A DNA stretch of 64,000 nucleotides from positions 3,100,001 through 3,164,000 of the forward strand of contig NZ_CP044427.1 of NCBI RefSeq assembly GCF_008843165.1, written 5' to 3'. The notes beneath the pieces were generated by a model. It had not been told where the DNA came from. It made no database searches and was given only the letters and a program-made list of their open reading frames with translations. Positions 1-64,000 of the stretch are shown here, piece after piece (the first letter of the stretch is position 1; each line of letters opens with the position of its first letter). The DNA comes from Ornithinimicrobium pratense. GTDB lineage: Bacteria > Actinomycetota > Actinomycetes > Actinomycetales > Dermatophilaceae. The position numbers and the translations under genes are program-made.

Positions 1-895
1 CGTCCGGCACGTCGGCGCCGGGGTGGTTCGTGCGCCACTGCTCGATCACGTACGGCACCCGCGGCATCTTGGCGCCCAGGATGTAGGAGAGCCCGGCGGC
101 CTCGATCGCGTCCATGTTGGCTTCGGACACCATGCCGGCGTCGGCGACGATCACGACGTCATGTAGGCCGTGGGTGTCCATGAAGGCCTTCAGCGTCGGC
201 AGCATCGTCTTCGTCTCTGCCTTGTTGCCCTCGAACGCGTGCACCATCAGCGGGAATCCGTTCGCGTCCGACAGCAGCCCGACGGTGATCTGTGGCTCCA
301 GGCGTCGTTCCTTGGAGAACCCGGGCTCGCGGAAGCCGTCTCCCTCGTCGGTCTCGAAGTACAGCGTCGTGACGTCGAACAGGACCAGTGTTGAGGGACC
401 CAGGTGCACGTGAGCGGCACACGCCGCGGCCAGCTGCTCGCGCCAGCCGATGGCCGAGTACAGGCTGAGCCGACGCTTGATCGTCGGGTAAGACGCCGCT
501 GGGACACCGATCTCCTCGAGCACCCGGACCGTGTCGAACTTCGAGGTCGGCTCCACGATCCGCGCTAGGACCAGCTGCTTGAACACCTCGTCACCGGCGG
601 CCTGGTCGAACCCGAGCACCGCGTAGCCGGCGGCGAGGGAGTCCCACAGGTGCCCCATGCGCGAGGACAGGATGCGCAGCGGCCCACCGGCCTCCGGAGG
701 CGGCTGGATCCCCAGGTCCAGCTCTCCCTGACCAGCCGCAAGCTTCTGCCTGGCCGCGGTCTTAAGCAGCTCGAGCTCGACGTCGGTGCGGGCCGAGCCG
801 ATGTGCTCGATCTGCCTGGAGCCCTTGCGGCGCGAGTACACGATCTGCACCGCCGTCGCCCTCGACGACGTCTTCACGGTACGGATGTGAGCCAC
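1..895 (-). CDS. IS1634-family transposase, C-terminus cut by window edge
   Basis: Reading the minus strand from a GTG at 895 gives 298 open codons running off the window. The N-terminus VAHIRTVKT, a run YSRRKGSRQIEHIGSA, the block LVLFDVTTLYFET and the block VVIVADAGMVSEAN are typical of IS1634 (IS1549-like) DDE transposases. The two Asp blocks (VLFDVTT and VVADAG) are probable catalytic segments. The catalytic C-terminal Glu region would lie beyond the left edge. No frameshift is seen in the visible part. The open frame continues 5' of the GTG to a TGA near 1005, but the family normally starts at this V/M-A-x-IRTVKT position. Confidence 0.85.
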   Translation of the reverse strand, partial: MAHIRTVKTSSRATAVQIVYSRRKGSRQIEHIGSARTDVELELLKTAARQKLAAGQGELDLGIQPPPEAGGPLRILSSRMGHLWDSLAAGYAVLGFDQAAGDEVFKQLVLARIVEPTSKFDTVRVLEEIGVPAASYPTIKRRLSLYSAIGWREQLAAACAAHVHLGPSTLVLFDVTTLYFETDEGDGFREPGFSKERRLEPQITVGLLSDANGFPLMVHAFEGNKAETKTMLPTLKAFMDTHGLHDVVIVADAGMVSEANMDAIEAAGLSYILGAKMPRVPYVIEQWRTNHPGADVPD

Positions 896-1065
896 GCCGC
901 CACCCCAGAACCCCTCGGCTAGTGCCCCAATCTCCGAGCAGTCGCTGACGACTCCGCAGGTCAGCAGCCCGTGGTCATCGCTGAACGTGGTGAGTGAGCC
1001 AAGTCAGGTCACCCTGTCCACCGACGCCGACTGGCTCACCCTGGACCCGACGGCGTTCGAGGTCG

Positions 1066-1262
1066 CCGGACGCCCCCGTGGTGCTCACCCGCAAGGACGC
1101 GCTGCCCAATTTTACGATCGCCGAGCTCAGCGGATCGATCCCAGCGGGTCGCGCTGCTCGGCGGCGACCGCGCCGTGGCTGACGCAATGCTGGAGGAGGC
1201 TGCGGCCCTCACGGGCGCCGGTGGACCGCCTCTCGGGACAAACCGCTACGGCGTTGCCGCTG
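1066..1262 (+). pseudogene. Decayed cell-wall-binding repeat (CWB2-like) fragment
   Basis: Frame 1 encodes APVVLTRKDALPNFTIAELS and, after a one-base frame change near 1147, the next frame encodes VALLGGDRAVADAMLEEAAA followed by RYGVAAAD. In order this resembles one cell-wall-binding repeat 2 unit (pattern P-hh-LT...LP..., VhhhGG..AV...). No start, signal peptide or intact frame is left, so it is read as debris beside the transposase. A further frame change may lie near 1066, because the preceding residues are open in a third frame. The assignment rests on short motifs only. Confidence 0.4.
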
Positions 1263-1559
1263 CGGACCAGAGGTCGGCGGGGCGGCCCTGTCAGCCCTGA
1301 GTTGAGCCGTCCGGCCCAGGTGCCCTTGATCAGCCCTGACCGGCTCATTACATACTGCGCCTGCGCCGGGTCTGACACCGCGGACGAATGGGTCACCGGC
1401 AACGACCCCCCAGAAAAGTGACCAGATGCTCGATGCGCGATACCACAATATGGAGAGGCACCGACCCCGCATGCTTGGCACACATAGCCGGTCATTCGAG
1501 GCACAGGTCAGCATCTTGAAAACAGGCCCGCCTTGACGGGCGCGAAGTGCCAGAAGCCG
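1263..1559. other. Non-coding stretch, nothing recognised
   Basis: Between the CWB2-like debris and the stop of the beta-helix gene I see no credible gene, hairpin terminator or repeat. Open frames on the minus strand here have no domain character and look like chance openings in GC-rich DNA. Confidence 0.4.
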
Positions 1560-2963
1560 TCATGAAGCCACGGTGAACACACTGCCCGCCTCGAGCCCGG
1601 TGGAGGCTTGCCAATTACGCCACTGGCTAATCGATTCAGGGCGTTGGTGACTAATGCTCGTGCCGGGACTCAACGCCACCTGGTTGTGCGAAAGGACCGC
1701 ACCCATGGGAACGCCGCTCAAAGCAAATAGGTAGTTTGTCTTTGCACCTAAGAACGCGTTTCGTTGTATCCTCAGGTCGCAAGGGAGCTCCTGTTGATAT
1801 GCCAACAGATGAGTGCCACGCCCCGCTGGGTCGATGCGGACTGCATGACCCCAACCCATTCCCGCGTCGCGACAGGTGTTCTCCGAAAAGGAACAGTCAA
1901 TAAATCCTGCTCCGTCGGTGCCGGAAGACCACCACTCGAACGACTGCCCGCAATTCGTGATCTCGTTACGCCGAGCCTGCAACCGCACGAATGAACCTCG
2001 AACCCCCTCCTGGGACCCCTGGTAGGTCACGCCCGCATCGAAGACATCCTTAATTCTGTTGCGCTCGATCTGCCAGTCAGACTGACCGATCCAGGCTTGT
2101 ACACCGTTGCCGAGTCGAGTTCCTGGGTAGTGTCCAGGCGCATAGGCGCCGCCAATTTCGCGGATCGTACAGTCGACCACCTGCACAAACTTGGGTTGCC
2201 AGTAGGCAGACCCAGAGACGCCGTGCCCGGCGCTGCCCTGCAGATCCAGGCCCCTGATGGAAGTCTTGGTGGCGGGCGTGCACACGTCTGGACTACCGCT
2301 GCCCTCGGTCCATGGCCCAGACACGGCAATCTTGATGGCGTGCTGCCCAGGGTCCCGAACAGACCGCACGTAGAGGGTGCTCTGTCCATGGGGATTGTCG
2401 TAGGAGCCCGAAAAAAAGTCCCATTGGTTCTTCAACGCTTGCCGCGAGGCGCGCTTGCTCCCGAATGTCTCGCCGTCGACTTTAAGGAACCCGACGTCCG
2501 TGTTGTCGGACCTGGCCCCAACGTAGTTGCTTGACGACGCGCTGAGGTCAATTGCCCACACATTGTCTCCCTGACTGATCCAGGTGACTGCGACTTTATA
2601 CGCGGAGATAATCGGCCTCGGGCCGGTGCCGTAAGCGTCGAAGACCATCCAAGGGGCGTAGGGGTTGGTATGTCCGGGGTTCTCAATGCGACCGTGAAAG
2701 GTGTCACCGCGGCGAAACAGCACTGAGTCACCTTGGCGCACCTGGTTCGCCGCCATAGCCGCATTGAGCCGGTCAATAGTTTTCCAGGGCGCCGTCGCCG
2801 ACACCCCCTCGGCATCGTCGTCACCATCCGCCGCGAGATAGAATGTCGACCCGCCGCCTTGAGCTTGAGCAGGCTCGCGGGATTGGCCGGTCAGGGCGGC
2901 ACCGAGCGCACCCACACCCTTGAGCAGGCTGCGCCGACTCATGACGCTCATAGACCGCACCAT
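1560..2963 (-). CDS. Tat-exported right-handed beta-helix protein, possible polysaccharide lyase/hydrolase
   Basis: The 467-residue protein starts with a twin-arginine signal: SRRSLLKGVGALGAAL, then an A-x-A cleavage-like site (PAQAQG, about residue 35). The mature N-terminus has the pattern typical of parallel beta-helix enzymes (YLAADGDDDAEG, then a WKTIDRLNA motif and GDSVLFRRGDTF). The rest is rich in short N/D/G turns as in pectate-lyase-like folds. It is likely exported folded and could cut or modify the polysaccharide made by the adjacent genes, but no catalytic residues can be fixed. It lies downstream of, and in the same direction as, the glycosyltransferase operon, after a 318-bp gap, so it may have its own promoter. 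The start could also be the internal Met at residue 5 or 8. Confidence 0.7.
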   Translation of the reverse strand: MVRSMSVMSRRSLLKGVGALGAALTGQSREPAQAQGGGSTFYLAADGDDDAEGVSATAPWKTIDRLNAAMAANQVRQGDSVLFRRGDTFHGRIENPGHTNPYAPWMVFDAYGTGPRPIISAYKVAVTWISQGDNVWAIDLSASSSNYVGARSDNTDVGFLKVDGETFGSKRASRQALKNQWDFFSGSYDNPHGQSTLYVRSVRDPGQHAIKIAVSGPWTEGSGSPDVCTPATKTSIRGLDLQGSAGHGVSGSAYWQPKFVQVVDCTIREIGGAYAPGHYPGTRLGNGVQAWIGQSDWQIERNRIKDVFDAGVTYQGSQEGVRGSFVRLQARRNEITNCGQSFEWWSSGTDGAGFIDCSFSENTCRDAGMGWGHAVRIDPAGRGTHLLAYQQELPCDLRIQRNAFLGAKTNYLFALSGVPMGAVLSHNQVALSPGTSISHQRPESISQWRNWQASTGLEAGSVFTVAS

Positions 2964-3281
2964 AGGCTAACGGCCGCAACCTGGCATTGGCCCGTGGTCG
3001 ACCTGCGCCTGGCAAATTTCCAGACCCCGTGCTCGCGGTCTACATACGAACAATTCAAGACGCGCACCTTCTCGAGCGTAGTAGGCCGCAGCCAAACTAC
3101 GGCCTTGTCGTTCTTACTTAGTCGGTCACGCGCGTGACCTCAGCAGTGGTGCAGCACTTACGACCGCCCAAGGTGTCACGAACGTGAAGTGTGCACGTCG
3201 ACGATAACAGTGGACCTGGGCCAACGGCATACCCAGTGGCTCCACTTTTGGGCAGGGCGCCGACACTCCCGCGCGGCTAGG
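2964..3281. other. Intergenic region upstream of beta-helix gene
   Basis: These 318 bp separate two genes on the minus strand and are less GC-rich than the flanking genes. They probably hold the promoter of the beta-helix gene. I see no clear -35/-10 pair, no strong hairpin and no open frame worth calling. Confidence 0.4.
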
Positions 3282-4481
3282 TCAGTCTCGACGATCAACG
3301 ACCCGCACACCTCTTTTGGGTAGAGCCGCCAGCTCGGCCTCGGCCCTTCTCAGCGTGCGTGCTGCGTCTCCGAAATCCTCTCGTGCCTCCCGCCTGCGCA
3401 GTGCAGCGGCCCGCAGTTCGACATACTTCCCCGGGTCGGTGGCAATGGTGGCCATGGCGGTCGCTAGGTGCGCAGGGGCGGGTGGCACGAGGACCCCTCC
3501 ACCGTGGGACAGGATCTCGACGGTCCCACCGAGGGCGTAACCAACCACGGGGGTCCCCGCCAGGAGCGACTCGGCTGTGATGCGCCCGTAAGCCTCGTTC
3601 CTCGAGCACACCACGCTGAGGTCTGCCTGCGCAAGCACAGTCATAGGTGTAGTCGTCGATCCCCGATGTCGTACAACCTCGTCGAGGTGCAGCTGTGAGA
3701 TCAACTGCTCCAACGCACGCAGGCCGACCCGGTCCGCGTCACCGTAAAAGGTGAGCTGGAGGGGGACACCCCCGTCTACCGCCAGGCCAACGGCCCGCAC
3801 CGCATCCAGTTGCCCCTTCTCCGCCGACATCGTGCCGAGCATCACCATCTCAAGCGGTGTCGCCGGACGCTCACCATGGACAACGTCAGGCAGGGCCTTG
3901 TCGGGGTCCATGACCTCGGGTGGCTCGATGATGGTTGCCCCACGCCATTGAGAGGCAGCGTAGGTGGAAACCGCCACCGTGACGTCTGCCCATCTCTTCA
4001 CCAGCGCGATAATCACCCATTTGGGTACTACAGAGCGCAGTGTGGGATTGCTTGAGACGCTTTCACTGAGGAAAACGACGAGGGGCCTGCCGGCGAGCCG
4101 CGTGCCGAGCATCGGTGCGGGACACACCGTCGACATCACGTAGACGCGGTCTGGGTTCAGCCGGGCAACGAACCTTGCCCATCCAATACTCTGCAGCAAT
4201 CCATGGGCCAGTTTCAATGCGCCGACCACCCCGGCATGATCCATACCCATCCACCATTGCGGCTTGCGCACAACGACGTCGATCGCCTCACGCCAAGGCT
4301 CCAGCAAATCGAGGATGGGACCAGGTCCTGGCAGTACGACCGTGACGACATCTCCACGAGACACGGCCTCTCGCACGAAAGTCACCATGGTGCGCTCTAC
4401 CCCGACGGCGAGCGAAGAATGGCAGATGAAGACTGTCCGCGGTGACTCGCCGGTACGACGCTCAGGCCTGAGGCGGGCCAT
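3282..4481 (-). CDS. GT4-family glycosyltransferase
   Basis: The 399-residue cytoplasmic protein is probably a retaining GT-B glycosyltransferase in polysaccharide assembly. The N-domain opens with TVFICHSSLAVGVERTM. The C-domain has VMLGTMSAEKGQLDAV (sugar-nucleotide domain entry) and the family E-x7-E-like block NEAYGRITAESLLAGTPVVG, followed by GGTVEIL and GGGVLVPP. Length is normal for GT4. Its ATG overlaps the stop of the upstream glycosyltransferase as TGATG, so translation is coupled. It is the third gene of the minus-strand operon that begins with the Wzz/BY-kinase. Donor and acceptor cannot be read from sequence. Confidence 0.85.
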   Translation of the reverse strand: MARLRPERRTGESPRTVFICHSSLAVGVERTMVTFVREAVSRGDVVTVVLPGPGPILDLLEPWREAIDVVVRKPQWWMGMDHAGVVGALKLAHGLLQSIGWARFVARLNPDRVYVMSTVCPAPMLGTRLAGRPLVVFLSESVSSNPTLRSVVPKWVIIALVKRWADVTVAVSTYAASQWRGATIIEPPEVMDPDKALPDVVHGERPATPLEMVMLGTMSAEKGQLDAVRAVGLAVDGGVPLQLTFYGDADRVGLRALEQLISQLHLDEVVRHRGSTTTPMTVLAQADLSVVCSRNEAYGRITAESLLAGTPVVGYALGGTVEILSHGGGVLVPPAPAHLATAMATIATDPGKYVELRAAALRRREAREDFGDAARTLRRAEAELAALPKRGVRVVDRRD

Positions 4482-5653
4482 CAGGGCTCCGACCCACGGC
4501 GTCGATCGACTGCATCAGCGAGCGCTGATTCATAGGCTGAGCAGACGTCGTCCCAGTTGTAGCGAGCCTGCGCGCGCTCCCGCGCGAGGCGTGCCAACCT
4601 ATCCTGTCGCCCCGGGGAGGCCAGCAAACTCAGTACTTCATCGGCGATTGCCTCCGCTGAGGGCTGCGTGAAAACCCCGACTTCTCCCAACACTTCCCGG
4701 TTGTACACGGTGTCCCTTGCGACGACGGGCGCCCCGCATGCCATCGCCTGCACGAGTGCAGGGTTTGTTCCTCCGACACTATGTCCGTGAAAGTAGGCAC
4801 CGCAGTGCTCCCAGAGCGAGAACAGGAGGCGGTCATCGCTCACATGCCCCAGCCACTGCACACCCCGAATACGCGCCAACTCCTCGGCTCTGGCGTCCAG
4901 TTCGCCCCCGTACCCACCGGAACCAACGATGACCACCGGGGCGACCTCCGCGAGTTTCGGGACAGCGTCGAAAAATTCCCGCACCGTGTTCTCAGGGACG
5001 AACCGCGCTACCAGCAGGACGTAGGCTCGCGAGGTCAGGCCCAGGGGAACGGGGAGGGCTGAGTGGACCTCCCCGCCATAGGGGATCACGATGCCGTCCC
5101 TGCCGTACCTATCCATCCAGCGCTGCCGAATTGCCTGTGCGTCATAGACCAGAGTCGTGGCGTGGTTGGCGGTCACCCGCGCACCGGCTCGGAAGACGCG
5201 TTGGGCCACAGGTCCCCACTTGGCCCGCTCCCACTCGATGCCGTCGACGTTGACGACCGTAGGCACCTGACGTCTATCGAGCAATGGCAGCCAGAAACCG
5301 TTCGCCACATTCATGACCAGCGCGACGTCTGATCGGTCGACCGCAGCATCGATGGCCGAGGTCATACCGAAAGAAAGCGTACTGAGGGACTTCCAGTCCA
5401 AGCCTGCCGTTTCAATAAGTTCAGCGCGCTCATCTCGCGATGGGTCCTCATGGGCCACCCGCTCACGGCCGTAGACAGTGACCTGCCACCCACGGTCCAG
5501 CAGATATGGGACGAGACGCCTGACCAAGGTCTCGAACCCACCGTAGTAGCTGGGGTAACCCCGCGTTCCGGTGATCGCTACCCGACGGCCCTGGGGACTC
5601 CGTTCCGGGTTGGCGGGGATGTGTTGCCTGCGGAGTAGTGTCTTCTTCAACAT
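4481..5653 (-). CDS. DUF1972-type glycosyltransferase (rhamnosyltransferase-like)
   Basis: The 390-residue protein carries the DUF1972 hallmark near its N-terminus, GTRGYPSYYGGFETLV, then MNVANGFWLPLL, VNVDGIEWERAKW and IPYGGEVH, all characteristic of the beta-1,4-rhamnosyltransferase/WchF-like GT4 subgroup. The C-domain has the sugar-nucleotide site GGTNPALVQAMACGAPVVA. It likely adds one of the first sugars to the lipid-linked acceptor on the inner membrane face. Its start lies 17 bp after the Wzz/BY-kinase stop, and it is coupled to the next glycosyltransferase. The sugar specificity (rhamnose or other) is inferred from the family. Confidence 0.88.
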   Translation of the reverse strand: MLKKTLLRRQHIPANPERSPQGRRVAITGTRGYPSYYGGFETLVRRLVPYLLDRGWQVTVYGRERVAHEDPSRDERAELIETAGLDWKSLSTLSFGMTSAIDAAVDRSDVALVMNVANGFWLPLLDRRQVPTVVNVDGIEWERAKWGPVAQRVFRAGARVTANHATTLVYDAQAIRQRWMDRYGRDGIVIPYGGEVHSALPVPLGLTSRAYVLLVARFVPENTVREFFDAVPKLAEVAPVVIVGSGGYGGELDARAEELARIRGVQWLGHVSDDRLLFSLWEHCGAYFHGHSVGGTNPALVQAMACGAPVVARDTVYNREVLGEVGVFTQPSAEAIADEVLSLLASPGRQDRLARLARERAQARYNWDDVCSAYESALADAVDRRRGSEP

Positions 5654-5670
5654 GGACGAAACTTTCGGGC

Positions 5671-6984
5671 CTAGGCGGAGGTGGAGACCTTCCCCCGGGA
5701 GGTCGAGGCCTTCCCCCGGGAGGAGGAACGCACCTTGTTCAAAACGACACCAATCAGTCGTGCCTCTACACCCCCTAAGGCGTCTAGGGCCTTGTCAAGG
5801 TCATCGTGGGTAGGTTGGCTAGAGGCGACCACTAGCAGGGTGCCTTCTGTGAGACCCGCCAGGACCGCCGTATCAGTCACCGAGAGGAGTGATGGCGCAT
5901 CGACGAGCACCAACTCGTACTCGCGCCGCAGGCTGGTGAAGACGTTTCCCATGGCTGGGCTCGCCAGGAGCTCCCCTGGGTGGTCCGTGTTGGAGCCGGC
6001 CGGAAGGACGGCGAGACCGTGCTCACCCCAGTCGGCAATTGCCGTAGGCAGGAGCGACGGATCAGACAAGACGTCGCTCAAGCCCGGGGCAGGGTGGGCT
6101 CCGAGGTACGCAGCGACGGCCGGCTGTTGCAGGTTGCCGTCGACGAGACATACACGGACTCCGGCAGCCGCCATGGCAAGGGCCAGCTGAGATGCGACCG
6201 TCGTTTTGCCCTCACCAGGGAGTGCGGAGGTCACCAGCACGCTCCCCACGCCACGGGTACTCGAGTGGAACTGCATCGTTGTGCGAATCCGGCGAAAAGA
6301 CTCCGCGCTCGTCGCGTCCTGGTCGCTCGACCGCTGCACACCTTGCCCTACCTGGGGGACCTTTCCGAGCAGGACGGCGTCGACCAAGCGAAGAACGTCG
6401 GCGTCATCTATCGGCTCGGAGCCGGAACGTCTACGCAGCAGAGCCGTTGCGACACCCGCAGTAAGACCTATCAACCCTCCGAGAACGAGATTGAGAAAAA
6501 CCATTGGCTGGGATGGTTCTTCCGGCACGGTCGCGGTCATGGTCGGCAGCAGCGCTACGGATGGTGGATTGACTCCTTCAAGCGTGCCGTCCGGGAGCGT
6601 TCCGATTGTTTCTACCGCCTCGGACCAGCTCTCGACGACGGCATTGGCCAGCGCGGCCGAGCCCTCTGCTGTGTCGTCCGTCACAGTTATGGTGACCAGA
6701 ACAGTGTCGAGCCTCACGTCGGCCGAGATTTGCTCGGCGACATCCTCGATGGTTGCGTCCAGACCGAGCCGTTCGATGACGGGTCCGACGACCAGGGGTG
6801 AGTCAGCAATAGCGGCATACGACCGGATCCGCGACTCGACCAGAGCGTTCCCCTGCGCCTGCTCGTTGAAGCTCTCCACGCTCGTGACCGCGACGAACAC
6901 CTCGCTGTGGGCTTGATACTCGCGGGGCATCACCGCGGAGGCCAGCGCTCCGCCCGCTACCCCCAGAACACTCGTGACGAGCAA
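5671..6984 (-). CDS. Wzz/CpsD-type polysaccharide chain-length protein with BY-kinase domain
   Basis: The protein has a periplasmic Wzz loop between two membrane segments (about residues 1-20 and 161-183) and a cytoplasmic P-loop domain: Walker A SALPGEGKTT (253-262), a variant Walker A' VCLVDGNLQQP and Walker B LVLVDAPSL (about 358-366). The C-tail has a repeated SRGK[AV]STS and lacks the usual tyrosine cluster, so autophosphorylation is doubtful. The first canonical start in frame is TTG 6984, but the frame is open to a TGA at 7098 and encodes LRKRW just before the membrane segment, as expected for a Wzz N-terminus. Real translation therefore probably starts further up. An in-frame ATC at 7083 follows an AGAGGA site by 7 nt, and an ATG at 7088 is out of frame. 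It heads the minus-strand glycosyltransferase operon. Confidence 0.85.
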   Translation of the reverse strand: MLVTSVLGVAGGALASAVMPREYQAHSEVFVAVTSVESFNEQAQGNALVESRIRSYAAIADSPLVVGPVIERLGLDATIEDVAEQISADVRLDTVLVTITVTDDTAEGSAALANAVVESWSEAVETIGTLPDGTLEGVNPPSVALLPTMTATVPEEPSQPMVFLNLVLGGLIGLTAGVATALLRRRSGSEPIDDADVLRLVDAVLLGKVPQVGQGVQRSSDQDATSAESFRRIRTTMQFHSSTRGVGSVLVTSALPGEGKTTVASQLALAMAAAGVRVCLVDGNLQQPAVAAYLGAHPAPGLSDVLSDPSLLPTAIADWGEHGLAVLPAGSNTDHPGELLASPAMGNVFTSLRREYELVLVDAPSLLSVTDTAVLAGLTEGTLLVVASSQPTHDDLDKALDALGGVEARLIGVVLNKVRSSSRGKASTSRGKVSTSA

Positions 6985-7095
6985 GGTCAGCCAGCGTTTG
7001 CGCAGTGCCCATAGGTTGGCCGGACCGAGCCATGAACTCTCGCTGGAAGGACGCGTTGGCGTCCGGCGCGTCGTCGAGTCGATGACATCTTCCTC

Positions 7096-7386
7096 TCACG
7101 TGTACGCGTCGCCGGATTGGACGCACTGGCACCCTACACAGTCCCAGTTGCACAGCGACGGCGCATATGCCAAGCGGACCTGACTGGGCGGCCCGGCGAC
7201 ATCCCAAGACAGCGCCGAGCTCTCCACCTCCCGGCCGCCGCGGCCTCAAAGTGGCAGGTTCGGGCGTGCTCGACCTCGGACCCTTCACCAGTGTTAGGGT
7301 CGCTTTGGTGCTGGTGAAGTTCCGTGTCACCGTTCCGCCATCGTCCCCAAGCCCGACGGCACAGCCGCACCTCGCCGGAGTTGAGA
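7096..7386. promoter_or_regulatory. Divergent promoter region of the first polysaccharide cluster
   Basis: These 291 bp separate the minus-strand Wzz operon from the plus-strand glycosyltransferase operon, so both promoters must lie here or just inside. No clear sigma-A hexamer pair or operator palindrome stands out. The only solid signal is the ribosome site CGGAG at 7377-7381, six bases before the ATG of the plus-strand gene. Confidence 0.45.
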
Positions 7387-8412
7387 ATGACTGAGAGCCT
7401 GCCCGAGTCCGCGACTCGAGTGCGCGTCCTGGTCGTGGTGGTGACATACAACTCGGCCTCGCTCATACGTGACCTGAGTGCGGCTCTCGAGGAATGGCTC
7501 GAAAGGGATCCCGGGTTCAGGCTGGCGGTGATTGAGAATAGCCACTCCCAGGAGACGGTCGACGTCGTCAGGGAGGCGACCCAGGAGTCCAGCGACAAGG
7601 TCATGATCACGCTTGCCGCTCGGAACTTAGGTTTTGCCCCGGCCGTGAATGCCGCCGTGTCGGCCGCCGAGCATCAATGGGGCACAGCCGACGTTATTGT
7701 ACTCCTGAACCCCGACGTCTCGACGTCGGGGTCAGCCCTATCTGCCGTGGCAGAGCATTTGCAGGATCGGACGATCGGCATCAGCGCGCCCATGTTGGTC
7801 GACGTGAACGGGCGTCCTGACCGCGGAGTGGCCCGTCGCTATTGGAATCGACGCCGCCTCTTTGCGGAGGTGCTTGGCGCCCCATCTCTCGCCTTAGGCT
7901 TGGGCACCGCCCCCCGGCACATATCTCTGCATCGAACCCCGGCGGACGTCGACATTACTTCAGGTGCCTTCATGGCCATCCGACGCGAGGTTTTCGGCGT
8001 TGGGCTGGACACCCGGCTGCCGATGTACTTGGAGGACCAGGAGATCTGTCATCGTGCGCACCAACTGGGTTACCGGGTCGTCGTCTTGCCGGGAGTCATC
8101 GCCCAGCATGTGGGAGCTCACAGTCGCAAAACCAATGCGCCAATGCAACGGCAGTTGCGGATGATGGAACTCGCCAAGGCGCCGGCTCTCTCGCTGATGG
8201 ACGTTGGCGGCACAAGCGCGGCAGGGGTGCGCGCGATCGTGGCAAGTGCTGGTACGGCGCGGTTCACCGTCGCCCTCACTGCTGCTATCGCCTCTGTTGT
8301 CACGCGACGGCACCGAGAGTGGGCCAGATCGCAGATGCGCCTCGGCACGTGGTTCGTAGCCTGGGCGGCAAGCGCAGACGCAGTCGACCCAGTGAGGTGG
8401 GACCACCCGTGA
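7387..8412 (+). CDS. GT2-family glycosyltransferase
   Basis: The 341-residue protein starts VLVVVVTYNSASLIRDLS, followed by ARNLGFAPAVNAAV, the divalent-metal/donor motif VLLNPDVS, and DITSGAFMAIRREVF with the catalytic-region block MYLEDQEICHRAHQLGY. This is the GT2 rhamnosyltransferase/WcaA-like layout, an inverting GT-A enzyme at the membrane. The ATG at 7387 is chosen because a GGAG site ends six bases upstream; an in-frame GTG further up lacks one. The stop overlaps the next gene's GTG (GTGA), so these genes form an operon running to 12283. Confidence 0.87.
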   Translation: MTESLPESATRVRVLVVVVTYNSASLIRDLSAALEEWLERDPGFRLAVIENSHSQETVDVVREATQESSDKVMITLAARNLGFAPAVNAAVSAAEHQWGTADVIVLLNPDVSTSGSALSAVAEHLQDRTIGISAPMLVDVNGRPDRGVARRYWNRRRLFAEVLGAPSLALGLGTAPRHISLHRTPADVDITSGAFMAIRREVFGVGLDTRLPMYLEDQEICHRAHQLGYRVVVLPGVIAQHVGAHSRKTNAPMQRQLRMMELAKAPALSLMDVGGTSAAGVRAIVASAGTARFTVALTAAIASVVTRRHREWARSQMRLGTWFVAWAASADAVDPVRWDHP

Positions 8413-9641
8413 GAGTGCTCGTCGCTAACAAGTTCCTGCGCCCGGTCGGCGGGGTGGAATCCCACGTGGAGGCGGTGAAGGACTGGCTGGTAGCGGCGAA
8501 CCACACCGTCGTCCCCTTTGCCATGGCTGAGGAAGGGAACGAAAACACGGCCTACTCTCGCTACTTCCCGAGTCAGCTCGACTTCCGAGCGTCCGGAGTG
8601 CGAGCCACTGCCCGCACTCTGGAGCGCGCCACGGTCTCGTCAGAAACGCGGCGCAAACTGGGAGAGCTGCTACGGTCCGAGTCGATTGACGCAGCATACG
8701 TCGTGCACGTCTATCACCAGCTTGGAATGGTGATGCTCAATGACCTGACTGATTGGGGGGTGCCGACGGTTCTCAGCCTGCATGACTACAAGATTGCCTG
8801 CCCCAACTACCGGTTTTTCTCCGAGCGCACGGACAAGATGTGCACTAAGTGTCTCGACCACCGGTCCGGATACTTGTGGGCTCCAGCCGTTGAACGTTGC
8901 TGGTCCGGGAGCCGGAAGGCTGGACTAGCGCTGAGCCTTGAGGCATTAACGACGCGTGCCCGGCAGAGCTACCGGCGTCCCGGCGCGGTGGTTGTGTTGA
9001 ACACGCTTCAGGAGAAGGCAGCGCTGTCCGCCGGTGTTGACGCCAGCAGATTGCATCGAATCCCCCATCCCGTGACGCTCGGCAGTGAACGGCCGAACGC
9101 GGATCGTACCCATGTGCTCTTTGTCGGTCGTCTGGTTCCCGAGAAGGGTGTGGACATCCTTATCCGTGCGGCTCGCACGTCCAACGTCCCCGTGAAGATA
9201 GTCGGAGACGGACGCAGCGCGGAAGCACTCAGATCGCTGGCGGAGTCGATTGGGGCTCCAGTCGAGTTCGTTGGAGCAGTACCCAGTGCTGAGGTGCCGG
9301 CGCTCTTGGCGCAGGCGGCGGCTCTGGTCGTACCGTCGGTCTGGCATGAGGTCAGCCCATTGGTCGTTTATGAGGCCATGGCGGCCGATGTCCCGGTGAT
9401 CGGCACCAATGTCGGGGGAATGGTGGAGCAGCTAGGAGCAGGCCGGGGCCTCTTGGTCGAGCCTGGTGACGTCGCAGGGCTCGGGGCGGCGATGCAGCGC
9501 CTGGTGCACCACCCTGACGAAGGACGCGCCCTCAGCGAAGCGGCGCGCACCTACGCCGCTGAGCATCTGGCGCCAGCACGGTGGTCAGAGCGCCTCGTCG
9601 CGGCGTTCAACGCGGCCGGCGCCGAGGGTTTTGCAGTCTAA
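8409..9641 (+). CDS. GT4-family glycosyltransferase
   Basis: The 410-residue protein has an N-terminus VRVLVANKFLRPVGGVESHV with the G-G-V/x-E acceptor-loop motif of GT4. The middle has SLHDYKIACPNYRFF and a four-Cys-like stretch (MCTKCLDH). The C-domain has LFVGRLVPEKGVDILI and the E-x7-E block HEVSPLVVYEAMAADVPVIG. It likely transfers a hexose within the repeat unit. A much longer open frame extends 5', but it is the antisense-free shadow of the GT2 gene; the GTG that overlaps the upstream TGA is the natural start. The next gene begins 1 bp after its stop. Confidence 0.88.
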   Translation: MRVLVANKFLRPVGGVESHVEAVKDWLVAANHTVVPFAMAEEGNENTAYSRYFPSQLDFRASGVRATARTLERATVSSETRRKLGELLRSESIDAAYVVHVYHQLGMVMLNDLTDWGVPTVLSLHDYKIACPNYRFFSERTDKMCTKCLDHRSGYLWAPAVERCWSGSRKAGLALSLEALTTRARQSYRRPGAVVVLNTLQEKAALSAGVDASRLHRIPHPVTLGSERPNADRTHVLFVGRLVPEKGVDILIRAARTSNVPVKIVGDGRSAEALRSLAESIGAPVEFVGAVPSAEVPALLAQAAALVVPSVWHEVSPLVVYEAMAADVPVIGTNVGGMVEQLGAGRGLLVEPGDVAGLGAAMQRLVHHPDEGRALSEAARTYAAEHLAPARWSERLVAAFNAAGAEGFAV

Positions 9642-9642
9642 C

Positions 9643-11085
9643 GTGCAAGATCTCACCTCACGGCGAGCTCTCCTCATGAGGATTGCTGCTGGCCTCGCCA
9701 TCTTTCTTGCGGCGGCGGTAGGCGTCGAGGTCGTGTCTCCGAACTCCCCGGTCCAACTTGGTCTGCTGGTGACTGCGCTGGCGTTCGGCGTTCTACTTGC
9801 GGCGGTTCCGGTGCCGTACCTGCCTGCTATGGCGCTCATCCTGTTCGTTGCGGTGCCGCAGCAAGCGGTCGGGTATCTGAACGGAGCGTCGCCGGCCGCG
9901 TTGGCGCTATTCGCCTGGGCGCTACGAAAGGCATTGCGTCGCGTCCCCTCCGGGCGTTCACCAGTCCTAGTCATGATCGCGAGGTCGGCCGGAGTGGCTG
10001 TCGTGCTGTGGAGCACGTTCCTCTTGATGCATGCGGCTACCGCCAACACCTTTACGACGAGTCGCAACTGGATCGTCAGCCTGACCCTGGCCGCGGTTCT
10101 GCCGCTGTTCGTCGCCGGCCCCACGCGGGAGGCGCGGGCCGTATGGAGCGTTTGGCCGATCGTCACGCTGGTCGCTGCCTCTTACGCCGCCATCGAATTC
10201 CTGCTGCAGAGCAATGCCTTGTTCGAGTCGCTCTACGCCCTGGTGGGTCGGCCCGTGGAGCAGCAGTGGGCTGTGTACCGCTCTCATGCGTCGTTCGGAC
10301 ATCCCCTGTACGCGGCAACGTTCTTCGCAACATCGGCTGCGGCAGGTCTTGCACGCTGGCTCATCGACCGCAGTTCCTTGGTATGGATCATCGCCAGCAT
10401 TGTTGGGTTAACGGTCACCGTATCCCGAGGCGCGCTCCTCGCGGTGGCTGCAGCGGCCGCAGTGGTGTTCTTCGTCGGCTGGCTACAGTTCAAGAAGGGT
10501 GACCTGCCCGGATACCGAAGTGGGCTGGTGATCACTTGTGCTATGGGTGTCGCCGCGCTCTCAACCGGCTTACTACAAACGCGGTCTGGAGCACTTGAAG
10601 CCTCGACGTCGAGCCTTGCGCGCACTGAGGTCCTCTCCATCGCGCTTGCCACGGTAAGGGAAACTGGTTGGCGAGGTACGGGCGCTGGCACCTCGGACCA
10701 GTCAATTCAGTCGTGGAACGACCAAGGACTGATGGTGGAGAGCTCACCCTTGCAGGTTCTCGTCAGCCTCGGAATTCCAGGTAGCTTGGCTTTCGCTATC
10801 TTGATCGCCGTACTGCTCGCCCACTGCCTTAGGACGCGGAACCTGGCAGCGCTAGGCGCCATCGTCGCGTTCGTGGTGGCCATCTCTGGATATAACGCTA
10901 TCGAGTCCCTCTTGCCCCTTCATGCCTTCATGGGCGTGCTGTTCCTCCTGGTCATAGCTGGTCCACCAGAGCACCACTCGGCCTCAGCTGGCCGATCAGC
11001 CTCGACGGAGGATACGCCCGGGCCGGCCGGATGCACACCGCCTGACAAGGCGCACAACGCAGGGGTTAGCCATCAGCGAAGGTAG
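9643..11085 (+). CDS. O-antigen ligase/polymerase-like membrane protein (Wzy-type)
   Basis: The 480-residue, very hydrophobic protein has about ten predicted membrane segments. The conserved centre is a large loop followed by LTVTVSRGALLAVAAAAAVV, matching the Wzy_C/O-antigen ligase signature S-R-G-A/T. After the loop come RGTGAGTSDQS and SPLQVLVSLGIPGSLAF, the usual ligase/polymerase C-terminal pattern. It would polymerise or attach lipid-linked repeat units outside the membrane. The start is GTG 9643, directly after the preceding stop; an ATG at 9676 is an alternative. The C-terminal 40 residues are hydrophilic and Pro/Ser rich. Confidence 0.8.
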   Translation: MQDLTSRRALLMRIAAGLAIFLAAAVGVEVVSPNSPVQLGLLVTALAFGVLLAAVPVPYLPAMALILFVAVPQQAVGYLNGASPAALALFAWALRKALRRVPSGRSPVLVMIARSAGVAVVLWSTFLLMHAATANTFTTSRNWIVSLTLAAVLPLFVAGPTREARAVWSVWPIVTLVAASYAAIEFLLQSNALFESLYALVGRPVEQQWAVYRSHASFGHPLYAATFFATSAAAGLARWLIDRSSLVWIIASIVGLTVTVSRGALLAVAAAAAVVFFVGWLQFKKGDLPGYRSGLVITCAMGVAALSTGLLQTRSGALEASTSSLARTEVLSIALATVRETGWRGTGAGTSDQSIQSWNDQGLMVESSPLQVLVSLGIPGSLAFAILIAVLLAHCLRTRNLAALGAIVAFVVAISGYNAIESLLPLHAFMGVLFLLVIAGPPEHHSASAGRSASTEDTPGPAGCTPPDKAHNAGVSHQRR

Positions 11086-11143
11086 GTCATCGGCCCGAAG
11101 TCAGTTCGCCTTCATCGTCGCCTCACGGCTCTCAGCTGCTGCT

Positions 11144-12283
11144 GTGCAGGCCATTGTCGGGATCGCCCTGGCTCGTTCCGTTGGTCCGGCCGAGTACGGG
11201 ACCATCGTCGGTTTCGCTGGCGCGGTCCTGTTCTGGTTCATCGTGTGCGATCTCGGCATCGCGAGTTACGTTCCCCGTGCTCGCGCGGTAGGGGACGCCG
11301 CCGCGGTGTCGACCTCACTGCTCCTCAACGTCGCGACCGCCGCCCTGGGAGCCCTGATCGCCATCGCGGCCACGTTTCTGGGCCCGTTCGACGCCGAGTT
11401 AGCTGGCCTTCTGACGCTCATCGTTGTGGGGCAAGCCCTTGATAAGAACATTGACGCGGCCGTGGGTGTTCCGATCGCAGACGGCGAACGGGTCTTTCCC
11501 GCCGTTTCGGTGCTCTTGCGACGGATGACGACGGCGGCCGTCTTCTTCGTCGCCCTGCTCGGGGGCTGGCCGGCTGTTCCCGCCTACTGCCTAGCCGCAG
11601 TTGCTGGCCCCGTGGCAGGACAGATCCATATGCGCTTACGGCTCGCCACTCTCGGGCTCCAGATACGCGTCCGGCACGCCAAGGGCGCCGCTACCGTTGT
11701 CCGACAGTCCTCGTTCTTCGCTGTCACCGACATCGGCAACCAGTCACGTTCCCTGGATGTCGCCATCGTGGGTCTGGTGAGTTCTGCTGCAACTGGTGGC
11801 TTCTATGCAGGGGCGTCCAAGCTCATCGCCCCCTTCTCCTTGGTGGCGTCCACTCTGGCCGCAGTCGTGCTCCCCAGAGCCGCTCGCTCCACCCCCCGGA
11901 CTGTCTATCGTGTTGCCCTGTCCATGGGGGCTGGCGCGCTGGTTTTGTTCGTCCTAGCGGTGCCCCTCGCCTTCATTCTCAGCCCGTTCATCACGCTCAT
12001 TCTCGGCGAGGAGTTTGCCAGTGCCGCCCCGGCTTTGGCCGCGCTCATCCTGGGGCTGCCGTTCGTTGCCCTGACGTCCCCGCTCGATGCTCTGCTGCAA
12101 GGCACTGGCCGGGAGCGCTTCGTGGCCGCGAATGCTCTCGTGTTCGCGGTCATCCTTGTGTTGGCGATCTTCATTGGTGCCGCGTGGGGAGGCGCAACGG
12201 GCGCCGCCGTGAGTGTCTCTGTGGTCAGTTTCGCCAAGAGTCTGGTGCTCTTCCTCCGCGTCTGCGCCGGCGGCAGGGACTGA
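11144..12283 (+). CDS. Wzx-like polysaccharide flippase
   Basis: The protein has 379 residues from the first canonical start (GTG), with 11-12 hydrophobic segments and the family phrase ARSVGPAEYGTIVGF near the N-terminus, then FFAVTDIGNQSRSLDVAIVG in the second half. It is a polysaccharide-transport MATE/MOP flippase moving lipid-linked repeats outward. The family motif normally sits 35-45 residues from the start, and the frame upstream encodes SQFAFIVASRLSAAA, so the annotated GTG lies inside the first membrane helix. No ATG, GTG or TTG exists in frame upstream. An ATC at 11072 follows AGGGG by 6-7 nt. It is the last gene of the plus operon. Confidence 0.8.
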   Translation: MQAIVGIALARSVGPAEYGTIVGFAGAVLFWFIVCDLGIASYVPRARAVGDAAAVSTSLLLNVATAALGALIAIAATFLGPFDAELAGLLTLIVVGQALDKNIDAAVGVPIADGERVFPAVSVLLRRMTTAAVFFVALLGGWPAVPAYCLAAVAGPVAGQIHMRLRLATLGLQIRVRHAKGAATVVRQSSFFAVTDIGNQSRSLDVAIVGLVSSAATGGFYAGASKLIAPFSLVASTLAAVVLPRAARSTPRTVYRVALSMGAGALVLFVLAVPLAFILSPFITLILGEEFASAAPALAALILGLPFVALTSPLDALLQGTGRERFVAANALVFAVILVLAIFIGAAWGGATGAAVSVSVVSFAKSLVLFLRVCAGGRD

Positions 12284-12382
12284 GTTGATCCGACTCGAAG
12301 ACGGGGGCCCCGGTGCTGCTGCACGTCAGCACCTACCTAGGCCGTGACCGGGCGCCTCCCCCTGCTCGAACTGCGGCCCCCC

Positions 12383-12400
12383 AGAGGTGCGATCACCTCT
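12383..12400. terminator. Hairpin between convergent operons
   Basis: A perfect 7-bp stem AGAGGTG/CACCTCT with loop CGAT lies between the flippase (+) and dctM (-). It is symmetrical and followed by only a short mixed tail, so it may work in both directions. Confidence 0.5.
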
Positions 12401-12435
12401 TGGGAGCCTTCGTTCTCCTGCGCCGGCGTCACCGG

Positions 12436-13788
12436 CTACTGATACAACAACTCAGGGACGAAGAGCACGATCTCGGGGAAGATCGAGAACAGCGCAATCG
12501 CCAGGCCCATCACGACGATGTAGGGCGCCGAGCCGATCAGGATCTCCTTCAGGGGGATATGTGGAGCGATCCCCTTCAGGACGAACAGGTTCAGACCGAC
12601 CGGTGGGGTGATCAGCCCGATCTCCATGTTGATGGTCATGACAATGCCGAACCAGATCGGGTCGAAACCCTGGCTGATGATCAGCGGCAGCAGGATCGGG
12701 GTGACCATCACGATGATCGACACCGGCGGCAGGAACATGCCCATCACCAGCAGGACCACGTTGATGATCAGCAGCACGACCCACCGGTTGAGCTCCATCT
12801 CCGAGACCAGGGCGGCCAGGTCCTGCGGGATGCGCAGATAGCTCATCACCGTGGCGATCACCGCCGAGAAGGCCGTGATCAGCAGGATCATCGTGCTCTG
12901 GTTCGTCGTGTCCAGCAGCACGTCCATCAGGCCCCGGCCGGTCAGGCCGCGGTAGATGCCCAGCACCATGATCCCGACCAGCAGCGCGCCGATGGCCGCC
13001 GCCTCGCTCGGGGTGGCGATGCCGCGGTAGAGCACGACGAGGATCGCGGCGACCAGCAGGCCGAAGGGGATGACCTTCAGGAGGCTGGTGAACCGCTCGT
13101 TCCACGTGTAGCGCTTCACCGCACGCGCGAATGCCTGGCCGCCGGTCTTGACTCCTTCGGACTCTGCGCGGCGCATGTCCAACGTCTGGGCGATGAACAC
13201 CCAGATGCAGAACATCAGGGCGAGCACGATGCCGGGGACGATGCCGGCGGCGAACAGCTGCCCGATCGACTGCTCCGCGGCGATGCCGTAGAGGATCAGG
13301 GTGACGCTGGGGGGGATCAGGATCCCCAGCGTGCCTCCGGCCGCGATGGCGCCGGTGGACACCCTGGCGGAGTAACCGCGCTTCTCCATCTCCGGGATGG
13401 CCACCCGCCCCACCGCTGCAGCCGTGGCCGGGCTGGAGCCGGTGAGCGCGGCGAACATGGTGGACGCTGCCACCGAGCTCATCGCCAGACCACCTCGGAT
13501 GCGGGACAGCCAGGCTTCGCCGGCCTCGAACAGCTGCCGGCTGGCTTGCGAGCCGCCGAAGAGGTTGCCCATCAGCACGAACAGCGGGATGGCCAGCAAC
13601 CCGAAGTCGTTGATCGAGTCGAAGACCATCTTCCCGAACAGGTCGAACTGCCCCGGCCCGAGAAACACCAAGACGGACAGGAGGGCGGTGATCGCCAGGG
13701 CGAAGGCGATCGGCATACCTGACATGAACAGGAGCACGGCAAAGCTGGCAATAATCAGCCCTTGGACCAGCGAGTCCAGGTCAGCCAT
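12436..13788 (-). CDS. dctM: TRAP transporter large permease (DctM family)
   Basis: The 450-residue polytopic protein has the DctM signature pattern: early GMPIAFALAITALL, FVLMGNLFGGS, GSSPATAAAVGRVAIPEME with GYS, then GGTLGILIPPSV, PITTPPVG-type INMEIGLITPPVGLNLFVLK, and EIVLFVPELL at the end. It is the ion-coupled channel of a TRAP uptake system, working with dctQ and the dctP binding protein. The start overlaps the dctQ stop (TGATG). It is the last gene of dctP-dctQ-dctM, on the minus strand. Confidence 0.93.
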   Translation of the reverse strand: MADLDSLVQGLIIASFAVLLFMSGMPIAFALAITALLSVLVFLGPGQFDLFGKMVFDSINDFGLLAIPLFVLMGNLFGGSQASRQLFEAGEAWLSRIRGGLAMSSVAASTMFAALTGSSPATAAAVGRVAIPEMEKRGYSARVSTGAIAAGGTLGILIPPSVTLILYGIAAEQSIGQLFAAGIVPGIVLALMFCIWVFIAQTLDMRRAESEGVKTGGQAFARAVKRYTWNERFTSLLKVIPFGLLVAAILVVLYRGIATPSEAAAIGALLVGIMVLGIYRGLTGRGLMDVLLDTTNQSTMILLITAFSAVIATVMSYLRIPQDLAALVSEMELNRWVVLLIINVVLLVMGMFLPPVSIIVMVTPILLPLIISQGFDPIWFGIVMTINMEIGLITPPVGLNLFVLKGIAPHIPLKEILIGSAPYIVVMGLAIALFSIFPEIVLFVPELLYQ

Positions 13789-14561
13789 CAGTCACTCCCT
13801 CGTTCCGTCGCCCGACCTGGTCGCGCTGGTCCTTGCTCGGGCTCGGGCTGGGACTCGGAGTCCGCGTCTGCCCGAGCCGCGTCTGCCCGCGCCTCATCCG
13901 CAGCCTCCTTGGCCTCCGCGAGCTCGACGACCTCGATGTGCGTCTGGGCGTGCGCGAGCTCGGTGGCAGCGCGCATGAGCGAGACCTCAGACAGCGGGAT
14001 CCGCCCGCGCAGCCCCTGGATGCCCTCGATGATCATCGCCACGAGCTGCAGCGCCACGAGGAGCATGCCGATCGGCAGGATGGCGTAGGCGATGGACAGC
14101 GGCGCACGCCAGGCCGTGGCCGAGCGGTGCCCGCCCTGCCACGCGGTGTGCCACATCTGGAAGGAAAGCCACAGGACGACGAGGACGACCGCCAGGCACA
14201 GGACGCTGGTGACCAGCTTCCACGCCAACCGGGCGCGCCCGTCGACCCGCTCCACCAACAGGTCCACCCCGACGTGGGCGTGGTGTTTCAGCCCGTAGGC
14301 CGCACCCACGAAGGTCACGAACATCATCAGGTAGATCGTGGTCTCGGTCTGCCAGATCGTCGACTCCCGCAGCACATACCGGACGAAGACGCCGTGGGCC
14401 GTGACGAAGGTGGCCGCGACCAGTGCGACACCGCTGAGGTAGCCGGTCAGCTCGGACAGCCACGTGGCCCACCGGAACGTCAGCGCCTTGGTCAGCAGTG
14501 ACGGCTCAGGCCGGTCGAGAGGTGGGGCGGGTGTGCTCCCCAGGTTGGGTTCCCGATCCAC
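13788..14561 (-). CDS. dctQ: TRAP transporter small permease (DctQ family)
   Basis: The 257-residue protein has four membrane segments, with the DctQ phrases VRYVLRESTIWQTE and GAAYGLKHHAHVGVDLLVER. It is longer than usual (about 160-190) because of a charged Ala/Glu/Asp-rich C-terminal tail from about residue 190 that looks helical or coiled coil and ends in a Pro/Glu/Arg-rich stretch. The GTG start lies three bases after the dctP stop. It forms the scaffold of the TRAP membrane complex with DctM. Confidence 0.9.
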   Translation of the reverse strand: MDREPNLGSTPAPPLDRPEPSLLTKALTFRWATWLSELTGYLSGVALVAATFVTAHGVFVRYVLRESTIWQTETTIYLMMFVTFVGAAYGLKHHAHVGVDLLVERVDGRARLAWKLVTSVLCLAVVLVVLWLSFQMWHTAWQGGHRSATAWRAPLSIAYAILPIGMLLVALQLVAMIIEGIQGLRGRIPLSEVSLMRAATELAHAQTHIEVVELAEAKEAADEARADAARADADSESQPEPEQGPARPGRATERGSD

Positions 14562-14564
14562 CGA

Positions 14565-15620
14565 TCAGTTCCCAGCCTCGAGTGCCATGTCGATCAGCTC
14601 CTGGCCACCCTCGATGTCCTCGGCGTAGGACGCCCACTGCTTCTCGGCCAGGGTGACCCACTCCTGGTATGCCGCATCGTCCATGGTGACCACGTTCACG
14701 CCCGCGTCGGTGAAGATCTGCTCCACCCGCGCGTCGTCCTCCCGGGAGGCCTGGTAGGCGTACTCCTGCAGGTCCGCGCCCGCGGTCTCGACGGCCTCCT
14801 GCTGCTCCTCGCAGAGGGATTCGAAGGTCTCGGTGGTGATGATGAGCGGCTCGAACATGAACCAGAAGGTGTTCTCCGTCGGGCTGGTGTAGGACGCCAC
14901 CTGCTCCTGCAGGTTGAACGAGGCGAACGAGCCGGTCGAGGTGACGGCGGCGTCGAGCACGCCGGTCTGCATCGCGGTGTAGATCTCGTTCGAGGGCAGG
15001 CTGGAGATCCCGGCTCCCGCGTCGGCGAGCATGTGCTCGACGTAGGTGCCGGCCGCTCGCATGGTGGTGCCCGACGGCATGTCGTCGGGGGTCACGATGG
15101 GCTGGTCGGCCTTGGTGCCGATCCCGCCGGCGTTCCACACCCAGGTGAGCAGCTTCACGCCGTTCTCCTCCATGTTCTCCTCGACCCAGTCACCGATCTC
15201 GGAGTCTTCCCACGCCTGCGCCTGGTCGTGGTTGCTCACCAGGCCCGGCATCAGGGTGATCCCCCACTCGGGGACCACACCGCTGGCGTAGTCCAGGGGG
15301 AACACCGACATGTCGATCGAGCCGGCGCGCATCGCGTCATACTGCTCGGTGGCCTTGGACAGGGTGCTGTTGGGGAAGATGTCGACCGAGACGGAGCCGT
15401 CGGTGGCCTCCTCGACCTTCTCCTTGAAGTCGATGGCGATCTGGGAGCGGAAGTCGCCGTCATCTCCGGTGGGCTCGGGCCACTGGTGGGACAGGCGCAG
15501 CGTCACGTCCTCACACCCGGCCGCCTCGCCGCCCGCCGGGGAGTCGTTGGAGCCCCCACCGCACGCGGCAAGAAGCAGTCCGGAACTGATGGCCAGCGAA
15601 AACAACACCTTGCGGGTCAC
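14565..15620 (-). CDS. dctP: TRAP transporter substrate-binding lipoprotein (DctP family)
   Basis: The 351-residue protein has a lipoprotein signal ending in the lipobox LLAAC (about residue 20), so it is anchored outside. The mature part has TLRLSHQWPEP, DIFPNSTLSK, GSIDMSVFP and TTMRAAG, where the Arg is in the position that usually binds the substrate carboxylate in TRAP proteins. The ligand is therefore probably an organic acid. It has its own upstream region with a GGCCTAG element also found at the accDA/gntR promoter. Confidence 0.92.
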   Translation of the reverse strand: MTRKVLFSLAISSGLLLAACGGGSNDSPAGGEAAGCEDVTLRLSHQWPEPTGDDGDFRSQIAIDFKEKVEEATDGSVSVDIFPNSTLSKATEQYDAMRAGSIDMSVFPLDYASGVVPEWGITLMPGLVSNHDQAQAWEDSEIGDWVEENMEENGVKLLTWVWNAGGIGTKADQPIVTPDDMPSGTTMRAAGTYVEHMLADAGAGISSLPSNEIYTAMQTGVLDAAVTSTGSFASFNLQEQVASYTSPTENTFWFMFEPLIITTETFESLCEEQQEAVETAGADLQEYAYQASREDDARVEQIFTDAGVNVVTMDDAAYQEWVTLAEKQWASYAEDIEGGQELIDMALEAGN

Positions 15621-15642
15621 GAGAGTCTCCTTTGACTGGGTT

Positions 15643-15657
15643 GGTGGCCTAGTGGCC
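15643..15657. promoter_or_regulatory. Candidate GntR operator upstream of dctP
   Basis: GGTGGCCTAGTGGCC lies 23 bp before the dctP start. Its nine-base core GTGGCCTAG recurs at 17259-17267 between accDA and the divergent gntR gene. The site contains GGCC-TAGT-GGCC, an inverted repeat. That the GntR protein binds here is inferred from the shared motif and linkage. Confidence 0.45.
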
Positions 15658-15696
15658 CATCCATTTAGAGGACTCTAGAGGGCCCTCGGTAGGCCG

Positions 15697-17238
15697 TCAA
15701 TCACTGCCGAGGTTGCGGTAGCGGGCGCGCCGCATGACCAGGCGTTCCTCAGCGGGCATCGCCAGCAGATCGGCGAGGTGGTCGACCACTGCTTGGGCGA
15801 CCCGTTGGCTGAAGGCGTGCGGCTCGTCGGCTGCATCCGGGTGCTCGGGCACGATCTCGTCCACCGCGCCCATCCGGAACAGGTCGACGGCACGGATCCG
15901 GTGCAGCTCGGCCATCTCGGCCGCCCGCTCCCCCGAGCGGTGCACGATCGCGCTGGCACCCTCAGGCGGCAGCGGCGCGATCCAGCCATGCTCGGCGCAG
16001 ACCGTCCGGTCAGCCGGCATCAGGGCCAGGGCACCACCTCCGGTGCCCTCACCGAGCACGATCGAGACCACCGGCACACGCACGGTCGCGAGGGCACCCA
16101 AGGTGCGGGCGATCTCACCGGCCATGCCACCCTCCTCCCCCTCCGGGGACAGGTCGGCCCCTGGGGTGTCGATGACGGTGACGACGGGCAACGACAGCTC
16201 CTCGGCCAGCTGGAAGCCTCGCTGTGCCACCCGCAGCGCCGCAGGGCCCAGGTAGGCGTCTCGCTGCGCCCGCCGGTCCTGGCCCACGAGCACGCAGGAG
16301 ACCCCGTCGAAGCGGGCCAGCCCGAGGATCACGGTGAGGTCGGACTCCCCGGACCCCGTGCCGCGCAGCGGGATGAAGATGTCGGCCGAGTGCTCAAGGA
16401 GCTCGCGCAGCCCGGGACGGCCCGGGCGCCGGGTCGCCTCGACGGACGCCCAGGCGGAGTTCTCCTCGGCCACCCCGGGCAGCCGGGCCGGTCCCGTCGT
16501 GGATCGGCTCGCGGAGCGGACCGGCTCCTGCGGCGCCGTGAGCACGTGCAGCGCGGCGATCGCCAGCCCGCGGAGGTCCTCGAGAGGGACCACGCCATCG
16601 AGGACACCCCGCCGCGCCAGGTTCTCGGCCACCTGGACACCGTCAGGGAAGGGCTCCCCGTGGATGACCTCGCGGACCCGTGGCCCAAGGAAGCCGACCA
16701 GGGCGCCCGGCTCGGCGACCGTCAGGTGGCCCAGCGAGCCCCACGAGGCCAGCACGCCGCCGGTGGTGGGGTGCCTGAGGTAGACCAGGTAGGGCAGGCC
16801 CGCCTGGCGGTGAGCCATCACGGCTTGCCCGATCTTGACCATCTGCAGGAAGGCGGGTGTCCCCTCCTGCATCCGCGTGCCACCTGATGAAGGGGAGGCC
16901 AGCAGCGGCAGACCCTCCTGGGTGGCCCGCTCGATCGCGACGGTCAGCCGCTCGCTGGCGGCCAGCCCGATGGAGCCGGCCAGGAAGGCGAACTCCCCGG
17001 CCACGACGGCGACCCGGCGCCCGTCGAGGAGCCCCTCGCCGGTGATCACCGCTTCGTCGACGCCGCTGCGCTCGTGCGCCTTGCGCAGCGCCGCGGCATA
17101 CTCCTCCCCCAGCTGGGGTTGCGTCACGGGCTGGTCCCAGGACCGGAAGGAGCCCGGGTCGAGCACCGTGGTGAGCACCTCCAGTGCCGGTAGGCGGGTC
17201 ATGCTCGGACCCGGCCGGGCCTGGCTCGTTTCTGTCAT
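15697..17238 (-). CDS. Fused carboxyltransferase, AccD-like plus AccA-like domains
   Basis: The 513-residue protein has two crotonase-fold halves. The first has SPSSGGTRMQEGTPAFLQMV and HPTTGGVLASWGSLG (AccD/beta-like). The second has LPVVTVIDTPGADLSPEGEE, GEGTGGGALALMPADR and APLPPEGASAIV (AccA/alpha-like). No Cys-4 zinc ribbon precedes the beta half. It would move carboxyl groups between a biotinyl carrier and an acyl-CoA, or act in a decarboxylase. No biotin carboxylase or carrier gene lies nearby. The ATG at 17238 has a GAGGGAG site; the longer open frame is the shadow of gntR. It sits between a TRAP transporter and gntR, so use on an imported acid is likely. Confidence 0.82.
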   Translation of the reverse strand: MTETSQARPGPSMTRLPALEVLTTVLDPGSFRSWDQPVTQPQLGEEYAAALRKAHERSGVDEAVITGEGLLDGRRVAVVAGEFAFLAGSIGLAASERLTVAIERATQEGLPLLASPSSGGTRMQEGTPAFLQMVKIGQAVMAHRQAGLPYLVYLRHPTTGGVLASWGSLGHLTVAEPGALVGFLGPRVREVIHGEPFPDGVQVAENLARRGVLDGVVPLEDLRGLAIAALHVLTAPQEPVRSASRSTTGPARLPGVAEENSAWASVEATRRPGRPGLRELLEHSADIFIPLRGTGSGESDLTVILGLARFDGVSCVLVGQDRRAQRDAYLGPAALRVAQRGFQLAEELSLPVVTVIDTPGADLSPEGEEGGMAGEIARTLGALATVRVPVVSIVLGEGTGGGALALMPADRTVCAEHGWIAPLPPEGASAIVHRSGERAAEMAELHRIRAVDLFRMGAVDEIVPEHPDAADEPHAFSQRVAQAVVDHLADLLAMPAEERLVMRRARYRNLGSD

Positions 17239-17258
17239 CGTCACTCCCTCGTGGACCA

Positions 17259-17290
17259 GTGGCCTAGCCAATAGGCAAGTAAGACACTTG
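17259..17290. promoter_or_regulatory. Divergent accDA/gntR control region
   Basis: The 70-bp gap between the two divergent starts holds GTGGCCTAG (17259-17267, shared with the dctP upstream site), the perfect inverted repeat GCCTA-gccaa-TAGGC (17262-17276) and a second perfect repeat CAAGT-aagac-ACTTG just after it. Such closely packed palindromes fit a FadR-type GntR operator that controls both directions. Confidence 0.5.
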
Positions 17291-17308
17291 TCAATAGAGT
17301 GTGGCGCC

Positions 17309-18064
17309 ATGAGTGCCAATGACGACACCGCCCGGGTGCCAGCGGCAACGACGCCGCGGCCGACCCAACTGCCCAGGCCCCGCCTGTATGAGCAGATCGT
17401 CCAGGAGCTGCACCACCACATTGCCGAGCATGGGCTGGCCCCTGGCGACAAGCTGCCCGCCGAGCGTGAGCTGGCCCAGGCCTTGGGCGTGAGCCGCGCC
17501 TCCCTGGCCCAGGCCCTCGTCGCCCTGGAGGTGGTGGGGATCGTCCAGGTGCGGCACGGCGAGGGGGCAACCATCCGTCAGCTGCCCGGGGCCAGCGACA
17601 CGCTGGTCCGGGCGGTGCGCGAGCACCAGGACTCACTGCCCGACATCATCGACGCCCGCTCCGCCATGGAGGCCAAGCTCGCCTGGCTCGCCGCCGAGCG
17701 TCGGACCGAGCAGGACATGCAGCTGATCGACGAGGCGCTCGCCCAGATGCGGGCCGAGGTGCAGGCGGGCGAGCGGGCGCTGGAGGGCGACCGCGCCTTC
17801 CACGAAGCGGTGACCCGGGCCGCGCACTCGGTGGTGCTGGCCCGGTTGATGGCTGAGATCAGCGAGCTCATCCTGGAGAGCCGCATCGAGTCGCTCTCCC
17901 AGCCCGGGCGCCCCCAGGACTCCCTGCGCATGCACGAGAGCATCACCGAGGCGATCCGTCGCCAGGATCCCACCGCCGCCGCCGCAGCGATGACGGAGCA
18001 CATCGCGTTGGTCTCCGACGTCGCGTTCTTGTCCTACACCTCAGCCGAGCAGCAGGAGACCTGA
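17309..18064 (+). CDS. GntR-family transcriptional regulator, FadR/FCD type
   Basis: The 251-residue protein has a winged helix at about residues 22-85 (LYEQIVQELHHHIAEHGL, LPAERELAQALGVSRASLAQ, VRHGEGATI) and an all-helical FCD ligand domain after it (DIIDARSAMEAKLA, DRAFHEAVTRAAHS, MHESITEAIRRQD). The spaced D/H residues of FCD suggest a metal-assisted carboxylate ligand. The ATG at 17309 has no clear ribosome site and may be a leaderless start. It is divergent from the carboxyltransferase gene and most likely controls it and dctPQM. Confidence 0.9.
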   Translation: MSANDDTARVPAATTPRPTQLPRPRLYEQIVQELHHHIAEHGLAPGDKLPAERELAQALGVSRASLAQALVALEVVGIVQVRHGEGATIRQLPGASDTLVRAVREHQDSLPDIIDARSAMEAKLAWLAAERRTEQDMQLIDEALAQMRAEVQAGERALEGDRAFHEAVTRAAHSVVLARLMAEISELILESRIESLSQPGRPQDSLRMHESITEAIRRQDPTAAAAAMTEHIALVSDVAFLSYTSAEQQET

Positions 18065-18088
18065 TCACCGGGCCGTGGGCGGCCAGGA

Positions 18089-18117
18089 ACGGGCTGCCTG
18101 CTCTGCGAGCAGCCCGT
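18089..18117. terminator. Hairpin between gntR and the ABC importer operon
   Basis: A perfect 9-bp stem, ACGGGCTGC/GCAGCCCGT, with an 11-nt loop sits 25 bp after the gntR stop and 33 bp after the end of the convergent permease gene. It can serve both transcripts. No T-run follows. Confidence 0.55.
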
Positions 18118-18149
18118 CAGGTATGCCGCACTCAGCCCCTCGGACGCGT

Positions 18150-19145
18150 TCACTTGACGACGCGGACCCTGGACCGGTCCATCGAAAGCGCTACAGCTAC
18201 GACGATCAAGGCGCCATACACGATCTGCTCGTACGCCGGCGGTACGCCCAGGATGCTCATTCCTACCCGGAGCACGCCGATGATCAACGCACCCACGACC
18301 GTCCGCAGAGGGCCGCCGATGCCACCGGTGATCGCCGAGCCGCCCACGATGACCGCAGCGATCGCGGGCAGCAGCAGCGCGTCCGCGAGGGTCGGAGAGC
18401 CGCTGTACTGGGAGGAGGACAGCACGATCGCCGCCATCGCCGCGAAGAACCCTGAGGCACCGAACGCCAGGACGCGCACGCGGCGTGTGCGGATCCCCGA
18501 CATGAGGGCTGCTCGCTCCGCGAGCCCGATGGTGTGCAGCGACTTGCCCCGGGCCAGGAAGGCCATGAGCACGAGCACGAGCACGACGCCGAGCATCGTC
18601 GCCCAAAAGCCCAGCGCCACCCCGGCAAACCTCGAGCCGGTCAGCCAACCGATGAGTGGGTAGTTCTCGCCGATCGAGATGGTCGAGGCGCCCGAGAGGC
18701 CCAGCGCCACCCCGGACCATAGCCCCATCGCGCCCAGGGTCACCACGAACGACGGGATCTGCGCGTATGCGGAGATGACGCCGTTGAGCAGACCGGCCCC
18801 CGTGATACAGGCGATCATGAGGAGGATGCCCGCCACGCCCATGGTGTCGATCCACGACGCCAGCAGGATCGTGCCAAGCGAGGCGAGCACGGCCACCGAC
18901 AGGTCGATACCCCCGGTGAGGATGACAAAAGTCTGCCCGAGGGCGAGCAGGATGATCGGCACCGAGCTCTCTGCCAGCGTGCTCAGGCTGGGGCCACTCA
19001 AGAACGTGGGCTCACGCACACTCACCGCGAGGACGAGGGCGATCAGCATGACCATCGGGAGCGCCGTGACGAGCCTGCCTCTGGATACGGCCCCGCGGCC
19101 GGTGCGACGATCCGGTGTCGCGACCTCCACCTCCGTCTGAGCCAT
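18150..19145 (-). CDS. Sugar ABC importer permease, RbsC type (importer 1)
   Basis: The 331-residue membrane protein of the ribose/branched-chain permease family has the conserved stretches GQTFVILTGGIDLSVAVLAS, GLLNGVISAYAQIPSFVVTL and GGSAITGGIGGPLRTVVGAL. The charged N-terminus precedes the first helix. It would pair with the second permease (20665-21702) as a heterodimer. Its start overlaps the ATPase stop, and it is the last gene of the four-gene importer operon. Confidence 0.92.
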   Translation of the reverse strand: MAQTEVEVATPDRRTGRGAVSRGRLVTALPMVMLIALVLAVSVREPTFLSGPSLSTLAESSVPIILLALGQTFVILTGGIDLSVAVLASLGTILLASWIDTMGVAGILLMIACITGAGLLNGVISAYAQIPSFVVTLGAMGLWSGVALGLSGASTISIGENYPLIGWLTGSRFAGVALGFWATMLGVVLVLVLMAFLARGKSLHTIGLAERAALMSGIRTRRVRVLAFGASGFFAAMAAIVLSSSQYSGSPTLADALLLPAIAAVIVGGSAITGGIGGPLRTVVGALIIGVLRVGMSILGVPPAYEQIVYGALIVVAVALSMDRSRVRVVK

Positions 19146-20668
19146 CAGACCATCGCCTCCACAAGTTGAATCTGAGTCGGTTTGTTGCCCGGAGCCGCGG
19201 GGAACTCAGCGGTCACCGCACCATCACGGAACACGACGACGTGGTGACTCAGCGCGATGGTCTCCTCGAGCGTGTCCGCGAGCAGGATGATCGCCAACCC
19301 TGCGGCGCAGGCCTCCCGGACGAACGTGAACACGTCCTCCTTGGCCCCCACATCGAGCCCTCGGGTCGGATGGTCGAGGATGAGCACCTTCAGCTTTGGC
19401 GAGCTCAGCCACTTGGCCAAGGCCACCTTCTGCTGGTTCCCACCGCTGAGATTGGCGACGTCGACATGTGGTGTCGGGGTCTTGATCTTCAGCCGCTCGG
19501 TCCACTCCGCCACGAGCGCTGAGCGCCGCGAGGGCACGACGACGCCCGCCGTGCTCACAGTGCTGGGGTCAGCAAGCACAATGTTCTCCTCCACGGACAA
19601 CCCCATGGCTACGCCTTCGGTCCGCCGCTCGGCGGGGATGTAGCCAATACCGGCATCGACGGCGTCCGGTGGTGAGCCGAACGACACCCGGGAGCCCCGG
19701 AGTAGCACCTCCCCAGAGTCGAAGGGCTCAGCGCCGAAAAGACTGCGGCACAGTGCTTCGCGTCCGGAGCCGAGCACGCCGGCGAGGCCGAGGACCTCGC
19801 CGGCGCGGACCTTGAGGCTGACGTCACGGAAGGACCCGGCCCGGTTGAGCCGGTTGATCTCGAGCACCACCGGGGCATCCTCGGTGATCTCCTGCTGCTC
19901 GTCCTCGCGGTAGTAACCGCCACTCGACTCTCTTCCGACCATCAGCCGGTAGAGCTCGTCGACGTCGACCGTCTTGGGGTCCCGCTCGGCGACGACGCGG
20001 CCGTCCTTCATGACGTAGACGCGGTCCGAGACGCGCAGGACCTCGTCGAGTCGGTGGGAGACGAAGACTACCGAGGCAATCGAGCGCAGCCGCTCGATCT
20101 GCTCGAACAGTGTCTCCAGGTCCTCACCGTCGAGCACCGAGGTGGGCTCATCGAGAATGATGACCGGTTCGTGGGCCGAGCGCTCCTCGACGCCCAGCGC
20201 CTTGGCCAGCTCGACCAGCTGACGCTGGGCGAAGGTCAGGGACTCGGTCTTGTCGGTCGGCTTGATCGACGACTGGATCTTGTCCAGTTGCCGCTGCGCG
20301 CGCCGGTTGATCTCACCCCAGCGGTACACCCCACCGCGGACTGAGGAGCCCTCGGCGCCCAGCAGGATGTTCTCCGCGACCGACACGGTGCCGATGAGCG
20401 ACTGCTCCTGGTGGACCATTCCGATGCCGGCGTTGGCCGCGTCCCGCGGGTTGCGCAGCTTGATCGGCTTTCCACGCAGCTCGACCGCCCCCTCGTCGGG
20501 GCTGTAGACGCCGGAGAGGATCTTCAGAACCGTGGACTTCCCGGCACCGTTCTCGCCGATCAGGCCCACGACCTCGTGGGGTCGGATGTCCATGCTGACG
20601 CGGTCCAGCGCGAGGACGCCGGGGAACCTCTTGGACACATTCTGCAGGGAGATCACGGGTTCGCTCAT
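19145..20668 (-). CDS. Sugar ABC importer ATPase, RbsA type with two nucleotide domains (importer 1)
   Basis: The 507-residue protein has two fused ABC domains. The first has GENGAGKST and LDEPTSVLDG but a weak signature (LTFAQRQLVEL). The second has a degenerate P-loop GVLGSGRE, the signature LSGGNQQKV and a Walker B in which the catalytic Glu is His (LILDHPTRG). One degenerate site is normal in this family. It powers the importer formed with the two permeases. Start and stop overlap its neighbours by 4 and 1 bp. Confidence 0.93.
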   Translation of the reverse strand: MSEPVISLQNVSKRFPGVLALDRVSMDIRPHEVVGLIGENGAGKSTVLKILSGVYSPDEGAVELRGKPIKLRNPRDAANAGIGMVHQEQSLIGTVSVAENILLGAEGSSVRGGVYRWGEINRRAQRQLDKIQSSIKPTDKTESLTFAQRQLVELAKALGVEERSAHEPVIILDEPTSVLDGEDLETLFEQIERLRSIASVVFVSHRLDEVLRVSDRVYVMKDGRVVAERDPKTVDVDELYRLMVGRESSGGYYREDEQQEITEDAPVVLEINRLNRAGSFRDVSLKVRAGEVLGLAGVLGSGREALCRSLFGAEPFDSGEVLLRGSRVSFGSPPDAVDAGIGYIPAERRTEGVAMGLSVEENIVLADPSTVSTAGVVVPSRRSALVAEWTERLKIKTPTPHVDVANLSGGNQQKVALAKWLSSPKLKVLILDHPTRGLDVGAKEDVFTFVREACAAGLAIILLADTLEETIALSHHVVVFRDGAVTAEFPAAPGNKPTQIQLVEAMV

Positions 20669-21702
20669 TTGATGACCCGCGTCCTGTTCCGCAGATGCCA
20701 GCCAGTGGCGGCGACCGCAACGACAATGATGGCGCCCTGCAGAGACACCTGGATGTACGGCTGCACGCCGACCAGGATGAGCCCGTTGGCCAGGGTTGCG
20801 ATGATCAGCGCACCGACGACGGTGTGCAGCACTCCTCCGCGGCCGCCGGCGAGCAGGGTGCCACCGATGACGACGGCGGTGATGGTGGCGAACATCTGAC
20901 CGGCACCGATCTGGACGTCCCCCACCCCGAGCCGCATCGAGGCCATGGCCCCGCCGAGCCCAGCGGCCGACCCGGAGATCACAAATGCCAAGGTCTTGTA
21001 CTTCGGGATCGAGATACCGGACAAGCGGGCAATCGCCTCATCGCCACCAATGACGTACGCGTAGCGGCCGGCCCGGGTGAAGCGCTGGATGCCGTAACCG
21101 ATGAGGACGATGAACAACGCGATGAAGACGAGCTTGGAGAGCCCGAACCACTGGCCCAGACCCCAGCTACGAACCCCCTCATCCAACAGCCGGGGGGCGC
21201 GGCCGGCGAAGAGCACCGTGGCGATTCCCATGCCGATAGCCCCGACACCCAGCGTCACCATGAACGAGGGAATCTTGAGCCGGGTATGCAGCACCCCGTT
21301 GACCAGTCCGAAGATGGCGCCGACACCGACGCCGGCGAGGACGGCCAGCAGGCCGAAGTCGTTGTCATTGCGGTCGTTGGCCGCCAGCAGCACGACGACC
21401 ATCGACGACGTCGCCATGACGCCCTCGGTAGAGAGGTCGATCCCTCCCAGGAGAATGACGAACGTCATACCCACTGCCATGACGAGCAGGATCGATGTCT
21501 GGTCCGCGATCCCGCCCAGGTTGGCCGCGGTGAAGAACCGGTCGCTCAACAGAGTGAACAACATCAAGAGCCCCACCAGCGCGACCGGCGGACCGACGTT
21601 CATCAGGCGGCGCGCCCAGCCCCTCCTGGACTGCCTCGACGGGGGTGCCGCCGGGGCCGGGGACCCTGCCGGACTCTGTGGGGTCTGCAGGTCTTGCGAC
21701 AT
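20665..21702 (-). CDS. Sugar ABC importer permease, RbsC type (importer 1)
   Basis: The 345-residue protein has the family blocks GMTFVILLGGIDLSTEGVMA, GLVNGVLHTRLKIPSFMVTL, GGDEAIARLSGI and GGTLLAGGRGGVLHTVVGAL. The N-terminal 30 residues are Pro/Ala/Arg rich and cytoplasmic. It follows the binding-protein gene after an 83-bp gap with a strong hairpin and overlaps the ATPase start by ATGA. Confidence 0.92.
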   Translation of the reverse strand: MSQDLQTPQSPAGSPAPAAPPSRQSRRGWARRLMNVGPPVALVGLLMLFTLLSDRFFTAANLGGIADQTSILLVMAVGMTFVILLGGIDLSTEGVMATSSMVVVLLAANDRNDNDFGLLAVLAGVGVGAIFGLVNGVLHTRLKIPSFMVTLGVGAIGMGIATVLFAGRAPRLLDEGVRSWGLGQWFGLSKLVFIALFIVLIGYGIQRFTRAGRYAYVIGGDEAIARLSGISIPKYKTLAFVISGSAAGLGGAMASMRLGVGDVQIGAGQMFATITAVVIGGTLLAGGRGGVLHTVVGALIIATLANGLILVGVQPYIQVSLQGAIIVVAVAATGWHLRNRTRVIK

Positions 21703-21717
21703 CCTTTACCTTTCGTC

Positions 21718-21758
21718 AGTGCCGTCCGCGGCCAAGGGACGTAGCCGCGGACGGCACT
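21718..21758 (-). terminator. Strong intercistronic hairpin after the binding-protein gene
   Basis: A perfect 15-bp inverted repeat with an 11-nt loop fills the gap between the substrate-binding-protein stop and the first permease start. There is no T-run. In ABC importer operons such hairpins stabilise the upstream message or partly stop transcription, giving more binding protein than permease; that role here is inferred. Confidence 0.6.
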
Positions 21759-21785
21759 ACTTCTTCGGCACAACGAGGAACGGAG

Positions 21786-22904
21786 TTACTCGATCGGCCC
21801 GACGCTGCGAAGGAACGGGTCATCGAGGTCGGGCTGCAGCTCCTCGGCCGTCGGCGCCGACATGTGCTCGTCGACGTTGTCCTGCGTCACCAGGAACTGC
21901 GTGCCGTAGAAGGCCCGCTGCTCATCGCTCGCGTCGGCGACGTCGTACTCTCCGATGGCTGCCTGGTAGGCGAGCGCGAGCGGCGCCCCACCCTGCCACC
22001 ATGCGTCGGTCGTGACCGTGGCGAGGTAGCCGTTCTCACCGGAGCTGATCTCGTCCAGCGCCTCGGGGACCGCATCGACGCCCACAATGGGCACCTCGCC
22101 CCCACCGCGACCGGCCGCCTTCAGGGCCTCCAGTGCGCCGAGTGCCATGTTGTCGTTGGCTGCCCAGATGCCCTGGACGTCCTCACCATGCTTGGTCAGC
22201 AGGGTCTGAGTGACGCTGTAACCGGTGTTGCGGTCCCATTGCGCTGTCTGATCGTCCAGCAGCTCGATGTCGGGGTACTCCTCGAGCGCCCGTTGCAGAC
22301 CGGCGAACCGCTGCTGCGCAGGGACATTGTCCAGGATGCCCTGGAGGGCGATGATGCCTCCTTCGCCGCCCATCTCTTCGAACAGCGCAGTCGCGATCTG
22401 GTAGCCGCTCTCGTCGCCGTCGAAGGAGATGTGCGAGACCCAGTTGTCACCCACGTCCGGCGGCAGCAGGTCGTCGGGCTTGTTCCACTGCGTCACCACG
22501 TACCCGCCCGCGTCGGTCACCGCACGCACGATGGCCTGAGTGTCCGAGGACGTGTTCGGGTCGACGTTGAGCGCGATGGTCTGACCGGAGGCGATGAGCG
22601 AGCGGATCTGGGAGAGCTGCTTCTGAGAGTCACCGTCATCGCTGAGGACGGTGAGGTCCTTGTCGACGGACTCGGCAAAGATCTCCGCTCCCTCGACCCA
22701 GTTGGCGTGGTAGGGGTTGGACAGAGAACGAATCGCCAGCACGAGTTGCACGTCATCACCCGAGTCACCGTCCGGGGTGCCGGTGGCTGCGCCGTCTGAC
22801 CCGCCGTCGCCCGAGGAGCATGCGGCGAGGGACAGGGCCGCGAAGACCGCGACGGCAGACACGCCCGTGCGGGTGCGCTTTCGTGAGTTGCGTAGGGAGA
22901 ACAC
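21786..22904 (-). CDS. Sugar-binding lipoprotein of ABC importer 1 (Peripla_BP_4 type)
   Basis: The 372-residue protein has a basic N-terminus and lipobox LSLAAC. The mature fold is the ribose/galactose-binding type: LAIRSLSNPYHANWVEGAE, QIRSLIASGQTIALNVDPNT, GLQRALEEYPDIEL, AANDNMALGALEALKAAG and IVGVDAVPEALDEI. GTG 22904 is chosen because GGAGG lies five bases upstream; two in-frame ATGs at 22922 and 22919 would place that site inside the gene. The GTAGT-N3-ACTAC operator lies about 200 bp upstream. The ligand is unknown; the fold suggests a free sugar or polyol. Confidence 0.9.
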   Translation of the reverse strand: MFSLRNSRKRTRTGVSAVAVFAALSLAACSSGDGGSDGAATGTPDGDSGDDVQLVLAIRSLSNPYHANWVEGAEIFAESVDKDLTVLSDDGDSQKQLSQIRSLIASGQTIALNVDPNTSSDTQAIVRAVTDAGGYVVTQWNKPDDLLPPDVGDNWVSHISFDGDESGYQIATALFEEMGGEGGIIALQGILDNVPAQQRFAGLQRALEEYPDIELLDDQTAQWDRNTGYSVTQTLLTKHGEDVQGIWAANDNMALGALEALKAAGRGGGEVPIVGVDAVPEALDEISSGENGYLATVTTDAWWQGGAPLALAYQAAIGEYDVADASDEQRAFYGTQFLVTQDNVDEHMSAPTAEELQPDLDDPFLRSVGPIE

Positions 22905-23105
22905 TCTTACCTCCAACATCATTGGTGGGGCCAGTCGGGGCACCGGGGGTGGCGACGAGCCTCTGGGGAGAGGACTAGGGCCTGCCCGGAACGGAACGGA
23001 GAGGTCCTGAGGGTGGTGCTGGTCATCCAGGCGGGCGTTCGGGCCCGCCCGCGTCGGGGCCAACCGGAGGTGCGCCATGTCTCTCCCTCTGCACCGAGAG
23101 AGCAT

Positions 23106-23118
23106 GTAGTGATACTAC
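23106..23118. promoter_or_regulatory. RpiR-regulon operator 1 (importer 1 operon)
   Basis: GTAGT-GAT-ACTAC is a perfect 5-bp inverted repeat with a 3-bp centre. It lies upstream of the first ABC importer operon and just downstream of the rpiR stop. Four further copies of the same pattern occur in the window, all at operon heads. Confidence 0.75.
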
Positions 23119-23135
23119 CTACTGCTGAAGGGGTG

Positions 23136-24083
23136 TCAAGCCTTCCTGGTCCCGCCGTCAACAATTCCCTCGGGACCGGGATGCCAGCCGTCCATGGAGG
23201 TCTTGCTCGCCCGGAACCGGGCAAGCTCGCGCTTCATCGTCCGCACCCGGTCGAGATGCTGGGGCCCCTTCTTGACCACCACGGCCGTCGCGAGGATGTC
23301 GATGACGACGAGCCCGGCGAGACGGCTGACCATGGGGGTGAACACCTCGGTGTCCTCGTAGGTCTTGGCGATGAGCGCAACGTCGCAGAACGGCACCAGC
23401 GGCGTCTGACCCCCCGTCAGGCCGATGATGGTCGCCCCATGGCGCCGGGCCAGCTCGGCGACCTCGAGGACGATGCCGGTGTTGCCGGTGTTGGAGATGA
23501 TGAAGAAGACGCAGCCCGGCTCGCACATCGAGGCCGCCATGACCTGCTGATGGGCATCGAGTGGGGCGGAGCACGGCACCCCGAACAACCCGCCCTTCTG
23601 CTCCGCGTCCTGGGCGATGATGCTTGAGGCGCCGAAGCCGATGAACGTCACGGAGGTTGCCGCGGCCAGATAGTCGACGGCCTTGGAGAGCGCCTCGGGG
23701 TCGTAGGTCTTACGGGCTCGGTCAAGGCTGCTGATGGTGTGGTCGAACACCTTCTGCGCCATCGTCTCCACGGAGTCACCAGGCTCGATGCCCGAGTAGG
23801 TGACCGGGACCCCGAGGGCGAGCACCTGGGCGAGGTCAAGCTTGAAGGCCTGGAACCCGTCGTAGCCGAGCCGCAGAGCAAAGCGCATGACCGTCGGCTC
23901 GGACACCCCGGCGGCGTCGGCCACCGCGGCCATCGTGTAGCCAAGGATGTCTGCCGGAGCGGCCAGCACCACCTGGGCGACCTTCTGCTCGGACTTGCGC
24001 AGGCTGGGCATCGCGTCTCGGATCCGTTCGAGGAGGGGCATCTCCTCGACCATCGGGCTCCCGCCATTGGGACTCGCAGTCAT
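23136..24083 (-). CDS. MurR/RpiR-family regulator with SIS domain
   Basis: The 315-residue protein has an N-terminal HTH_6 domain (MPSLRKSEQKVAQVVLAAPA, MAAVADAAGVSEPTVMRFAL) and a C-terminal SIS sugar-phosphate domain (VTFIGFGASSIIAQD, FIISNTGNTGIVLEVAELA, ATIIGLTGG, DVALIAKTYED). RpiR proteins of this form sense a phosphosugar and usually repress. ATG 24083 follows GGGGAG by five bases; a GTG one codon earlier is too close. It is the last gene of the unit headed by the operator at 28387, so it is probably autoregulated, and it is the natural binder of all five local palindromes. Confidence 0.93.
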   Translation of the reverse strand: MTASPNGGSPMVEEMPLLERIRDAMPSLRKSEQKVAQVVLAAPADILGYTMAAVADAAGVSEPTVMRFALRLGYDGFQAFKLDLAQVLALGVPVTYSGIEPGDSVETMAQKVFDHTISSLDRARKTYDPEALSKAVDYLAAATSVTFIGFGASSIIAQDAEQKGGLFGVPCSAPLDAHQQVMAASMCEPGCVFFIISNTGNTGIVLEVAELARRHGATIIGLTGGQTPLVPFCDVALIAKTYEDTEVFTPMVSRLAGLVVIDILATAVVVKKGPQHLDRVRTMKRELARFRASKTSMDGWHPGPEGIVDGGTRKA

Positions 24084-24143
24084 CACTTCTCCCCTGTAGA
24101 TAAGGCATCGTAGCGCTGGGGGCGGCCCGGGGAGGGGGAGCTT

Positions 24144-24785
24144 TCAGCCACCAAGCTGTGCCGCCTCGCCGGCCAACCTCTCGATGGTGGCCCAGTCCCC
24201 CGCGTCAATGGCGGCCTCGGGCGTGATCCACGAGCCCCCGACGCAGGCGACGTTCGCGAGCGCGAGGTAGTCCGCGGCGTTCTTCCGGTTGACCCCGCCG
24301 GTGGGGCAGAACTGCAGGTCTGGCAGCGGTCCGCGCACATTGGCCAGGTAGGTGGCGCCGCCCGCCGCCTCAGCGGGGAAGAACTTCATGGTGCGCCACC
24401 CGCGGTTCGCGAGCTGCATCATCTCGGTGGTGGTGGCCGCGCCGAGCAGAGCTGGGACGTTGGCGTCCAGGACGGCGTCCTGCAGGTCGGCCGGCGAGCC
24501 CGGCGAGACGACGAACCGCGCGCCGGCCTCGACAGCGAGCGTGACCTGCTCCGGGGTGGTCACCGTGCCGGCGCCCAGGACGATGTCGGGCACCTCCGCC
24601 GCGATGGCCCGGATCGCCTCGATCGCAGCCGGGGTGCGCAGGGTCAGCTCGATGACGGGCACCCCGCCTCGCACCAGGGCCTTGGCCACGCTCACCGCGG
24701 CCTCAGCGCTCGGCACCTTGACGACGGGCACCACCGGGCTCATCCGGCAGATCTCTTCCATCGTGAGGGTCGTAGCCGTGCTCAT
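24144..24785 (-). CDS. eda: KDPG/KHG aldolase family protein
   Basis: The 213-residue protein matches the class I KDPG aldolase length and layout: VVPVVKVPSAEAAVSVAKAL, GGVPVIELTLRTPAAIEAI, LGAGTVTTPEQ, RFVVSPG, the Schiff-base lysine in MKFFPAEAAGG, and FCPTGGVNRKNAADYLAL. It should cleave a 2-keto-3-deoxy-6-phosphoaldonate or related 2-keto-4-hydroxy acid to pyruvate plus an aldehyde. ATG 24785 has an AGGTG site. It lies six bases after the phosphotriesterase-family gene. No sugar-acid dehydratase is encoded in the window, so the origin of its substrate is unclear. Confidence 0.92.
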   Translation of the reverse strand: MSTATTLTMEEICRMSPVVPVVKVPSAEAAVSVAKALVRGGVPVIELTLRTPAAIEAIRAIAAEVPDIVLGAGTVTTPEQVTLAVEAGARFVVSPGSPADLQDAVLDANVPALLGAATTTEMMQLANRGWRTMKFFPAEAAGGATYLANVRGPLPDLQFCPTGGVNRKNAADYLALANVACVGGSWITPEAAIDAGDWATIERLAGEAAQLGG

Positions 24786-24790
24786 GGTCT

Positions 24791-25762
24791 TCACCTTTTC
24801 TGGTCGATCTCGGGTGCGGTGCGCCACGTCAGCCACCGCGAGGGGTTCTTCGTCGTCAGGAGTGCCACGCCCTGTTCACCGATGGCCGCGCGCACCCGTG
24901 GCAAGAATCGCCGGTAGGTGTAGGCCAGGCCCGGCATCCCGCCGTAGGACTCATACCGGCTGCGCCGGGCGACGTCACCGCCCAGCAGCGTGCGGTCTTC
25001 GCCGCCACCGGCGACAACCTTTTCCAGGCAGTCGACCAGCACACTGTCGGGCCACGATTTGTGGCGTGCGCAACCGTCGTAGCCGAGGTAGGCACCGCGT
25101 GCCGCCAACTCCAGATGCAGCCCTGGGTCCGGGTTGCGGTCGATATGGGCGAGCGCGACCCGGTCCTCGGGGCAGCCAGCCTCGGCCAGCATGGTCAACA
25201 CTTCGTGCGCGGCGCTGCCGTGCTCAAGGTGCACCATCACCGGGGCGCCGAGCTCGGCGCTGACTCCGCCGGCGGCCTCGATCGCCCGCCGTTCGAAGGC
25301 GCTGACCGACCAGTAGCCGATGCCTACCTTCACCAGGCCGGCGCGGCCGTGGCGGGCGGGCTCGGCATCGTGTGCGTCGCGGTCGTCGACCAGCCCGTCG
25401 ACGAGCTCGGCACGGAACGCCTGAGCGAGCTGCGCGGTGCTCTTCGCGGTGAGGTCGGGACGTGCAGGATAGTGGGACTCCCGGTGGACGCCGGTGGTGT
25501 GCACCACGTGCACACCCAGATCCCGCGAGATCCGCCGCACGGCGCTGGGCACCCGACCGAGCCCGATCGGGGTGGCTTCCACCAGACAACCCACGCCGGC
25601 CGCCACGAGGTCCGCGGCCTCCGCACGGCTGTGCTCCTCGTCGTCGAGCTCGTCACCGGGCAGCAGCGGGGTGGTCTGGAAGAGGTGCTCGTGGTAGTTC
25701 ACTACGCCCAACTCGCCGGGTGCGACGTCGCCGAGGACGGTGCGCACGGCGCGGTCGGTCAC
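24791..25762 (-). CDS. Phosphotriesterase-family metal hydrolase, probable sugar lactonase
   Basis: The 323-residue amidohydrolase-superfamily protein has the expected metal ligands: HxH in VNYHEHLF, a probable carbamylated Lys in GLVKVGIGYW, His in MVHLEHG, His in LAHIDRNPD and Asp in LLGGDVARR. The second His block reads VHLEHG, where many relatives have T-H-T. Members of this group in sugar clusters hydrolyse aldono- or phospho-lactones, which fits the flanking dehydrogenase, kinase and aldolase. The GTG start overlaps the kinase stop (GTGA). Confidence 0.85.
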   Translation of the reverse strand: MTDRAVRTVLGDVAPGELGVVNYHEHLFQTTPLLPGDELDDEEHSRAEAADLVAAGVGCLVEATPIGLGRVPSAVRRISRDLGVHVVHTTGVHRESHYPARPDLTAKSTAQLAQAFRAELVDGLVDDRDAHDAEPARHGRAGLVKVGIGYWSVSAFERRAIEAAGGVSAELGAPVMVHLEHGSAAHEVLTMLAEAGCPEDRVALAHIDRNPDPGLHLELAARGAYLGYDGCARHKSWPDSVLVDCLEKVVAGGGEDRTLLGGDVARRSRYESYGGMPGLAYTYRRFLPRVRAAIGEQGVALLTTKNPSRWLTWRTAPEIDQKR

Positions 25763-27252
25763 AGCAGGGCCGCCCGCTTGGTGAACCAGCCCTCCAGCCG
25801 GGAGTATGCGTCGAGGAACAGCTCGTGGTGGCTGCGATAGCTCTCGTGTGCCTCCGGGTCGGGGGCGAACTCCGCGGAGATGTGCGACAGCCCCCGGGCA
25901 ATGCCGAAGTCCGCCCGACCCAGCCCCACGAGCCCGGTGACCGCCGCGCCCATGCTGTTGGCTTCACGCACCACGGTCCGCCGGCGAACCGGGAAGCCCC
26001 AGATGTCGGCAAGGACCTGCAGCCAGGTGTCGCTCAACGCCCCTCCGGCGATGGCATCGACGCCGTCGATCTGACGACCCGCGTCCCGCAGCGCCCCGAG
26101 GCAGGTGGCGAGGTTGAAACCCACACCCTCGAGCACGGCACGCATCATGTCCTGGGCCGTGTGGAACCGCTCCAGCCCGACGAAAGCGCCGGCCGCCTCG
26201 GCGTTCCAGTATGGCGACCGCTCCCCCATGAGGTGCGGCAGGAAGTACAGCCCGGTGGATGCGCCGCGCCCCTCGGCGGCCCCTTCGACCGCCTCGGCGG
26301 TCGACACCCCGGACAATCCCAGCGCCTCGATCGCCCACGACACACTCGCCGCACCCGCCTGCATCGTGGCCGTGGGCACGAACTTTCCCGGCACCACATG
26401 GTTGAAGGTCATCGACCTCATCTGGGGGTCGTGGAGCGGCACGTCTGAGGCACAGGAGACCCACGAGGAGGAGCCGAGGCTGACGTATACGCCGTCATCC
26501 TCCGCGACCACCCCGGCGCCGACCGCGGCCATCGGCCCGTCGCCACCGCCAGCGACCACCGGGGTGCCAGCACGTAGCCCGACCTGGGCCGCCACCCGCT
26601 CGGTGACGTGGCCGACGACGGCGGTGGAGGCCACGATGCGCGGCATGAGCGCCGGGTCGATGCCCGCTGCCTCGAGCACCCGCGCGGACCATTGGCCGCT
26701 GCGTTGGTCGTAGGCGTTGGTGCTGGACGCGTCCGACGGGTCAGTCACCAGCTCTCCGGTGAGGAGGTAGTTGATGTAGTCCTTCGCCAGGCAGACGTGG
26801 CGCACGCGCCGCCAGACGTCGGGTTCGTTGTCGCGGACCCACATGACCTTCGCGATGGAGTAGGTCGGGTTGAGCTGGTGCCCGAGCTCGCGGTATGCCT
26901 CGGCGCCGGGAATCCGGTCGAGCAGCTGGGCGGTCTGTGCCGTCGAACGGTCGTCGGCCCAGATGATGGACGGGCGCACTGGCCGGTAGTCCCCGTCCAG
27001 CAGGACAGCGCCCATCATCTGCCCGGAGATGACGATCCCGGACACCGCGTCCGGGGACTCGACGCTGGTGCTGAGCAGCTCACTGGTCGCCTGGCCGACG
27101 GCGTCCCACCAGTCATCGGGTGCCTGTTCTGCCACGCCCCCGGGGCGGAAGTCGGTGCCGTACTCCACGGTGGTCGCCGAGAGCAGTCGCCCGGAGTCGT
27201 CGTGAAGCGACGCCTTGTTCCCCGTCGTCCCGAGGTCGTGGGCCAGTATCAC
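25759..27252 (-). CDS. FGGY-family carbohydrate kinase (xylulokinase-like)
   Basis: The 497-residue protein has the two-domain FGGY layout: LAHDLGTTGNKASL at the N-terminus, GIVISGQMMGAVLLD, WADDRS, CLAKDYINYLLTGE with DPSDASSTN, GGGDGPMAAVGAG (ATP side), YFLPHLMGERSPYWN and AIAGGALSDTWLQVLADIWG. It phosphorylates a ketose, polyol or sugar acid with ATP in the cytosol; the family cannot be resolved further by eye. It is coupled to the dehydrogenase upstream (ATGA) and the lactonase-like gene downstream (GTGA). Confidence 0.92.
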   Translation of the reverse strand: MILAHDLGTTGNKASLHDDSGRLLSATTVEYGTDFRPGGVAEQAPDDWWDAVGQATSELLSTSVESPDAVSGIVISGQMMGAVLLDGDYRPVRPSIIWADDRSTAQTAQLLDRIPGAEAYRELGHQLNPTYSIAKVMWVRDNEPDVWRRVRHVCLAKDYINYLLTGELVTDPSDASSTNAYDQRSGQWSARVLEAAGIDPALMPRIVASTAVVGHVTERVAAQVGLRAGTPVVAGGGDGPMAAVGAGVVAEDDGVYVSLGSSSWVSCASDVPLHDPQMRSMTFNHVVPGKFVPTATMQAGAASVSWAIEALGLSGVSTAEAVEGAAEGRGASTGLYFLPHLMGERSPYWNAEAAGAFVGLERFHTAQDMMRAVLEGVGFNLATCLGALRDAGRQIDGVDAIAGGALSDTWLQVLADIWGFPVRRRTVVREANSMGAAVTGLVGLGRADFGIARGLSHISAEFAPDPEAHESYRSHHELFLDAYSRLEGWFTKRAALL

Positions 27253-28292
27253 GGCGAAGAAGCCTTCGCGGTGGCCTCGATACCGGGCGTCACGACTACC
27301 TTGCCCTCGTTCCCGGAGAGCGCCGCGGCGAGCGCTGCCCCGGCCTCCTCCAGGCCGTAGTAGGAGGTGATGAGCTCATCGAGGCCGGCCGGCTGGTCGG
27401 CAAGGTAGGACATCGCCCACTCGTAGTCGGCCTTGGTGTACATCAGCGTTCCCAGGATCCTCAGCTCGCGGTCCTGCACCAGGTGCAGGGGGAACAGGAT
27501 CGACTCGGCCGGCACACCGACGACGACGACGGTGCCACCCTTGCGTACCGCGCCGACGGCCTGCGCCGCGGAGGGGACGTTGGTGACGCAGTCGAAGGCG
27601 ACGTCGAAGTCCTGAGCCTCGGCAATCTGCTGGGAGAACTCTGCGGGGCTCAACGCGGCATCGATGCCCAGCCGCAGGGCACGCTCCCGCTTGACCGGGT
27701 CGGTGTCGGTGATGACCACCTGCCGGGCTCCTCGCGCCTTGGCGACGAGAGCCACCAGCACGCCGATGGTGCCAGCGCCCAGGACCGCGACCTTGGCCTC
27801 CTCGCCGACCCCGGCCTTGGTGACCGCGTGGGCAGGGGTGGCGAGCGGCTCGATGAGCGCCGCATAGGCATCGGGAAGGTCCGCGGGGATCAGGTGCAGC
27901 CGCGAGGCGTCGATCAGGAAGTAGTCGCTCATCCCGCCAGGCGTCTGGCAGCCGAACACGGCGAGCGTCTCGCAGATGTTGTAGTTGCCAGCCAGGCAGT
28001 TGGCGCAGGTCCCGCAGGTGAGGTTCGGCTCAACTACGACGCGGTCACCGACCGCGAGGTCCGACACACCTTCGCCGACGGCATCGACCGTGCCGACGAC
28101 CTCGTGTCCGGGTGAGTACGGGAGGTTCATGAACGGGTGATCACCCTGGACTGCGTGCAGGTCCGACCCGCACAGTCCCACGAGCGTCGAGGCGACCCGC
28201 ACCTCACCTGGCCCTGGCGCGGCCACCGGCTCGGTGGCCAGGCTGACCTCGGCGCCACCATGAAAGGTGACTCGACGGCTGTTGCGAGACAT
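27249..28292 (-). CDS. Zinc-dependent medium-chain dehydrogenase (sorbitol/threonine DH-like)
   Basis: The 347-residue protein has catalytic zinc ligands in LCGSDLHA and PGHEVVG, a four-Cys structural zinc lobe (CGTCANCLAGNYNIC) and a Rossmann motif VAVLGAGTIGVLVALVA followed by an Asp (ITDTDP), suggesting NAD preference. It probably oxidises a polyol or aldose. It heads a five-gene unit (dehydrogenase, kinase, lactonase-like, eda, rpiR). Ribosome site AAGGAGG precedes the ATG, and an operator palindrome lies 95 bp upstream. Confidence 0.92.
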   Translation of the reverse strand: MSRNSRRVTFHGGAEVSLATEPVAAPGPGEVRVASTLVGLCGSDLHAVQGDHPFMNLPYSPGHEVVGTVDAVGEGVSDLAVGDRVVVEPNLTCGTCANCLAGNYNICETLAVFGCQTPGGMSDYFLIDASRLHLIPADLPDAYAALIEPLATPAHAVTKAGVGEEAKVAVLGAGTIGVLVALVAKARGARQVVITDTDPVKRERALRLGIDAALSPAEFSQQIAEAQDFDVAFDCVTNVPSAAQAVGAVRKGGTVVVVGVPAESILFPLHLVQDRELRILGTLMYTKADYEWAMSYLADQPAGLDELITSYYGLEEAGAALAAALSGNEGKVVVTPGIEATAKASSP

Positions 28293-28386
28293 ACCAGTCC
28301 TCCTTGGAGATAATCGGGTCGGGCGCCCGCGACGGACCGGGCGGGCCAGGCGTTGTCACCCACCGCTGCCGTGCCACGCTCCGTAT

Positions 28387-28399
28387 GTAGTCATACTAC
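28387..28399. promoter_or_regulatory. RpiR-regulon operator 2 (dehydrogenase-kinase-lactonase-eda-rpiR unit)
   Basis: GTAGT-CAT-ACTAC, extended to a TGTAGT...ACTACA match, lies about 95 bp upstream of the dehydrogenase ATG. Confidence 0.78.
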
Positions 28400-28461
28400 A
28401 CAGCCGCCGGCGGGCGCCCTGTCGAGCACCCTCTCTGGCGCCGGCGGGCAGCAGCGCGCCG

Positions 28462-29331
28462 TCAGTGAAGGCTGATCGTCTCCACCGCCGTCAGCTGGTC
28501 GCGGATGAAGCGGTTGGCGTGGGAGCCCAGATCGGCGTTGTCCTCCCACAGGTTGCGCCAGATGCCTAGCATGCGACTGAGATCGGGCGCCACCACGGCG
28601 GATGAGAACGACTCGAAGGTGATGGGCCCGTCGTAGCCGAGCCGCCCCAGCGCCTTGAAGAAGTTGCCGAAGTCGACGTTGCCGGTCCCGAGGTAACCGC
28701 GGTGGCTCTCGCCGATATGCACGTAGTGCAGGAGCTCGCCGGCGTCCAGCACGGGCGCGAACATATCGGACTCCTCGATGTTCATGTGATACGTGTCGAG
28801 GTGAATGCCGAGGTTGGGCCGGTCCACGTCAGCGACAAAGCGGGCCGCCTGACGAGCAGTGTTCAGCACGTTCGTCTCATACCGGTTGACGACCTCGAGG
28901 CTGACCTTGACACCACGCGCGGCAGCGTGATCGGCGACCGTCCCGATGGTGCGCTTGCTGTTCTCCAGGCCCTGTGTCGTGACCGGGTCCATGTACTTCT
29001 TCATCGCGCTGTAGATCACGCCGCACAGGTGGGTGCCGCCCATGTCGGCGAGGACGTCGACAGCGCGCAGGAGGAGCGCCTCGCCTGCCGCCACGACCTC
29101 AGGGTCGGTGCTCGTGACGTCCGTGCTGTCCGAGAGACCCAGGGAAGCGCTCGCCTTCAACTCGTTCTCCGCCAGGGCGCTCACTGCCGCCTCGGTATCG
29201 AAGGTGAACGGATCCATCAGGGGGTACTCGATGAGGTCGAACCCGGCCTCCTTCGTCTTTCGCGCTGCCAGGCTAATACCCTGCTGGTCAAACGATCCGG
29301 TCCAGACCAGGCCGTGACATCCGATATCCAT
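28462..29331 (-). CDS. TIM-barrel sugar epimerase, D-tagatose/D-allulose 3-epimerase family
   Basis: The 289-residue protein has every catalytic block of the ketose 3-epimerases in order: the general-base Glu in VSLEVVNRYETNVLNTA, metal Asp in LGIHLDTYHMNIEESD, His and substrate Arg in HIGESHRGYLGTG, and the second Glu in ITFESFSS. A metal-dependent enzyme, it interconverts C3 epimers of ketoses. The length is normal. It is the last gene of SDR, dehydrogenase, epimerase, 21 bp behind the dehydrogenase. Its presence argues that a ketose is an intermediate of this island. Confidence 0.9.
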   Translation of the reverse strand: MDIGCHGLVWTGSFDQQGISLAARKTKEAGFDLIEYPLMDPFTFDTEAAVSALAENELKASASLGLSDSTDVTSTDPEVVAAGEALLLRAVDVLADMGGTHLCGVIYSAMKKYMDPVTTQGLENSKRTIGTVADHAAARGVKVSLEVVNRYETNVLNTARQAARFVADVDRPNLGIHLDTYHMNIEESDMFAPVLDAGELLHYVHIGESHRGYLGTGNVDFGNFFKALGRLGYDGPITFESFSSAVVAPDLSRMLGIWRNLWEDNADLGSHANRFIRDQLTAVETISLH

Positions 29332-29352
29332 CTGATCTCCTATGTTGGTTTT

Positions 29353-30402
29353 TCAGAACGACAGAACAATCTTCCCGGACGTCTTGCCCCCCAGATAGTC
29401 AGCGAAGAACGCAGGCGCCTCATCGATCGGGACGACATCGGAGACAAAGTCACCCAGCACGAGGTCCCCGCTCTCGACCCAGTCGATGACCTGCTGGTGA
29501 CACGCGCCCTCCTCGTCCTTGCGCGGCATCTGCTGGAACTTCAGCGTCCAGTTGTACGGGGCGCGCGACCAGTCGATGTGCATGGAGCCCTCTTTGGGCA
29601 CCCCGTAGCAGAACAGGATCCCGCGGTCCCGCAGCATCGGCAGCGCTTCGTTGATGACGGAGGGATGCCCGACGGCATCGATGACGGCACCCACTCCCCC
29701 CGGGAGCAGGTCACCCACCGCGCCGGCGACGTCCACCGCCCGGGAGTTGATGCAGGTGGTTGCGCCGAACTGTTGCATCAGCGAGGCCTTCTCCTCGCTG
29801 CGGACGACAGCAATGATCTGGGTGGCTCCGAGCAACCGCAGAAGCCTGGCGAAGGTCATCGCCACGGGCCCTGACCCATAGATGACGACCGGCTCCGCCA
29901 CGTCGATACCACTCACGTAGATGCTGCTGAGGACCTCGCGCAGCGTCACGATGACCGGAGCGTGGAGTGGCTCGATGGATGCGGGGACGATCGACTGGGC
30001 GACAGCCGCCTCCGGGGCCGGGCCTGCCACCGTGCCCGCCTCGAAGGCGGCGATGTCATCGACGAGGGTGAATTCACTGAACGCGCCCCAGGCCGACCCG
30101 AGCGGTCGTCCGGCTTCCGTGGGGTTGGGCACGAAGGGCAGCAGGACCACGTCACCGACCGTGTAGGAGGTGACGTCAGTCCCCACCTCGACGACGCGGC
30201 CCACCGACTCGTGGCCGAGCACGAGGGGATACTGCGCAGGCTCGATCCCCTTGAAGCTGCCGTGGAGCAGCGTCCCATCGGTGCCGCAGATGCCGCCCCC
30301 GATCGTCTTGACCAGTGCCTGATGAGACGCCGGCCGAGGTCGGTCGATCTGCCTGATCTCCACCTTGCCGGCAGTGCCGACCACGAGCGCCTTCATGTCC
30401 AT
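29353..30402 (-). CDS. Zinc-type medium-chain dehydrogenase lacking the structural zinc lobe
   Basis: The 349-residue protein has catalytic ligands in GGICGTDGTLLHG and LGHESVGRVVEVG and a cofactor motif PVVIYGSGPVAMTFARLLRL. The usual four-Cys lobe is replaced by VLLPFVPNPTEAGRPLGSAW, with no cysteines, as in some glucose-dehydrogenase-like and L-idonate-like branches. It likely oxidises a sugar or sugar alcohol. Start: ATG 30402, with AAGGAG 11 bases upstream; ATG 30396 is two codons in. It lies between an SDR and the epimerase on one transcript. Confidence 0.88.
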   Translation of the reverse strand: MDMKALVVGTAGKVEIRQIDRPRPASHQALVKTIGGGICGTDGTLLHGSFKGIEPAQYPLVLGHESVGRVVEVGTDVTSYTVGDVVLLPFVPNPTEAGRPLGSAWGAFSEFTLVDDIAAFEAGTVAGPAPEAAVAQSIVPASIEPLHAPVIVTLREVLSSIYVSGIDVAEPVVIYGSGPVAMTFARLLRLLGATQIIAVVRSEEKASLMQQFGATTCINSRAVDVAGAVGDLLPGGVGAVIDAVGHPSVINEALPMLRDRGILFCYGVPKEGSMHIDWSRAPYNWTLKFQQMPRKDEEGACHQQVIDWVESGDLVLGDFVSDVVPIDEAPAFFADYLGGKTSGKIVLSF

Positions 30403-30488
30403 CGTGCGTCTCACTCCTTGTCGTCGCTATGCCTCACGCCCGGGCCAAGGATGGGCCCGGCACCGTCGGCACGGTGTCCTTGCTGGTG

Positions 30489-31259
30489 TTAGACGGTCGT
30501 GAATCCGCCGTCGACGATGAGCTCGGCACCGGTCGTGAAGCTGGCCGAGTCGGCCAGGAAGTACACGACGGCGCTGGCTAGCTCCTCCGGGCGGCCCAAG
30601 CGCTTCATGGGGGTCAGCTGTGCCCACTGGTCCCTCCAGTCCTCGCGCACACGCGACGTGAGGTCGGTGAAGATGTAGCCCGGGCTGATGCAGTTGACCC
30701 GAATCCCACACTCGGCCCACTCGAAGGCCAGGCTCTTGGTGAGGTGCACCACACCGGCCTTCGACGTGTTGTAGGAAGCCTGCAGCTGTGGGTAGTTCAC
30801 CACGGTCCCGGACATCGATCCGGTGTTGACGATAGAGCCGCTGGTGTCGTTGTCGATGAGCTTCTTCCCGAAGAGCTGAGCGACGTTGAACACGCCGTTG
30901 AGGTTGACGTCGATCACCCGTCGCCACTCCTCCGGCGAGGTCTCGATAGCCGGCTTTTGGATAACGATCCCGGCGTTGTTGAACAGCAGCTGGACCGGAC
31001 CGCAGTCCTGCCACGCCTCGTCGAGAGCGACTCGCACGGCCTCGTGGTCCGTGACGTCGACGACGCCCGTGCGGACCCGGCGCCCCGTACGGGCCCGAAG
31101 ATCGTCGGCAGTGGTTTCCAGGCTCTCGCGCTCGAGGTCGAAGAGGACGAGATCGGAACCGGCGTGCCCAAGGGCCTGCGCCACCGTCCGCCCGATGCCT
31201 CGGGCGCCGCCGGTGACGAGAGTCGTCTTGCCGCGCAGGGAGAACATCTCGTCATGCAT
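30489..31259 (-). CDS. Short-chain dehydrogenase, polyol type
   Basis: The 256-residue classical SDR has a cofactor motif TLVTGGARGIG with Asp at the NAD-selecting position (LVLFDLERES), NNAG, catalytic Ser in NTGSMSGTVVN and Tyr/Lys in YNTSKAG. The phrase SGxxVNxPQxQxxYN is shared with the SDRs at 38367 and 41988, so these three are paralogues close to arabinitol/mannitol 2-dehydrogenases. It would oxidise a polyol to a ketose. First gene of a three-gene unit with an operator 145 bp upstream. Confidence 0.9.
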   Translation of the reverse strand: MHDEMFSLRGKTTLVTGGARGIGRTVAQALGHAGSDLVLFDLERESLETTADDLRARTGRRVRTGVVDVTDHEAVRVALDEAWQDCGPVQLLFNNAGIVIQKPAIETSPEEWRRVIDVNLNGVFNVAQLFGKKLIDNDTSGSIVNTGSMSGTVVNYPQLQASYNTSKAGVVHLTKSLAFEWAECGIRVNCISPGYIFTDLTSRVREDWRDQWAQLTPMKRLGRPEELASAVVYFLADSASFTTGAELIVDGGFTTV

Positions 31260-31403
31260 TGCGACCCCAGATCGTGGTTGAGGAGGACGAAACTACGGCC
31301 CTGTCGTGCGGGCCACCCTGTCTTGGTACGCCTACCGTCCTCACCGTAGGGCGCCGGCGGTTCTGCTGCGCAGTCGTCCTCAGCAGGAGGTGTGCGTAGG
31401 AGG

Positions 31404-31416
31404 GTAGTAAGACTAC
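31404..31416. promoter_or_regulatory. RpiR-regulon operator 3 (SDR-dehydrogenase-epimerase unit)
   Basis: GTAGT-AAG-ACTAC, extended by one pair to GGTAGT...ACTACC, lies between the SDR start at 31259 and the end of the importer 2 operon at 31469. Confidence 0.75.
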
Positions 31417-31468
31417 CCAGGCCCGATCAGGGGCACAAGCCCGTCGACAGCGGTTCATCCCGGACCTT

Positions 31469-32257
31469 CTAGGTGGTCACGGCGTCGACGTAGCCCCCGT
31501 CGACCCGGATCGCGCCACCCGTGGTGGCCGACGCTTGCGGCGAGGAGAGGTAGACGACCATGTTCGCGATCTCGGCGGGCTCGATGAGCCTGCCGATCAG
31601 CGAGGGAGCGCGCTCGCTGCGCATGAACTCGGCCTGCGCCTCCTCCCAGGACAGGGCGGGGTCGATCTTCTCGGCGATGAAGGCTCGCACGCCCTCGGTC
31701 ACCGTCGGGCCGGCGATTACGCTGTTCACCGTGACCCCCGTGCCTCGCACCGACTTCGCCAAGCCCCGCGAGAGCGCCAGCATCGCCGTCTTCGACGCGC
31801 CGTAGTGGACCATGTCCGCAGGGATGGCGATGGCAGCGTCGCTGGCGATGAAGACGATGCGGCCCCAGCCGCGCTCGAGCATGCCATCGACCAGCAACCG
31901 GCTCAGCCGCGCCCCGGTGAAGACGTTGGTCTCGAACATCTCGCGCCATTCGGCGTCGGTGATCTCGCGTGCCTCGCGTGGACGGTAGATGCCGACGTTG
32001 TTGACGAGGATATCGACGGCGCCGGCCTGGGCCACGACGGACTCCGCCGCGTCGGTGACGTCGCCGACGGCCGCCGCGAGCTGGGCGTCGGGAACCTCGC
32101 GGGAGATTTGCTCGATGGCGCGGGCCACGCCCTCGTGCGATCGACCATTGATGAACACCAGTGCCCCGGAGGCGGCCAGGCCGGCCGCGATCGCCTGGCC
32201 GATGCCACCGCTCGATCCGGTCACCAGCGCGCGCTTACCTGTCAGATCGATCTGCAT
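31469..32257 (-). CDS. Short-chain dehydrogenase/reductase
   Basis: The 262-residue SDR has RALVTGSSGGIGQAIAAGL with a basic residue after strand 2 (FINGRSHEG), suggesting NADP. It also has NNVGIYRP and a catalytic Ser-Tyr-Lys set in FIASDAAIAIPADMVHYGASKTA. It differs clearly from the three polyol-type paralogues of the island. It is the last gene of the seven-gene unit that begins at 39125 and overlaps the kinase stop by 23 bp. Substrate unknown. Confidence 0.88.
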   Translation of the reverse strand: MQIDLTGKRALVTGSSGGIGQAIAAGLAASGALVFINGRSHEGVARAIEQISREVPDAQLAAAVGDVTDAAESVVAQAGAVDILVNNVGIYRPREAREITDAEWREMFETNVFTGARLSRLLVDGMLERGWGRIVFIASDAAIAIPADMVHYGASKTAMLALSRGLAKSVRGTGVTVNSVIAGPTVTEGVRAFIAEKIDPALSWEEAQAEFMRSERAPSLIGRLIEPAEIANMVVYLSSPQASATTGGAIRVDGGYVDAVTT

Positions 32258-33776
32258 CGTGACCTCCGTTGTGCTTGTGATGGGCGTAGCGTGCCGCCAA
32301 CCGGGACGCCGCCTCGAAGTCCTCGGCGAGCCGGTCGTAGGTCGCTGTTGCTGCCGGGTCCGGGACGATCTCATCCTGCGCGCTCACGACCGCCTCGGCC
32401 TGACGGTGGTCCGGCCACGCTCCGAGCCCCACGAAGGCAGCCGCGGCGGCACCGAGCGTGGCGGCGTCCTGGCCCACCGTGGTCCGGACGAGACGCACGC
32501 CCATCGCCTCGGCGTAGATCTGGTTCCACCCGGCGTGGCGGCTCCCACCACCGGTGATGATCATCCGATCATCCAGCGGCGTGAGCTCGCCCAGCCGACG
32601 GCGACTGCGGCGCAGCGCGAGCGCGATCCCCTCCATCACCGCTCGGACCACGTCCTCCTGCGTCGTCGAGAGACCCAGGCCCACGAAGCCGCCGCGGACC
32701 TGCGATCCCCCTTCCAGGGGAGTGCCGCCGGCGAGCGTGGGTAGGAAGAGCGCACCGCGTGCCCCTGCCGGCGAGTTCATGGCCCCGTCGAGCACCGCCG
32801 GGGTGTCGAGGCCGGCGTGACCGAGGATGCCCTTGACCCAGTCGAAGGAGGTGCCGCTGCTGAAGGTCGACAGTGCGCTCACGTGCAGGCCGGGAACGAC
32901 GTGGCGGAACACGAAGGGACGCGAGTCGACGTCGAGGACGGGTTGTGCGGAGGCGACCGTGACCCAGCTCGAGGAGCCTAGCGAGGCGTAGGAGCGGCCG
33001 GCTTGGGCCAGGCCGGAGCCGAGCGCCATACAGGAGTTGTCGACGCCACCGGAGAAGACCGGGGTGCCGGGCGCCACGCCCAGCTCGGCCGCCGCCGTGG
33101 GCAGCACGGTGCCGACCACCTCGCTGGCCTCGACCGGGGCCGGGAACAGCGAGATGTCGATCCCGGCGGCGTCACAGATGGCGGCGTCGTAGCCGCCGGC
33201 GGCCAGCGAGTAGCAGCCGCTGCCGCTCGCGTAGGAGTGGTCGGTGGCAACCACCCCGGTGAGGCGGAGGTTGATGTAGTCCTTGCTGCCGATCACCGTG
33301 CGTGTGCGCGCAGAGATCTCTGGCCGGGTCCTCGCCATGTGCATGAGGGTGAAGACCGGGTAGAGGCCCGGGGAGAAGCCGTTGCCGGTCTCCAAATACC
33401 AGCGGTCCTCCGGGAAGTGCTCGAAGAACCGCTGGGCGTCGTCGTGGCCGCGGGAGTCGGACCAGATCGGCGTGGTCTCTTCAAGAGGCTCGTCGTTCTG
33501 GTCGAGTGGCAGGCAGCCTAGGCTCTGTCCGGAGAGCACGACACCCTCGATGCGCTCGAAAGCTGCTGGGTCCGCGTCGCGAAGCAGCTTGCTCGACCGC
33601 AGGACGGCGGCCCACCAGTCCGCGGGCCGCTGCTCGTTCAATCCGTCACCGGGGTGCAGGGTCTCGTAGGACACGACGCTGGTCTCGCCACGGACGCCGG
33701 TCGAGTGCCAGACCGACGCCTTGCAGCCGCCGGTGCCAAGGTCGAGGGCGAGGACACTCTTCGCAGAGCCGGTCAC
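32235..33776 (-). CDS. FGGY-family carbohydrate kinase (second copy)
   Basis: The 513-residue protein has VLALDLGTGGCKASVWHS, GVVLSGQSLGCLPLD, IWSDSRGHDD, VIGSKDYINLRLTGV, FSGGVDNSCMALGSG, ALFLPTLAGGTPL and MIITGGGSRHAGWNQIYAEA. The order fits FGGY kinases, with the Asp of SDSR near the substrate. It is only distantly similar to the kinase at 25759, so a different substrate is likely. GTG 33776 is chosen because it overlaps the aldolase stop (GTGA); the longer upstream frame is the aldolase shadow. Confidence 0.9.
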   Translation of the reverse strand: MTGSAKSVLALDLGTGGCKASVWHSTGVRGETSVVSYETLHPGDGLNEQRPADWWAAVLRSSKLLRDADPAAFERIEGVVLSGQSLGCLPLDQNDEPLEETTPIWSDSRGHDDAQRFFEHFPEDRWYLETGNGFSPGLYPVFTLMHMARTRPEISARTRTVIGSKDYINLRLTGVVATDHSYASGSGCYSLAAGGYDAAICDAAGIDISLFPAPVEASEVVGTVLPTAAAELGVAPGTPVFSGGVDNSCMALGSGLAQAGRSYASLGSSSWVTVASAQPVLDVDSRPFVFRHVVPGLHVSALSTFSSGTSFDWVKGILGHAGLDTPAVLDGAMNSPAGARGALFLPTLAGGTPLEGGSQVRGGFVGLGLSTTQEDVVRAVMEGIALALRRSRRRLGELTPLDDRMIITGGGSRHAGWNQIYAEAMGVRLVRTTVGQDAATLGAAAAAFVGLGAWPDHRQAEAVVSAQDEIVPDPAATATYDRLAEDFEAASRLAARYAHHKHNGGHDADRSDR

Positions 33777-34471
33777 GGCGCCTCCGAGGCCCCTCGGGCC
33801 TCCTCGGCGAGCCGCATCGCGACCTCTCCATTCATACCGAACCGCGTGACGCCGAGCGCAATCATCTCCCGGACCACGGACAGCGCACGGATCCCGCCCG
33901 CAGCCTTGAGCTGGGCACGTCCTTGCACTGCGTCGGCCAGCAGCCGGATGTGGCGGACCTCGGTCGCCTGGCCGGACCACCCGGTGCCGGTCTTGACCCA
34001 CGGGACACCGGCGTCGACCGCCGCCTGGGCCCCGGCCAGGATCTGCTGATCGTCAAGGTAGCCGACCTCGAGAATCGCCCGGAGTGGCACTGCGTCATCA
34101 ACCGTCCGTACCACCACCTCCAGCTCGCGACGGACGTCATCGATCATGCCGGACCGCAGCTGGCCGACGTTCACGACGACGTCAAGCTCCTGGGCACCGA
34201 GGTCGAGGAGCCGGCGGGCCTCCTCGACCTTGACCTCGGTGACCGTTCCGCCGGAGGGGAAACCCACCGGGCCGCCTGCGAGGGTCGCCGATCCTTCCAG
34301 CAGGGTGCGCAGCAGCGGCAGCCACGAGGGCAGCACGTGGGCACTGACGAAGTCTCCCGCCACGGCACGTTCGGCCAACAACTCGACATCGCTTCGGCCA
34401 TGGAATGCCTGGACGCAGCTGATGTCGACGTGGCGCGGCAGCCGGGTGACGTCGAGTGGGAGGGCGCTCAC
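33773..34471 (-). CDS. deoC: Deoxyribose-phosphate aldolase family (DERA-type)
   Basis: The 232-residue class I aldolase has the catalytic set visible: Asp in QELDVVVNVGQL, Schiff-base Lys in VPWVKTGTGWSG and the proton-relay Lys in AQLKAAGGIRALS. It also has the family stretch GGPVGFPSGGTVTEVKVEEA. It cleaves a 2-deoxy-sugar 5-phosphate to acetaldehyde and a triose phosphate, or acts on a related ketose phosphate. Here it sits with an FGGY kinase and a sugar importer rather than with nucleoside genes, so a catabolic sugar substrate other than nucleoside-derived deoxyribose is plausible. ATGA overlap with the permease. Confidence 0.88.
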   Translation of the reverse strand: MSALPLDVTRLPRHVDISCVQAFHGRSDVELLAERAVAGDFVSAHVLPSWLPLLRTLLEGSATLAGGPVGFPSGGTVTEVKVEEARRLLDLGAQELDVVVNVGQLRSGMIDDVRRELEVVVRTVDDAVPLRAILEVGYLDDQQILAGAQAAVDAGVPWVKTGTGWSGQATEVRHIRLLADAVQGRAQLKAAGGIRALSVVREMIALGVTRFGMNGEVAMRLAEEARGASEAP

Positions 34472-35586
34472 CGAGCGCCGTTGTCGACAGGCTGGTCAGC
34501 AGCACCGCCACCAGCCGTTGTCCCCATCTGGGTGTCGGCCGGCGGAGCCGCTCCGGCGCGGTTGCGCTTGCCGGAGAGCCGGCGGCGGAACTGGTCCAGG
34601 GCGACGACCAGGACGAGCACCACGCCGGTGGCGACGTCCTGCCAGAAGCTGGATACACCGAGGATGTTGAGACCGTTGGCGAGCGAGGCGAGGATCGCGA
34701 CACCGATGACGGTGCCGCCGACGCGTCCCTCACCACCGGCCAGCGCCGTCCCACCGAGGACCACGGCAGCAATCGTGGTGAGCTCCATGGCGGGTGCCAT
34801 GAGGCCGTTGGCCGAGTCGAGGCGACCGGCCATCAGGATGCCGCCGATGGCGGCGAAGCCACCAGCGATCAGGTAGGCGTAGATCTTGGTCGCCTGGACG
34901 TTGATTCCGGCTACCCGTGCGGCCTCGGCATTCCCACCGGCGGCGATGAGCCGCCGTCCGAGCGTCGTGCGGTTCAGCACCACCCACGTGGCGAGCACGA
35001 GCACGACCGCCACGATGGCGATGATCGGGATCGGTCCGAGGGATTGGCTGCCCAGGGTCTGCACGACCTCGGGCATGGTCCGCCCGGGGATCGCGACCCC
35101 GTGGTTGGGGATCGGGTAGCCGTCGGTGATGAGCAGCGCGACGCCGCGAACGGCGGTGTAGGCACCGAGGGTGGCGACGAAGTCGGGCACCCGCCACTTA
35201 GTGATGACGAAGCCGTTGATGAGGCCCACCAGCAACCCGGTGAGGACGCCGAGCAGGACCGCGAGCCAGCCACCGAGTCCGATCTGCGTGTACATGATCC
35301 CCATGACGCACGCGCTCAGTGCCGCGGTGCTGGCCACCGACAGGTCGATGCCGGCGGTGATGATGACCAGCGTCTGGCCCATCGCGAGAATGAGTGGCAC
35401 CGAGAACTGGCGGAGGATGTTGACGAGGTTGTTCTGGGAGAGGAACACCCCGTCGGAGAGAAACCAGAGTAGCCCGACGAGGACGACGAGCATGATGATC
35501 GGTCCACCCAGCCCCCCTGCACCGAAGAATCGGCCCAGGGCGCCGATCTGCGAGACGCTCGCGCGCCTGGCGACAAGTTCAGACAT
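34468..35586 (-). CDS. Sugar ABC importer permease, RbsC type (importer 2)
   Basis: The 372-residue membrane protein has GQTLVIITAGIDLSVASTAA, GLINGFVITKWRVPDFVATL and GGTALAGGEGRVGGTVIGVA. A single permease gene is present, so it would act as a homodimer, unlike importer 1. ATG 35586 overlaps the ATPase stop by eight bases (ATGTCTGA) and has a GGAGGAG-type site. The C-terminal extension of about 35 residues is hydrophilic. Confidence 0.92.
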   Translation of the reverse strand: MSELVARRASVSQIGALGRFFGAGGLGGPIIMLVVLVGLLWFLSDGVFLSQNNLVNILRQFSVPLILAMGQTLVIITAGIDLSVASTAALSACVMGIMYTQIGLGGWLAVLLGVLTGLLVGLINGFVITKWRVPDFVATLGAYTAVRGVALLITDGYPIPNHGVAIPGRTMPEVVQTLGSQSLGPIPIIAIVAVVLVLATWVVLNRTTLGRRLIAAGGNAEAARVAGINVQATKIYAYLIAGGFAAIGGILMAGRLDSANGLMAPAMELTTIAAVVLGGTALAGGEGRVGGTVIGVAILASLANGLNILGVSSFWQDVATGVVLVLVVALDQFRRRLSGKRNRAGAAPPADTQMGTTAGGGAADQPVDNGAR

Positions 35587-37075
35587 GTGCTCCTCCTGCT
35601 GCTGCAACGATCGTGTCCTCATCAGCCGATGCCGGCAGATCGGCGACGATCCGGCCATTGGCCATGACGAGTATTCGGTCACCGAGCCGTTGTGCTTCCT
35701 CGGCGTCGGAGGTGAGATAAAGGACTCCAGCCCCGCTCGCACTGAGCTCGGCCAGCTCAGCGAAGATCTCCTCGCGGGCACCCACATCGACGCCCCGCGC
35801 GGGGTCGTCGAGAATCAGGACGTGCGCTCCGCGCAGTAGCCATCGGGCGAGCAGAACCTTCTGTTGGTTCCCGCCCGAGAGCTGTCCAACCGGGGTGTCC
35901 ACAGACTCGGTCTTGATCGCGAGCCGTTGGACGAACTCCTTGGCCTTGGCCGTCGCTGCCTTGCGGTTGTAGTGACCGTAGGAGGAGAAGAGGCCAAGAC
36001 TGCCCAGGGTGATGTTGTCGACGACACTCATCTTGGGGACCAGGCCAGCACTGCGGTCCTCCCCGACGAAGCCGATCTTGGCGTTGATCGCGTCCAGCGG
36101 CTTCGTCGGGGCGAAGGGCTTGCCCTCGATGCTGGCGCTCCCCCCTGTCCAGGTCTCCAGACCGAAGAGGGCCCGCGCGAGCCTCGTGCGGCCGGCGCCC
36201 ATCAGGCCGTACACCGTGACGACCTCACCCGCGCCGATCTGCAGGTCGATGCCCTTGAGTCGTTCGTCGACGCGAAGACCGGTGACCTCGAGCAGCGCCT
36301 GGCCACGGGCTGCTCCTTGAGCGGTGCGCTCCACCTGGCGAACGTCACCGACCATCATCCGCGCCAGGGTCTTCTCATCCGTCCCGGCCGTCTCCACAGG
36401 CGGGTCGGCCTGGCCGTCCCGCAGGATGGTGACCCGATCGGTGAGCTCGAGGATCTCGCTCATCCGGTGGGAGACGTAGATGACCGAGGTCCCGTTGGCC
36501 TTGAGCTCGCGCACGAGCTCAAAGAGCCGGCGGGTCTCGGCGTCGGACAGCGAGGACGTCGGCTCGTCGAGGAGCAGCACGCTGATCTCGCCGTCGAGGG
36601 CCTTCGCAATCTCGAGGAGCTGACGCTCGGCCATCCCCAGATTCGTCAGCGGCTCCTCAGGCCGGCGCTGAAGCCGGACCCGTTCCAGCGCCCGCACCGT
36701 GGCGGCGCGGCTGGCCTTACGGTTGAGGAACCCGGCCGTGCTCGACCATCGACCGAGCTGGAAGTTCTCGGCGACTGTCATGGTGGGGACCAGGCTGAGC
36801 TCCTGGTTGACGACGGCCACCCCGAGCTCCCGGGCGCCGGAGGGCGAGCCGAGCCGCGACTTGACGCCGCGGACTCGGACGCTGCCTTGGTCCGGCTCGT
36901 AGATCCCGGCCACCACTTTGATCAGCGTCGACTTGCCGGCGCCGTTCTTGCCGAGCAGGCCGTGGACCTCTCCAGAGTCGATCGACAGATTGAGGCTCCG
37001 CAGCGCCCGGTTGGCGCCAAACGACTTGCTCACGTCGACCAGCTCAAGCACTGGTGTGGACCCAGTGGTCGTCAT
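35579..37075 (-). CDS. Sugar ABC importer ATPase, RbsA type (importer 2)
   Basis: The 498-residue, two-domain ABC protein has domain 1 GKNGAGKST, NLGMAERQLLEIAKAL and LLLDEPTSSLSD. Domain 2 has a degenerate P-loop GLMGAGRTRL, the signature LSGGNQQKVLLARW and ILDDPARGVD, where the usual catalytic Glu is Asp. ATG 37075 follows GGGAGA; the longer open frame is noise. It is placed between the binding protein and the permease of the same unit. Confidence 0.93.
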   Translation of the reverse strand: MTTTGSTPVLELVDVSKSFGANRALRSLNLSIDSGEVHGLLGKNGAGKSTLIKVVAGIYEPDQGSVRVRGVKSRLGSPSGARELGVAVVNQELSLVPTMTVAENFQLGRWSSTAGFLNRKASRAATVRALERVRLQRRPEEPLTNLGMAERQLLEIAKALDGEISVLLLDEPTSSLSDAETRRLFELVRELKANGTSVIYVSHRMSEILELTDRVTILRDGQADPPVETAGTDEKTLARMMVGDVRQVERTAQGAARGQALLEVTGLRVDERLKGIDLQIGAGEVVTVYGLMGAGRTRLARALFGLETWTGGSASIEGKPFAPTKPLDAINAKIGFVGEDRSAGLVPKMSVVDNITLGSLGLFSSYGHYNRKAATAKAKEFVQRLAIKTESVDTPVGQLSGGNQQKVLLARWLLRGAHVLILDDPARGVDVGAREEIFAELAELSASGAGVLYLTSDAEEAQRLGDRILVMANGRIVADLPASADEDTIVAAAGGAHV

Positions 37076-37112
37076 CGACCGTCTCCCTTCTGGCGGTGCA
37101 GGATCACGAACG

Positions 37113-38312
37113 TCAGGACGCGTCGCAGCTCTCGGCGATCTCGGCCCAGTCGATCTCCGGCAGGCTCGGCTCCGGGTAGAACTGGTCGGCGTTGCCGACG
37201 TACACGGTGCGCGGCCGGATGTCGTTGAACCGCTCCGCCTCAAGCCCACACGCGAGCTCAACAGCGACCTGCGTCCCGACCCAGCCCCAGTCAGCGAAGC
37301 CGTGGCTGGTCTCGGCGATGATGTCTCCGGCGCGGATGGCGTCGGTCGACTCGCCGGTGTTGTCGTTGGTGAACAGCGCCGTCAGGCCAGGGGTGGGCTC
37401 GCCGTTGTCGGCGTTGACATCGAGCCGGTCGGCGCCCTTGAGGATGCTGCTGGCACCCAGCGCCATCTCGTTCGAGGCGGCCCAGATGAAGTCGAGCTCC
37501 TCGTAGCGGGTGATGATGGCGGCCGCGGCGTCAGCGCCCACCTGACGGTCCCAGTCACCGGCGAGGGTTGTGACGACCTCGACGCCCGGCGCAAGCTCCA
37601 TCACCTCGTTGAAGCCTTGCAGGCGCTGGTTGGAGTAGATCGTCCCCTTGACCCCCTCGATGAGGGCACCGGAGACCTCGACGTCGCTGAGGTCGGCGTC
37701 CGCGTACAGCTCCTCCCAGAAGGCAAGGTCGAGGTAGTCCTCCTCGGCGACCTCGACCTTCTCACCGGCGCCCAGGACACCGGGGCCGCCGAAGTAGTCG
37801 AGGACGGAGTAGGCGGAGATCCGGCCGGCGTCGACGTTGTCGAAGCCGACGAAGGCGGAGACGTCGACGTCATCCGGGTCATCGAGAAGGTTGACGTAGA
37901 CGACGGGGATGCCAGCGTCGTTCGCTGCCCGAACTGCAGGCTTGATGGCCTCGGAGTCACCGGGTGAGACGACGATGACGTCGACATCGGTGGAGATGAG
38001 GTTCTCGATGATCTGCTGGAACCCGGCCGAGTTGGCCTCGCCCCCGGTGGGCGCCTGGACGGTCAGGTCGATGTCGAAGCCGTTCTCGTTGGCTTCGGCC
38101 ACCGCCGCCTCGAAGTAGGAGGTGGCGGTGTTGAAGACGCCGGTGGTGTTGGCGGGGACCCAACCAATCGACAGCTCGTGCCTGGCGCCGTCGCCGTTGG
38201 AGTCTGCGGAGCCGGCGGAGCCGTTGTCCGAGCTGTCGTCGGCACATCCGACGAGAGCGATAGCCGTGGCCCCGGCGACGGTCGCCGCAGTCATTGCGCT
38301 TCGTATGGTCAT
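37113..38312 (-). CDS. Sugar-binding lipoprotein of ABC importer 2
   Basis: The 399-residue protein has signal and lipobox IALVGC at about residue 23, then an acidic Ser/Asn/Gly linker. The binding fold shows IGWVPANTTGVFNTATSYFE, NLISTDVDVIVVSPGDSEAI, AANDAGIPVVYVNLLDD, QRLQGFNEVMEL and ASNEMALGASSIL. It is longer than typical ribose-binding proteins (about 300), with an inserted acidic segment around FGGPGVLGAGEKVEVAEED. The ligand is unknown; it differs from the importer 1 protein, so the two importers probably take different compounds. Confidence 0.9.
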   Translation of the reverse strand: MTIRSAMTAATVAGATAIALVGCADDSSDNGSAGSADSNGDGARHELSIGWVPANTTGVFNTATSYFEAAVAEANENGFDIDLTVQAPTGGEANSAGFQQIIENLISTDVDVIVVSPGDSEAIKPAVRAANDAGIPVVYVNLLDDPDDVDVSAFVGFDNVDAGRISAYSVLDYFGGPGVLGAGEKVEVAEEDYLDLAFWEELYADADLSDVEVSGALIEGVKGTIYSNQRLQGFNEVMELAPGVEVVTTLAGDWDRQVGADAAAAIITRYEELDFIWAASNEMALGASSILKGADRLDVNADNGEPTPGLTALFTNDNTGESTDAIRAGDIIAETSHGFADWGWVGTQVAVELACGLEAERFNDIRPRTVYVGNADQFYPEPSLPEIDWAEIAESCDAS

Positions 38313-38366
38313 GTTCTCAAGAGCCTTTCGGTCGTGGAGGTTGATCGACGTCAGGGAGACCTGGCG

Positions 38367-39125
38367 TCACCAGCTGGTGTAACCGCCGTCGATGGTCAGG
38401 ACTGAACCCGTCATGAAACTGGCGGCGTCGGAGGCCAGGAAGGCCACGAGGGAGGCCACGTCTTGGGTGGTCCCCATCTCGCCCGTGGGAGTGAGCTGCT
38501 TCCACTTCTCGATCCAGTCCGGGCGCACGTGGACAGTGAGGTCGGTCGCGATGTAACCCGGTGCTACCGAGTTGAACCGGATCCCCGCCGGTGCGTGCTC
38601 AACGGCGAGACTGGAGGTCAGGGCGTGGACGGCTGCCTTCGAGGCGTTGTAGGACGCCTGGGGCTGGGGGTGGTTGACGATGAGGCCCGACATCGAACCG
38701 ATGGTGATGACCGAGCCGCCACGTGCCAGACGGCGTCCGGCTTCCTGGGCGGCCCAGAACGTGCCGTCGACGTTGGTGTCCATCACGTAGCGCCAGCCGT
38801 CCTCGACGACGTCGTTGCTCGGCAGGTGCTCGACGACGCCCGCGCTCGTGACGACGATCTGCAGAGACCCGAAGGCTGCCTCGGCGGCGTCGAAAGCCGC
38901 GGTGACCTGCGCCTTGTCTCGCACATCGCCACGGAAGAACTCGACCCGCGCGTCGGGGCGGTCGAGCTCGGCGACGACCGACCGTCCCTCATCCTCGAGC
39001 AGGTCGACGATGAGGACGTTGGCGCCGAACTCGTTGAGGGCCCGGACGATCTCGCGGCCGATGCCTCGGGCACCGCCGGTGACGAGGGCCGAGCGACCGG
39101 AGATATCTGTGCGTGAGCGATACAT
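38367..39125 (-). CDS. Short-chain dehydrogenase, polyol type
   Basis: The 252-residue SDR has SALVTGGARGIGREIVRAL, NAD-type Asp in VLIVDLLED, GSMSGLIVNHPQPQASYNAS with catalytic Ser, Tyr and Lys, and the C-terminal SFMTGSVLTIDGGYTSW. It is paralogous to the SDRs at 30489 and 41988. First gene of the importer 2 unit: its ATG lies 28 bp from the operator at 39153, then SBP, ATPase, permease, aldolase, kinase and SDR follow. Confidence 0.9.
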   Translation of the reverse strand: MYRSRTDISGRSALVTGGARGIGREIVRALNEFGANVLIVDLLEDEGRSVVAELDRPDARVEFFRGDVRDKAQVTAAFDAAEAAFGSLQIVVTSAGVVEHLPSNDVVEDGWRYVMDTNVDGTFWAAQEAGRRLARGGSVITIGSMSGLIVNHPQPQASYNASKAAVHALTSSLAVEHAPAGIRFNSVAPGYIATDLTVHVRPDWIEKWKQLTPTGEMGTTQDVASLVAFLASDAASFMTGSVLTIDGGYTSW

Positions 39126-39152
39126 CTTCGCCTCCTTGCGATGGACGTGTTA

Positions 39153-39165
39153 GTAGTATTACTAC
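39153..39165. promoter_or_regulatory. RpiR-regulon operator 4 (importer 2 operon)
   Basis: GTAGT-ATT-ACTAC, with an extra A/T-rich flank (TTAGTAGTATTACTACAC), lies directly upstream of the SDR ATG, close enough to overlap a promoter. Confidence 0.78.
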
Positions 39166-39258
39166 ACGAAGTCCCGAATCTTGCAAGTGCCAGGGTCATG
39201 TGCGCATCGGGACGCCGGTAGGCGGTCAATCCGGCTCAACCTCGGCCGACCGGTGACG

Positions 39259-40203
39259 CTAGTGCTGTCCCCCCAGGACGTCGAGAAGTTGGGCGACCGC
39301 AGCCTCGGTTGCGCGCCGGACGCTCCCGTCGGTGAATCCGCCCACGTGCGGCGACATCACCGTCCGCGGGTGCGACAGCAGCTCGTCGATGACCGGTGGC
39401 TCCTCGGCGAAGGCGTCGACCGCGTAGCCGCTGACCGCGCCCGACTCGAGGGCTGCATGCATCACGTCCGAGTCGACGAGAGCTGCCCGTGCCGTGTTGA
39501 CGACGATCGCTCCTCTAGGCAGCAGGCCCATCCGGTGCTTGTCGAGGAGGGGGCCGTCTGCGGACGGCGGGGCGTGCAGGCTGAGTAGGTCTGACCTGCC
39601 AAGGAGTACCTCGAGGTCCGCGACGAGCTCGTGCTCGACCGGGCCGGTCAGGAACGGATCGTGCACGCTGACCGAGGCACCTAGGGCGGTGAACAGAGCA
39701 GCGACACGACGGCCGATGGAGCCGTAACCGACGACACCGACGCGGATGTCACCCAGCTCGCGGCCCTTGGTGCGTTCCCAACGCCCGTCGTGCAGGGCCG
39801 CGTTCCCCTGAGGGATGCTGCGCAGCAGCGAGAGTCCGTGGGCGAGGGCCAGCTCGGCGACTCCCTGGGCGTTTGCGCCGGGAGCGGTGCGCACCTCGAT
39901 TGAGCACCGGGCTGCGGCCTGGAGGTTGATGTTGTCCGCCCCGACGCCGTTGCGGGCGATGACGCGCAGCGTGCCCGCAGACTCCAGCACCGCGGCGGGG
40001 ATCAGCTCGACGCCGGCGAGCCAGCCGACGACGTCGCCAGCGGCGAGCAGCGCGGTGAGCTCGGTCGCGCTGGGTGTCCGGCCGGCGGGTCCGGCGAGCA
40101 GCTGGAACTGCGCCCGGCGCAAGGGTTCGAGCTCGGCCACCGCGTCGAGCCCGGTGGCTGTCAGGGACCGCGGTGTAATGAGGACCCGGCCGCGGGCGCT
40201 CAC
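39259..40203 (-). CDS. D-isomer-specific 2-hydroxyacid dehydrogenase
   Basis: The 314-residue protein has NAD domain VGVVGYGSIGRRVAALF with Asp after strand 2 (VHDPF) and the catalytic triad: Arg in VNTARAALVD, Glu in AFAEEPPVI and His in SPHVGGFTDG. It interconverts a 2-hydroxyacid and 2-keto acid, possibly a sugar acid such as a phosphoglycerate, glycerate or aldonate. It is the last gene of the cupin isomerase, shikimate-DH-like, hydroxyacid DH unit and overlaps the upstream stop by GTGA. Confidence 0.9.
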   Translation of the reverse strand: MSARGRVLITPRSLTATGLDAVAELEPLRRAQFQLLAGPAGRTPSATELTALLAAGDVVGWLAGVELIPAAVLESAGTLRVIARNGVGADNINLQAAARCSIEVRTAPGANAQGVAELALAHGLSLLRSIPQGNAALHDGRWERTKGRELGDIRVGVVGYGSIGRRVAALFTALGASVSVHDPFLTGPVEHELVADLEVLLGRSDLLSLHAPPSADGPLLDKHRMGLLPRGAIVVNTARAALVDSDVMHAALESGAVSGYAVDAFAEEPPVIDELLSHPRTVMSPHVGGFTDGSVRRATEAAVAQLLDVLGGQH

Positions 40204-41165
40204 CGGGCCGCTCCGGCGATCTCCGCCAGTCGGTCGAAGGCAGGGCCAGAAGTCGGGATGTCGATCTGGAAGACTTCGCTGATCACCTGCGTCCAGCCGT
40301 GGATGAAGTAGACCCAGCCGTCCTCAACGTGCAGGCTGCGCTCAGTCTCCTGAGCCCGCGCCTGGTCGAGAAAGATGAGGTCACCGCGGTAGTTGAGGTC
40401 CCACACGAGGGCCCCGTCGGGAAACACGGCGGCGTCGGTGAGCGGTGAACCGGGGGCGTCCTTGCCCAGACCCGTGGCGTTGATGACGACGGCGCCCGGC
40501 GAGAGTGTCTTGAGCACGGCGTCGTTGTCGGCGGGGTTCGGCGTGTGGACGATGTCGAGCGGGACCTCGTTGCCGGCCTGCTCATGCACCTCCTGGAACC
40601 TGGTGAGCCGCGGAGTGCTGCGGTTGGAGACCACCGTGCGCGACGGCCGGTCGGCTCCCCTCCCGGACTGTCCGAGGTACCAGTCGATCGCGATGGCCGA
40701 GCCACCTGCACCCATGATGAACAACTCCGCCCCCGTGCTGGCAAAGTGACCGTCGGGGATGAAGGCATCGAGCGAGTGACCCGAGGAGAACGGGTCCTTC
40801 GCGCTGGCCTCGAGTCGTCCATCCCGCTTGGCCAGGCAGCTGACCTCCCCCATGAGCTCGGCCAGCGGGTCGACGCTGTCGAACAGGTCACCGGCCTCGC
40901 GGTAGAGGTCGATCTTGTGGGTCGTTACAAGGCCGCCGAGACTGAGCGGGTCCTGCTTGAGGAACTCCACCACCCTGCGGTAATGGTCGCGCGGTGCGTG
41001 CACCGCGAGATCGATGCCGACCATCTCGATGTCCCCGAGACCGAGCTCCTGCGCCCAGGCCGGGAAAACCCGGCGGATAGACGACTTACCGGTGGTGACC
41101 CCGACGAAGTAGAACGTCGGCTTGGTCGCGGGCTGGAGCGTGTCGTGGGTGTATGTCGTTGCCAT
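40200..41165 (-). CDS. Shikimate-dehydrogenase-like oxidoreductase, atypical substrate motifs
   Basis: The 321-residue protein has the two-domain shikimate/quinate dehydrogenase form. The likely catalytic Lys is in GGLVTTHKIDLY (usual pattern VTxPxK). The NAD(P) motif is IMGAGGSAIAIDWYL, followed by VVSNRSTPRLTRF and VINATGLGKDAPGSPL. The usual N-T-D-G-x-G substrate motif is replaced by SAKDPFSSGHSL, and the N-terminal S-x-S-P pattern is not seen. So it is probably not AroE. Its place in a sugar regulon suggests oxidation of a cyclic or open polyol or keto acid. Length (about 270 is usual) is extended at the C-terminus. Confidence 0.8.
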   Translation of the reverse strand: MATTYTHDTLQPATKPTFYFVGVTTGKSSIRRVFPAWAQELGLGDIEMVGIDLAVHAPRDHYRRVVEFLKQDPLSLGGLVTTHKIDLYREAGDLFDSVDPLAELMGEVSCLAKRDGRLEASAKDPFSSGHSLDAFIPDGHFASTGAELFIMGAGGSAIAIDWYLGQSGRGADRPSRTVVSNRSTPRLTRFQEVHEQAGNEVPLDIVHTPNPADNDAVLKTLSPGAVVINATGLGKDAPGSPLTDAAVFPDGALVWDLNYRGDLIFLDQARAQETERSLHVEDGWVYFIHGWTQVISEVFQIDIPTSGPAFDRLAEIAGAAR

Positions 41166-41222
41166 AGCAGTCCTTGTCGTGCGGTCCGGGCTGCGCTACA
41201 TATGCAGACGCAGCGACATCAC

Positions 41223-41822
41223 TCAGTTGGCGGCGGTCTCGTAGCCGCGGTGGTCAGGGTTCGGGATCTGGCTCCAGCCCTCGCCGTCCTTGACGATGAG
41301 CGTGCGCATCCCGCCCGCACGCTCGATGAGCGAGTAGTCCTGGCCGGCGTCCGCGGAGTAGCAGAACAGCGTGACGAAGGGTTCCTCGCCGACGTTCACG
41401 CTGCGGTGCACCCAGTGACCTGGCACGTTGACGGCCTTCCCAGGCGTCAGCTCGACGGCGAGCGAGTCTCCGTCGACGGTGTCGAGGAGCATGACCCCGT
41501 GACCGCTGAGGCAGTGGTAGAGCTCGGCGCGGTCAGCGACGGCATGCAGGTGGCCGCGGGTCATCGCGAACTCGGTGCTCACCGCTCCCGGCAGAAGGGT
41601 GCTTGTGCCGATGATGAGGGCGCCCGGGCTCGAGTCGTACTTCTGCTCGTGCACGACGTAGACAAGCTCATCGGCTCCTCGCTGGCTCACCTCGGCCGCG
41701 AAGGCCTCGGAGTCACGATAGAGGCCGTCGAGGTCACCCAGACGCTTCTCGTAGATCCTCGAGGCTCCGGACATCACCCCATCCGCTGCGATGTCGACAG
41801 TGACAGGCTGGTGGTAAGACAC
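41223..41822 (-). CDS. Cupin-type phosphoglucose isomerase family protein
   Basis: The 199-residue protein resembles the archaeal-type glucose-6-phosphate isomerase cupins. The metal-site pattern is visible: TRGHLHAVADRAELYHCLSG, with HxH and Glu, and the second His in VNVPGHWVHRSVN. It likely isomerises an aldose and ketose phosphate, or a free sugar, using a divalent metal. GTG 41822 follows AGGGG by seven bases. It heads the three-gene unit ending at 39259; the operator lies 24 bp upstream. Confidence 0.85.
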   Translation of the reverse strand: MSYHQPVTVDIAADGVMSGASRIYEKRLGDLDGLYRDSEAFAAEVSQRGADELVYVVHEQKYDSSPGALIIGTSTLLPGAVSTEFAMTRGHLHAVADRAELYHCLSGHGVMLLDTVDGDSLAVELTPGKAVNVPGHWVHRSVNVGEEPFVTLFCYSADAGQDYSLIERAGGMRTLIVKDGEGWSQIPNPDHRGYETAAN

Positions 41823-41845
41823 GCTAGTCCCCTTCGTCCGTGGAT

Positions 41846-41858
41846 GTAGTTAGACTAC
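41846..41858. promoter_or_regulatory. RpiR-regulon operator 5 (divergent cupin isomerase / SDR promoter)
   Basis: GTAGT-TAG-ACTAC with flanks TGTAGT...ACTACA sits between the divergent cupin gene (start 41822, minus) and SDR gene (start 41988, plus), and can control both. Confidence 0.76.
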
Positions 41859-41987
41859 AACAAGTCGCGTAGAGGCGGCTGCCCCGTATCCTCGACATAC
41901 ACCCGCCCTCACCACGCCGAGCCGCGGCGCAGGGTCACGGGCACCCGCCCGGCGGGCCAGCGTCCACCACAGAAAGTTGGGAATCAC

Positions 41988-42755
41988 GTGTCCGTGATCG
42001 ACAAGTTTGACCTCTCTGGCCGCGTTGCTCTCGTGACGGGGGCCACGCGCGGGCTGGGTCGCCAGTTCGCCCATTCGCTGGCGGAAGCTGGTGCGGACAT
42101 CATCGTCCACGGCCGCGACGAGGCCGCTGCCGCGACGGTCCAAGACTCCATCAAAGCCCTGGGGCGTGAGGCGTTCGTCGTGACCGGGGACCTGACCACC
42201 CCCGGTGGCGTGGACCAGGTGGTGGCTGAGGCACTGGCGCAGGCCGGGCGGATCGATGTACTGGTGAACAACGCCGGCGCGTGCATTCACCGTCCCGCGC
42301 TCGAGGTCAGCCCCGATGAGTGGTCCCATGTCATCGACACGAACCTGACCGCGTTGTGGCACGTGTCCCAGACTGTGGGGCGGCACATGATCGACCGGGG
42401 TTCAGGCACGATCGTCAACGTCGGGTCGATCTCGGGGATGATCGTCAACCGGCCCCAGATGCAACCGGCCTACAACGCCTCCAAGGCCGCGGTTCACCAG
42501 CTCACCAAGTCCCTGGCCGCCGAATGGGCGCCGCTAGGAGTGCGGGTCAACGCGCTGGCGCCGGGATACATCAAGACCGACATGTCCCCGGTGGACGAGC
42601 CACGCTTCCGACGGCACTGGATCGAGGACGCCCCCCAGGGGCGCTACGCCCTGCCCGAGGAGCTCGGCCCGGCCATGGTCTTCCTCGCCTCAGACGCTTC
42701 CAGCTTCATGTCCGGCACCATCCTCGTCGCCGACGGCGGGTACACCCTGTTCTAG
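41988..42755 (+). CDS. Short-chain dehydrogenase, polyol/gluconate type
   Basis: The 255-residue SDR has VALVTGATRGLGRQFAHSL with Gly-Arg after strand 2 (VHGRDEA), NNAGACIHRP, catalytic Ser in VGSISGMIVNRPQMQ, YNASKAAVHQL and SFMSGTILVADGGYTLF. It shares the SGxIVNxPQxQ block with the SDRs at 30489 and 38367, but the Arg points to NADP. The GTG start has only a weak GGGAA site. It is the only plus-strand gene of the catabolic island and marks its right end. Confidence 0.9.
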   Translation: MSVIDKFDLSGRVALVTGATRGLGRQFAHSLAEAGADIIVHGRDEAAAATVQDSIKALGREAFVVTGDLTTPGGVDQVVAEALAQAGRIDVLVNNAGACIHRPALEVSPDEWSHVIDTNLTALWHVSQTVGRHMIDRGSGTIVNVGSISGMIVNRPQMQPAYNASKAAVHQLTKSLAAEWAPLGVRVNALAPGYIKTDMSPVDEPRFRRHWIEDAPQGRYALPEELGPAMVFLASDASSFMSGTILVADGGYTLF

Positions 42756-42808
42756 GGTTACCGCTTTTCTTGCCCCGGTCTCCTGAGGCCGTCCAGTCCT
42801 CTGCTGAC

Positions 42809-42841
42809 TCAGCCGGTGACGATGTCGGCCCACTCGCGCAG
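42809..42841. repeat. Copy A of 33-bp direct repeat (fragment of the thiamine-binding gene 3' end)
   Basis: It is identical at 32 of 33 positions to 44192-44224, the last ten codons plus stop of the thiamine-binding lipoprotein gene. On the minus strand it reads LREWADIVTG then TGA. Homology ends abruptly on both sides. The acetyltransferase and phosphoglycosyltransferase genes lie between the two copies. Confidence 0.85.
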
Positions 42842-42882
42842 TCAGCTGCTGTGAGGCGAGTACGGCCAGTAGGCTCTTGCGA

Positions 42883-43533
42883 ATGCGGACATTGATCTTG
42901 GGTGCGGGTGGCCACGGTCGCGACGTATTGGTTGCCTTACGGGCTCACGATCGAAGGCACGGAGCCAGGGAGTTTGTAGGTTTCGTCGACGACGGCATCC
43001 CGGACCTAGAGCGATTACGGCGCCTTGACGCCCCGTTCCTAGGCGGAACGGAAGTCCTCCCGGAGCACGAGGGAGCCGGCTTTGTTGTTGGTGTCGGCTC
43101 CCCTGATGCCCGTCACTTGCTGGCGACGAAGGCGCGCGAAGCCGGTTTGCAGGAAGTCACAGTCGTGCACGGTCAGGCGACGATCGGAGAGGATGTGGTG
43201 CTCGGTGCAGGTACCGTTATCTGTGCCGGCGCTCGCTTGACGACGAACGTGCGGACCGGCATACATGTGCACGTCAACATCAACGTTACAGTCGCCCACG
43301 ATGTGACGTTGGACGACTACGTGACCCTGAACCCACAGGCAGCACTGTCTGGAGATGTGACCGTGAAGGCAGCAGCGACCGTCGGCACGGGGGCAGTCGT
43401 ACGACAGGGCCTGACAATTGGCAGTCGTGCAACAATCGGAGCGGGGGCTGCGGTAGTGAAGGACGTCCCCGCTGGGGCGACTTGGGCAGGGGTGCCTGCA
43501 CGCCCCCTCTACTCCTCGCCATTGGAAGAGTGA
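42883..43533 (+). CDS. NeuD/PglD-type sugar O/N-acyltransferase
   Basis: The 216-residue protein has an N-terminal Rossmann-like part (LILGAGGHGRDVLVAL) and a left-handed beta-helix of hexapeptide repeats from about residue 95 (ATIGEDVVLGAGTVICAGA onwards) ending AGATWAGVPARPL. The His in NVTVAHDVTL matches the catalytic His of PglD, which acetylates UDP-4-amino-4,6-dideoxy-GlcNAc. With the dehydratase and aminotransferase at 45.9-48.9 kb it could complete UDP-bacillosamine. ATG 42883 is chosen over a TTG six bases earlier; the ribosome site is weak. The 3' end overlaps the convergent next gene by 25 bp. Confidence 0.85.
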   Translation: MRTLILGAGGHGRDVLVALRAHDRRHGAREFVGFVDDGIPDLERLRRLDAPFLGGTEVLPEHEGAGFVVGVGSPDARHLLATKAREAGLQEVTVVHGQATIGEDVVLGAGTVICAGARLTTNVRTGIHVHVNINVTVAHDVTLDDYVTLNPQAALSGDVTVKAAATVGTGAVVRQGLTIGSRATIGAGAAVVKDVPAGATWAGVPARPLYSSPLEE

Positions 43534-44153
43534 GCCGCTGATCTCGCGCCGGATCCACCAAAAGGCGTCATCGTCGCTTGACCATCAGCGGAGATGCCTT
43601 CACGGCGGAGAACTGCAGCAACAGTCCTGGCCAGGATCTGGAAGTCGAGCCTTAGGGACCAGTTGTCGATGTACTCGACATCCAGACGAAATCGATCTTC
43701 CCACGAAACGGTGTTACGACCCGATACCTGCGCCAGGCCGGTGAGACCGGGGCGCATCTCGTGCCGCCTGGCCTGCTCAGGAGAGTAGAGCGGCAGATAC
43801 TCCACCAGCAGCGGTCGCGGTCCCACAATCGACATGTCACCCCGCAGAACGTTCCAGAGCGTCGGCAGTTCGTCGACGCTGGTGCTCCGCAGGGCGCGGC
43901 CTACTCTCGTCAGCCGGTCCGCATCGGCAACCCGCCCTCGACCGTCGTCCACATGATGCATACTCCTAAACTTGACCATCTCGAAAACGTGACCGCGTAG
44001 CCCTGGTCGCTTCTGACGGAACAGCACCGGCTTGCCCATCGTGGCGCGAACCGCTGCGGCCGCTGCGAGCTGCAGAGGGGCCGTCGCCACCAAGCCTGCA
44101 CTCGCTACGGCGATGTCTATGCTGCGCTTGATGACTGTCTTGTCCACCTTCAC
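43509..44153 (-). CDS. Monotopic phosphoglycosyltransferase, PglC/WcaJ C-terminal type
   Basis: The 214-residue protein has one N-terminal re-entrant helix preceded by KRSIDIAVA, then FRQKRPGLRGHVFEMVKFRS, the catalytic Asp-Glu in STSVDELPTLWNVLRGDMSI, VGPRPLL and MRPGLTGLAQVSGRN. It transfers a sugar phosphate from a UDP-sugar to undecaprenyl phosphate, the first membrane step of repeat-unit assembly. It is the short form without the four extra membrane helices. The start is GTG 44153, with GTG 44147 an alternative. It lies 38 bp downstream of the thiamine gene on the same strand. Confidence 0.92.
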   Translation of the reverse strand: MKVDKTVIKRSIDIAVASAGLVATAPLQLAAAAAVRATMGKPVLFRQKRPGLRGHVFEMVKFRSMHHVDDGRGRVADADRLTRVGRALRSTSVDELPTLWNVLRGDMSIVGPRPLLVEYLPLYSPEQARRHEMRPGLTGLAQVSGRNTVSWEDRFRLDVEYIDNWSLRLDFQILARTVAAVLRREGISADGQATMTPFGGSGARSAAHSSNGEE

Positions 44154-44191
44154 ACAGACGTTTCTAGCCGAATCAACTCACGATCACCTAG

Positions 44192-44224
44192 TCAGCCGGT
44201 GGCGATGTCGGCCCACTCGCGCAG
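44192..44224. repeat. Copy B of 33-bp direct repeat (intact thiamine-binding gene 3' end)
   Basis: These are the last ten codons and stop of the gene at 44192-45400. They match 42809-42841 in the same orientation with one mismatch, bracketing a 1.35-kb two-gene cassette. Confidence 0.85.
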
Positions 44225-45400
44225 CCACGTCTCCCGCTCGGCCTCGATCTGCTGGGGGTGCACGACGATCGGGTCCTCGGCCACGGCGGCCCACTGCGCC
44301 CAGATCTCGGGCAGCACGACCTGGTCGTGGACGGGGTACATGTACATCGCGTCCGGGATCGCGGCCTGCACCTGTTCGGAGAGCAGCCAGTCGATCACCT
44401 GATGGGCACCCTCGGGGTTGCCCGCCCCAGCGAGCACGCCGGCATACTCCACCTGGCGGAAGCAGGTGTCCAGCAGCGCGCTGGTGGTCGGCTCCCAACC
44501 CCCCTCGGGGATGGTGAAGGGCGGGCTGGAGGCGTAGGACAGCACGATCGGCCGGTCACCCTCGCCCCCGCCGCCCGTGAAGTCGACGGTGTAGGCGTCG
44601 GTCCAGCCGCTGGTGACCTTGGCGCCGTTGGCCATCAGCTCCTCCCAGTAGGTGTGCCACTCGTCTGGGCCGAACTCGCCGATGGTGGCCAGCAGGAAGG
44701 ACATGCCCGGGCTGGAGGTGGTGGCACCGGGGGTGACGAAGAGGTTTTCGTACTCCGGCTCGACTAGGTCGGCCAGCGTCTGCGGCGGCGCGATGCCCTG
44801 GTTGGCGAACCACACGTTATCGACGTTGACGCATACGTCGCCGTAGTCCACGGGGGTCAGGTAGGCCGCGCTCGGCCCCTCCAGGTCGTGCTCGGCCACC
44901 GACTCGGGCAACCCGTCGGGGGTGTAGCCCTCCAGGGCGTCGGCGTCGATGACGCGCGCCGCGAAGGTGTTGTCGATGCCGAAGACGACGTCGGCGACCG
45001 GGCTGCCGGCGGTGAGCACCACCTGGTTGGCCATCGCCCCGGCGTCACCAGAGAGCTGGATCTCCAGGTCGATCCCGGTCTCCGCCTCGAAGGCCTCAAC
45101 CAGCTCGTCGGGAAGGTAGAACGAGTCATGCGCGATGAGTGTCACAGCGCCCGGATCGGAGGGGGTGGTCTCCTCCTCTTCTGCGGCGCCGTCGCCGGTG
45201 GAGGTCTCGTCGTCAGCGGCGGCCCCACCCTCGGCGGGGGTCTCATCCCCGTCACCCTCGTCGGCCGGCGGCTGGACCGGGGCGGGGGTCCCTGGGCTGG
45301 TGGGCTCGGGGGTCTCCTCGTCACCCCCCGCGAGCGTGCAGGCCGAGGTGGCGGTCAAGGTCAGTGTGGCCGCAAGGGCCAGGGCACGGGTATACCGCAT
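44192..45400 (-). CDS. thiB: Thiamine-binding lipoprotein of an ABC importer
   Basis: The 402-residue protein has signal with lipobox-like LTATSAC, a 75-residue acidic/Pro/Thr linker, then a type-2 binding fold: VTLIAHDSFYLPDELVEAF, NQVVLTAGSPVADVVFGIDN, PVDYGDVCVNVDNVWF, TPGATTSSPGMSFLLATIG and LLSEQVQAAIPDAMYMYPVH. This is the ThiB/TbpA order. The TPP riboswitch directly upstream fixes the thiamine link. No ThiP permease or ThiQ ATPase follows; the downstream gene is a sugar phosphotransferase. ATG 45400 has a GGAGAG site. Confidence 0.92.
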   Translation of the reverse strand: MRYTRALALAATLTLTATSACTLAGGDEETPEPTSPGTPAPVQPPADEGDGDETPAEGGAAADDETSTGDGAAEEEETTPSDPGAVTLIAHDSFYLPDELVEAFEAETGIDLEIQLSGDAGAMANQVVLTAGSPVADVVFGIDNTFAARVIDADALEGYTPDGLPESVAEHDLEGPSAAYLTPVDYGDVCVNVDNVWFANQGIAPPQTLADLVEPEYENLFVTPGATTSSPGMSFLLATIGEFGPDEWHTYWEELMANGAKVTSGWTDAYTVDFTGGGGEGDRPIVLSYASSPPFTIPEGGWEPTTSALLDTCFRQVEYAGVLAGAGNPEGAHQVIDWLLSEQVQAAIPDAMYMYPVHDQVVLPEIWAQWAAVAEDPIVVHPQQIEAERETWLREWADIATG

Positions 45401-45417
45401 CTGCGTCTCTCCTTCGA

Positions 45418-45505
45418 CTTCCTTCGCCGGTGCTAACCGGGGCAGGTTCAAGGGTCTGCGGCCTGCTGCCGCACTCTCAGCGCTAACTAGCGCTCCCCTG
45501 TCGGT
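45418..45505 (-). ncRNA. TPP riboswitch (THI element)
   Basis: On the minus strand the leader reads ACAGGGGAGC, a variable arm, GCTGAGAGTGCGG, then GACCCTTGAACCTG, and GGTTAGCACCGGCGAAGGAAG. These are the conserved P2/J and P4/P5 blocks of the TPP aptamer in the right order and spacing. It ends about 18 bases before the thiB start, with the ribosome site in between, so control of translation initiation is likely. Confidence 0.95.
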
Positions 45506-45547
45506 TCTGTCCGACGACCCTAACACCCGTGTGGCAGGATCGAGGCC

Positions 45548-45823
45548 ATGAACATTACGGCCAAAGTTGTGACCACCGGAGCGGCCCTCCTCGCCAGCGT
45601 CGTGGCCAAGAAGGCCACCGACGGCACGTGGTCGCTCGTCACTGGCAAGGACGTCCCGGAGAACCCGGACGACCCGGACATCGACATCAAGGAGGCGATC
45701 ATCTTCGCCGTCCTCTCCGGAGCCCTGGTCGCCCTGGCGCGGATGCTGGCGAACCGGGAGGCCACCAAGGTGCTGGCCAAGAGCCAGGGGAAGAGCCGGG
45801 CGCAGGTGGCTGACGAGGCCTGA
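45548..45823 (+). CDS. DUF4235 small membrane-associated protein
   Basis: The 91-residue protein MNITAKVVTTGAALLASVVA, with KKATDGTWSLVTGKDVP and DIKEAIIFAVLSGALVALAR, matches the actinobacterial DUF4235 pattern with two short hydrophobic segments. Function unknown. It stands alone, divergent from thiB, and is a normal chromosomal gene in this lineage rather than part of the polysaccharide cluster. Confidence 0.85.
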   Translation: MNITAKVVTTGAALLASVVAKKATDGTWSLVTGKDVPENPDDPDIDIKEAIIFAVLSGALVALARMLANREATKVLAKSQGKSRAQVADEA

Positions 45824-45832
45824 GTAGATCGG

Positions 45833-45848
45833 GCCAGAAGTGGCTTTT
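45833..45848 (+). terminator. Possible short terminator after DUF4235
   Basis: GCCA-gaag-TGGC followed by TTTT sits 10 bases after the stop codon. The stem is only four pairs, so this is weak. Confidence 0.35.
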
Positions 45849-45934
45849 GGGACAGGTGTGGTTGCTCAGGCACACCTCGGTCAGGCATGATAGAGCGGTC
45901 CCGTTCCGAAGTGTGAGATTTTCGAGGTCCCGGC

Positions 45935-47761
45935 GTGTCCCCACGTTCTGAGCCCATATGGCGTGAAGTGTCCGTCCGAACCACCTGGATCTTGGCAGAT
46001 GCTCTGTGCTGGGTCTCCGCCATCGCCCTGACCCTCTTTACCCGTCTGGATTTCAAGCTGGGGGTCCTCGAGTCTTGGCAGACCTGGACGGTCGCCCTAG
46101 GTGCGGCGCTATTCCACGTGCTGGTCGGCCTCTCGTTTGGCCCATACATGGTCCGGCACGTGCGGGGCAGCTTTGAAGAGGTGCTGGCCGTCACGCGCGC
46201 CGCAGTCATCACCGGGCTCGCGCTCGTAGCCCTGGCCTTTTTCGGCGACCCCAGCCTGTTCCCTCGCTCCACACCCGTCCTCGGCACCGCCCTGGCGATC
46301 GTCCTGATGCTGGCGCTTCGCTTCGTCGTCCGGTCCTGGCGCACCCGGCGCACCGGCACCAAGCCGGGCGCCGAGCGGGTGATCATCTTCGGCGCGGGCC
46401 TCGCCGGCCGCCGCCTGGTCCACAGCCTGCTGCACGATGACCGGGCCAAGATGGTCCCCGTCGCCCTGCTCGATGACGACAAGGGCAAGCGGCGGCTGCG
46501 GATCGAGGGCGTGCCGGTGCGGGGCAACCGCCATCACATGGGTGCCGTCGCCCAGAAGGTCGGCGCGACGCACCTGGTCGTCGCGATGCCCAAGGCCGAG
46601 CCGGACACCCTTCGCGAGATCCGCGACCTCGCGGTCGCTGCCGAGCTGGCGGTAAAGATGTTGCCCCCAATCGACGAGTGGGCTCGCCTGTCGCACCCAC
46701 AGAGCAGTGACCTACGCGACATCAACCTGGAGGACCTGCTCGGCCGGCATGCCGTCGAGCTGGACCAGGCATCCATCAGCGACCACCTCACTGGCAAGGT
46801 CGTCCTGGTCACCGGAGCCGGCGGCTCCATCGGCTCCGAGCTGTGCCGTCAGATCAAGCGCTTTAACCCGGCACGCCTCGTCTTGCTCGACCGGGACGAG
46901 TCCGCCCTCCACTCCGCGCAGCTCAGCATGACCGGTCGCGCCCTCCTCCACGGCGAGGACCTGCTGCTGGCAGACATCCGTGACGAGAACCGCCTCATCA
47001 GTGAGTTCGCCGAGATCCGCCCCGACGTGGTGTTTCACGCCGCAGCCCTCAAGCACCTAAGCCTCTTGGAGCGCTATCCCTCCGAGGCCTGGCAGACCAA
47101 CGTCCTGGGCACCCTCAACGTGCTCAAGGCGGCATCCGCCGCTGGCGTCGGCACCTTCGTCAACATCTCCACCGACAAGGCGGCCAGCCCCACCTCAGTC
47201 CTGGGCTACTCCAAGCGCATCGCCGAACGGCTCACCGCCTGGTATGCCCAGCACGAGCCCGGCCGTTACGTCTCTGTGCGCTTCGGCAACGTCCTCGGCT
47301 CACGGGGTTCGGTGATCCCCGCCTTTACTGAGCAGATCCGCCAGGGCGGCCCTGTCACTGTGACCCACCCCGATGTGGAGCGCTATTTTATGCTCATCCC
47401 TGAAGCTTCGCAGCTTGTTCTGCAGGCTGGAGCGATCGGAAGAGACGGTCGCGTTATGGTGCTAGACATGGGCATGCCGGTCAAAATTGTCGATGTCGCC
47501 CAAGAACTGATTGCCATGTCGGGGAAGGTCGTAGACATCCAGTTCACAGGGTTGCGACCTGGAGAGAAATTGACCGAAGTGCTCTTCACCTCGGGCGAGC
47601 AGCACCTGCAGACGGAGCATCCGCTCATCACAGCTGTGACTGTCCCCTCAATCAGGGTGACACAGGTGACCGCAGTGGACGCGGCACCTGGGCAGATCAC
47701 AAGCGTCATGAGGGCACAAGCCCAAACTGGGGTTGTCCGAAACACGGAGTTGACTCAGTGA
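45935..47761 (+). CDS. Membrane UDP-sugar 4,6-dehydratase (WbpM/PglF/CapD type)
   Basis: The 608-residue protein has four membrane segments in the first 130 residues, a CoA-binding-like domain (VIIFGAGLAGRRLVHSL) and a C-terminal SDR domain: VVLVTGAGGSIGSELCRQIK, FHAAALKHLSLLE, NISTDKAASPTSVLGYSKR, VRFGNVLGSRGSVIP and GLRPGEKLTEVLF. It removes water from UDP-GlcNAc to give the 4-keto-6-deoxy sugar. From about codon 480 the base composition drops towards AT, continuing into the next genes. Its stop overlaps the aminotransferase start (GTGA). Confidence 0.92.
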   Translation: MSPRSEPIWREVSVRTTWILADALCWVSAIALTLFTRLDFKLGVLESWQTWTVALGAALFHVLVGLSFGPYMVRHVRGSFEEVLAVTRAAVITGLALVALAFFGDPSLFPRSTPVLGTALAIVLMLALRFVVRSWRTRRTGTKPGAERVIIFGAGLAGRRLVHSLLHDDRAKMVPVALLDDDKGKRRLRIEGVPVRGNRHHMGAVAQKVGATHLVVAMPKAEPDTLREIRDLAVAAELAVKMLPPIDEWARLSHPQSSDLRDINLEDLLGRHAVELDQASISDHLTGKVVLVTGAGGSIGSELCRQIKRFNPARLVLLDRDESALHSAQLSMTGRALLHGEDLLLADIRDENRLISEFAEIRPDVVFHAAALKHLSLLERYPSEAWQTNVLGTLNVLKAASAAGVGTFVNISTDKAASPTSVLGYSKRIAERLTAWYAQHEPGRYVSVRFGNVLGSRGSVIPAFTEQIRQGGPVTVTHPDVERYFMLIPEASQLVLQAGAIGRDGRVMVLDMGMPVKIVDVAQELIAMSGKVVDIQFTGLRPGEKLTEVLFTSGEQHLQTEHPLITAVTVPSIRVTQVTAVDAAPGQITSVMRAQAQTGVVRNTELTQ

Positions 47762-48906
47762 GCGAACGGATCCACCTTTCCAAAGCCGACGTCACAGAGG
47801 TGGAGGAGCGGTACGTCCTGAACGCCCTACGCTCGGGTTGGGTGGCCCCGCTGGGGCCCGACGTGGACGCGTTCGAGCAAGAGATCGCCCGTCGTGTTGG
47901 TGTGCCCCACGCGCTGGCCCTGTCCTCGGGCACCGCCGCACTTCATTTAGCATTATTACACCTCGGAGCTGGGCCAGGCACAACCGTAGTCTTGCCTACT
48001 CTGACCTTCGCTGCCACAGCGAATGCCGCAGCGTATACGGGGGCAGATCTCTTCTTCGTGGATTCAAACCCGGTGGACGGGAACATCGACGTGGAACTTC
48101 TGGAAGACTCGTTGGATCTCCTTCAGGGACAAGGGCGAAGCGTCGCAGCCGTTATGACGGTCGATCTCTTCGGAAGACCATGCGATTACGACAGCCTCGT
48201 TCCGGCAGTATCGGCACGCGGAATTCCGATCATTGAAGACGCTGCTGAAGCGCTCGGCACGGTCCTAGACGGCAAACAGGCCGGATCCTTCGGCACCGCA
48301 GCGGCTTTATCATTCAATGGTAACAAAATAATGACGACGTCCGGCGGAGGAATGCTCCTTAGTTCTGACTCTCACCTTATGGAGCACGTCCGCAAGCTAT
48401 CGACTCAGTCCCGTGAGCCAGTGCCATGGTACGAGCACGCGGAAATTGGGTACAATTACCGGCTGTCAAACCTGCTCGCCGCGTTGGGGCGAGGACAATT
48501 GACCCGACTGGACACTATGGTCAAACGAAGGAGGGGGATCCGCGCCCGATATATGCATTTGCTCCAGGATATAAAAGACCTCACGTTCTTAGGAAGCCGA
48601 GATTCCCGTTTGCACGTAGAGCAGAACGATTGGCTTACCGTCGTCTGCCTACCCAGCCACCTACAGGGCAAGACAAATGCGGTGATCACGGACCTCAATC
48701 AAATGGGCGTTGAAGCGCGTCATGTATGGAAGCCCATGCACATGCAACCTGTGTTCTCGTCCTGTCCGTCACTATTATCCGGCGTGGCAGAACGGCTTTT
48801 TGAGACAGGTATAGCTCTCCCAAGCGGTTCCGCACTAACAGATGAACAGATCGATGAGGTCGCCCGGGCATTCCACGTTGTGTTGGGCGCATGGTCGTAC
48901 CAATGA
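47758..48906 (+). CDS. DegT/DnrJ/EryC1 sugar aminotransferase (PglE-like)
   Basis: The 382-residue PLP enzyme has LSSGTAALHLALLHL, LPTLTFAATANAAAYTGA, VDLFGRPCDYDSL, IEDAAEALGT and the PLP lysine in SFNGNKIMTTSGGGML. It would aminate C4 of the 4-keto sugar made by the preceding gene, as PglE does. Its codon use is unusual for this genome, with many A/T-ending codons and TTA, in contrast to the first two thirds of the upstream gene. Confidence 0.92.
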   Translation: MSERIHLSKADVTEVEERYVLNALRSGWVAPLGPDVDAFEQEIARRVGVPHALALSSGTAALHLALLHLGAGPGTTVVLPTLTFAATANAAAYTGADLFFVDSNPVDGNIDVELLEDSLDLLQGQGRSVAAVMTVDLFGRPCDYDSLVPAVSARGIPIIEDAAEALGTVLDGKQAGSFGTAAALSFNGNKIMTTSGGGMLLSSDSHLMEHVRKLSTQSREPVPWYEHAEIGYNYRLSNLLAALGRGQLTRLDTMVKRRRGIRARYMHLLQDIKDLTFLGSRDSRLHVEQNDWLTVVCLPSHLQGKTNAVITDLNQMGVEARHVWKPMHMQPVFSSCPSLLSGVAERLFETGIALPSGSALTDEQIDEVARAFHVVLGAWSYQ

Positions 48907-49242
48907 GGGCGGAGTCGGGAAGTTCGGAGATTATTGACGAGGCAATATGAGTGAAACGTTTCAAGTCCCGACGTTCACTTTCTTAGTTGGGTCCAGATCA
49001 CCCTGGCACGATTGCCAAGTCGGAATTATAGAGGCCAAGTTCTCGACAAGTGTAGCTGGCACTTTCTGATTAGAACGTTGACTTAGGTCATAAAATTGTC
49101 GCCCAAATTCGGGGTACCTGTCGACGACCAATCGAGAAAACAGGCAAACGCGGTTGACGCACCTAGCGCGCGCTAGTTTCCGACGGAGACTGGTCAATGG
49201 GGTAGAATTCTCCATTTGACAACCGACGATAGGAGTTGCGAG
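48907..49242. other. AT-rich intergenic region
   Basis: These 336 bp are of low GC. A 40-codon open frame starts at ATG 48947 after GACGAGGCAAT and ends at 49069, with no recognisable family. A minus-strand open frame across 48961-49248 also has no domain character. It is probably remnant or regulatory sequence. The ribosome site AGGAG at 49230-49235 belongs to the next gene. Confidence 0.4.
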
Positions 49243-50547
49243 ATGCAAATGTCAAATATACTGAAGAGACTATCCCGAATTCTTGATGGACCCGGCGGTC
49301 GCCAAGGCCTCGAAGGCGTTCCATCCAGACCTAGAGCACTTGTGCTAAATCATTTTGCGGTCCCTCCTGGCGCGCCTGGTGGAACCCGACATGTAGAGCT
49401 CTTTCAGCGACTTACAGCTTGGGATTCTACGATCATCGCCAGTAACTTCAGTTCACAGACCGGGACGCGAGTACGGGGGAGTGATCAACTCAAGACGGTC
49501 CCCGTGGTCCCATACACGTCCAATGGAGTGGGCCGCATTCTAAATTGGGGTAGTTACGCAGTTACAGGAACTCTGAGAGGATTGCTCTGTGGTCCAGCAG
49601 ATATAGTTTACGGATCAACCCCTCACCTACTGACACCCCTGTCCGCTTGGCTTCTCTCTCGCATCAAGGGGGCGGCCTTTGTTGTTGAAATTCGAGACTT
49701 ATGGCCGAAGGTTCTCTTAGACATGGGAGTACTGAGCGAAACCTCCCCGATGTTTCGTGCCTTAACCGCAGTGGAAGAATTCATCTACAGTCAAGCAGAC
49801 GCCATAATCGTAATGGCTGAGGGTTCGCGAACAGAATTAACCAGGCGGGGATTCGGGGAAAAGGACATCTACTACATTCCAAACGGAGCTGACCCGGAGG
49901 ACTTCGTCTCGGCGATGCCGCGCGATGTATTGCGGGAGAAGTATGGCATGAGACGCCTCACGGGAGTCTATGTTGGCGCCCACGGACCTGCGAACGGTCT
50001 TGATCTGCTGCTCAAGGCGGCCGATGAAGCATCAAATGTCGACATCGTCCTCGTTGGGGGTGGGCCAGAGAAGGCGAGGTTACAGCAATGGGCCCGAGAT
50101 CAGAACCTACAGAACGTAAGGTTTCTGGATGCTGTACCGAAGACGGAGGTCCCGGACATCTTGGCCGCCGCGGATTTTGGTCTTCATGTCTTAGCTGACG
50201 TCGAGTTGTTCCGAACTTCCGTTAGCCCCAACAAGGTTTTCGATTACATGGCAGTAGGTCTGCCAGTGCTCTCCAACAGTCCCGGTCTCGTAGCAGACCT
50301 CCTAATGTCCGCCGAGGCGGGCCTGGCGGTCGGGCCCTGCGAACTAGGTGCGGGACTAAGGGACATGGCGTCTCAAAGCGAGGCCAGCAGGCAGCAACTG
50401 GGCGAGAATGGACGGCTGTGGCTGTCACAAAATCAGTCTCGCACCATCATGGCTCAACGCTTGGCGTCTGCACTCGAGACCACTCGGTCGCAATCTCTTA
50501 ATGCTAGCAGGATTCGCGTTAGGCGCAGAGGACCTGCCGAACACTGA
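49243..50547 (+). CDS. GT4-family glycosyltransferase (WbuB/FnlC-cluster type)
   Basis: The 434-residue protein has RALVLNHFAVPPGAPGGTRH, VVEIRDLWPKVLLDMG, ADAIIVMAEGSRTELTRRG, YYIPNGADPEDF, VYVGAHGPANGLDLLL and VSPNKVFDYMAVGLPVLSNS. This is the WbuB/GT4 group that transfers deoxyamino sugars next to dehydratase and WecB genes. ATG 49243 follows AGGAG by seven bases; a TTG nine codons earlier lacks one. Low GC, part of the foreign-looking block 47.4-50.7 kb. Confidence 0.9.
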   Translation: MQMSNILKRLSRILDGPGGRQGLEGVPSRPRALVLNHFAVPPGAPGGTRHVELFQRLTAWDSTIIASNFSSQTGTRVRGSDQLKTVPVVPYTSNGVGRILNWGSYAVTGTLRGLLCGPADIVYGSTPHLLTPLSAWLLSRIKGAAFVVEIRDLWPKVLLDMGVLSETSPMFRALTAVEEFIYSQADAIIVMAEGSRTELTRRGFGEKDIYYIPNGADPEDFVSAMPRDVLREKYGMRRLTGVYVGAHGPANGLDLLLKAADEASNVDIVLVGGGPEKARLQQWARDQNLQNVRFLDAVPKTEVPDILAAADFGLHVLADVELFRTSVSPNKVFDYMAVGLPVLSNSPGLVADLLMSAEAGLAVGPCELGAGLRDMASQSEASRQQLGENGRLWLSQNQSRTIMAQRLASALETTRSQSLNASRIRVRRRGPAEH

Positions 50548-50675
50548 ATATTCGGTCTCCTACGGTTATCGTCCCGCTGCCCTTGACAGAATGATGATGT
50601 CGCGTGGCTTTTCGGCATCTTGTACTGATGACTTACCAACCTTACCACCTCGCAACTTTCGCAGGAGTGTACTCA

Positions 50676-51827
50676 ATGGTTAAAACTGTACGCGTCATGG
50701 TTGTTTACGGGACCCGGCCTGAGGCGATCAAACTAGCGCCGGTCATTAAGGCATTGGAGGCCAGCCCCGGCCTCGATTCAGTCACGGTCGTCACCGGGCA
50801 GCATCGGGAGATGCTGGACCAGGTCAACGGGATCTTCGGCATCGTGCCCGACCACGACCTTGACGTCTTCGCTCATGGTCAGGGCCTCAACACGCTCATG
50901 GCGAAGGTCCTCGACCGGATTGATCCCATCCTGGAGCGGGAGGCCCCCGACGCGCTGCTCGTGCAGGGTGACACCTCCACGGTCGCAACCGCAGCCGTCG
51001 CCGCCTTCAACCGGCAGATCCGGGTGATCCACCTGGAAGCCGGTCTGCGCAGCGGCGACCTGTGGTCCCCCTTCCCTGAGGAGGCCAACCGCAAGATCAC
51101 CACTCAGGTGACGACGCTGCATCTGGCACCTACCCCGACCTCGAAGGCCAACCTGTTGCGGGAGGCCGTGGCGGAGTCGACGATCGCGGTGACCGGCAAC
51201 ACCGTCATCGACGCACTCCTGCACACGGTGGACCGACAGACCCCTGTCACCGACGACCGGCTCGCTGAGACAGTCGCTGCAGGCGGGCGCATCCTGCTGG
51301 TCACGAGCCACCGCCGAGAGAACTGGGGCGGCGCCATGGAGGGGGTCGGACGGGCCCTGCGGCGGCTGGCCACGGCATACCCGGACGTGACCGTCGTGCT
51401 GCCTGCCCACCGCAACCCGATCGTGCGCGAGGCGGTCCTCCCCCACCTGAAGGGCTTGGGCAACGTCATCGTGACGGAGCCGCTGGCCTACGGCGAGTTC
51501 ACACGGGTGATGGCTGCCTCGACCGTGGTGCTCACCGACTCCGGCGGGGTGCAGGAGGAAGCGCCGTCGCTGGGTAAACCGGTGCTGGTCATGCGGGAGA
51601 ACACCGAGCGACCAGAGGCGGTCGAGGCCGGGACGGTCCGGCTTATCGGCACCGCCGAACAGCGGATCGTGGACGAGGTCTCCACCCTCCTGGACGACGC
51701 CGACGCCTACGCGGCCATGGCCAACGCGGTCAACCCCTACGGGGACGGCGGCGCAGCCGAGCGGAGCGTGGCCGCGATCGAGAGCCTGCTGTTGGGGAGC
51801 GAGCGCCTGCCGGACTTCACCGGCTGA
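50676..51827 (+). CDS. wecB: UDP-N-acetylglucosamine 2-epimerase (non-hydrolysing)
   Basis: The 383-residue protein has VMVVYGTRPEAIKLAPVIKA, VVTGQHREMLDQV, VQGDTSTVATAAVAAF, IHLEAGLRSGDLWSPFPEEANR, LVTSHRRENWG and LTDSGGVQEEAPSLGKPVLV. It interconverts UDP-GlcNAc and UDP-ManNAc. ATG 50676 follows AGGAG by eight bases. After the first dozen codons the gene returns abruptly to high GC. Its usual partner WecC survives only as a fragment on the opposite strand just downstream. Confidence 0.95.
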   Translation: MVKTVRVMVVYGTRPEAIKLAPVIKALEASPGLDSVTVVTGQHREMLDQVNGIFGIVPDHDLDVFAHGQGLNTLMAKVLDRIDPILEREAPDALLVQGDTSTVATAAVAAFNRQIRVIHLEAGLRSGDLWSPFPEEANRKITTQVTTLHLAPTPTSKANLLREAVAESTIAVTGNTVIDALLHTVDRQTPVTDDRLAETVAAGGRILLVTSHRRENWGGAMEGVGRALRRLATAYPDVTVVLPAHRNPIVREAVLPHLKGLGNVIVTEPLAYGEFTRVMAASTVVLTDSGGVQEEAPSLGKPVLVMRENTERPEAVEAGTVRLIGTAEQRIVDEVSTLLDDADAYAAMANAVNPYGDGGAAERSVAAIESLLLGSERLPDFTG

Positions 51828-51829
51828 CG

Positions 51830-51852
51830 CCGCCGGCGCCGGCGCCGGCGGG
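51830..51852. terminator. GC-only palindrome between wecB and the wecC remnant
   Basis: A near-perfect inverted repeat of CCGCCGGCGC arms lies directly after the wecB stop and before the convergent wecC stop. It could end both transcripts. There is no T-run. Confidence 0.45.
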
Positions 51853-51888
51853 ACCTACCGCCGGGTGACTCCGCGGGTGTCGATGACC

Positions 51889-53370
51889 GGCTCTTCGTCT
51901 TTGAGGGTGGGGTCATAGGTTCAGCCCTCCGCCGATGAGGAGCATGCGCAGGCGGTAGTTCTCGAAGTTGGTGAGTCCGCGGGCGATGCGTCGGTGGAGC
52001 TCGATGAGGCCGTTGATCGCCTCGGTGCCGCCATTGGTCGCGCCGGTGGTGAAGTAGGCCAGGAACGCTTCTTTCCACTTGCGCAGGGTCCGGCCGAGGC
52101 GGGCGATCTCGGGGATCGGGCAGGAGGGGAACGTGGCGACGATGCGCTCAGCGATCTTGCGGCCCTCGGTCTTGTCGGCGTGCTTGTAGGCGGTGCGCAG
52201 CTGCTGGGCGCACTGCCAGGTCAGGTCGACCGCTTCGTGGGTCTCGTTCGCTGCGAACGCCCGCTCGATGCGGGCGCGTTGCTTGTCGGTGAGGTTCTCC
52301 GCTCCGGCGCGCAGGATGTTCTGGATCCCGTAGAGGGGGTCGCCCTTGCGGCCGCGGTGCCCGGTGGTGCTCTGCTGCACCCGACGGCGGACCTCGTCCA
52401 CGCACCGGGTGCCGAGGGCGACGACGTGGAACGCGTCCAGGACAGCCGTGGCGTCGCCCAGCTCCTCCTCGATCGCGGACTTGTACCCGTGGAACGGATC
52501 CAGGGTGGCCACGTCGACACCGGCCTTGAAGTGCTCGCCGCGCTCCTCGAGCCAGTTGGCGTAGGCGGCCCTAGTGCGACCCTGGACGAGGTCGAGCAGA
52601 CGTGCCCTGACCTGCCCGTTCTCATCGGTTGAGAGGTCGACCATGCCGGTCAGCTCTTTCGGCCCGCGACCGCCGTGCTCAGGTGCCTTGGTGGAGACGT
52701 GGTGCCACACGTGCTCATCCACGCCAAGCGTAGACACGCCAGCGAAGCGAGTCTCGTCGTCGGCCGCGGCGGCCAGAATGGGCTTGACCGCCGACCAGAC
52801 GGTGCGCCACCGCACCCCGAGCTGGCGGGCCACACCCTGCACGGAGGCGTGCTCGGAGCGGATCGCCCGGATCGCCCACCGTGCGGCTCGGGTGGTGAGG
52901 AGCCCGCGCGGGCGGGCCAGGTCGGGCGCCTGCTCGGTGAACGTCCGCACCGCGCAGGCATCCTCCCGGCACCGGTACCTTCGCTTGCGCCACAAGAGCA
53001 CGACCGGGGTGTCGAAGCAGGGCGCGTCGACGAGCCGCACCGCCCGCCGGCTGTGCGCCTCCGCGACCGTCCCGCAGGTCGGGCACCCGACCCGCGCCGG
53101 CGCGGACTCCACCGTCACGGTGAGCAGGTCCGGCGCTCGGTCGATGGCGGTCACGTGCAGGCCGTCCAGGCCGACGAGCAGGTCGCAGTTGTTGCAGTAC
53201 GCGCCGTCCGAGCACAGGGCACGGCGGCACGACGTAGGCTGATTCACGTCGAGGTCCTTGGCGATCAGGTGAGGTAAGAGTCCTCTGATCATCGGGGACC
53301 TCGACCCCGTCCCGGCCTCACCCAGCTCGTCGGCGCGCCGCCCTCACCCCACCCTCAAAGACGAAGAGCC
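51889..53370. mobile_element. Intact ISL3-family insertion sequence
   Basis: The element is 1482 bp, bounded by perfect 25-bp terminal inverted repeats (51889-51913 and 53346-53370, ends GGCTCTTCGTC...). It is flanked by the 8-bp direct repeat CGATGACC (51881-51888 and 53371-53378), the target size expected for ISL3. One transposase gene fills it. Perfect ends and duplication indicate a recent insertion. Confidence 0.96.
51913..53292 (-). CDS. ISL3-family transposase
   Basis: The 459-residue protein has an N-terminal zinc-finger-like part (VGCPTCGTVAEAHSRR, YRCREDACAVRTF), a helix-turn-helix region (VQGVARQLGVRWRTVWSAV) and the DDE core TLGVDEHVWHH, VATLDPFHGYKSAIEEEL, AVLDAFHVVALG and NGGTEAINGLIELHRR. 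The C-terminus is YRLRMLLIGGGLNL. The stop codon touches the left inverted repeat. The reading frame is intact, so the element may be active. Confidence 0.95.
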   Translation of the reverse strand: MIRGLLPHLIAKDLDVNQPTSCRRALCSDGAYCNNCDLLVGLDGLHVTAIDRAPDLLTVTVESAPARVGCPTCGTVAEAHSRRAVRLVDAPCFDTPVVLLWRKRRYRCREDACAVRTFTEQAPDLARPRGLLTTRAARWAIRAIRSEHASVQGVARQLGVRWRTVWSAVKPILAAAADDETRFAGVSTLGVDEHVWHHVSTKAPEHGGRGPKELTGMVDLSTDENGQVRARLLDLVQGRTRAAYANWLEERGEHFKAGVDVATLDPFHGYKSAIEEELGDATAVLDAFHVVALGTRCVDEVRRRVQQSTTGHRGRKGDPLYGIQNILRAGAENLTDKQRARIERAFAANETHEAVDLTWQCAQQLRTAYKHADKTEGRKIAERIVATFPSCPIPEIARLGRTLRKWKEAFLAYFTTGATNGGTEAINGLIELHRRIARGLTNFENYRLRMLLIGGGLNL

Positions 53371-53446
53371 CGATGACCCGGTGTCCCTCGAGCACCTGCG
53401 CGGCGAGGTCGCTGAACTCCCGGTGGTCGACCAGCAGCAGGGTCAG

Positions 53447-54015
53447 AAATGAGTTACGGGTCCAAGAGATTCGTGGCCGCCCCCAGACTGACCCGCGGAT
53501 AGGCGTCGCCAGGTTGCTCTTGCCTTGAGCCATTCTTGGAGGCTTCATTCGTGCACCAACCGCGGACCGGTTCGGGCGAAACGGCGGTGCCGCTTGTGCA
53601 CCAGCGGGGGCGGCCGTTTCTGCAGATTGACCACATCAGCTCGGCCCAGGTCGTCAGCGGGCCGACGCTGCCCTAGCCGCTTGCGCATGCAATTGATTGC
53701 CGAGGCTGGTGACGTTCGCGACGGTCAGGCGCTTGATCCCGTTACCGCCAAGGCGAGTGCGGGAGTGTCGCCCTGGCTCATGCTCGTAGGAGCCCTACTA
53801 GGGTGGGAGGACCGCAGCAAAACCGACGGAGCGTCCAGGGTGGGGGACCCCACGAGGTGGCTCTTCAATGCAGTGCTCGCGGGCGGGAGCCGCATCGAAC
53901 CCCAAGCCCCAGGAGTCGACACACCCTCGCAACTACTGCCGTCGGAATGGATCGTCCACAACGGTGGACACAGCCCGATGTTTGCGTTTGAACCGAGCCA
54001 GAGTATGGTGCGGGG
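53447..54015. other. Region without a supportable gene
   Basis: These 569 bp lie between the wecC breakpoint and the Wzy-like gene. A 178-codon plus-strand frame starts at 53525, but its residues are Arg/Ser rich without domain character, and other frames are similar. It probably contains deletion scars plus the promoter of the next gene. Nothing is recognised. Confidence 0.4.
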
Positions 54016-55251
54016 GTGGGATCTGGACGCATGCCAATCGTCGTGCCGGTCACGTTCGTAACGGTCTTATACGTGACTCTCCTTGCCGGAGAGACGGTCA
54101 TAGCTGGAATGCCCCTACGGTTGCTTGGCACTTCCGCGGTGATGGTTGGCTCACTGGCCCTTACTGTCCTCCCGCCCCGGGGGCGGGTCTGGTCTGGCCT
54201 GCCCTGGTTCGTCACGTGGGTTGGACTTGTCGCACTGTCGGCATATTGGGCGCCCCTCGACGCCCGCCCGGGCCGCTTCTTGGTTGATTTAGTTTATCTG
54301 ATGGTCTTAACGGTATGCGCCGCCTGGGTGGCGCCACGGCTTCCCGACAGAGCGATAGCATCGATCTGGGGCCTCACTTGGCTTATAGGCATTCTGTTCG
54401 CTTCCGCCGCCCTCACTGGTGTCGGCGGCGATATCGACCTCCAAGGCCGGCGATCCGCGTTCGGCATGGGCCCGAACGTCTTCGTCCGTGTCGTTGGACT
54501 CGGTGCAATCGCGGCGGTGGCGCTCGCGTGGGGCGGCCGTAAGTGGGTCATCTGGACCGTGCCCGTGTTCCTGGCAGCCGCAGTCCTCTCCGGCTCACGT
54601 GGCGGCACGCTGGCCATTGCCGTCGCCGGCGCCGTCATAATCGCGCTAGGGCTGTCAGGAAGGACTCGCAACGAGCGTCGCAACACGCTTCTAGGTCTTA
54701 CATTAGTTATTGCCGTCATCTACCTAGTGGTGTGGCCGCGCGTGGAACAATGGGTTGAAGTTCGGTTCGTCGACACCATCGCCTCCGGCTACAGCGCGGG
54801 GCGAGACGTGATCCTGTCTCAAGTACTAGAATTGTGGGCGGAAAACTCCCTTATCGGCGTGGGGCTGGATGGATACTGGGGGGAGGCGGGATATCGTTAT
54901 GGACTTCAGCATCCGCACAATCTGATCTTGCAAACTTTCGCCGAGGCGGGATTACTCGCTGGATTGACACTGCTGGCCCTCCTTCTTGTGGGTCTTCGAA
55001 GTGCGTGGTCCCTGCGTGGCGGCCGTCATTCACTTTTCGCGTGCGCTGCTATATTGTTGATAGTCGCATCGATGTTCTCGGGTACATGGTATGACTCACG
55101 CTTCATCTGGCTCTTTCTCATTTTTGGGGCAGAGTCATTGAGCCGACGCGTTGTTGACCCTGAGCCAAATGGAGAACTTGGTCCGAACACCGATAACGCT
55201 CCACGCCGCCTTGGCCCAAGGTCGCACATCGTGTCGGGTGGTCGCCGCTAA
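54016..55251 (+). CDS. O-antigen ligase/polymerase-like membrane protein (second copy)
   Basis: The 411-residue protein has about ten to eleven membrane segments. The signature AAAVLSGSRGGTLAIAVAGA and, after the large loop, LIGVGLDGYWGEAGYRYGLQ with HPHNLILQTFAEAGLLAG are classic Wzy_C/WaaL features, including the conserved H-N. It is only distantly like the protein at 9643. GTG 54016 is used; ATG 54031 is equally possible. The last 35 residues are hydrophilic and run into a stretch of transposase debris, so the natural C-terminus may have been altered. Confidence 0.82.
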   Translation: MGSGRMPIVVPVTFVTVLYVTLLAGETVIAGMPLRLLGTSAVMVGSLALTVLPPRGRVWSGLPWFVTWVGLVALSAYWAPLDARPGRFLVDLVYLMVLTVCAAWVAPRLPDRAIASIWGLTWLIGILFASAALTGVGGDIDLQGRRSAFGMGPNVFVRVVGLGAIAAVALAWGGRKWVIWTVPVFLAAAVLSGSRGGTLAIAVAGAVIIALGLSGRTRNERRNTLLGLTLVIAVIYLVVWPRVEQWVEVRFVDTIASGYSAGRDVILSQVLELWAENSLIGVGLDGYWGEAGYRYGLQHPHNLILQTFAEAGLLAGLTLLALLLVGLRSAWSLRGGRHSLFACAAILLIVASMFSGTWYDSRFIWLFLIFGAESLSRRVVDPEPNGELGPNTDNAPRRLGPRSHIVSGGRR

Positions 55252-55305
55252 ACTCCCGATGATCTGGCTCTTCACAATCCAGGGTCCAGAACTGGACTTG
55301 AATTC

Positions 55306-55365
55306 GCCGGCCTCGAGTAGTGCTCGGGCGATGCATCTGGTCAGGTGGCGAAACCCGAGGGACAG
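55306..55365 (-). pseudogene. Transposase C-terminal tail fragment (copy 1)
   Basis: The minus strand encodes LSLGFRHLTRCIARALLEAG. The same tail recurs at 60117-60176 as LSLGFRNLTNYIARAPLEAG, and the DNA is clearly similar over 60 bp. This looks like the end of a transposase whose body is missing. The family is not fixed. Confidence 0.5.
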
Positions 55366-55539
55366 GCCCGTGCAGGGGCAACAGGACGCGGACCGAGCGA
55401 TCCGGACCCGGCTGCGTTCCCCAGGACGCCCGCAACCGGCCCGTGCGGTGGAGCGGGCATTCTGGCGGCTGATCGCCAAAGGCGTGAGCAGTGACGAGGG
55501 CGCTGTCACGGGTGGCATGTCGGCGCCGGTCGGAGCCCG

Positions 55540-56790
55540 TTGGTTCCGCCACGGTGGCGGTATGCCCCCGCTGAGTTTGACGAATTCACTGGCCGGTACC
55601 TCTGGTTGACCGAGCACGAGAAAATCGCCATCCTCACTGCCCAGGACCAGGGGGTGCGCCAGGTCGCCCGCGCCCTGGGACGGCACCCGGGCACGATCTC
55701 GCGTGAGCTGCGCCGCGACAGCGCGACCCGGGCCGGGCCGGGCAGCGGCCTATCGGGGCGGCGTCGCGCGGAGGAAGATCGAGCTGGCCACCCCACGGCC
55801 CAAGAAGGCCAAGCTTGCTCTGAACGCCCGGCTGCGCGCCTACGTGCAGGAGCGTCTGGCCGGGCTGGTCACCGACGCCCAAGGGCGGCGGATCCCAGGC
55901 CCGGACCTGCCATGGAAGTCGCGTCGGCATGAGCGCCGTGCTGACCGACGCTGGAGCGCGGCCTGGTCCCCCGAGCAGATCAGTCACCGGTTGCGGAGCA
56001 ACTTCCCCGACGATGAGTCCATGCGGGCCAGCCACGAGACCATCTACCAGTCGTTGTACGGCAGGGCCGCGGTGCCCTGCGCCGCGAGCTGATCGCGTGC
56101 CTGCGCACCGAGCCAAGGGCAAGAAGTTCCGTCACCGACCAGGTGGTATCTCCGCGCGTCCGGCCGAGGTGGCCGACCGGGCCGTCCCGCGGCATTGGGG
56201 AGGCGATCTGATCATCGGCCTAGACAGTCGGCCGCGGCACCCTGGTGGAGCGCACCACCCGATACACGATGCTGCTGCACCTGCCACGGTTGGAGGGCCA
56301 CTGCGTCGGACCCAGGTCAAGAACGGGCGGCCGCTGGCCGGGCACGGCGCGCTGGCCGTCCGGGACGCCATCGCCGCCAAATCGCCTCCCTGCCGCAGCG
56401 CCTGCGCTCCTCACTGACCTGGGACCAGGGCAGCGAGATGGCGCAGCACGCTCAGCTGGCGATCAGCACCGGACTGGACGTGTTCTTCTGCGATCCGCAC
56501 CCGCCTGGCAGCGGGACGAACGAGAACACCAACGGGCTGCTGCGTCAGTACTTCCCCAAAGGCACCGACCTGGCCCGCTACGACGAGGACGAGCTCCACG
56601 CCGACGCCCACACCCTCAACACCCGACCTCGCAGACCCTGGACTGGGCAACCCCCGCGAGCTGCACCGCCGCCTAGCCAGAGGCTTCAAGAACCGGAGCA
56701 ACTACAGGCTCCGCATGCTCCTGGTCGGCGGAGGACTCAACCATTCCCCCCCACCGCAACTGGGAAGAGCCGGCTTACTTGCCTGGCCTA
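55540..56790 (+). pseudogene. Frameshifted IS30-family transposase joined to an ISL3-like tail
   Basis: Read in order over three frames, the region encodes an IS30 transposase. The pieces are LTEHEKIAILTAQDQGVRQV and GRHPGTISRELRRDS (first frame, to about 55737), then RWSAAWSPEQISHRLRSNFP and SHETIYQSLYGR (to 56092), then RHWGGDLIIG (near 56200) and TWDQGSEMAQHAQLA, FFCDPHPPGSGTNENTNGLL, RQYFPKGTDL (to about 56640). At least four frame changes kill it. From about 56655 the frame reads ELHRRLARGFKNRSNYRLRM then LLVGGGLN, which is the C-terminus of an ISL3 transposase, not of IS30. So two element ends are fused. Confidence 0.8.
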
Positions 56791-56830
56791 ATAAGAAAGC
56801 GAGCGAATATGCCCCACCAAATGACAGCGC

Positions 56831-58003
56831 TTAGCACATTCGCACTCGCAAGACCCCAGGCCAACCCAAGAATCCCCCCACGGGCAAGAGCGCAAGGCAG
56901 ACAATTAGGACAAGGAGGCCACTAGCAGTTCGCACAACAACCAACGGCCTAGCTGCGCCAAGATACCTTAGGCCGACCTGCGGCCCCTGTGTTAGCGCGG
57001 ACCCTACGTATGCAACCACCACAGGGACAACAAGCGACGTTGCCACCGCAAGGGTTTGTTCGTTAATCACCAGCCCTAGTACCGGAACGCACAGCACAAA
57101 CGCGAAACCCGCCAAGATGGGAACGAGCGCTAATAACGCCGACATTACGGCAAGACGCCGCTTGAGACCATTCACATTATTTTGCTTGGCCAAGTGAGGC
57201 AAAGCGCGACTGCGCGCGGCCGAGAAGAAGACGGTAGACAACCCGAGCGCTGTCTGCATGAAACGCAAGCCACCTACAGCCGCTAACCCAGCCACGGGAG
57301 TGGCCAGGGCTACTACGAGATTGCGTGTTCCAGTTTCCGCAGCCGCACCATAGGCTAAACTGCCGCCAAACCACCCGTATTGCCGAAACCAATCGACGGA
57401 ACGTTGCGGCCTAGTTGGACGAAGAACCAACCGGCCCGACTTTCCGATCACCGCCACCGCTGCCCCGAAACCCCATATCAGGAGCAATACTGCGGACGAC
57501 CTGAGACTGGGCAACGCTACCGCAATAGCGTACCCGGATACTAGAATCCCAGCCCAAAAGGCGTCTAGAATTACGGCTGCCATCGCATCGTGCTGCGCGA
57601 ACGCGACGCAGCGAGCAAAGGCGTGGAGCGTTACAAATATCACGGTCACCGCGGACGCTAATACCAAGCCTACACTGAAACGCTCTGCCACTACGCCATA
57701 CACCGCTACCGGCAAGGCCAACGTGATTCCACCCAGGAGCAAAAGCCAGGTCGCGGATTGGGCCGCCTGTACGTCAGACGGGCCAGCAGCGGTCCCCAGA
57801 AGCACCTCACCCGTGAAGGCGTTGATCAATGTAGACGCCAGGAGTGCGAGCATTACTACAAGAGAGAAGACACCTAGCTCGTCGGCCTGGAGAAGCGCGC
57901 CGCCGGCTAGCACCGCGCCCGCATTTGTCACGCTGGACAGCAACGAAGAGCCAAGCGTGAGCGCATTGTCTCTCTGCGCGAAACGGCGTATAAGTCCGAG
58001 CAT
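56831..58003 (-). CDS. Wzx-like polysaccharide flippase (second copy)
   Basis: The 390-residue hydrophobic protein has about eleven membrane segments, with the MOP-flippase N-terminus LTLGSSLLSSVTNAGAVLAG, ADELGVFSLVVMLALLASTL and a central WFGGSLAYGAAAETGTRNLV. It likely moves lipid-linked repeats made by the 45-55 kb genes. ATG 58003 follows GGAG by eight bases; the longer upstream frame is noise. Base composition is lower than the genome average, with many A/T-ending codons. Confidence 0.78.
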   Translation of the reverse strand: MLGLIRRFAQRDNALTLGSSLLSSVTNAGAVLAGGALLQADELGVFSLVVMLALLASTLINAFTGEVLLGTAAGPSDVQAAQSATWLLLLGGITLALPVAVYGVVAERFSVGLVLASAVTVIFVTLHAFARCVAFAQHDAMAAVILDAFWAGILVSGYAIAVALPSLRSSAVLLLIWGFGAAVAVIGKSGRLVLRPTRPQRSVDWFRQYGWFGGSLAYGAAAETGTRNLVVALATPVAGLAAVGGLRFMQTALGLSTVFFSAARSRALPHLAKQNNVNGLKRRLAVMSALLALVPILAGFAFVLCVPVLGLVINEQTLAVATSLVVPVVVAYVGSALTQGPQVGLRYLGAARPLVVVRTASGLLVLIVCLALLPVGGFLGWPGVLRVRMC

Positions 58004-58635
58004 AATAGCAACTCCAATCCAGATACACGACGAAGGCTTGCAATGAAGCCCAGAAACGCCCCTGCTTGCATGGAGCGGGACTCCGAATCTTTGCGCACGC
58101 TGATTCAACGTGCATGGCTCCGGTCCTTCGACTTCGGGTCGGCCTATGCGCGCTGGGAGAAGGAAGGCACGACATCGGCGTACTCCCGCCTGCGTTTGGT
58201 ATGCCTCACCGCAGTGGCACACTCCCGCAGATTCCCCGTCTTCCCGAAAAACCGCGACTTCTCGTTAAGTAGACGACGCATCGGCCATCTGCCCGCGGCC
58301 GACTCTGACGTCTGTGACAGTGTAGCGGCTCCGACCCTCGCGCTGAGTGCTTGGTGGTCCCGCGGGTTGCGGGGTCCTCCTGGGACGCTGGGTATCGACG
58401 GTTCACAGACCCGAGCCCTGAATCAGGCGCGCTGGACGGCCCGATCGCTACGGACAGGCTGACTCCTTGACTTGAAGCGTATCGGCTCGATGCGTGTCAT
58501 TGAGCGGTGAAGATGCAGTTCGACAGAGTCCCGAGGGGTTGCTCTGCCATGACAGTCTCTGATCTCCACCATATGCGCCAGTAGACTCCGGTTGGTCTAT
58601 GCCAGATCCGTAGCGAGTGTATTGCAATACTATTT
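58004..58635. other. Intergenic stretch between flippase and IS3 element
   Basis: These 632 bp hold the flippase leader on the minus strand. A 139-codon plus-strand frame (58043-58462) is Arg/Ser rich without domains and is not called. No repeats or terminators were found. The last three bases, TTT, are the left target duplication of the IS3 element. Confidence 0.4.
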
Positions 58636-58695
58636 GGGACTGCTGCACGGATAGATGACACCTGAGCTGCCTAGTCTTCGGGCTGGGCTGGAAGG

Positions 58696-58998
58696 ATGTT
58701 CACCGTGACCAAGCCCTATCCCCAGGAGTTCCGCGACGACGTGGTCCGGGTCGCTCGAAACCGTGAGCCGGGTGTCGGACTGGACCAGATCGCCAAGGAC
58801 TTCGGGATCCACTTCACCACGCTTTATTCGTGGATGAAGAAGGCCGAGGAGGAGGATGGTGAACGGCCCGGTGGTGCCGCGGTTGCCTCGGCCGAGCTAC
58901 GCGAGGCCAAGAGGCGGATCCGGTTGTTGGAGCAGGAGAACGAGGTTCTGCGCCGTGCGGCGGCCTACCTGTCCCAGGCCAACCTGCCGGGAAAATGA
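58696..58998 (+). CDS. IS3-family OrfA (helix-turn-helix protein)
   Basis: The 100-residue protein KPYPQEFRDDVVRVARNREP with LDQIAKDFGIHFTTLYSWMK is an IS3 HTH domain, followed by a leucine-zipper-like coil (LREAKRRIRLLEQENEVLRR). It binds the element ends and is needed for transposition together with OrfB. The stop overlaps the OrfB start in GAAAATGATG; this A-rich overlap may allow frameshifting or reinitiation. Confidence 0.93.
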   Translation: MFTVTKPYPQEFRDDVVRVARNREPGVGLDQIAKDFGIHFTTLYSWMKKAEEEDGERPGGAAVASAELREAKRRIRLLEQENEVLRRAAAYLSQANLPGK

Positions 58999-59870
58999 TG
59001 TACCCGCTCGTCCGTGAGCTCGCCGGTGACGGGATCCCCGTCACGGTGACGTGCCGGGTGCTCAACCTCGCTCGCCAGCCCTACTACCGGTGGCTGACCA
59101 ACCCGGTCACCGACACCGAGCTGGCGGCCGCCTACCGCGCCAACGCCCTGTTCGACGCCCACGTCGACGATCCCGAGTTCGGGTACCGGTACCTGGCCGA
59201 CGAGGCCCGCGACGCCGGCCAGGGCATGTGCGCGCGGACCGCGTGGCGGCTGTGCTCAGCCAACGGCTGGTGGAGCGCGTTCGGGAAGAAGCGCGGCAAG
59301 AACGGTAAGAAGCCCGGGCCACCGGTCCACGAGGACCTGGTGCAGCGCGACTTCACCGCGCAGGCCCCCAACCAGCTGTGGCTGGCCGACATCACCGAGC
59401 ACCGCACAGGCGAGGGCAAGCTCTACCTGTGCGCCATCAAGGACGCCTACTCCAACCGGATCGTGGGCTACTCCATCGACTCCCGGATGAAATCCAGGAT
59501 CGCTGTTGCCGCGCTCAACAGCGCCGTCGCACGGCGTGGTGAGGTGGTCGGCTGCGTGGTTCACACCGATCGAGGGTCGCAATTTCGTAGCCGGAAGTTC
59601 GTGCGTGCGCTGAACGGTCACGGCATGGTCGGATCCATGGGCAAGGTCGGTGCGGCCGGTGACAACGCGGCCATGGAGTCCTTCTTCGCCCTGCTGCAGA
59701 AGAACGTTCTGGATCGCCGCACCTGGACCACTCGCCAGGAGCTACGGATCGCGATCGTCACCTGGATCGAGCGCACCTACCACCGCCGCCGACGCCAGGA
59801 CGCTCTGGGCCGGTTGACCCCCATCGAGTACGAGACCATCATGACCACACCAGCCACCCTGGCTGCGTGA
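58995..59870 (+). CDS. IS3-family OrfB transposase
   Basis: The 291-residue protein has an HTH_21 segment (YRANALFDAHVDDPEFGYRY) and a complete rve/DDE core: NQLWLADITEHRTGEGKLYL, VVHTDRGSQFRS and GDNAAMESFFALLQKNVL, followed by RLTPIEYE. The three acidic residues (D in LADIT, D in HTDRG, E in MESFF) are present, so the transposase appears functional. Confidence 0.95.
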   Translation: MMYPLVRELAGDGIPVTVTCRVLNLARQPYYRWLTNPVTDTELAAAYRANALFDAHVDDPEFGYRYLADEARDAGQGMCARTAWRLCSANGWWSAFGKKRGKNGKKPGPPVHEDLVQRDFTAQAPNQLWLADITEHRTGEGKLYLCAIKDAYSNRIVGYSIDSRMKSRIAVAALNSAVARRGEVVGCVVHTDRGSQFRSRKFVRALNGHGMVGSMGKVGAAGDNAAMESFFALLQKNVLDRRTWTTRQELRIAIVTWIERTYHRRRRQDALGRLTPIEYETIMTTPATLAA

Positions 59871-60116
59871 CTAACCACTGTCACCTATCCGTGCAGCAGT
59901 CCCTTTCTTGGCGCGTGCAACGACACACGCACGAAGGTAGTCGGAGCCGCGACCCCGTAGTGCGGAAGCGTCGTTAGGAGCCGTTGCGGAAGTCTGAGGC
60001 GATCGGTGTAATGGGGGCCGGCGACGCCTAGTCTGCGCAGCCGTCAAGGATCGTCGACGTTAGGCTTGGCAGTAAACGGGTGGTTGGGAATGCGACGTGT
60101 AGTCGTGGCGGAAGCC

Positions 60117-60176
60117 GCCGGCCTCGAGCGGTGCTCGGGCGATGTAGTTGGTGAGGTTGCGAAAGCCGAGGCTGAG
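60117..60176 (-). pseudogene. Transposase C-terminal tail fragment (copy 2)
   Basis: The minus strand encodes LSLGFRNLTNYIARAPLEAG, matching the fragment at 55306-55365. It lies at the 3' edge of the Tn554-like remnant and continues to a TAG near 60060. Confidence 0.5.
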
Positions 60177-60283
60177 CCGCCAAGATGCTCGAGTCGACCG
60201 TTGACGATTACCTGGAGCGTGGGTGGGTGTGGGCCGCGTCGTTGATGGAGTTGTATGTCGGCGACATGTTACCGGCGCAGAAG

Positions 60284-60575
60284 TCAGGTGCTGTTTCGGT
60301 GTACGCCGAGGAACTGGAAGAGCCGTCCCCGCTGGGCTCGGCTCTCTCCCACTCGGGGCGTCTTGATCTCGTTTGCGCAGGTTGGCCATGAACTCGTCGC
60401 GAGAGGCTTGTGACTGCGCTGAGAGATCGGTAGTCGGGGCGCAAAGGTGGGGTTCTGGCGGAGCTTGCTGATGGTCTCGCGTAGCTCGGGGTCGCGGTAC
60501 GGCAGCGCTCGGGAGACGCCAGCGGCCTGGGTGACGGCGGTGTAGGTGATGGGGGTGCCGTCGCGGTGGAGGCGG
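60284..60575 (-). pseudogene. TnpC-like (DUF6262) remnant
   Basis: The minus strand encodes ALRRLHRDGTPITYTAVTQA and AGVSRALPYRDPELRETISK, the helix-turn-helix pattern of the DUF6262 proteins that accompany Tn554-type tyrosine recombinases in actinobacteria. The start is lost: the segment is fused in frame to unrelated reading of the upstream recombinase, and the C-terminal coil is cut by frame changes. Confidence 0.6.
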
Positions 60576-60599
60576 CGTAGCGCCTCGGGGCACGGGTGT

Positions 60600-61695
60600 T
60601 CTAGGCGCGCGGCGCCGGGTGGCGGAGGTGAGGTGCTCGCTGGTGGCCCCCCGGGTTTCAACGGTTTCCAAGGCGGTGATGGTCTGGTCGAGGTGGTCGG
60701 CGACCTTGCGGTGGTTGTCGGCCAAGCGGACGTTGCCGCGCCCCTTGACCAGGTCGATGAGTTCGCGGGTGTCGTCGCGCTGGCGGCGGTGGATGGGCAA
60801 GAAGGTTGGGGTGGTCTGAAGTCGGGCAGGTCAGGCAGGTATTCAGGTGGGGGCACTCCTGCTGCGGCGGGCGGCGCAGTACTCGTTGGGCAGGGTGGCC
60901 TGAACGCGGGCGAGGTTGTGCTGGATCCACTCGGCCTCGGCCGGGTGCGTCGGGGGCGAAGGGAACGTTGTGGACCTCTATGTCGACGCGGCGTTGCTGG
61001 TAGCCGTCGAAGGCGGCCGGAACGGTGGCGTCGTGGATGGTCGCGTAGCGCGCGGTCATCTGCGGAGAGGCGTGCCGGAGCATCTTCTGCACCACGTGCT
61101 GGGGCACACCGGCGTTGATCAGCCGGGTGCCCGGGGTGTGCCGCTATTGGTGCGCGGTGACGCGCGCGGGCCAACCGGTCTCGTCGTGCAGGCCAATGTC
61201 GTGCTCCCATTCAACCAGGCGCCCTCGAGGGTGCCTCCTCTGAACGGCCGGGTCCCGTCGGGGTTGGCGACCGGTGAGGGAAACGGCAGGTGAAGCCGCC
61301 GCCGGGCCACCGATCGTGCATGTGGTCCTGCCGGGCGCGGATCGCCTCGACAGCTCGCTGCGAAGCGGCACGAGCTGCTCGGTGGACATCTTGGTGTAGT
61401 ACTTCAGGCACGGCCAGCCGGCGCTGTCGACGATGATGGGGTTGAACTCCAGATGCAGCTCCCGAGCGCGCAGCCCGGCCTCCTGGAGAACCACGAGCAG
61501 GTGCACTGTGGTCTGATCAGGCAGCTGGGCGAGGTTGTCGGGGTCTTCGAGGTGGCCCATGACAAACTCGGGGATGAAGCGGGGCAGGGGCCTGGACCGG
61601 GGGCGGCGGGTCGTCGAGGAAGAACGCGGCCTCAGCCGCAGGCCCAACCGGGTATGATGACGTCGTTTGCCCATCGCCTGCACCTCAGGACCCAC
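60600..61695 (-). pseudogene. Broken tyrosine recombinase (Tn554 TnpA/TnpB-like)
   Basis: Pieces in order on the minus strand: LPRFIPEFVMGHLEDPDN, VVLQEAGLRARELHLEF (with the first catalytic Arg region), VEAIRARQDHMHDRWPGGGF, EWEHDIGLHDETGWPARVTA, then H-Q-TAG-R-H-TPGTRLINAGVPQHV and LRHASPQMTARYATIHD with the final His and catalytic Tyr. The C-terminal part has ECPHLNTCLTCP and DNHRKVADHLDQTI, as in actinobacterial transposon recombinases. An in-frame TAG at 61146-61144 replaces one residue of the H-x-x-R box, and several frame changes add to the damage. The 5' end abuts the BY-kinase gene start. Confidence 0.78.
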
Positions 61696-63111
61696 GTGAA
61701 ACTATCTGACTACTTACACATCGTCCAGCGCAGTTGGCGTCTGGTCGCAACTACTACTCTTGTTGCTCTCCTGCTGGGGGCAACGCTGACTGCTCTTACG
61801 ACGCGCCAATACCGTGCCGAGGCGGAGTTGTTCGTCTCGACTGCTGGAGGAGACACTGTGACTGACCTAGTGCAAGGTGGGTCTTTCACGCAGCGTCAGG
61901 TGGCTACGTACGCGGACATTGTGACCACGCCGATAGTGCTTGATCCAGTGATCGAACAACTGGGACTGGACACTTCATCGAGGGCCTTGGCAAGCCAGGT
62001 CAGCGCTACTGTCCCACCTAATACAGTGCTGATCCAGATCACCGTTACCGATGCTAACCCCGGCGCTGCAGCGAATCTCGCAAACGCCGTGGCTGGACAA
62101 TTCGCGGATACTATACAGGATCTTGAGCGAACTGGAACGGGGGAAAGTCCAGTAAGCGCCAGCATCGTCAGGCCGGCTACTGCCTCGAATGACCCGGCAA
62201 GCCCTAATGTAGTTCAGAACCTATCGCTATCTTTGACGCTGGGCCTGTTGCTTGGGCTGGGCTTATCCGCATTGCGTCACGTTATCGACACCCGCGTACG
62301 CGGGGAGGAGGATGTCCGCCGCGTCAGCGACGCGCCTACGCTGGGCGCTGTTCACTATGACAAAGATGCTGCAAAGCACCCTTTGGTGGTGCATCTGGAC
62401 CCACACAGCAGTCGGTCAGAGGCATTCCGAGCGTTGCGCACCAACCTGCTCTATCTTGACCCAGATCACCAGCCCCGTACCCTCCTCGTAACTTCAACAA
62501 TCCCGGGTGAAGGCAAGAGCACCTCGACAGCCAACCTGGCCCTGACGTTGGCAGCCACCGGTTCCACTGTATGCCTCATCGAGGGGGACCTGCGTCGGCC
62601 TCGGTTGCTTGAGTACATGGGTCTGGTCAGTTCCGTGGGCCTGACCGATGTGCTGGTCGGCAGGGCAGAGCTAGAGGATGTTCTACAGGACTTCGGCGAT
62701 GGCCTGAGGGTCTTAGGATGTGGCCCTATCCCGCCCAACCCCAGCGAGTTGCTTGGCTCAGACGCTATGAGGCGGCTCCTAGATCGCTTGAGCGGCAAGT
62801 TCGACTACGTCGTTATCGACGCCCCTCCTCTGCTTGCGGTCACTGACGCGGCTGTTCTTTCCACGCTTGTGGACGGCACCATCGTCGTGGTGGGTACCGG
62901 CTTGGTACGGCGCGAGCAGTTAGAACGCGCTCTGGGCCACCTGAATCGGGTGGAGAGTAGGGTGCTCGGAACAGTCCTGAACCGAGTCCCAATTAAGGGC
63001 CCTGATGCTTACAGCTACTCCTACGAGGCGTACGCGCCCCAGCTCCCGGGCGCTCCGAAGGGTCAGCGCAAGCACGTTGGCCGCGCCAAGTTCCGCAGCG
63101 GAAGCGACTGA
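61696..63111 (+). CDS. Wzz/CpsD-type chain-length protein with BY-kinase domain (second copy)
   Basis: The 471-residue protein has Wzz N-terminus VKLSDYLHIVQRSWRLVATT, membrane segments at about 15-34 and 175-193, and a BY-kinase domain with Walker A STIPGEGKST (267-276), Walker A' VCLIEGDLRRPR and Walker B YVVIDAPPLL. It ends with a tyrosine cluster YSYSYEAY at about 439-446, the usual autophosphorylation site. GTG 61696 follows CAGGA by six bases; the longer upstream frame is antisense to the broken recombinase. It controls chain length and export of the polysaccharide. Confidence 0.92.
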   Translation: MKLSDYLHIVQRSWRLVATTTLVALLLGATLTALTTRQYRAEAELFVSTAGGDTVTDLVQGGSFTQRQVATYADIVTTPIVLDPVIEQLGLDTSSRALASQVSATVPPNTVLIQITVTDANPGAAANLANAVAGQFADTIQDLERTGTGESPVSASIVRPATASNDPASPNVVQNLSLSLTLGLLLGLGLSALRHVIDTRVRGEEDVRRVSDAPTLGAVHYDKDAAKHPLVVHLDPHSSRSEAFRALRTNLLYLDPDHQPRTLLVTSTIPGEGKSTSTANLALTLAATGSTVCLIEGDLRRPRLLEYMGLVSSVGLTDVLVGRAELEDVLQDFGDGLRVLGCGPIPPNPSELLGSDAMRRLLDRLSGKFDYVVIDAPPLLAVTDAAVLSTLVDGTIVVVGTGLVRREQLERALGHLNRVESRVLGTVLNRVPIKGPDAYSYSYEAYAPQLPGAPKGQRKHVGRAKFRSGSD

Positions 63112-63114
63112 CCT

Positions 63115-63984
63115 GTGGCCCTTTCCGGTCGCTCGCAGAACGGCCTGCTGAGTACTCTCGCTGTTCTTGCGGTAGGCGCGTCGGGTTATGCCGTTTGGGT
63201 GGTCAGCCAGCCTCACCCCTCGCTAAAGGATGGTGGTGGCCCGCCACCCGTTGTGACCGCGCCGCCGGTGGTGGCCCATGGCGAAGACGATGTGGCGGTC
63301 ACGACCTCGCCCTTGGAGGGAGCCGATGACGAGCAGGTCACTGAATCGGCATCACCGGTGGAGGAGGACATGACAGGGCCTGAGCCGGTGGCACTCACGA
63401 CGCAGGACTGGCTGGACGCGCTGGCCGGGAACGGTGTTTCTCTGCAGGTCATCGGTGACGGCTACAGCAACATGGACTGGCAATGGCTGCAGCAGTGGGC
63501 CGGGATCCTCGCCCAGCAGCGGCCCGTCGGCATTCGCCACTGGGGCGAAGCCGAGGACATGACCTACAACCTGCCTATCGTCTTGTCCGGCGGTGACGGG
63601 CCTGCACTGACGGTCTGGAGCGCGAGCCGGACTGAGAGCACGATCGCGGATGCGCGGGAACGCCTGGACCGCTTCCAGGGCGAGGCCAACGATCCAAACG
63701 CCGTGCTCATCAGCCTGGGCCAGGCCAGCGAAGGCGAGGACGTAGCCGCCGAGATGGACGCCCTGCTGGACGAGCTCCCCGACGTCCCGGTCCTGTTGAC
63801 CATCGCTCCTGAGGGGCTTTACAGCCCGGGGGTCGGGGACGACCTCTCGAGCTGGGCTGAGGAGAACTCCGCGCGGGTGGCGCTCATCGACCTCCGGGAC
63901 ACGGGCATCATCGACCCCTCCGCCGAAGAGTGGGCTCTCACCTTCCACACCACGCTGACGGACAGTGCGGAGCAGGAAGGCTGA
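63115..63984 (+). CDS. Exported protein, possibly degenerate SGNH-hydrolase fold
   Basis: The 289-residue protein has one N-terminal membrane anchor (LLSTLAVLAVGASGYAVWVV), a Pro/Val/acidic linker to about residue 95 and a globular part: VSLQVIGDGYSNMDWQW, LPIVLSGGDGPALTVWSASR, ISLGQASEGEDV and VPVLLTIAPEGLYSPGVGDD. The strand order resembles SGNH esterases (GDS...GQN-like), which often modify exopolysaccharides, but the nucleophile Ser is not at the expected place and no D-x-x-H is seen at the C-terminus. The GTG start lies three bases after the kinase stop, so the two are co-transcribed. Confidence 0.6.
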   Translation: MALSGRSQNGLLSTLAVLAVGASGYAVWVVSQPHPSLKDGGGPPPVVTAPPVVAHGEDDVAVTTSPLEGADDEQVTESASPVEEDMTGPEPVALTTQDWLDALAGNGVSLQVIGDGYSNMDWQWLQQWAGILAQQRPVGIRHWGEAEDMTYNLPIVLSGGDGPALTVWSASRTESTIADARERLDRFQGEANDPNAVLISLGQASEGEDVAAEMDALLDELPDVPVLLTIAPEGLYSPGVGDDLSSWAEENSARVALIDLRDTGIIDPSAEEWALTFHTTLTDSAEQEG

Positions 63985-64000
63985 CCCGGGCGGCTGATCA

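Follow-up and report, generated by a model that had tools for sequence, protein, structure and literature searches.

Five copies of the palindrome GTAGT-N3-ACTAC stand at the heads of the five gene units of a 23-gene island, and we predict, with high confidence that this best explains the whole, that they are the operators of a HexR/RccR-like repressor, RpiR (23136-24086), encoded within the island. Judged from sequence, the sugar-use genes of the island very probably go on and off together under a sugar-phosphate-sensing repressor of their own. What might look like several pathways would then become a single regulon answering to one inducer, so that a single growth screen ought to reveal the substrate for all 23 genes.

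Results

The initial annotation had described five motif sites with differing 3-bp centres, one in the leader of each of five units including a divergent promoter, and we recovered all five at their coordinates, with the centres GAT, CAT, AAG, ATT and TAG, in non-coding DNA at the unit heads. Scanning the whole genome (3,539,411 bp, 3.54 Mb) returned these five exact copies, all inside the island, so the motif is not the common genomic word that would have undercut the original proposal; another 17 sites with one mismatch are scattered over the genome, none of them in the island. The motif read backwards, used as a control, is commoner (11 exact and 208 one-mismatch sites in the genome), and the weight is therefore placed on the rarity and clustering of GTAGT-N3-ACTAC and not on palindromes as such. 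The exact motif occurs 15 times, in 13 genomes, among 185 other genomes of the family, and at that rate, which assumes ~694 Mb in total at 3.75 Mb per genome, five sites in 18.75 kb have a Poisson probability of ~1e-19. The Markov-1 expectation is 0.006 sites in the window, meaning the whole stretch of 64,000 nucleotides analysed, where five are observed. Non-coding DNA makes up 5.2% of the island, and the chance of all five sites falling there is ~4e-7. The 13-mer core of the RccR-type operator TGTAGT-N3-ACTACA is exact at all five window sites, with both outer bases (T/A) of the 15-mer present at 28387 and 41846, one of them at 23106 and 39153, and neither at 31404.

The five units were judged from spacing and strand, and all their genes lie on the minus strand except sdr4. 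Operator 1 (23106..23118, GTAGTGATACTAC), centred 190 bp from the start codon and just beyond the stop codon of rpiR, heads sbp1-perm2-atp1-perm1, which encodes sugar-type ABC transporter 1 (18150..22922). It overlaps the -10 hexamer TAGTAT of a promoter-like TTGACA-N16-TAGTAT (23112..23139, minus strand), which is a consensus match only (10/12, the best of three matches). The same overlap occurs at sbp1 in a relative, G466, whose RpiR is 82% identical and whose transporter orthologs are 78-93% identical, with the same operator at their head. Operator 2 (28387..28399, GTAGTCATACTAC) heads adh1-xylB1-pte-kdpgA-rpiR, made up of a Zn-dependent dehydrogenase (adh1, 27249..28292), an FGGY carbohydrate kinase (xylB1, 25759..27252), a phosphotriesterase-family protein whose best NCBIfam model, phospho-furanose lactonase, scores below its cut-off (pte, 24791..25762), a KDPG/KHG aldolase family member (kdpgA, 24144..24785) and the regulator itself. 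Operator 3 (31404..31416, GTAGTAAGACTAC), centred 151 bp from the start codon, heads sdr1-adh2-tim, with a short-chain dehydrogenase (sdr1, 30489..31259), a second Zn-dependent dehydrogenase (adh2, 29353..30402) and a xylose-isomerase-like TIM barrel whose best NCBIfam model, psicose 3-epimerase, is likewise below cut-off (tim, 28462..29331).

Operator 4 (39153..39165, GTAGTATTACTAC) heads sdr3-sbp3-atp3-perm3-deoC-xylB2-sdr2, in which sdr3, sbp3 and atp3 of sugar-type ABC transporter 2 occupy 35579..39125, and perm3, a deoC-like aldolase, the FGGY kinase xylB2 and sdr2 occupy 31469..35586. Operator 5 (41846..41858, GTAGTTAGACTAC) serves two divergent sides, namely cupin-aroE-hadh (39259..41822), encoding a cupin of the phosphoglucose-isomerase type, an aroE-like dehydrogenase and a 2-hydroxyacid dehydrogenase, and the short-chain dehydrogenase sdr4 (41988..42755, plus strand). 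The -10 overlap is thus kept in two species at operator 1 and is weaker at operator 4, where a TTGCAA-N16-TAGTAA overlap is possible, and no promoter clearly overlaps operators 2, 3 and 5. A recurrent -35 element at the right distance upstream of the operators was not found in the relatives, and two of the five window sites show one. Structure and family searches yielded general matches only for the substrate of the island, and no pertinent paper on such a gene cluster was found in the open-licence literature.

RpiR carries an N-terminal HTH_6 domain (PF01418, 68.4 bits, cut-off 28.3) and a C-terminal SIS domain (PF01380, 53.1 bits, cut-off 25), which places it in the RpiR/MurR family, and no other HTH_6 protein was found in the genome. 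Its gene had been placed at 23136-24083; the start coordinate stands, and the end is corrected to 24086 (minus strand). The best NCBIfam model is HexR (PRK11302), at 256.7 bits against a cut-off of 296, and the nearest solved structures are those of RccR (8K3B and 8JU9), at 41% identity. RccR was also the first match of an AF2 model (mean pLDDT 85.2, pTM 0.66), which we take as family support only because the TM-score is low (0.50-0.56) and the rmsd is near 17 over the two domains.

Many relatives of RpiR have the same motif nearby. A single-query scan of genome contigs with the window RpiR found no relative, and the loci analyzed are the best 80 of 148 found with an alignment query. Around these relatives there are 60 exact sites in 38 of the 80 loci, where 29 control palindromes reach at most four, and of the spacer lengths 0-8, a length of 3 gives 66 sites and the others 0-5. 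The consensus of the gene-proximal sites is the same 15-mer TGTAGT-N3-ACTACA, which can serve as a search tag, being exact in Actinobacteria and some Proteobacteria. The exact motif is absent from 42 of these best 80 loci (by record title, 22 Proteobacteria, 6 Verrucomicrobiota and 14 Actinobacteria, several on short contigs), and 20 of the 80 lack it even at one mismatch. Among seven whole genomes with an RpiR relative, three have no exact site, and six of the eight sites lie within 20 kb of rpiR. In four same-genus clusters with related enzymes and no RpiR match, the motif was absent from all four. The genes for hadh, the aroE-like dehydrogenase and the cupin accompany the RpiR clade, and in G466 operators precede sdr1, cupin and sbp1 despite a rearranged gene order; a further G466 site lies ~35 kb from rpiR, with no relative of an island gene adjoining.

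Control of the island genes by RpiR had first been proposed from proximity, and it now has independent computational support from the sole HTH_6 gene, the RccR-type operator and the co-occurrence of motif and clade. Self-control, which had also been claimed, agrees with the position of rpiR as fifth gene of the unit headed at 28387; in G466, the stretch from adh1 to rpiR lacks an exact site at its head.

The pocket was compared in alignment A1, consisting of the window RpiR and 28 of 448 proteins found (29 sequences), with positions hand-mapped from an ungapped alignment with RccR 8K3B. Of the nine residues that hydrogen-bond KDPG in that structure, five are identical in RpiR, two are changed from Ser to Thr and two are replaced, so the pocket differs from that of RccR. 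The phosphate, keto and C5-OH contacts are kept, and these residues support the phosphosugar sensing suggested in the initial annotation. H148 and R152, the RccR residues dedicated to the C1 carboxylate of KDPG (PMC10810197), are Gln and Leu in all 29 aligned sequences, being Q163 and L167 in RpiR, which points to a ketose-type phosphate as the probable inducer in place of KDPG; the Gln/Leu pair thus predicts a non-KDPG inducer.

The operators of the window are single, and those of the relatives are often doubled. No weaker second operator with two or fewer mismatches was found within 130 bp of the five window sites, except for the overlapping register at 39150, and a single three-mismatch site was seen beside them (31323, 81 bp from operator 3). 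In 69 related loci with a cupin match, the cupin promoter has no site at two or fewer mismatches in 18, one in 10, and two or more in 41, and 39 of these 41 spacings are whole helical turns (the exceptions are L016, at 92, and L044, at 118), which suggests DNA looping between the doubled operators. Non-redundant site pairs at one mismatch numbered 60, of which 53, at 60-115 bp, entered the phasing test and seven fell outside that range (25, 44, 127, 155, 167, 189 and 189 bp). Near-duplicate pairs were removed by k-mer similarity and orthologous promoters of sister genera stay in the set, so the Rayleigh value of the phasing is not a strict probability. The relatives give no support to a greater strength of single sites over paired ones, as their isolated gene-start sites are exact in 7 of 32 cases versus 44 of 103 for paired sites.

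Discussion

We infer binding, repression and not activation, and the direction of effector action as follows. An RpiR dimer, half of a SIS-domain tetramer, would recognise TGTAGT-N3-ACTACA, covering the -10 element at operator 1, perhaps also at operator 4, and so blocking RNA polymerase, and acting as a promoter-proximal block at operators 2, 3 and 5. A sugar or polyol would be imported and phosphorylated, and the resulting phosphosugar, presumably a 2-keto compound without a C1 carboxylate, would fill the SIS pocket and lower operator affinity, releasing all 23 genes, rpiR included. We also propose, tentatively and at somewhat less than even confidence, that the RpiR clade forms an effector class of its own, marked by the invariant Gln/Leu where RccR contacts the KDPG carboxylate and responding to a ketose-type phosphate, which would normally repress by tetramer-mediated looping between two operators set whole helical turns apart (mostly 7, 8, 9 or 10). 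The window lineage would lack the helper operators, its five perfect single sites acting alone or bridged long-range across the 18.7-kb island.

Three other readings must be weighed. The sites could be RpiR operators with KDPG itself as effector, as for HexR and RccR; a KDPG aldolase gene shares the unit with rpiR, and seven of nine KDPG-contact positions are identical or changed only from Ser to Thr. We consider this doubtful, since both carboxylate residues are lost throughout the alignment and Pfam assigns none of the 23 island proteins to a sugar-acid dehydratase family, although the aroE-like protein has no Pfam match. RpiR could also act on these sites as an activator or dual regulator. 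GlaR is reportedly an RpiR-family activator, and operators 2, 3 and 5, which cover no clear promoter, would suit such a mode. SpNanR offers a precedent in a preprint (PMC12713135). However, operator 1 covers a -10 element in two species, and RccR is reported to repress at the 15-bp aceE site with an affinity lowered by KDPG (PMC5489143), so we find activation improbable.

The binder could instead be the FadR-type GntR regulator encoded at 17309-18064, which adjoins the island, since GT-N3-AC within a palindrome is a general FadR-subfamily operator pattern and the TKGT/ACMA boxes with 3-nt spacing described for that subfamily (PMC4494728) come close to the TAGT-N3-ACTA of the GTAGTNNNACTAC sites. 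The second base of the motif box, though, is A and not G or T. The GntR gene runs divergently to genes for a carboxyltransferase and a TRAP transporter, and its leader lacks the motif but has another perfect palindrome of 15 bp, CAAGTAAGACACTTG. GntR proteins are not regular companions of the motif: a relative occurs in 3 of the best 80 of 148 loci analyzed for the RpiR clade, with 36-37% identity. With poor co-occurrence, its own palindrome and a different motif grammar, we rejected this protein as an unlikely binder and give that reading very little credence.

RpiR thus remains the preferred regulator, and it can be placed among known systems. It resembles RccR of Pseudomonas, an RpiR-family KDPG sensor whose 15-bp site TGTAGT-N3-ACTACA was established by ChIP-seq, SPR and footprinting (PMC5489143), in its HTH_6 and SIS domains, its sequence, its 15-bp operator and its kept pocket contacts. 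The two differ in the carboxylate contacts, and RccR governs central-carbon genes whereas RpiR would control a local catabolic regulon. RccR also uses a 28-bp site with the same half-sites and a longer linker; the exact form GTAGT-N16-ACTAC occurs neither in the window nor in the best 80 of 148 related loci. In our search, which covered open-licence literature and left subscription papers outside, TGTAGT occurred, among the papers listed, in the RccR paper only, and no description of the regulon or of operator phasing was found. HexR provides the best, though sub-threshold, family model, and it controls glucose-catabolism operons from the site TTGT-N7-8-ACAA (PMC5489143). SpNanR of Streptococcus pneumoniae also belongs to the RpiR family and has five near-palindromic sites across a single catabolic cluster, but it is described as an activator, with a different 18-bp recognition sequence and ManNAc-6P as ligand (PMC12713135). 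The available text of that preprint discusses tetramer bridging and looping and describes no helical phasing, and with the whole-turn doubled operators of our relatives, its question of DNA looping by RpiR tetramers could be put directly to the test, using promoters whose spacings are one helical turn apart.

Results

The exact motif GTAGT-N3-ACTAC, which the initial annotation had reported at five positions of the island, a 23-gene sugar-use block, was recovered at 23106, 28387, 31404, 39153 and 41846 (operators 1-5). It is not common genome-wide, as a scan of the whole 3.54 Mb genome returned these five island sites and none besides. Seventeen further sites with one mismatch are dispersed, none of them in the island, leaving a sharp gap between operators and background. 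The reversed pattern, used as a control, was more frequent in the genome (11 exact, 208 at one mismatch), so the argument rests on the rarity and clustering of the motif. Exact sites numbered 15 in 185 other family genomes, spread over 13 of them; at that rate, five sites in 18.75 kb have a Poisson P of ~1e-19, with genome sizes approximated. All five fall within the non-coding 5.2% of the island.

When genes were grouped by strand and spacing, the operators stood at the heads of five units totalling 23 genes: sbp1-perm2-atp1-perm1 (ABC transporter 1); adh1-xylB1-pte-kdpgA-rpiR, with genes for a dehydrogenase, an FGGY kinase, a phosphotriesterase-family protein and the RpiR/MurR-type regulator (23136-24086, minus strand); sdr1-adh2-tim, two dehydrogenases and a xylose-isomerase-like barrel; sdr3-sbp3-atp3-perm3-deoC-xylB2-sdr2; and the divergent pair cupin-aroE-hadh / sdr4. 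Operator 1 includes the -10 of TTGACA-N16-TAGTAT, the top sigma-70-like match in the 19-kb stretch, and the same overlap is retained at sbp1 of G466, a relative with RpiR. TTGCAA-N16-TAGTAA was found at operator 4; a clear -35 was absent at operators 2, 3 and 5, and no recurrent -35 was found at the corresponding distance from relatives' operators.

Surroundings of RpiR relatives in GTDB genomes (47-60% identity, best 80 of 148) contained 60 exact motifs in 38 of the 80 loci, chiefly in Actinobacteria with a few Proteobacteria, while each of 29 control palindromes of the same composition occurred at most 4 times. The exact motif was absent from 42 of these loci, and 20 lacked it even at one mismatch. 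Scanning spacers of 0-8 gave 66 sites for spacer 3 and 0-5 for the others (87 loci, duplicates included). None of the 63 exact sites in relatives lies within a recognised gene, a recognised gene start is at most 450 bp away for 52, and the cupin is the most frequent target gene. The same 80 loci, with those shortened by contig ends scored as misses, carry an aroE-like dehydrogenase (71), an archaeal phosphoglucose-isomerase-type cupin (64), an FGGY kinase (59, only 20 at ≥40% identity), a 2-hydroxyacid dehydrogenase (52, 37 at ≥40%), an aldolase of the KDPG type (37) and a member of the phosphotriesterase family (36).

The RpiR of G466 is 82% identical to that of the island, and exact operators precede sdr1, cupin and sbp1 there despite a rearranged gene order; the exact operator is absent from the head of its adh1-rpiR stretch, which counts against full conservation. 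G466 also has a lone extra exact site ~35 kb from rpiR (L105:9995), with no island-gene relative in the 20-kb stretch around it, which is either an additional target or chance.

Operators of relatives are frequently paired, with neighbour spacings at one mismatch clustering at 72-74, 83-85, 92-96 and 103-108 bp. Of 60 non-redundant pairs, 53 lie 60-115 bp apart; for these the mean resultant at a 10.5-bp period was 0.87, and none of 2000 uniform draws attained the observed maximum. Doubled operators in stretches L014-L099, spaced ~73, 84, 94, 105 and also 189 bp, precede genes for the cupin and for ABC transporters. At the cupin promoter, at least two sites with ≤2 mismatches occur in 41 of the 69 loci with a cupin match, and 39 of the 41 spacings are ≤2 bp off whole turns (chance ~48% each); spacing there has shifted by whole helical turns, and three loci of Verrucomicrobiota reach 18 turns, at 189 bp. 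Helically phased double operators are a feature of many relatives in the clade. Neither the island nor G466 has a paired operator at ≤2 mismatches, and one or no such site occurs at 28 of the 69 loci with a cupin match; pairing is therefore common and not universal.

Two neighbouring elements were also observed. A TPP riboswitch (RF00059, 60.8 bits; 45402-45509, minus strand) heads a solute-binding-protein ORF at 44192-45526, which is for that reason probably a thiamine-type transporter. At 13788-18064, a FadR-type GntR gene is divergent from carboxyltransferase and TRAP transporter genes, and its leader has a perfect 15-bp palindrome, CAAGTAAGACACTTG (17276-17290), likely the GntR's own operator.

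Discussion

The earlier proposal that the island-encoded RpiR controls all motif-headed genes is well supported by independent computation, and we predict a regulon that is local, governed by RpiR and built on an operator of the RccR type. The protein has HTH_6 and SIS domains, is the genome's sole HTH_6 protein, and has Pseudomonas RccR as its closest solved structures; the 15-bp RccR operator, TGTAGT-N3-ACTACA, was defined by ChIP-seq, SPR and footprinting (PMC5489143). On motif grammar alone, the FadR-type GntR encoded at 17309-18064 is a possible binder, as FadR-type operators share GT-N3-AC with the island motif (PMC4494728). However, a GntR relative is near the RpiR clade in only 3 of the best 80 of 148 loci, at 36-37% identity, and four lines point to RpiR instead: the sole HTH_6, the RccR kinship and operator, the clade co-occurrence and a natural regulator swap.

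The swap is apparent in the four other genomes, of 186 in the family, that have the aroE-like enzyme. Three stretches (L101, L103 and L104) also hold relatives of the cupin, kinase, hadh and pte, and L102 has aroE, pte, kdpgA and tim relatives. In none of the four was an RpiR relative (E 1e-60 genome-wide, 1e-8 inside the stretch) or the motif found. The L101 cluster includes two GntR-type genes, of the UTRA and FCD types, and GntR similarity is present in L102 and L103, so that GntR-type genes apparently occupy the place that RpiR has in the island in these same-genus genomes (G126, G115 and G118); no regulator was identified in the L104 stretch. Because these RpiR-less clusters have related enzymes without the motif, the motif travels with RpiR, not with the enzymes.

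The simplest reading is that RpiR would sterically repress at its operators and that a phosphosugar would release repression, which agrees with how RccR behaves at its 15-bp operator. RpiR proteins are tetrameric (PMC10810197, PMC12713135), and together with the whole-turn spacing this makes DNA looping the obvious explanation for the helically phased pairs. Looping between dispersed sites has likewise been raised for SpNanR, as a possibility only (PMC12713135). The two RccR sites at aceE show apparent cooperativity and are described as "68 bp apart" (PMC5489143); if this figure is the gap, their centres would by our own reckoning be separated by 83 bp. We did not find helical phasing of RpiR operators described in the open-licence PMC literature searched.

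Nine RccR residues grip KDPG: the phosphate is bound by four serines and the C1 carboxylate by H148, R152 and K270, while the C2 keto group is contacted by K270 and R277 and the C5 hydroxyl by H164 and R277 (PMC10810197). Hand-mapping through an ungapped alignment placed S154, S198, T200, T203, H179, K285 and R292 of the island's RpiR at seven of these positions; at the other two, Q163 and L167 are invariant in 29 of 29 aligned sequences (the island's RpiR plus 28 picked from 448 matches). Judged from these residues, the clade is a variant whose effector pocket is altered: it would still hold a 2-keto phosphosugar but lacks the two dedicated carboxylate contacts. No substrate of the island could be named; the natural candidate for the predicted effector is a ketose-type phosphate produced by one of the FGGY kinases, and KDPG seems less likely. 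Compared with RccR, the island's system has the same operator core, and its RpiR has seven pocket positions retained or as Ser/Thr, but differs in Q163 and L167 in place of H148 and R152.
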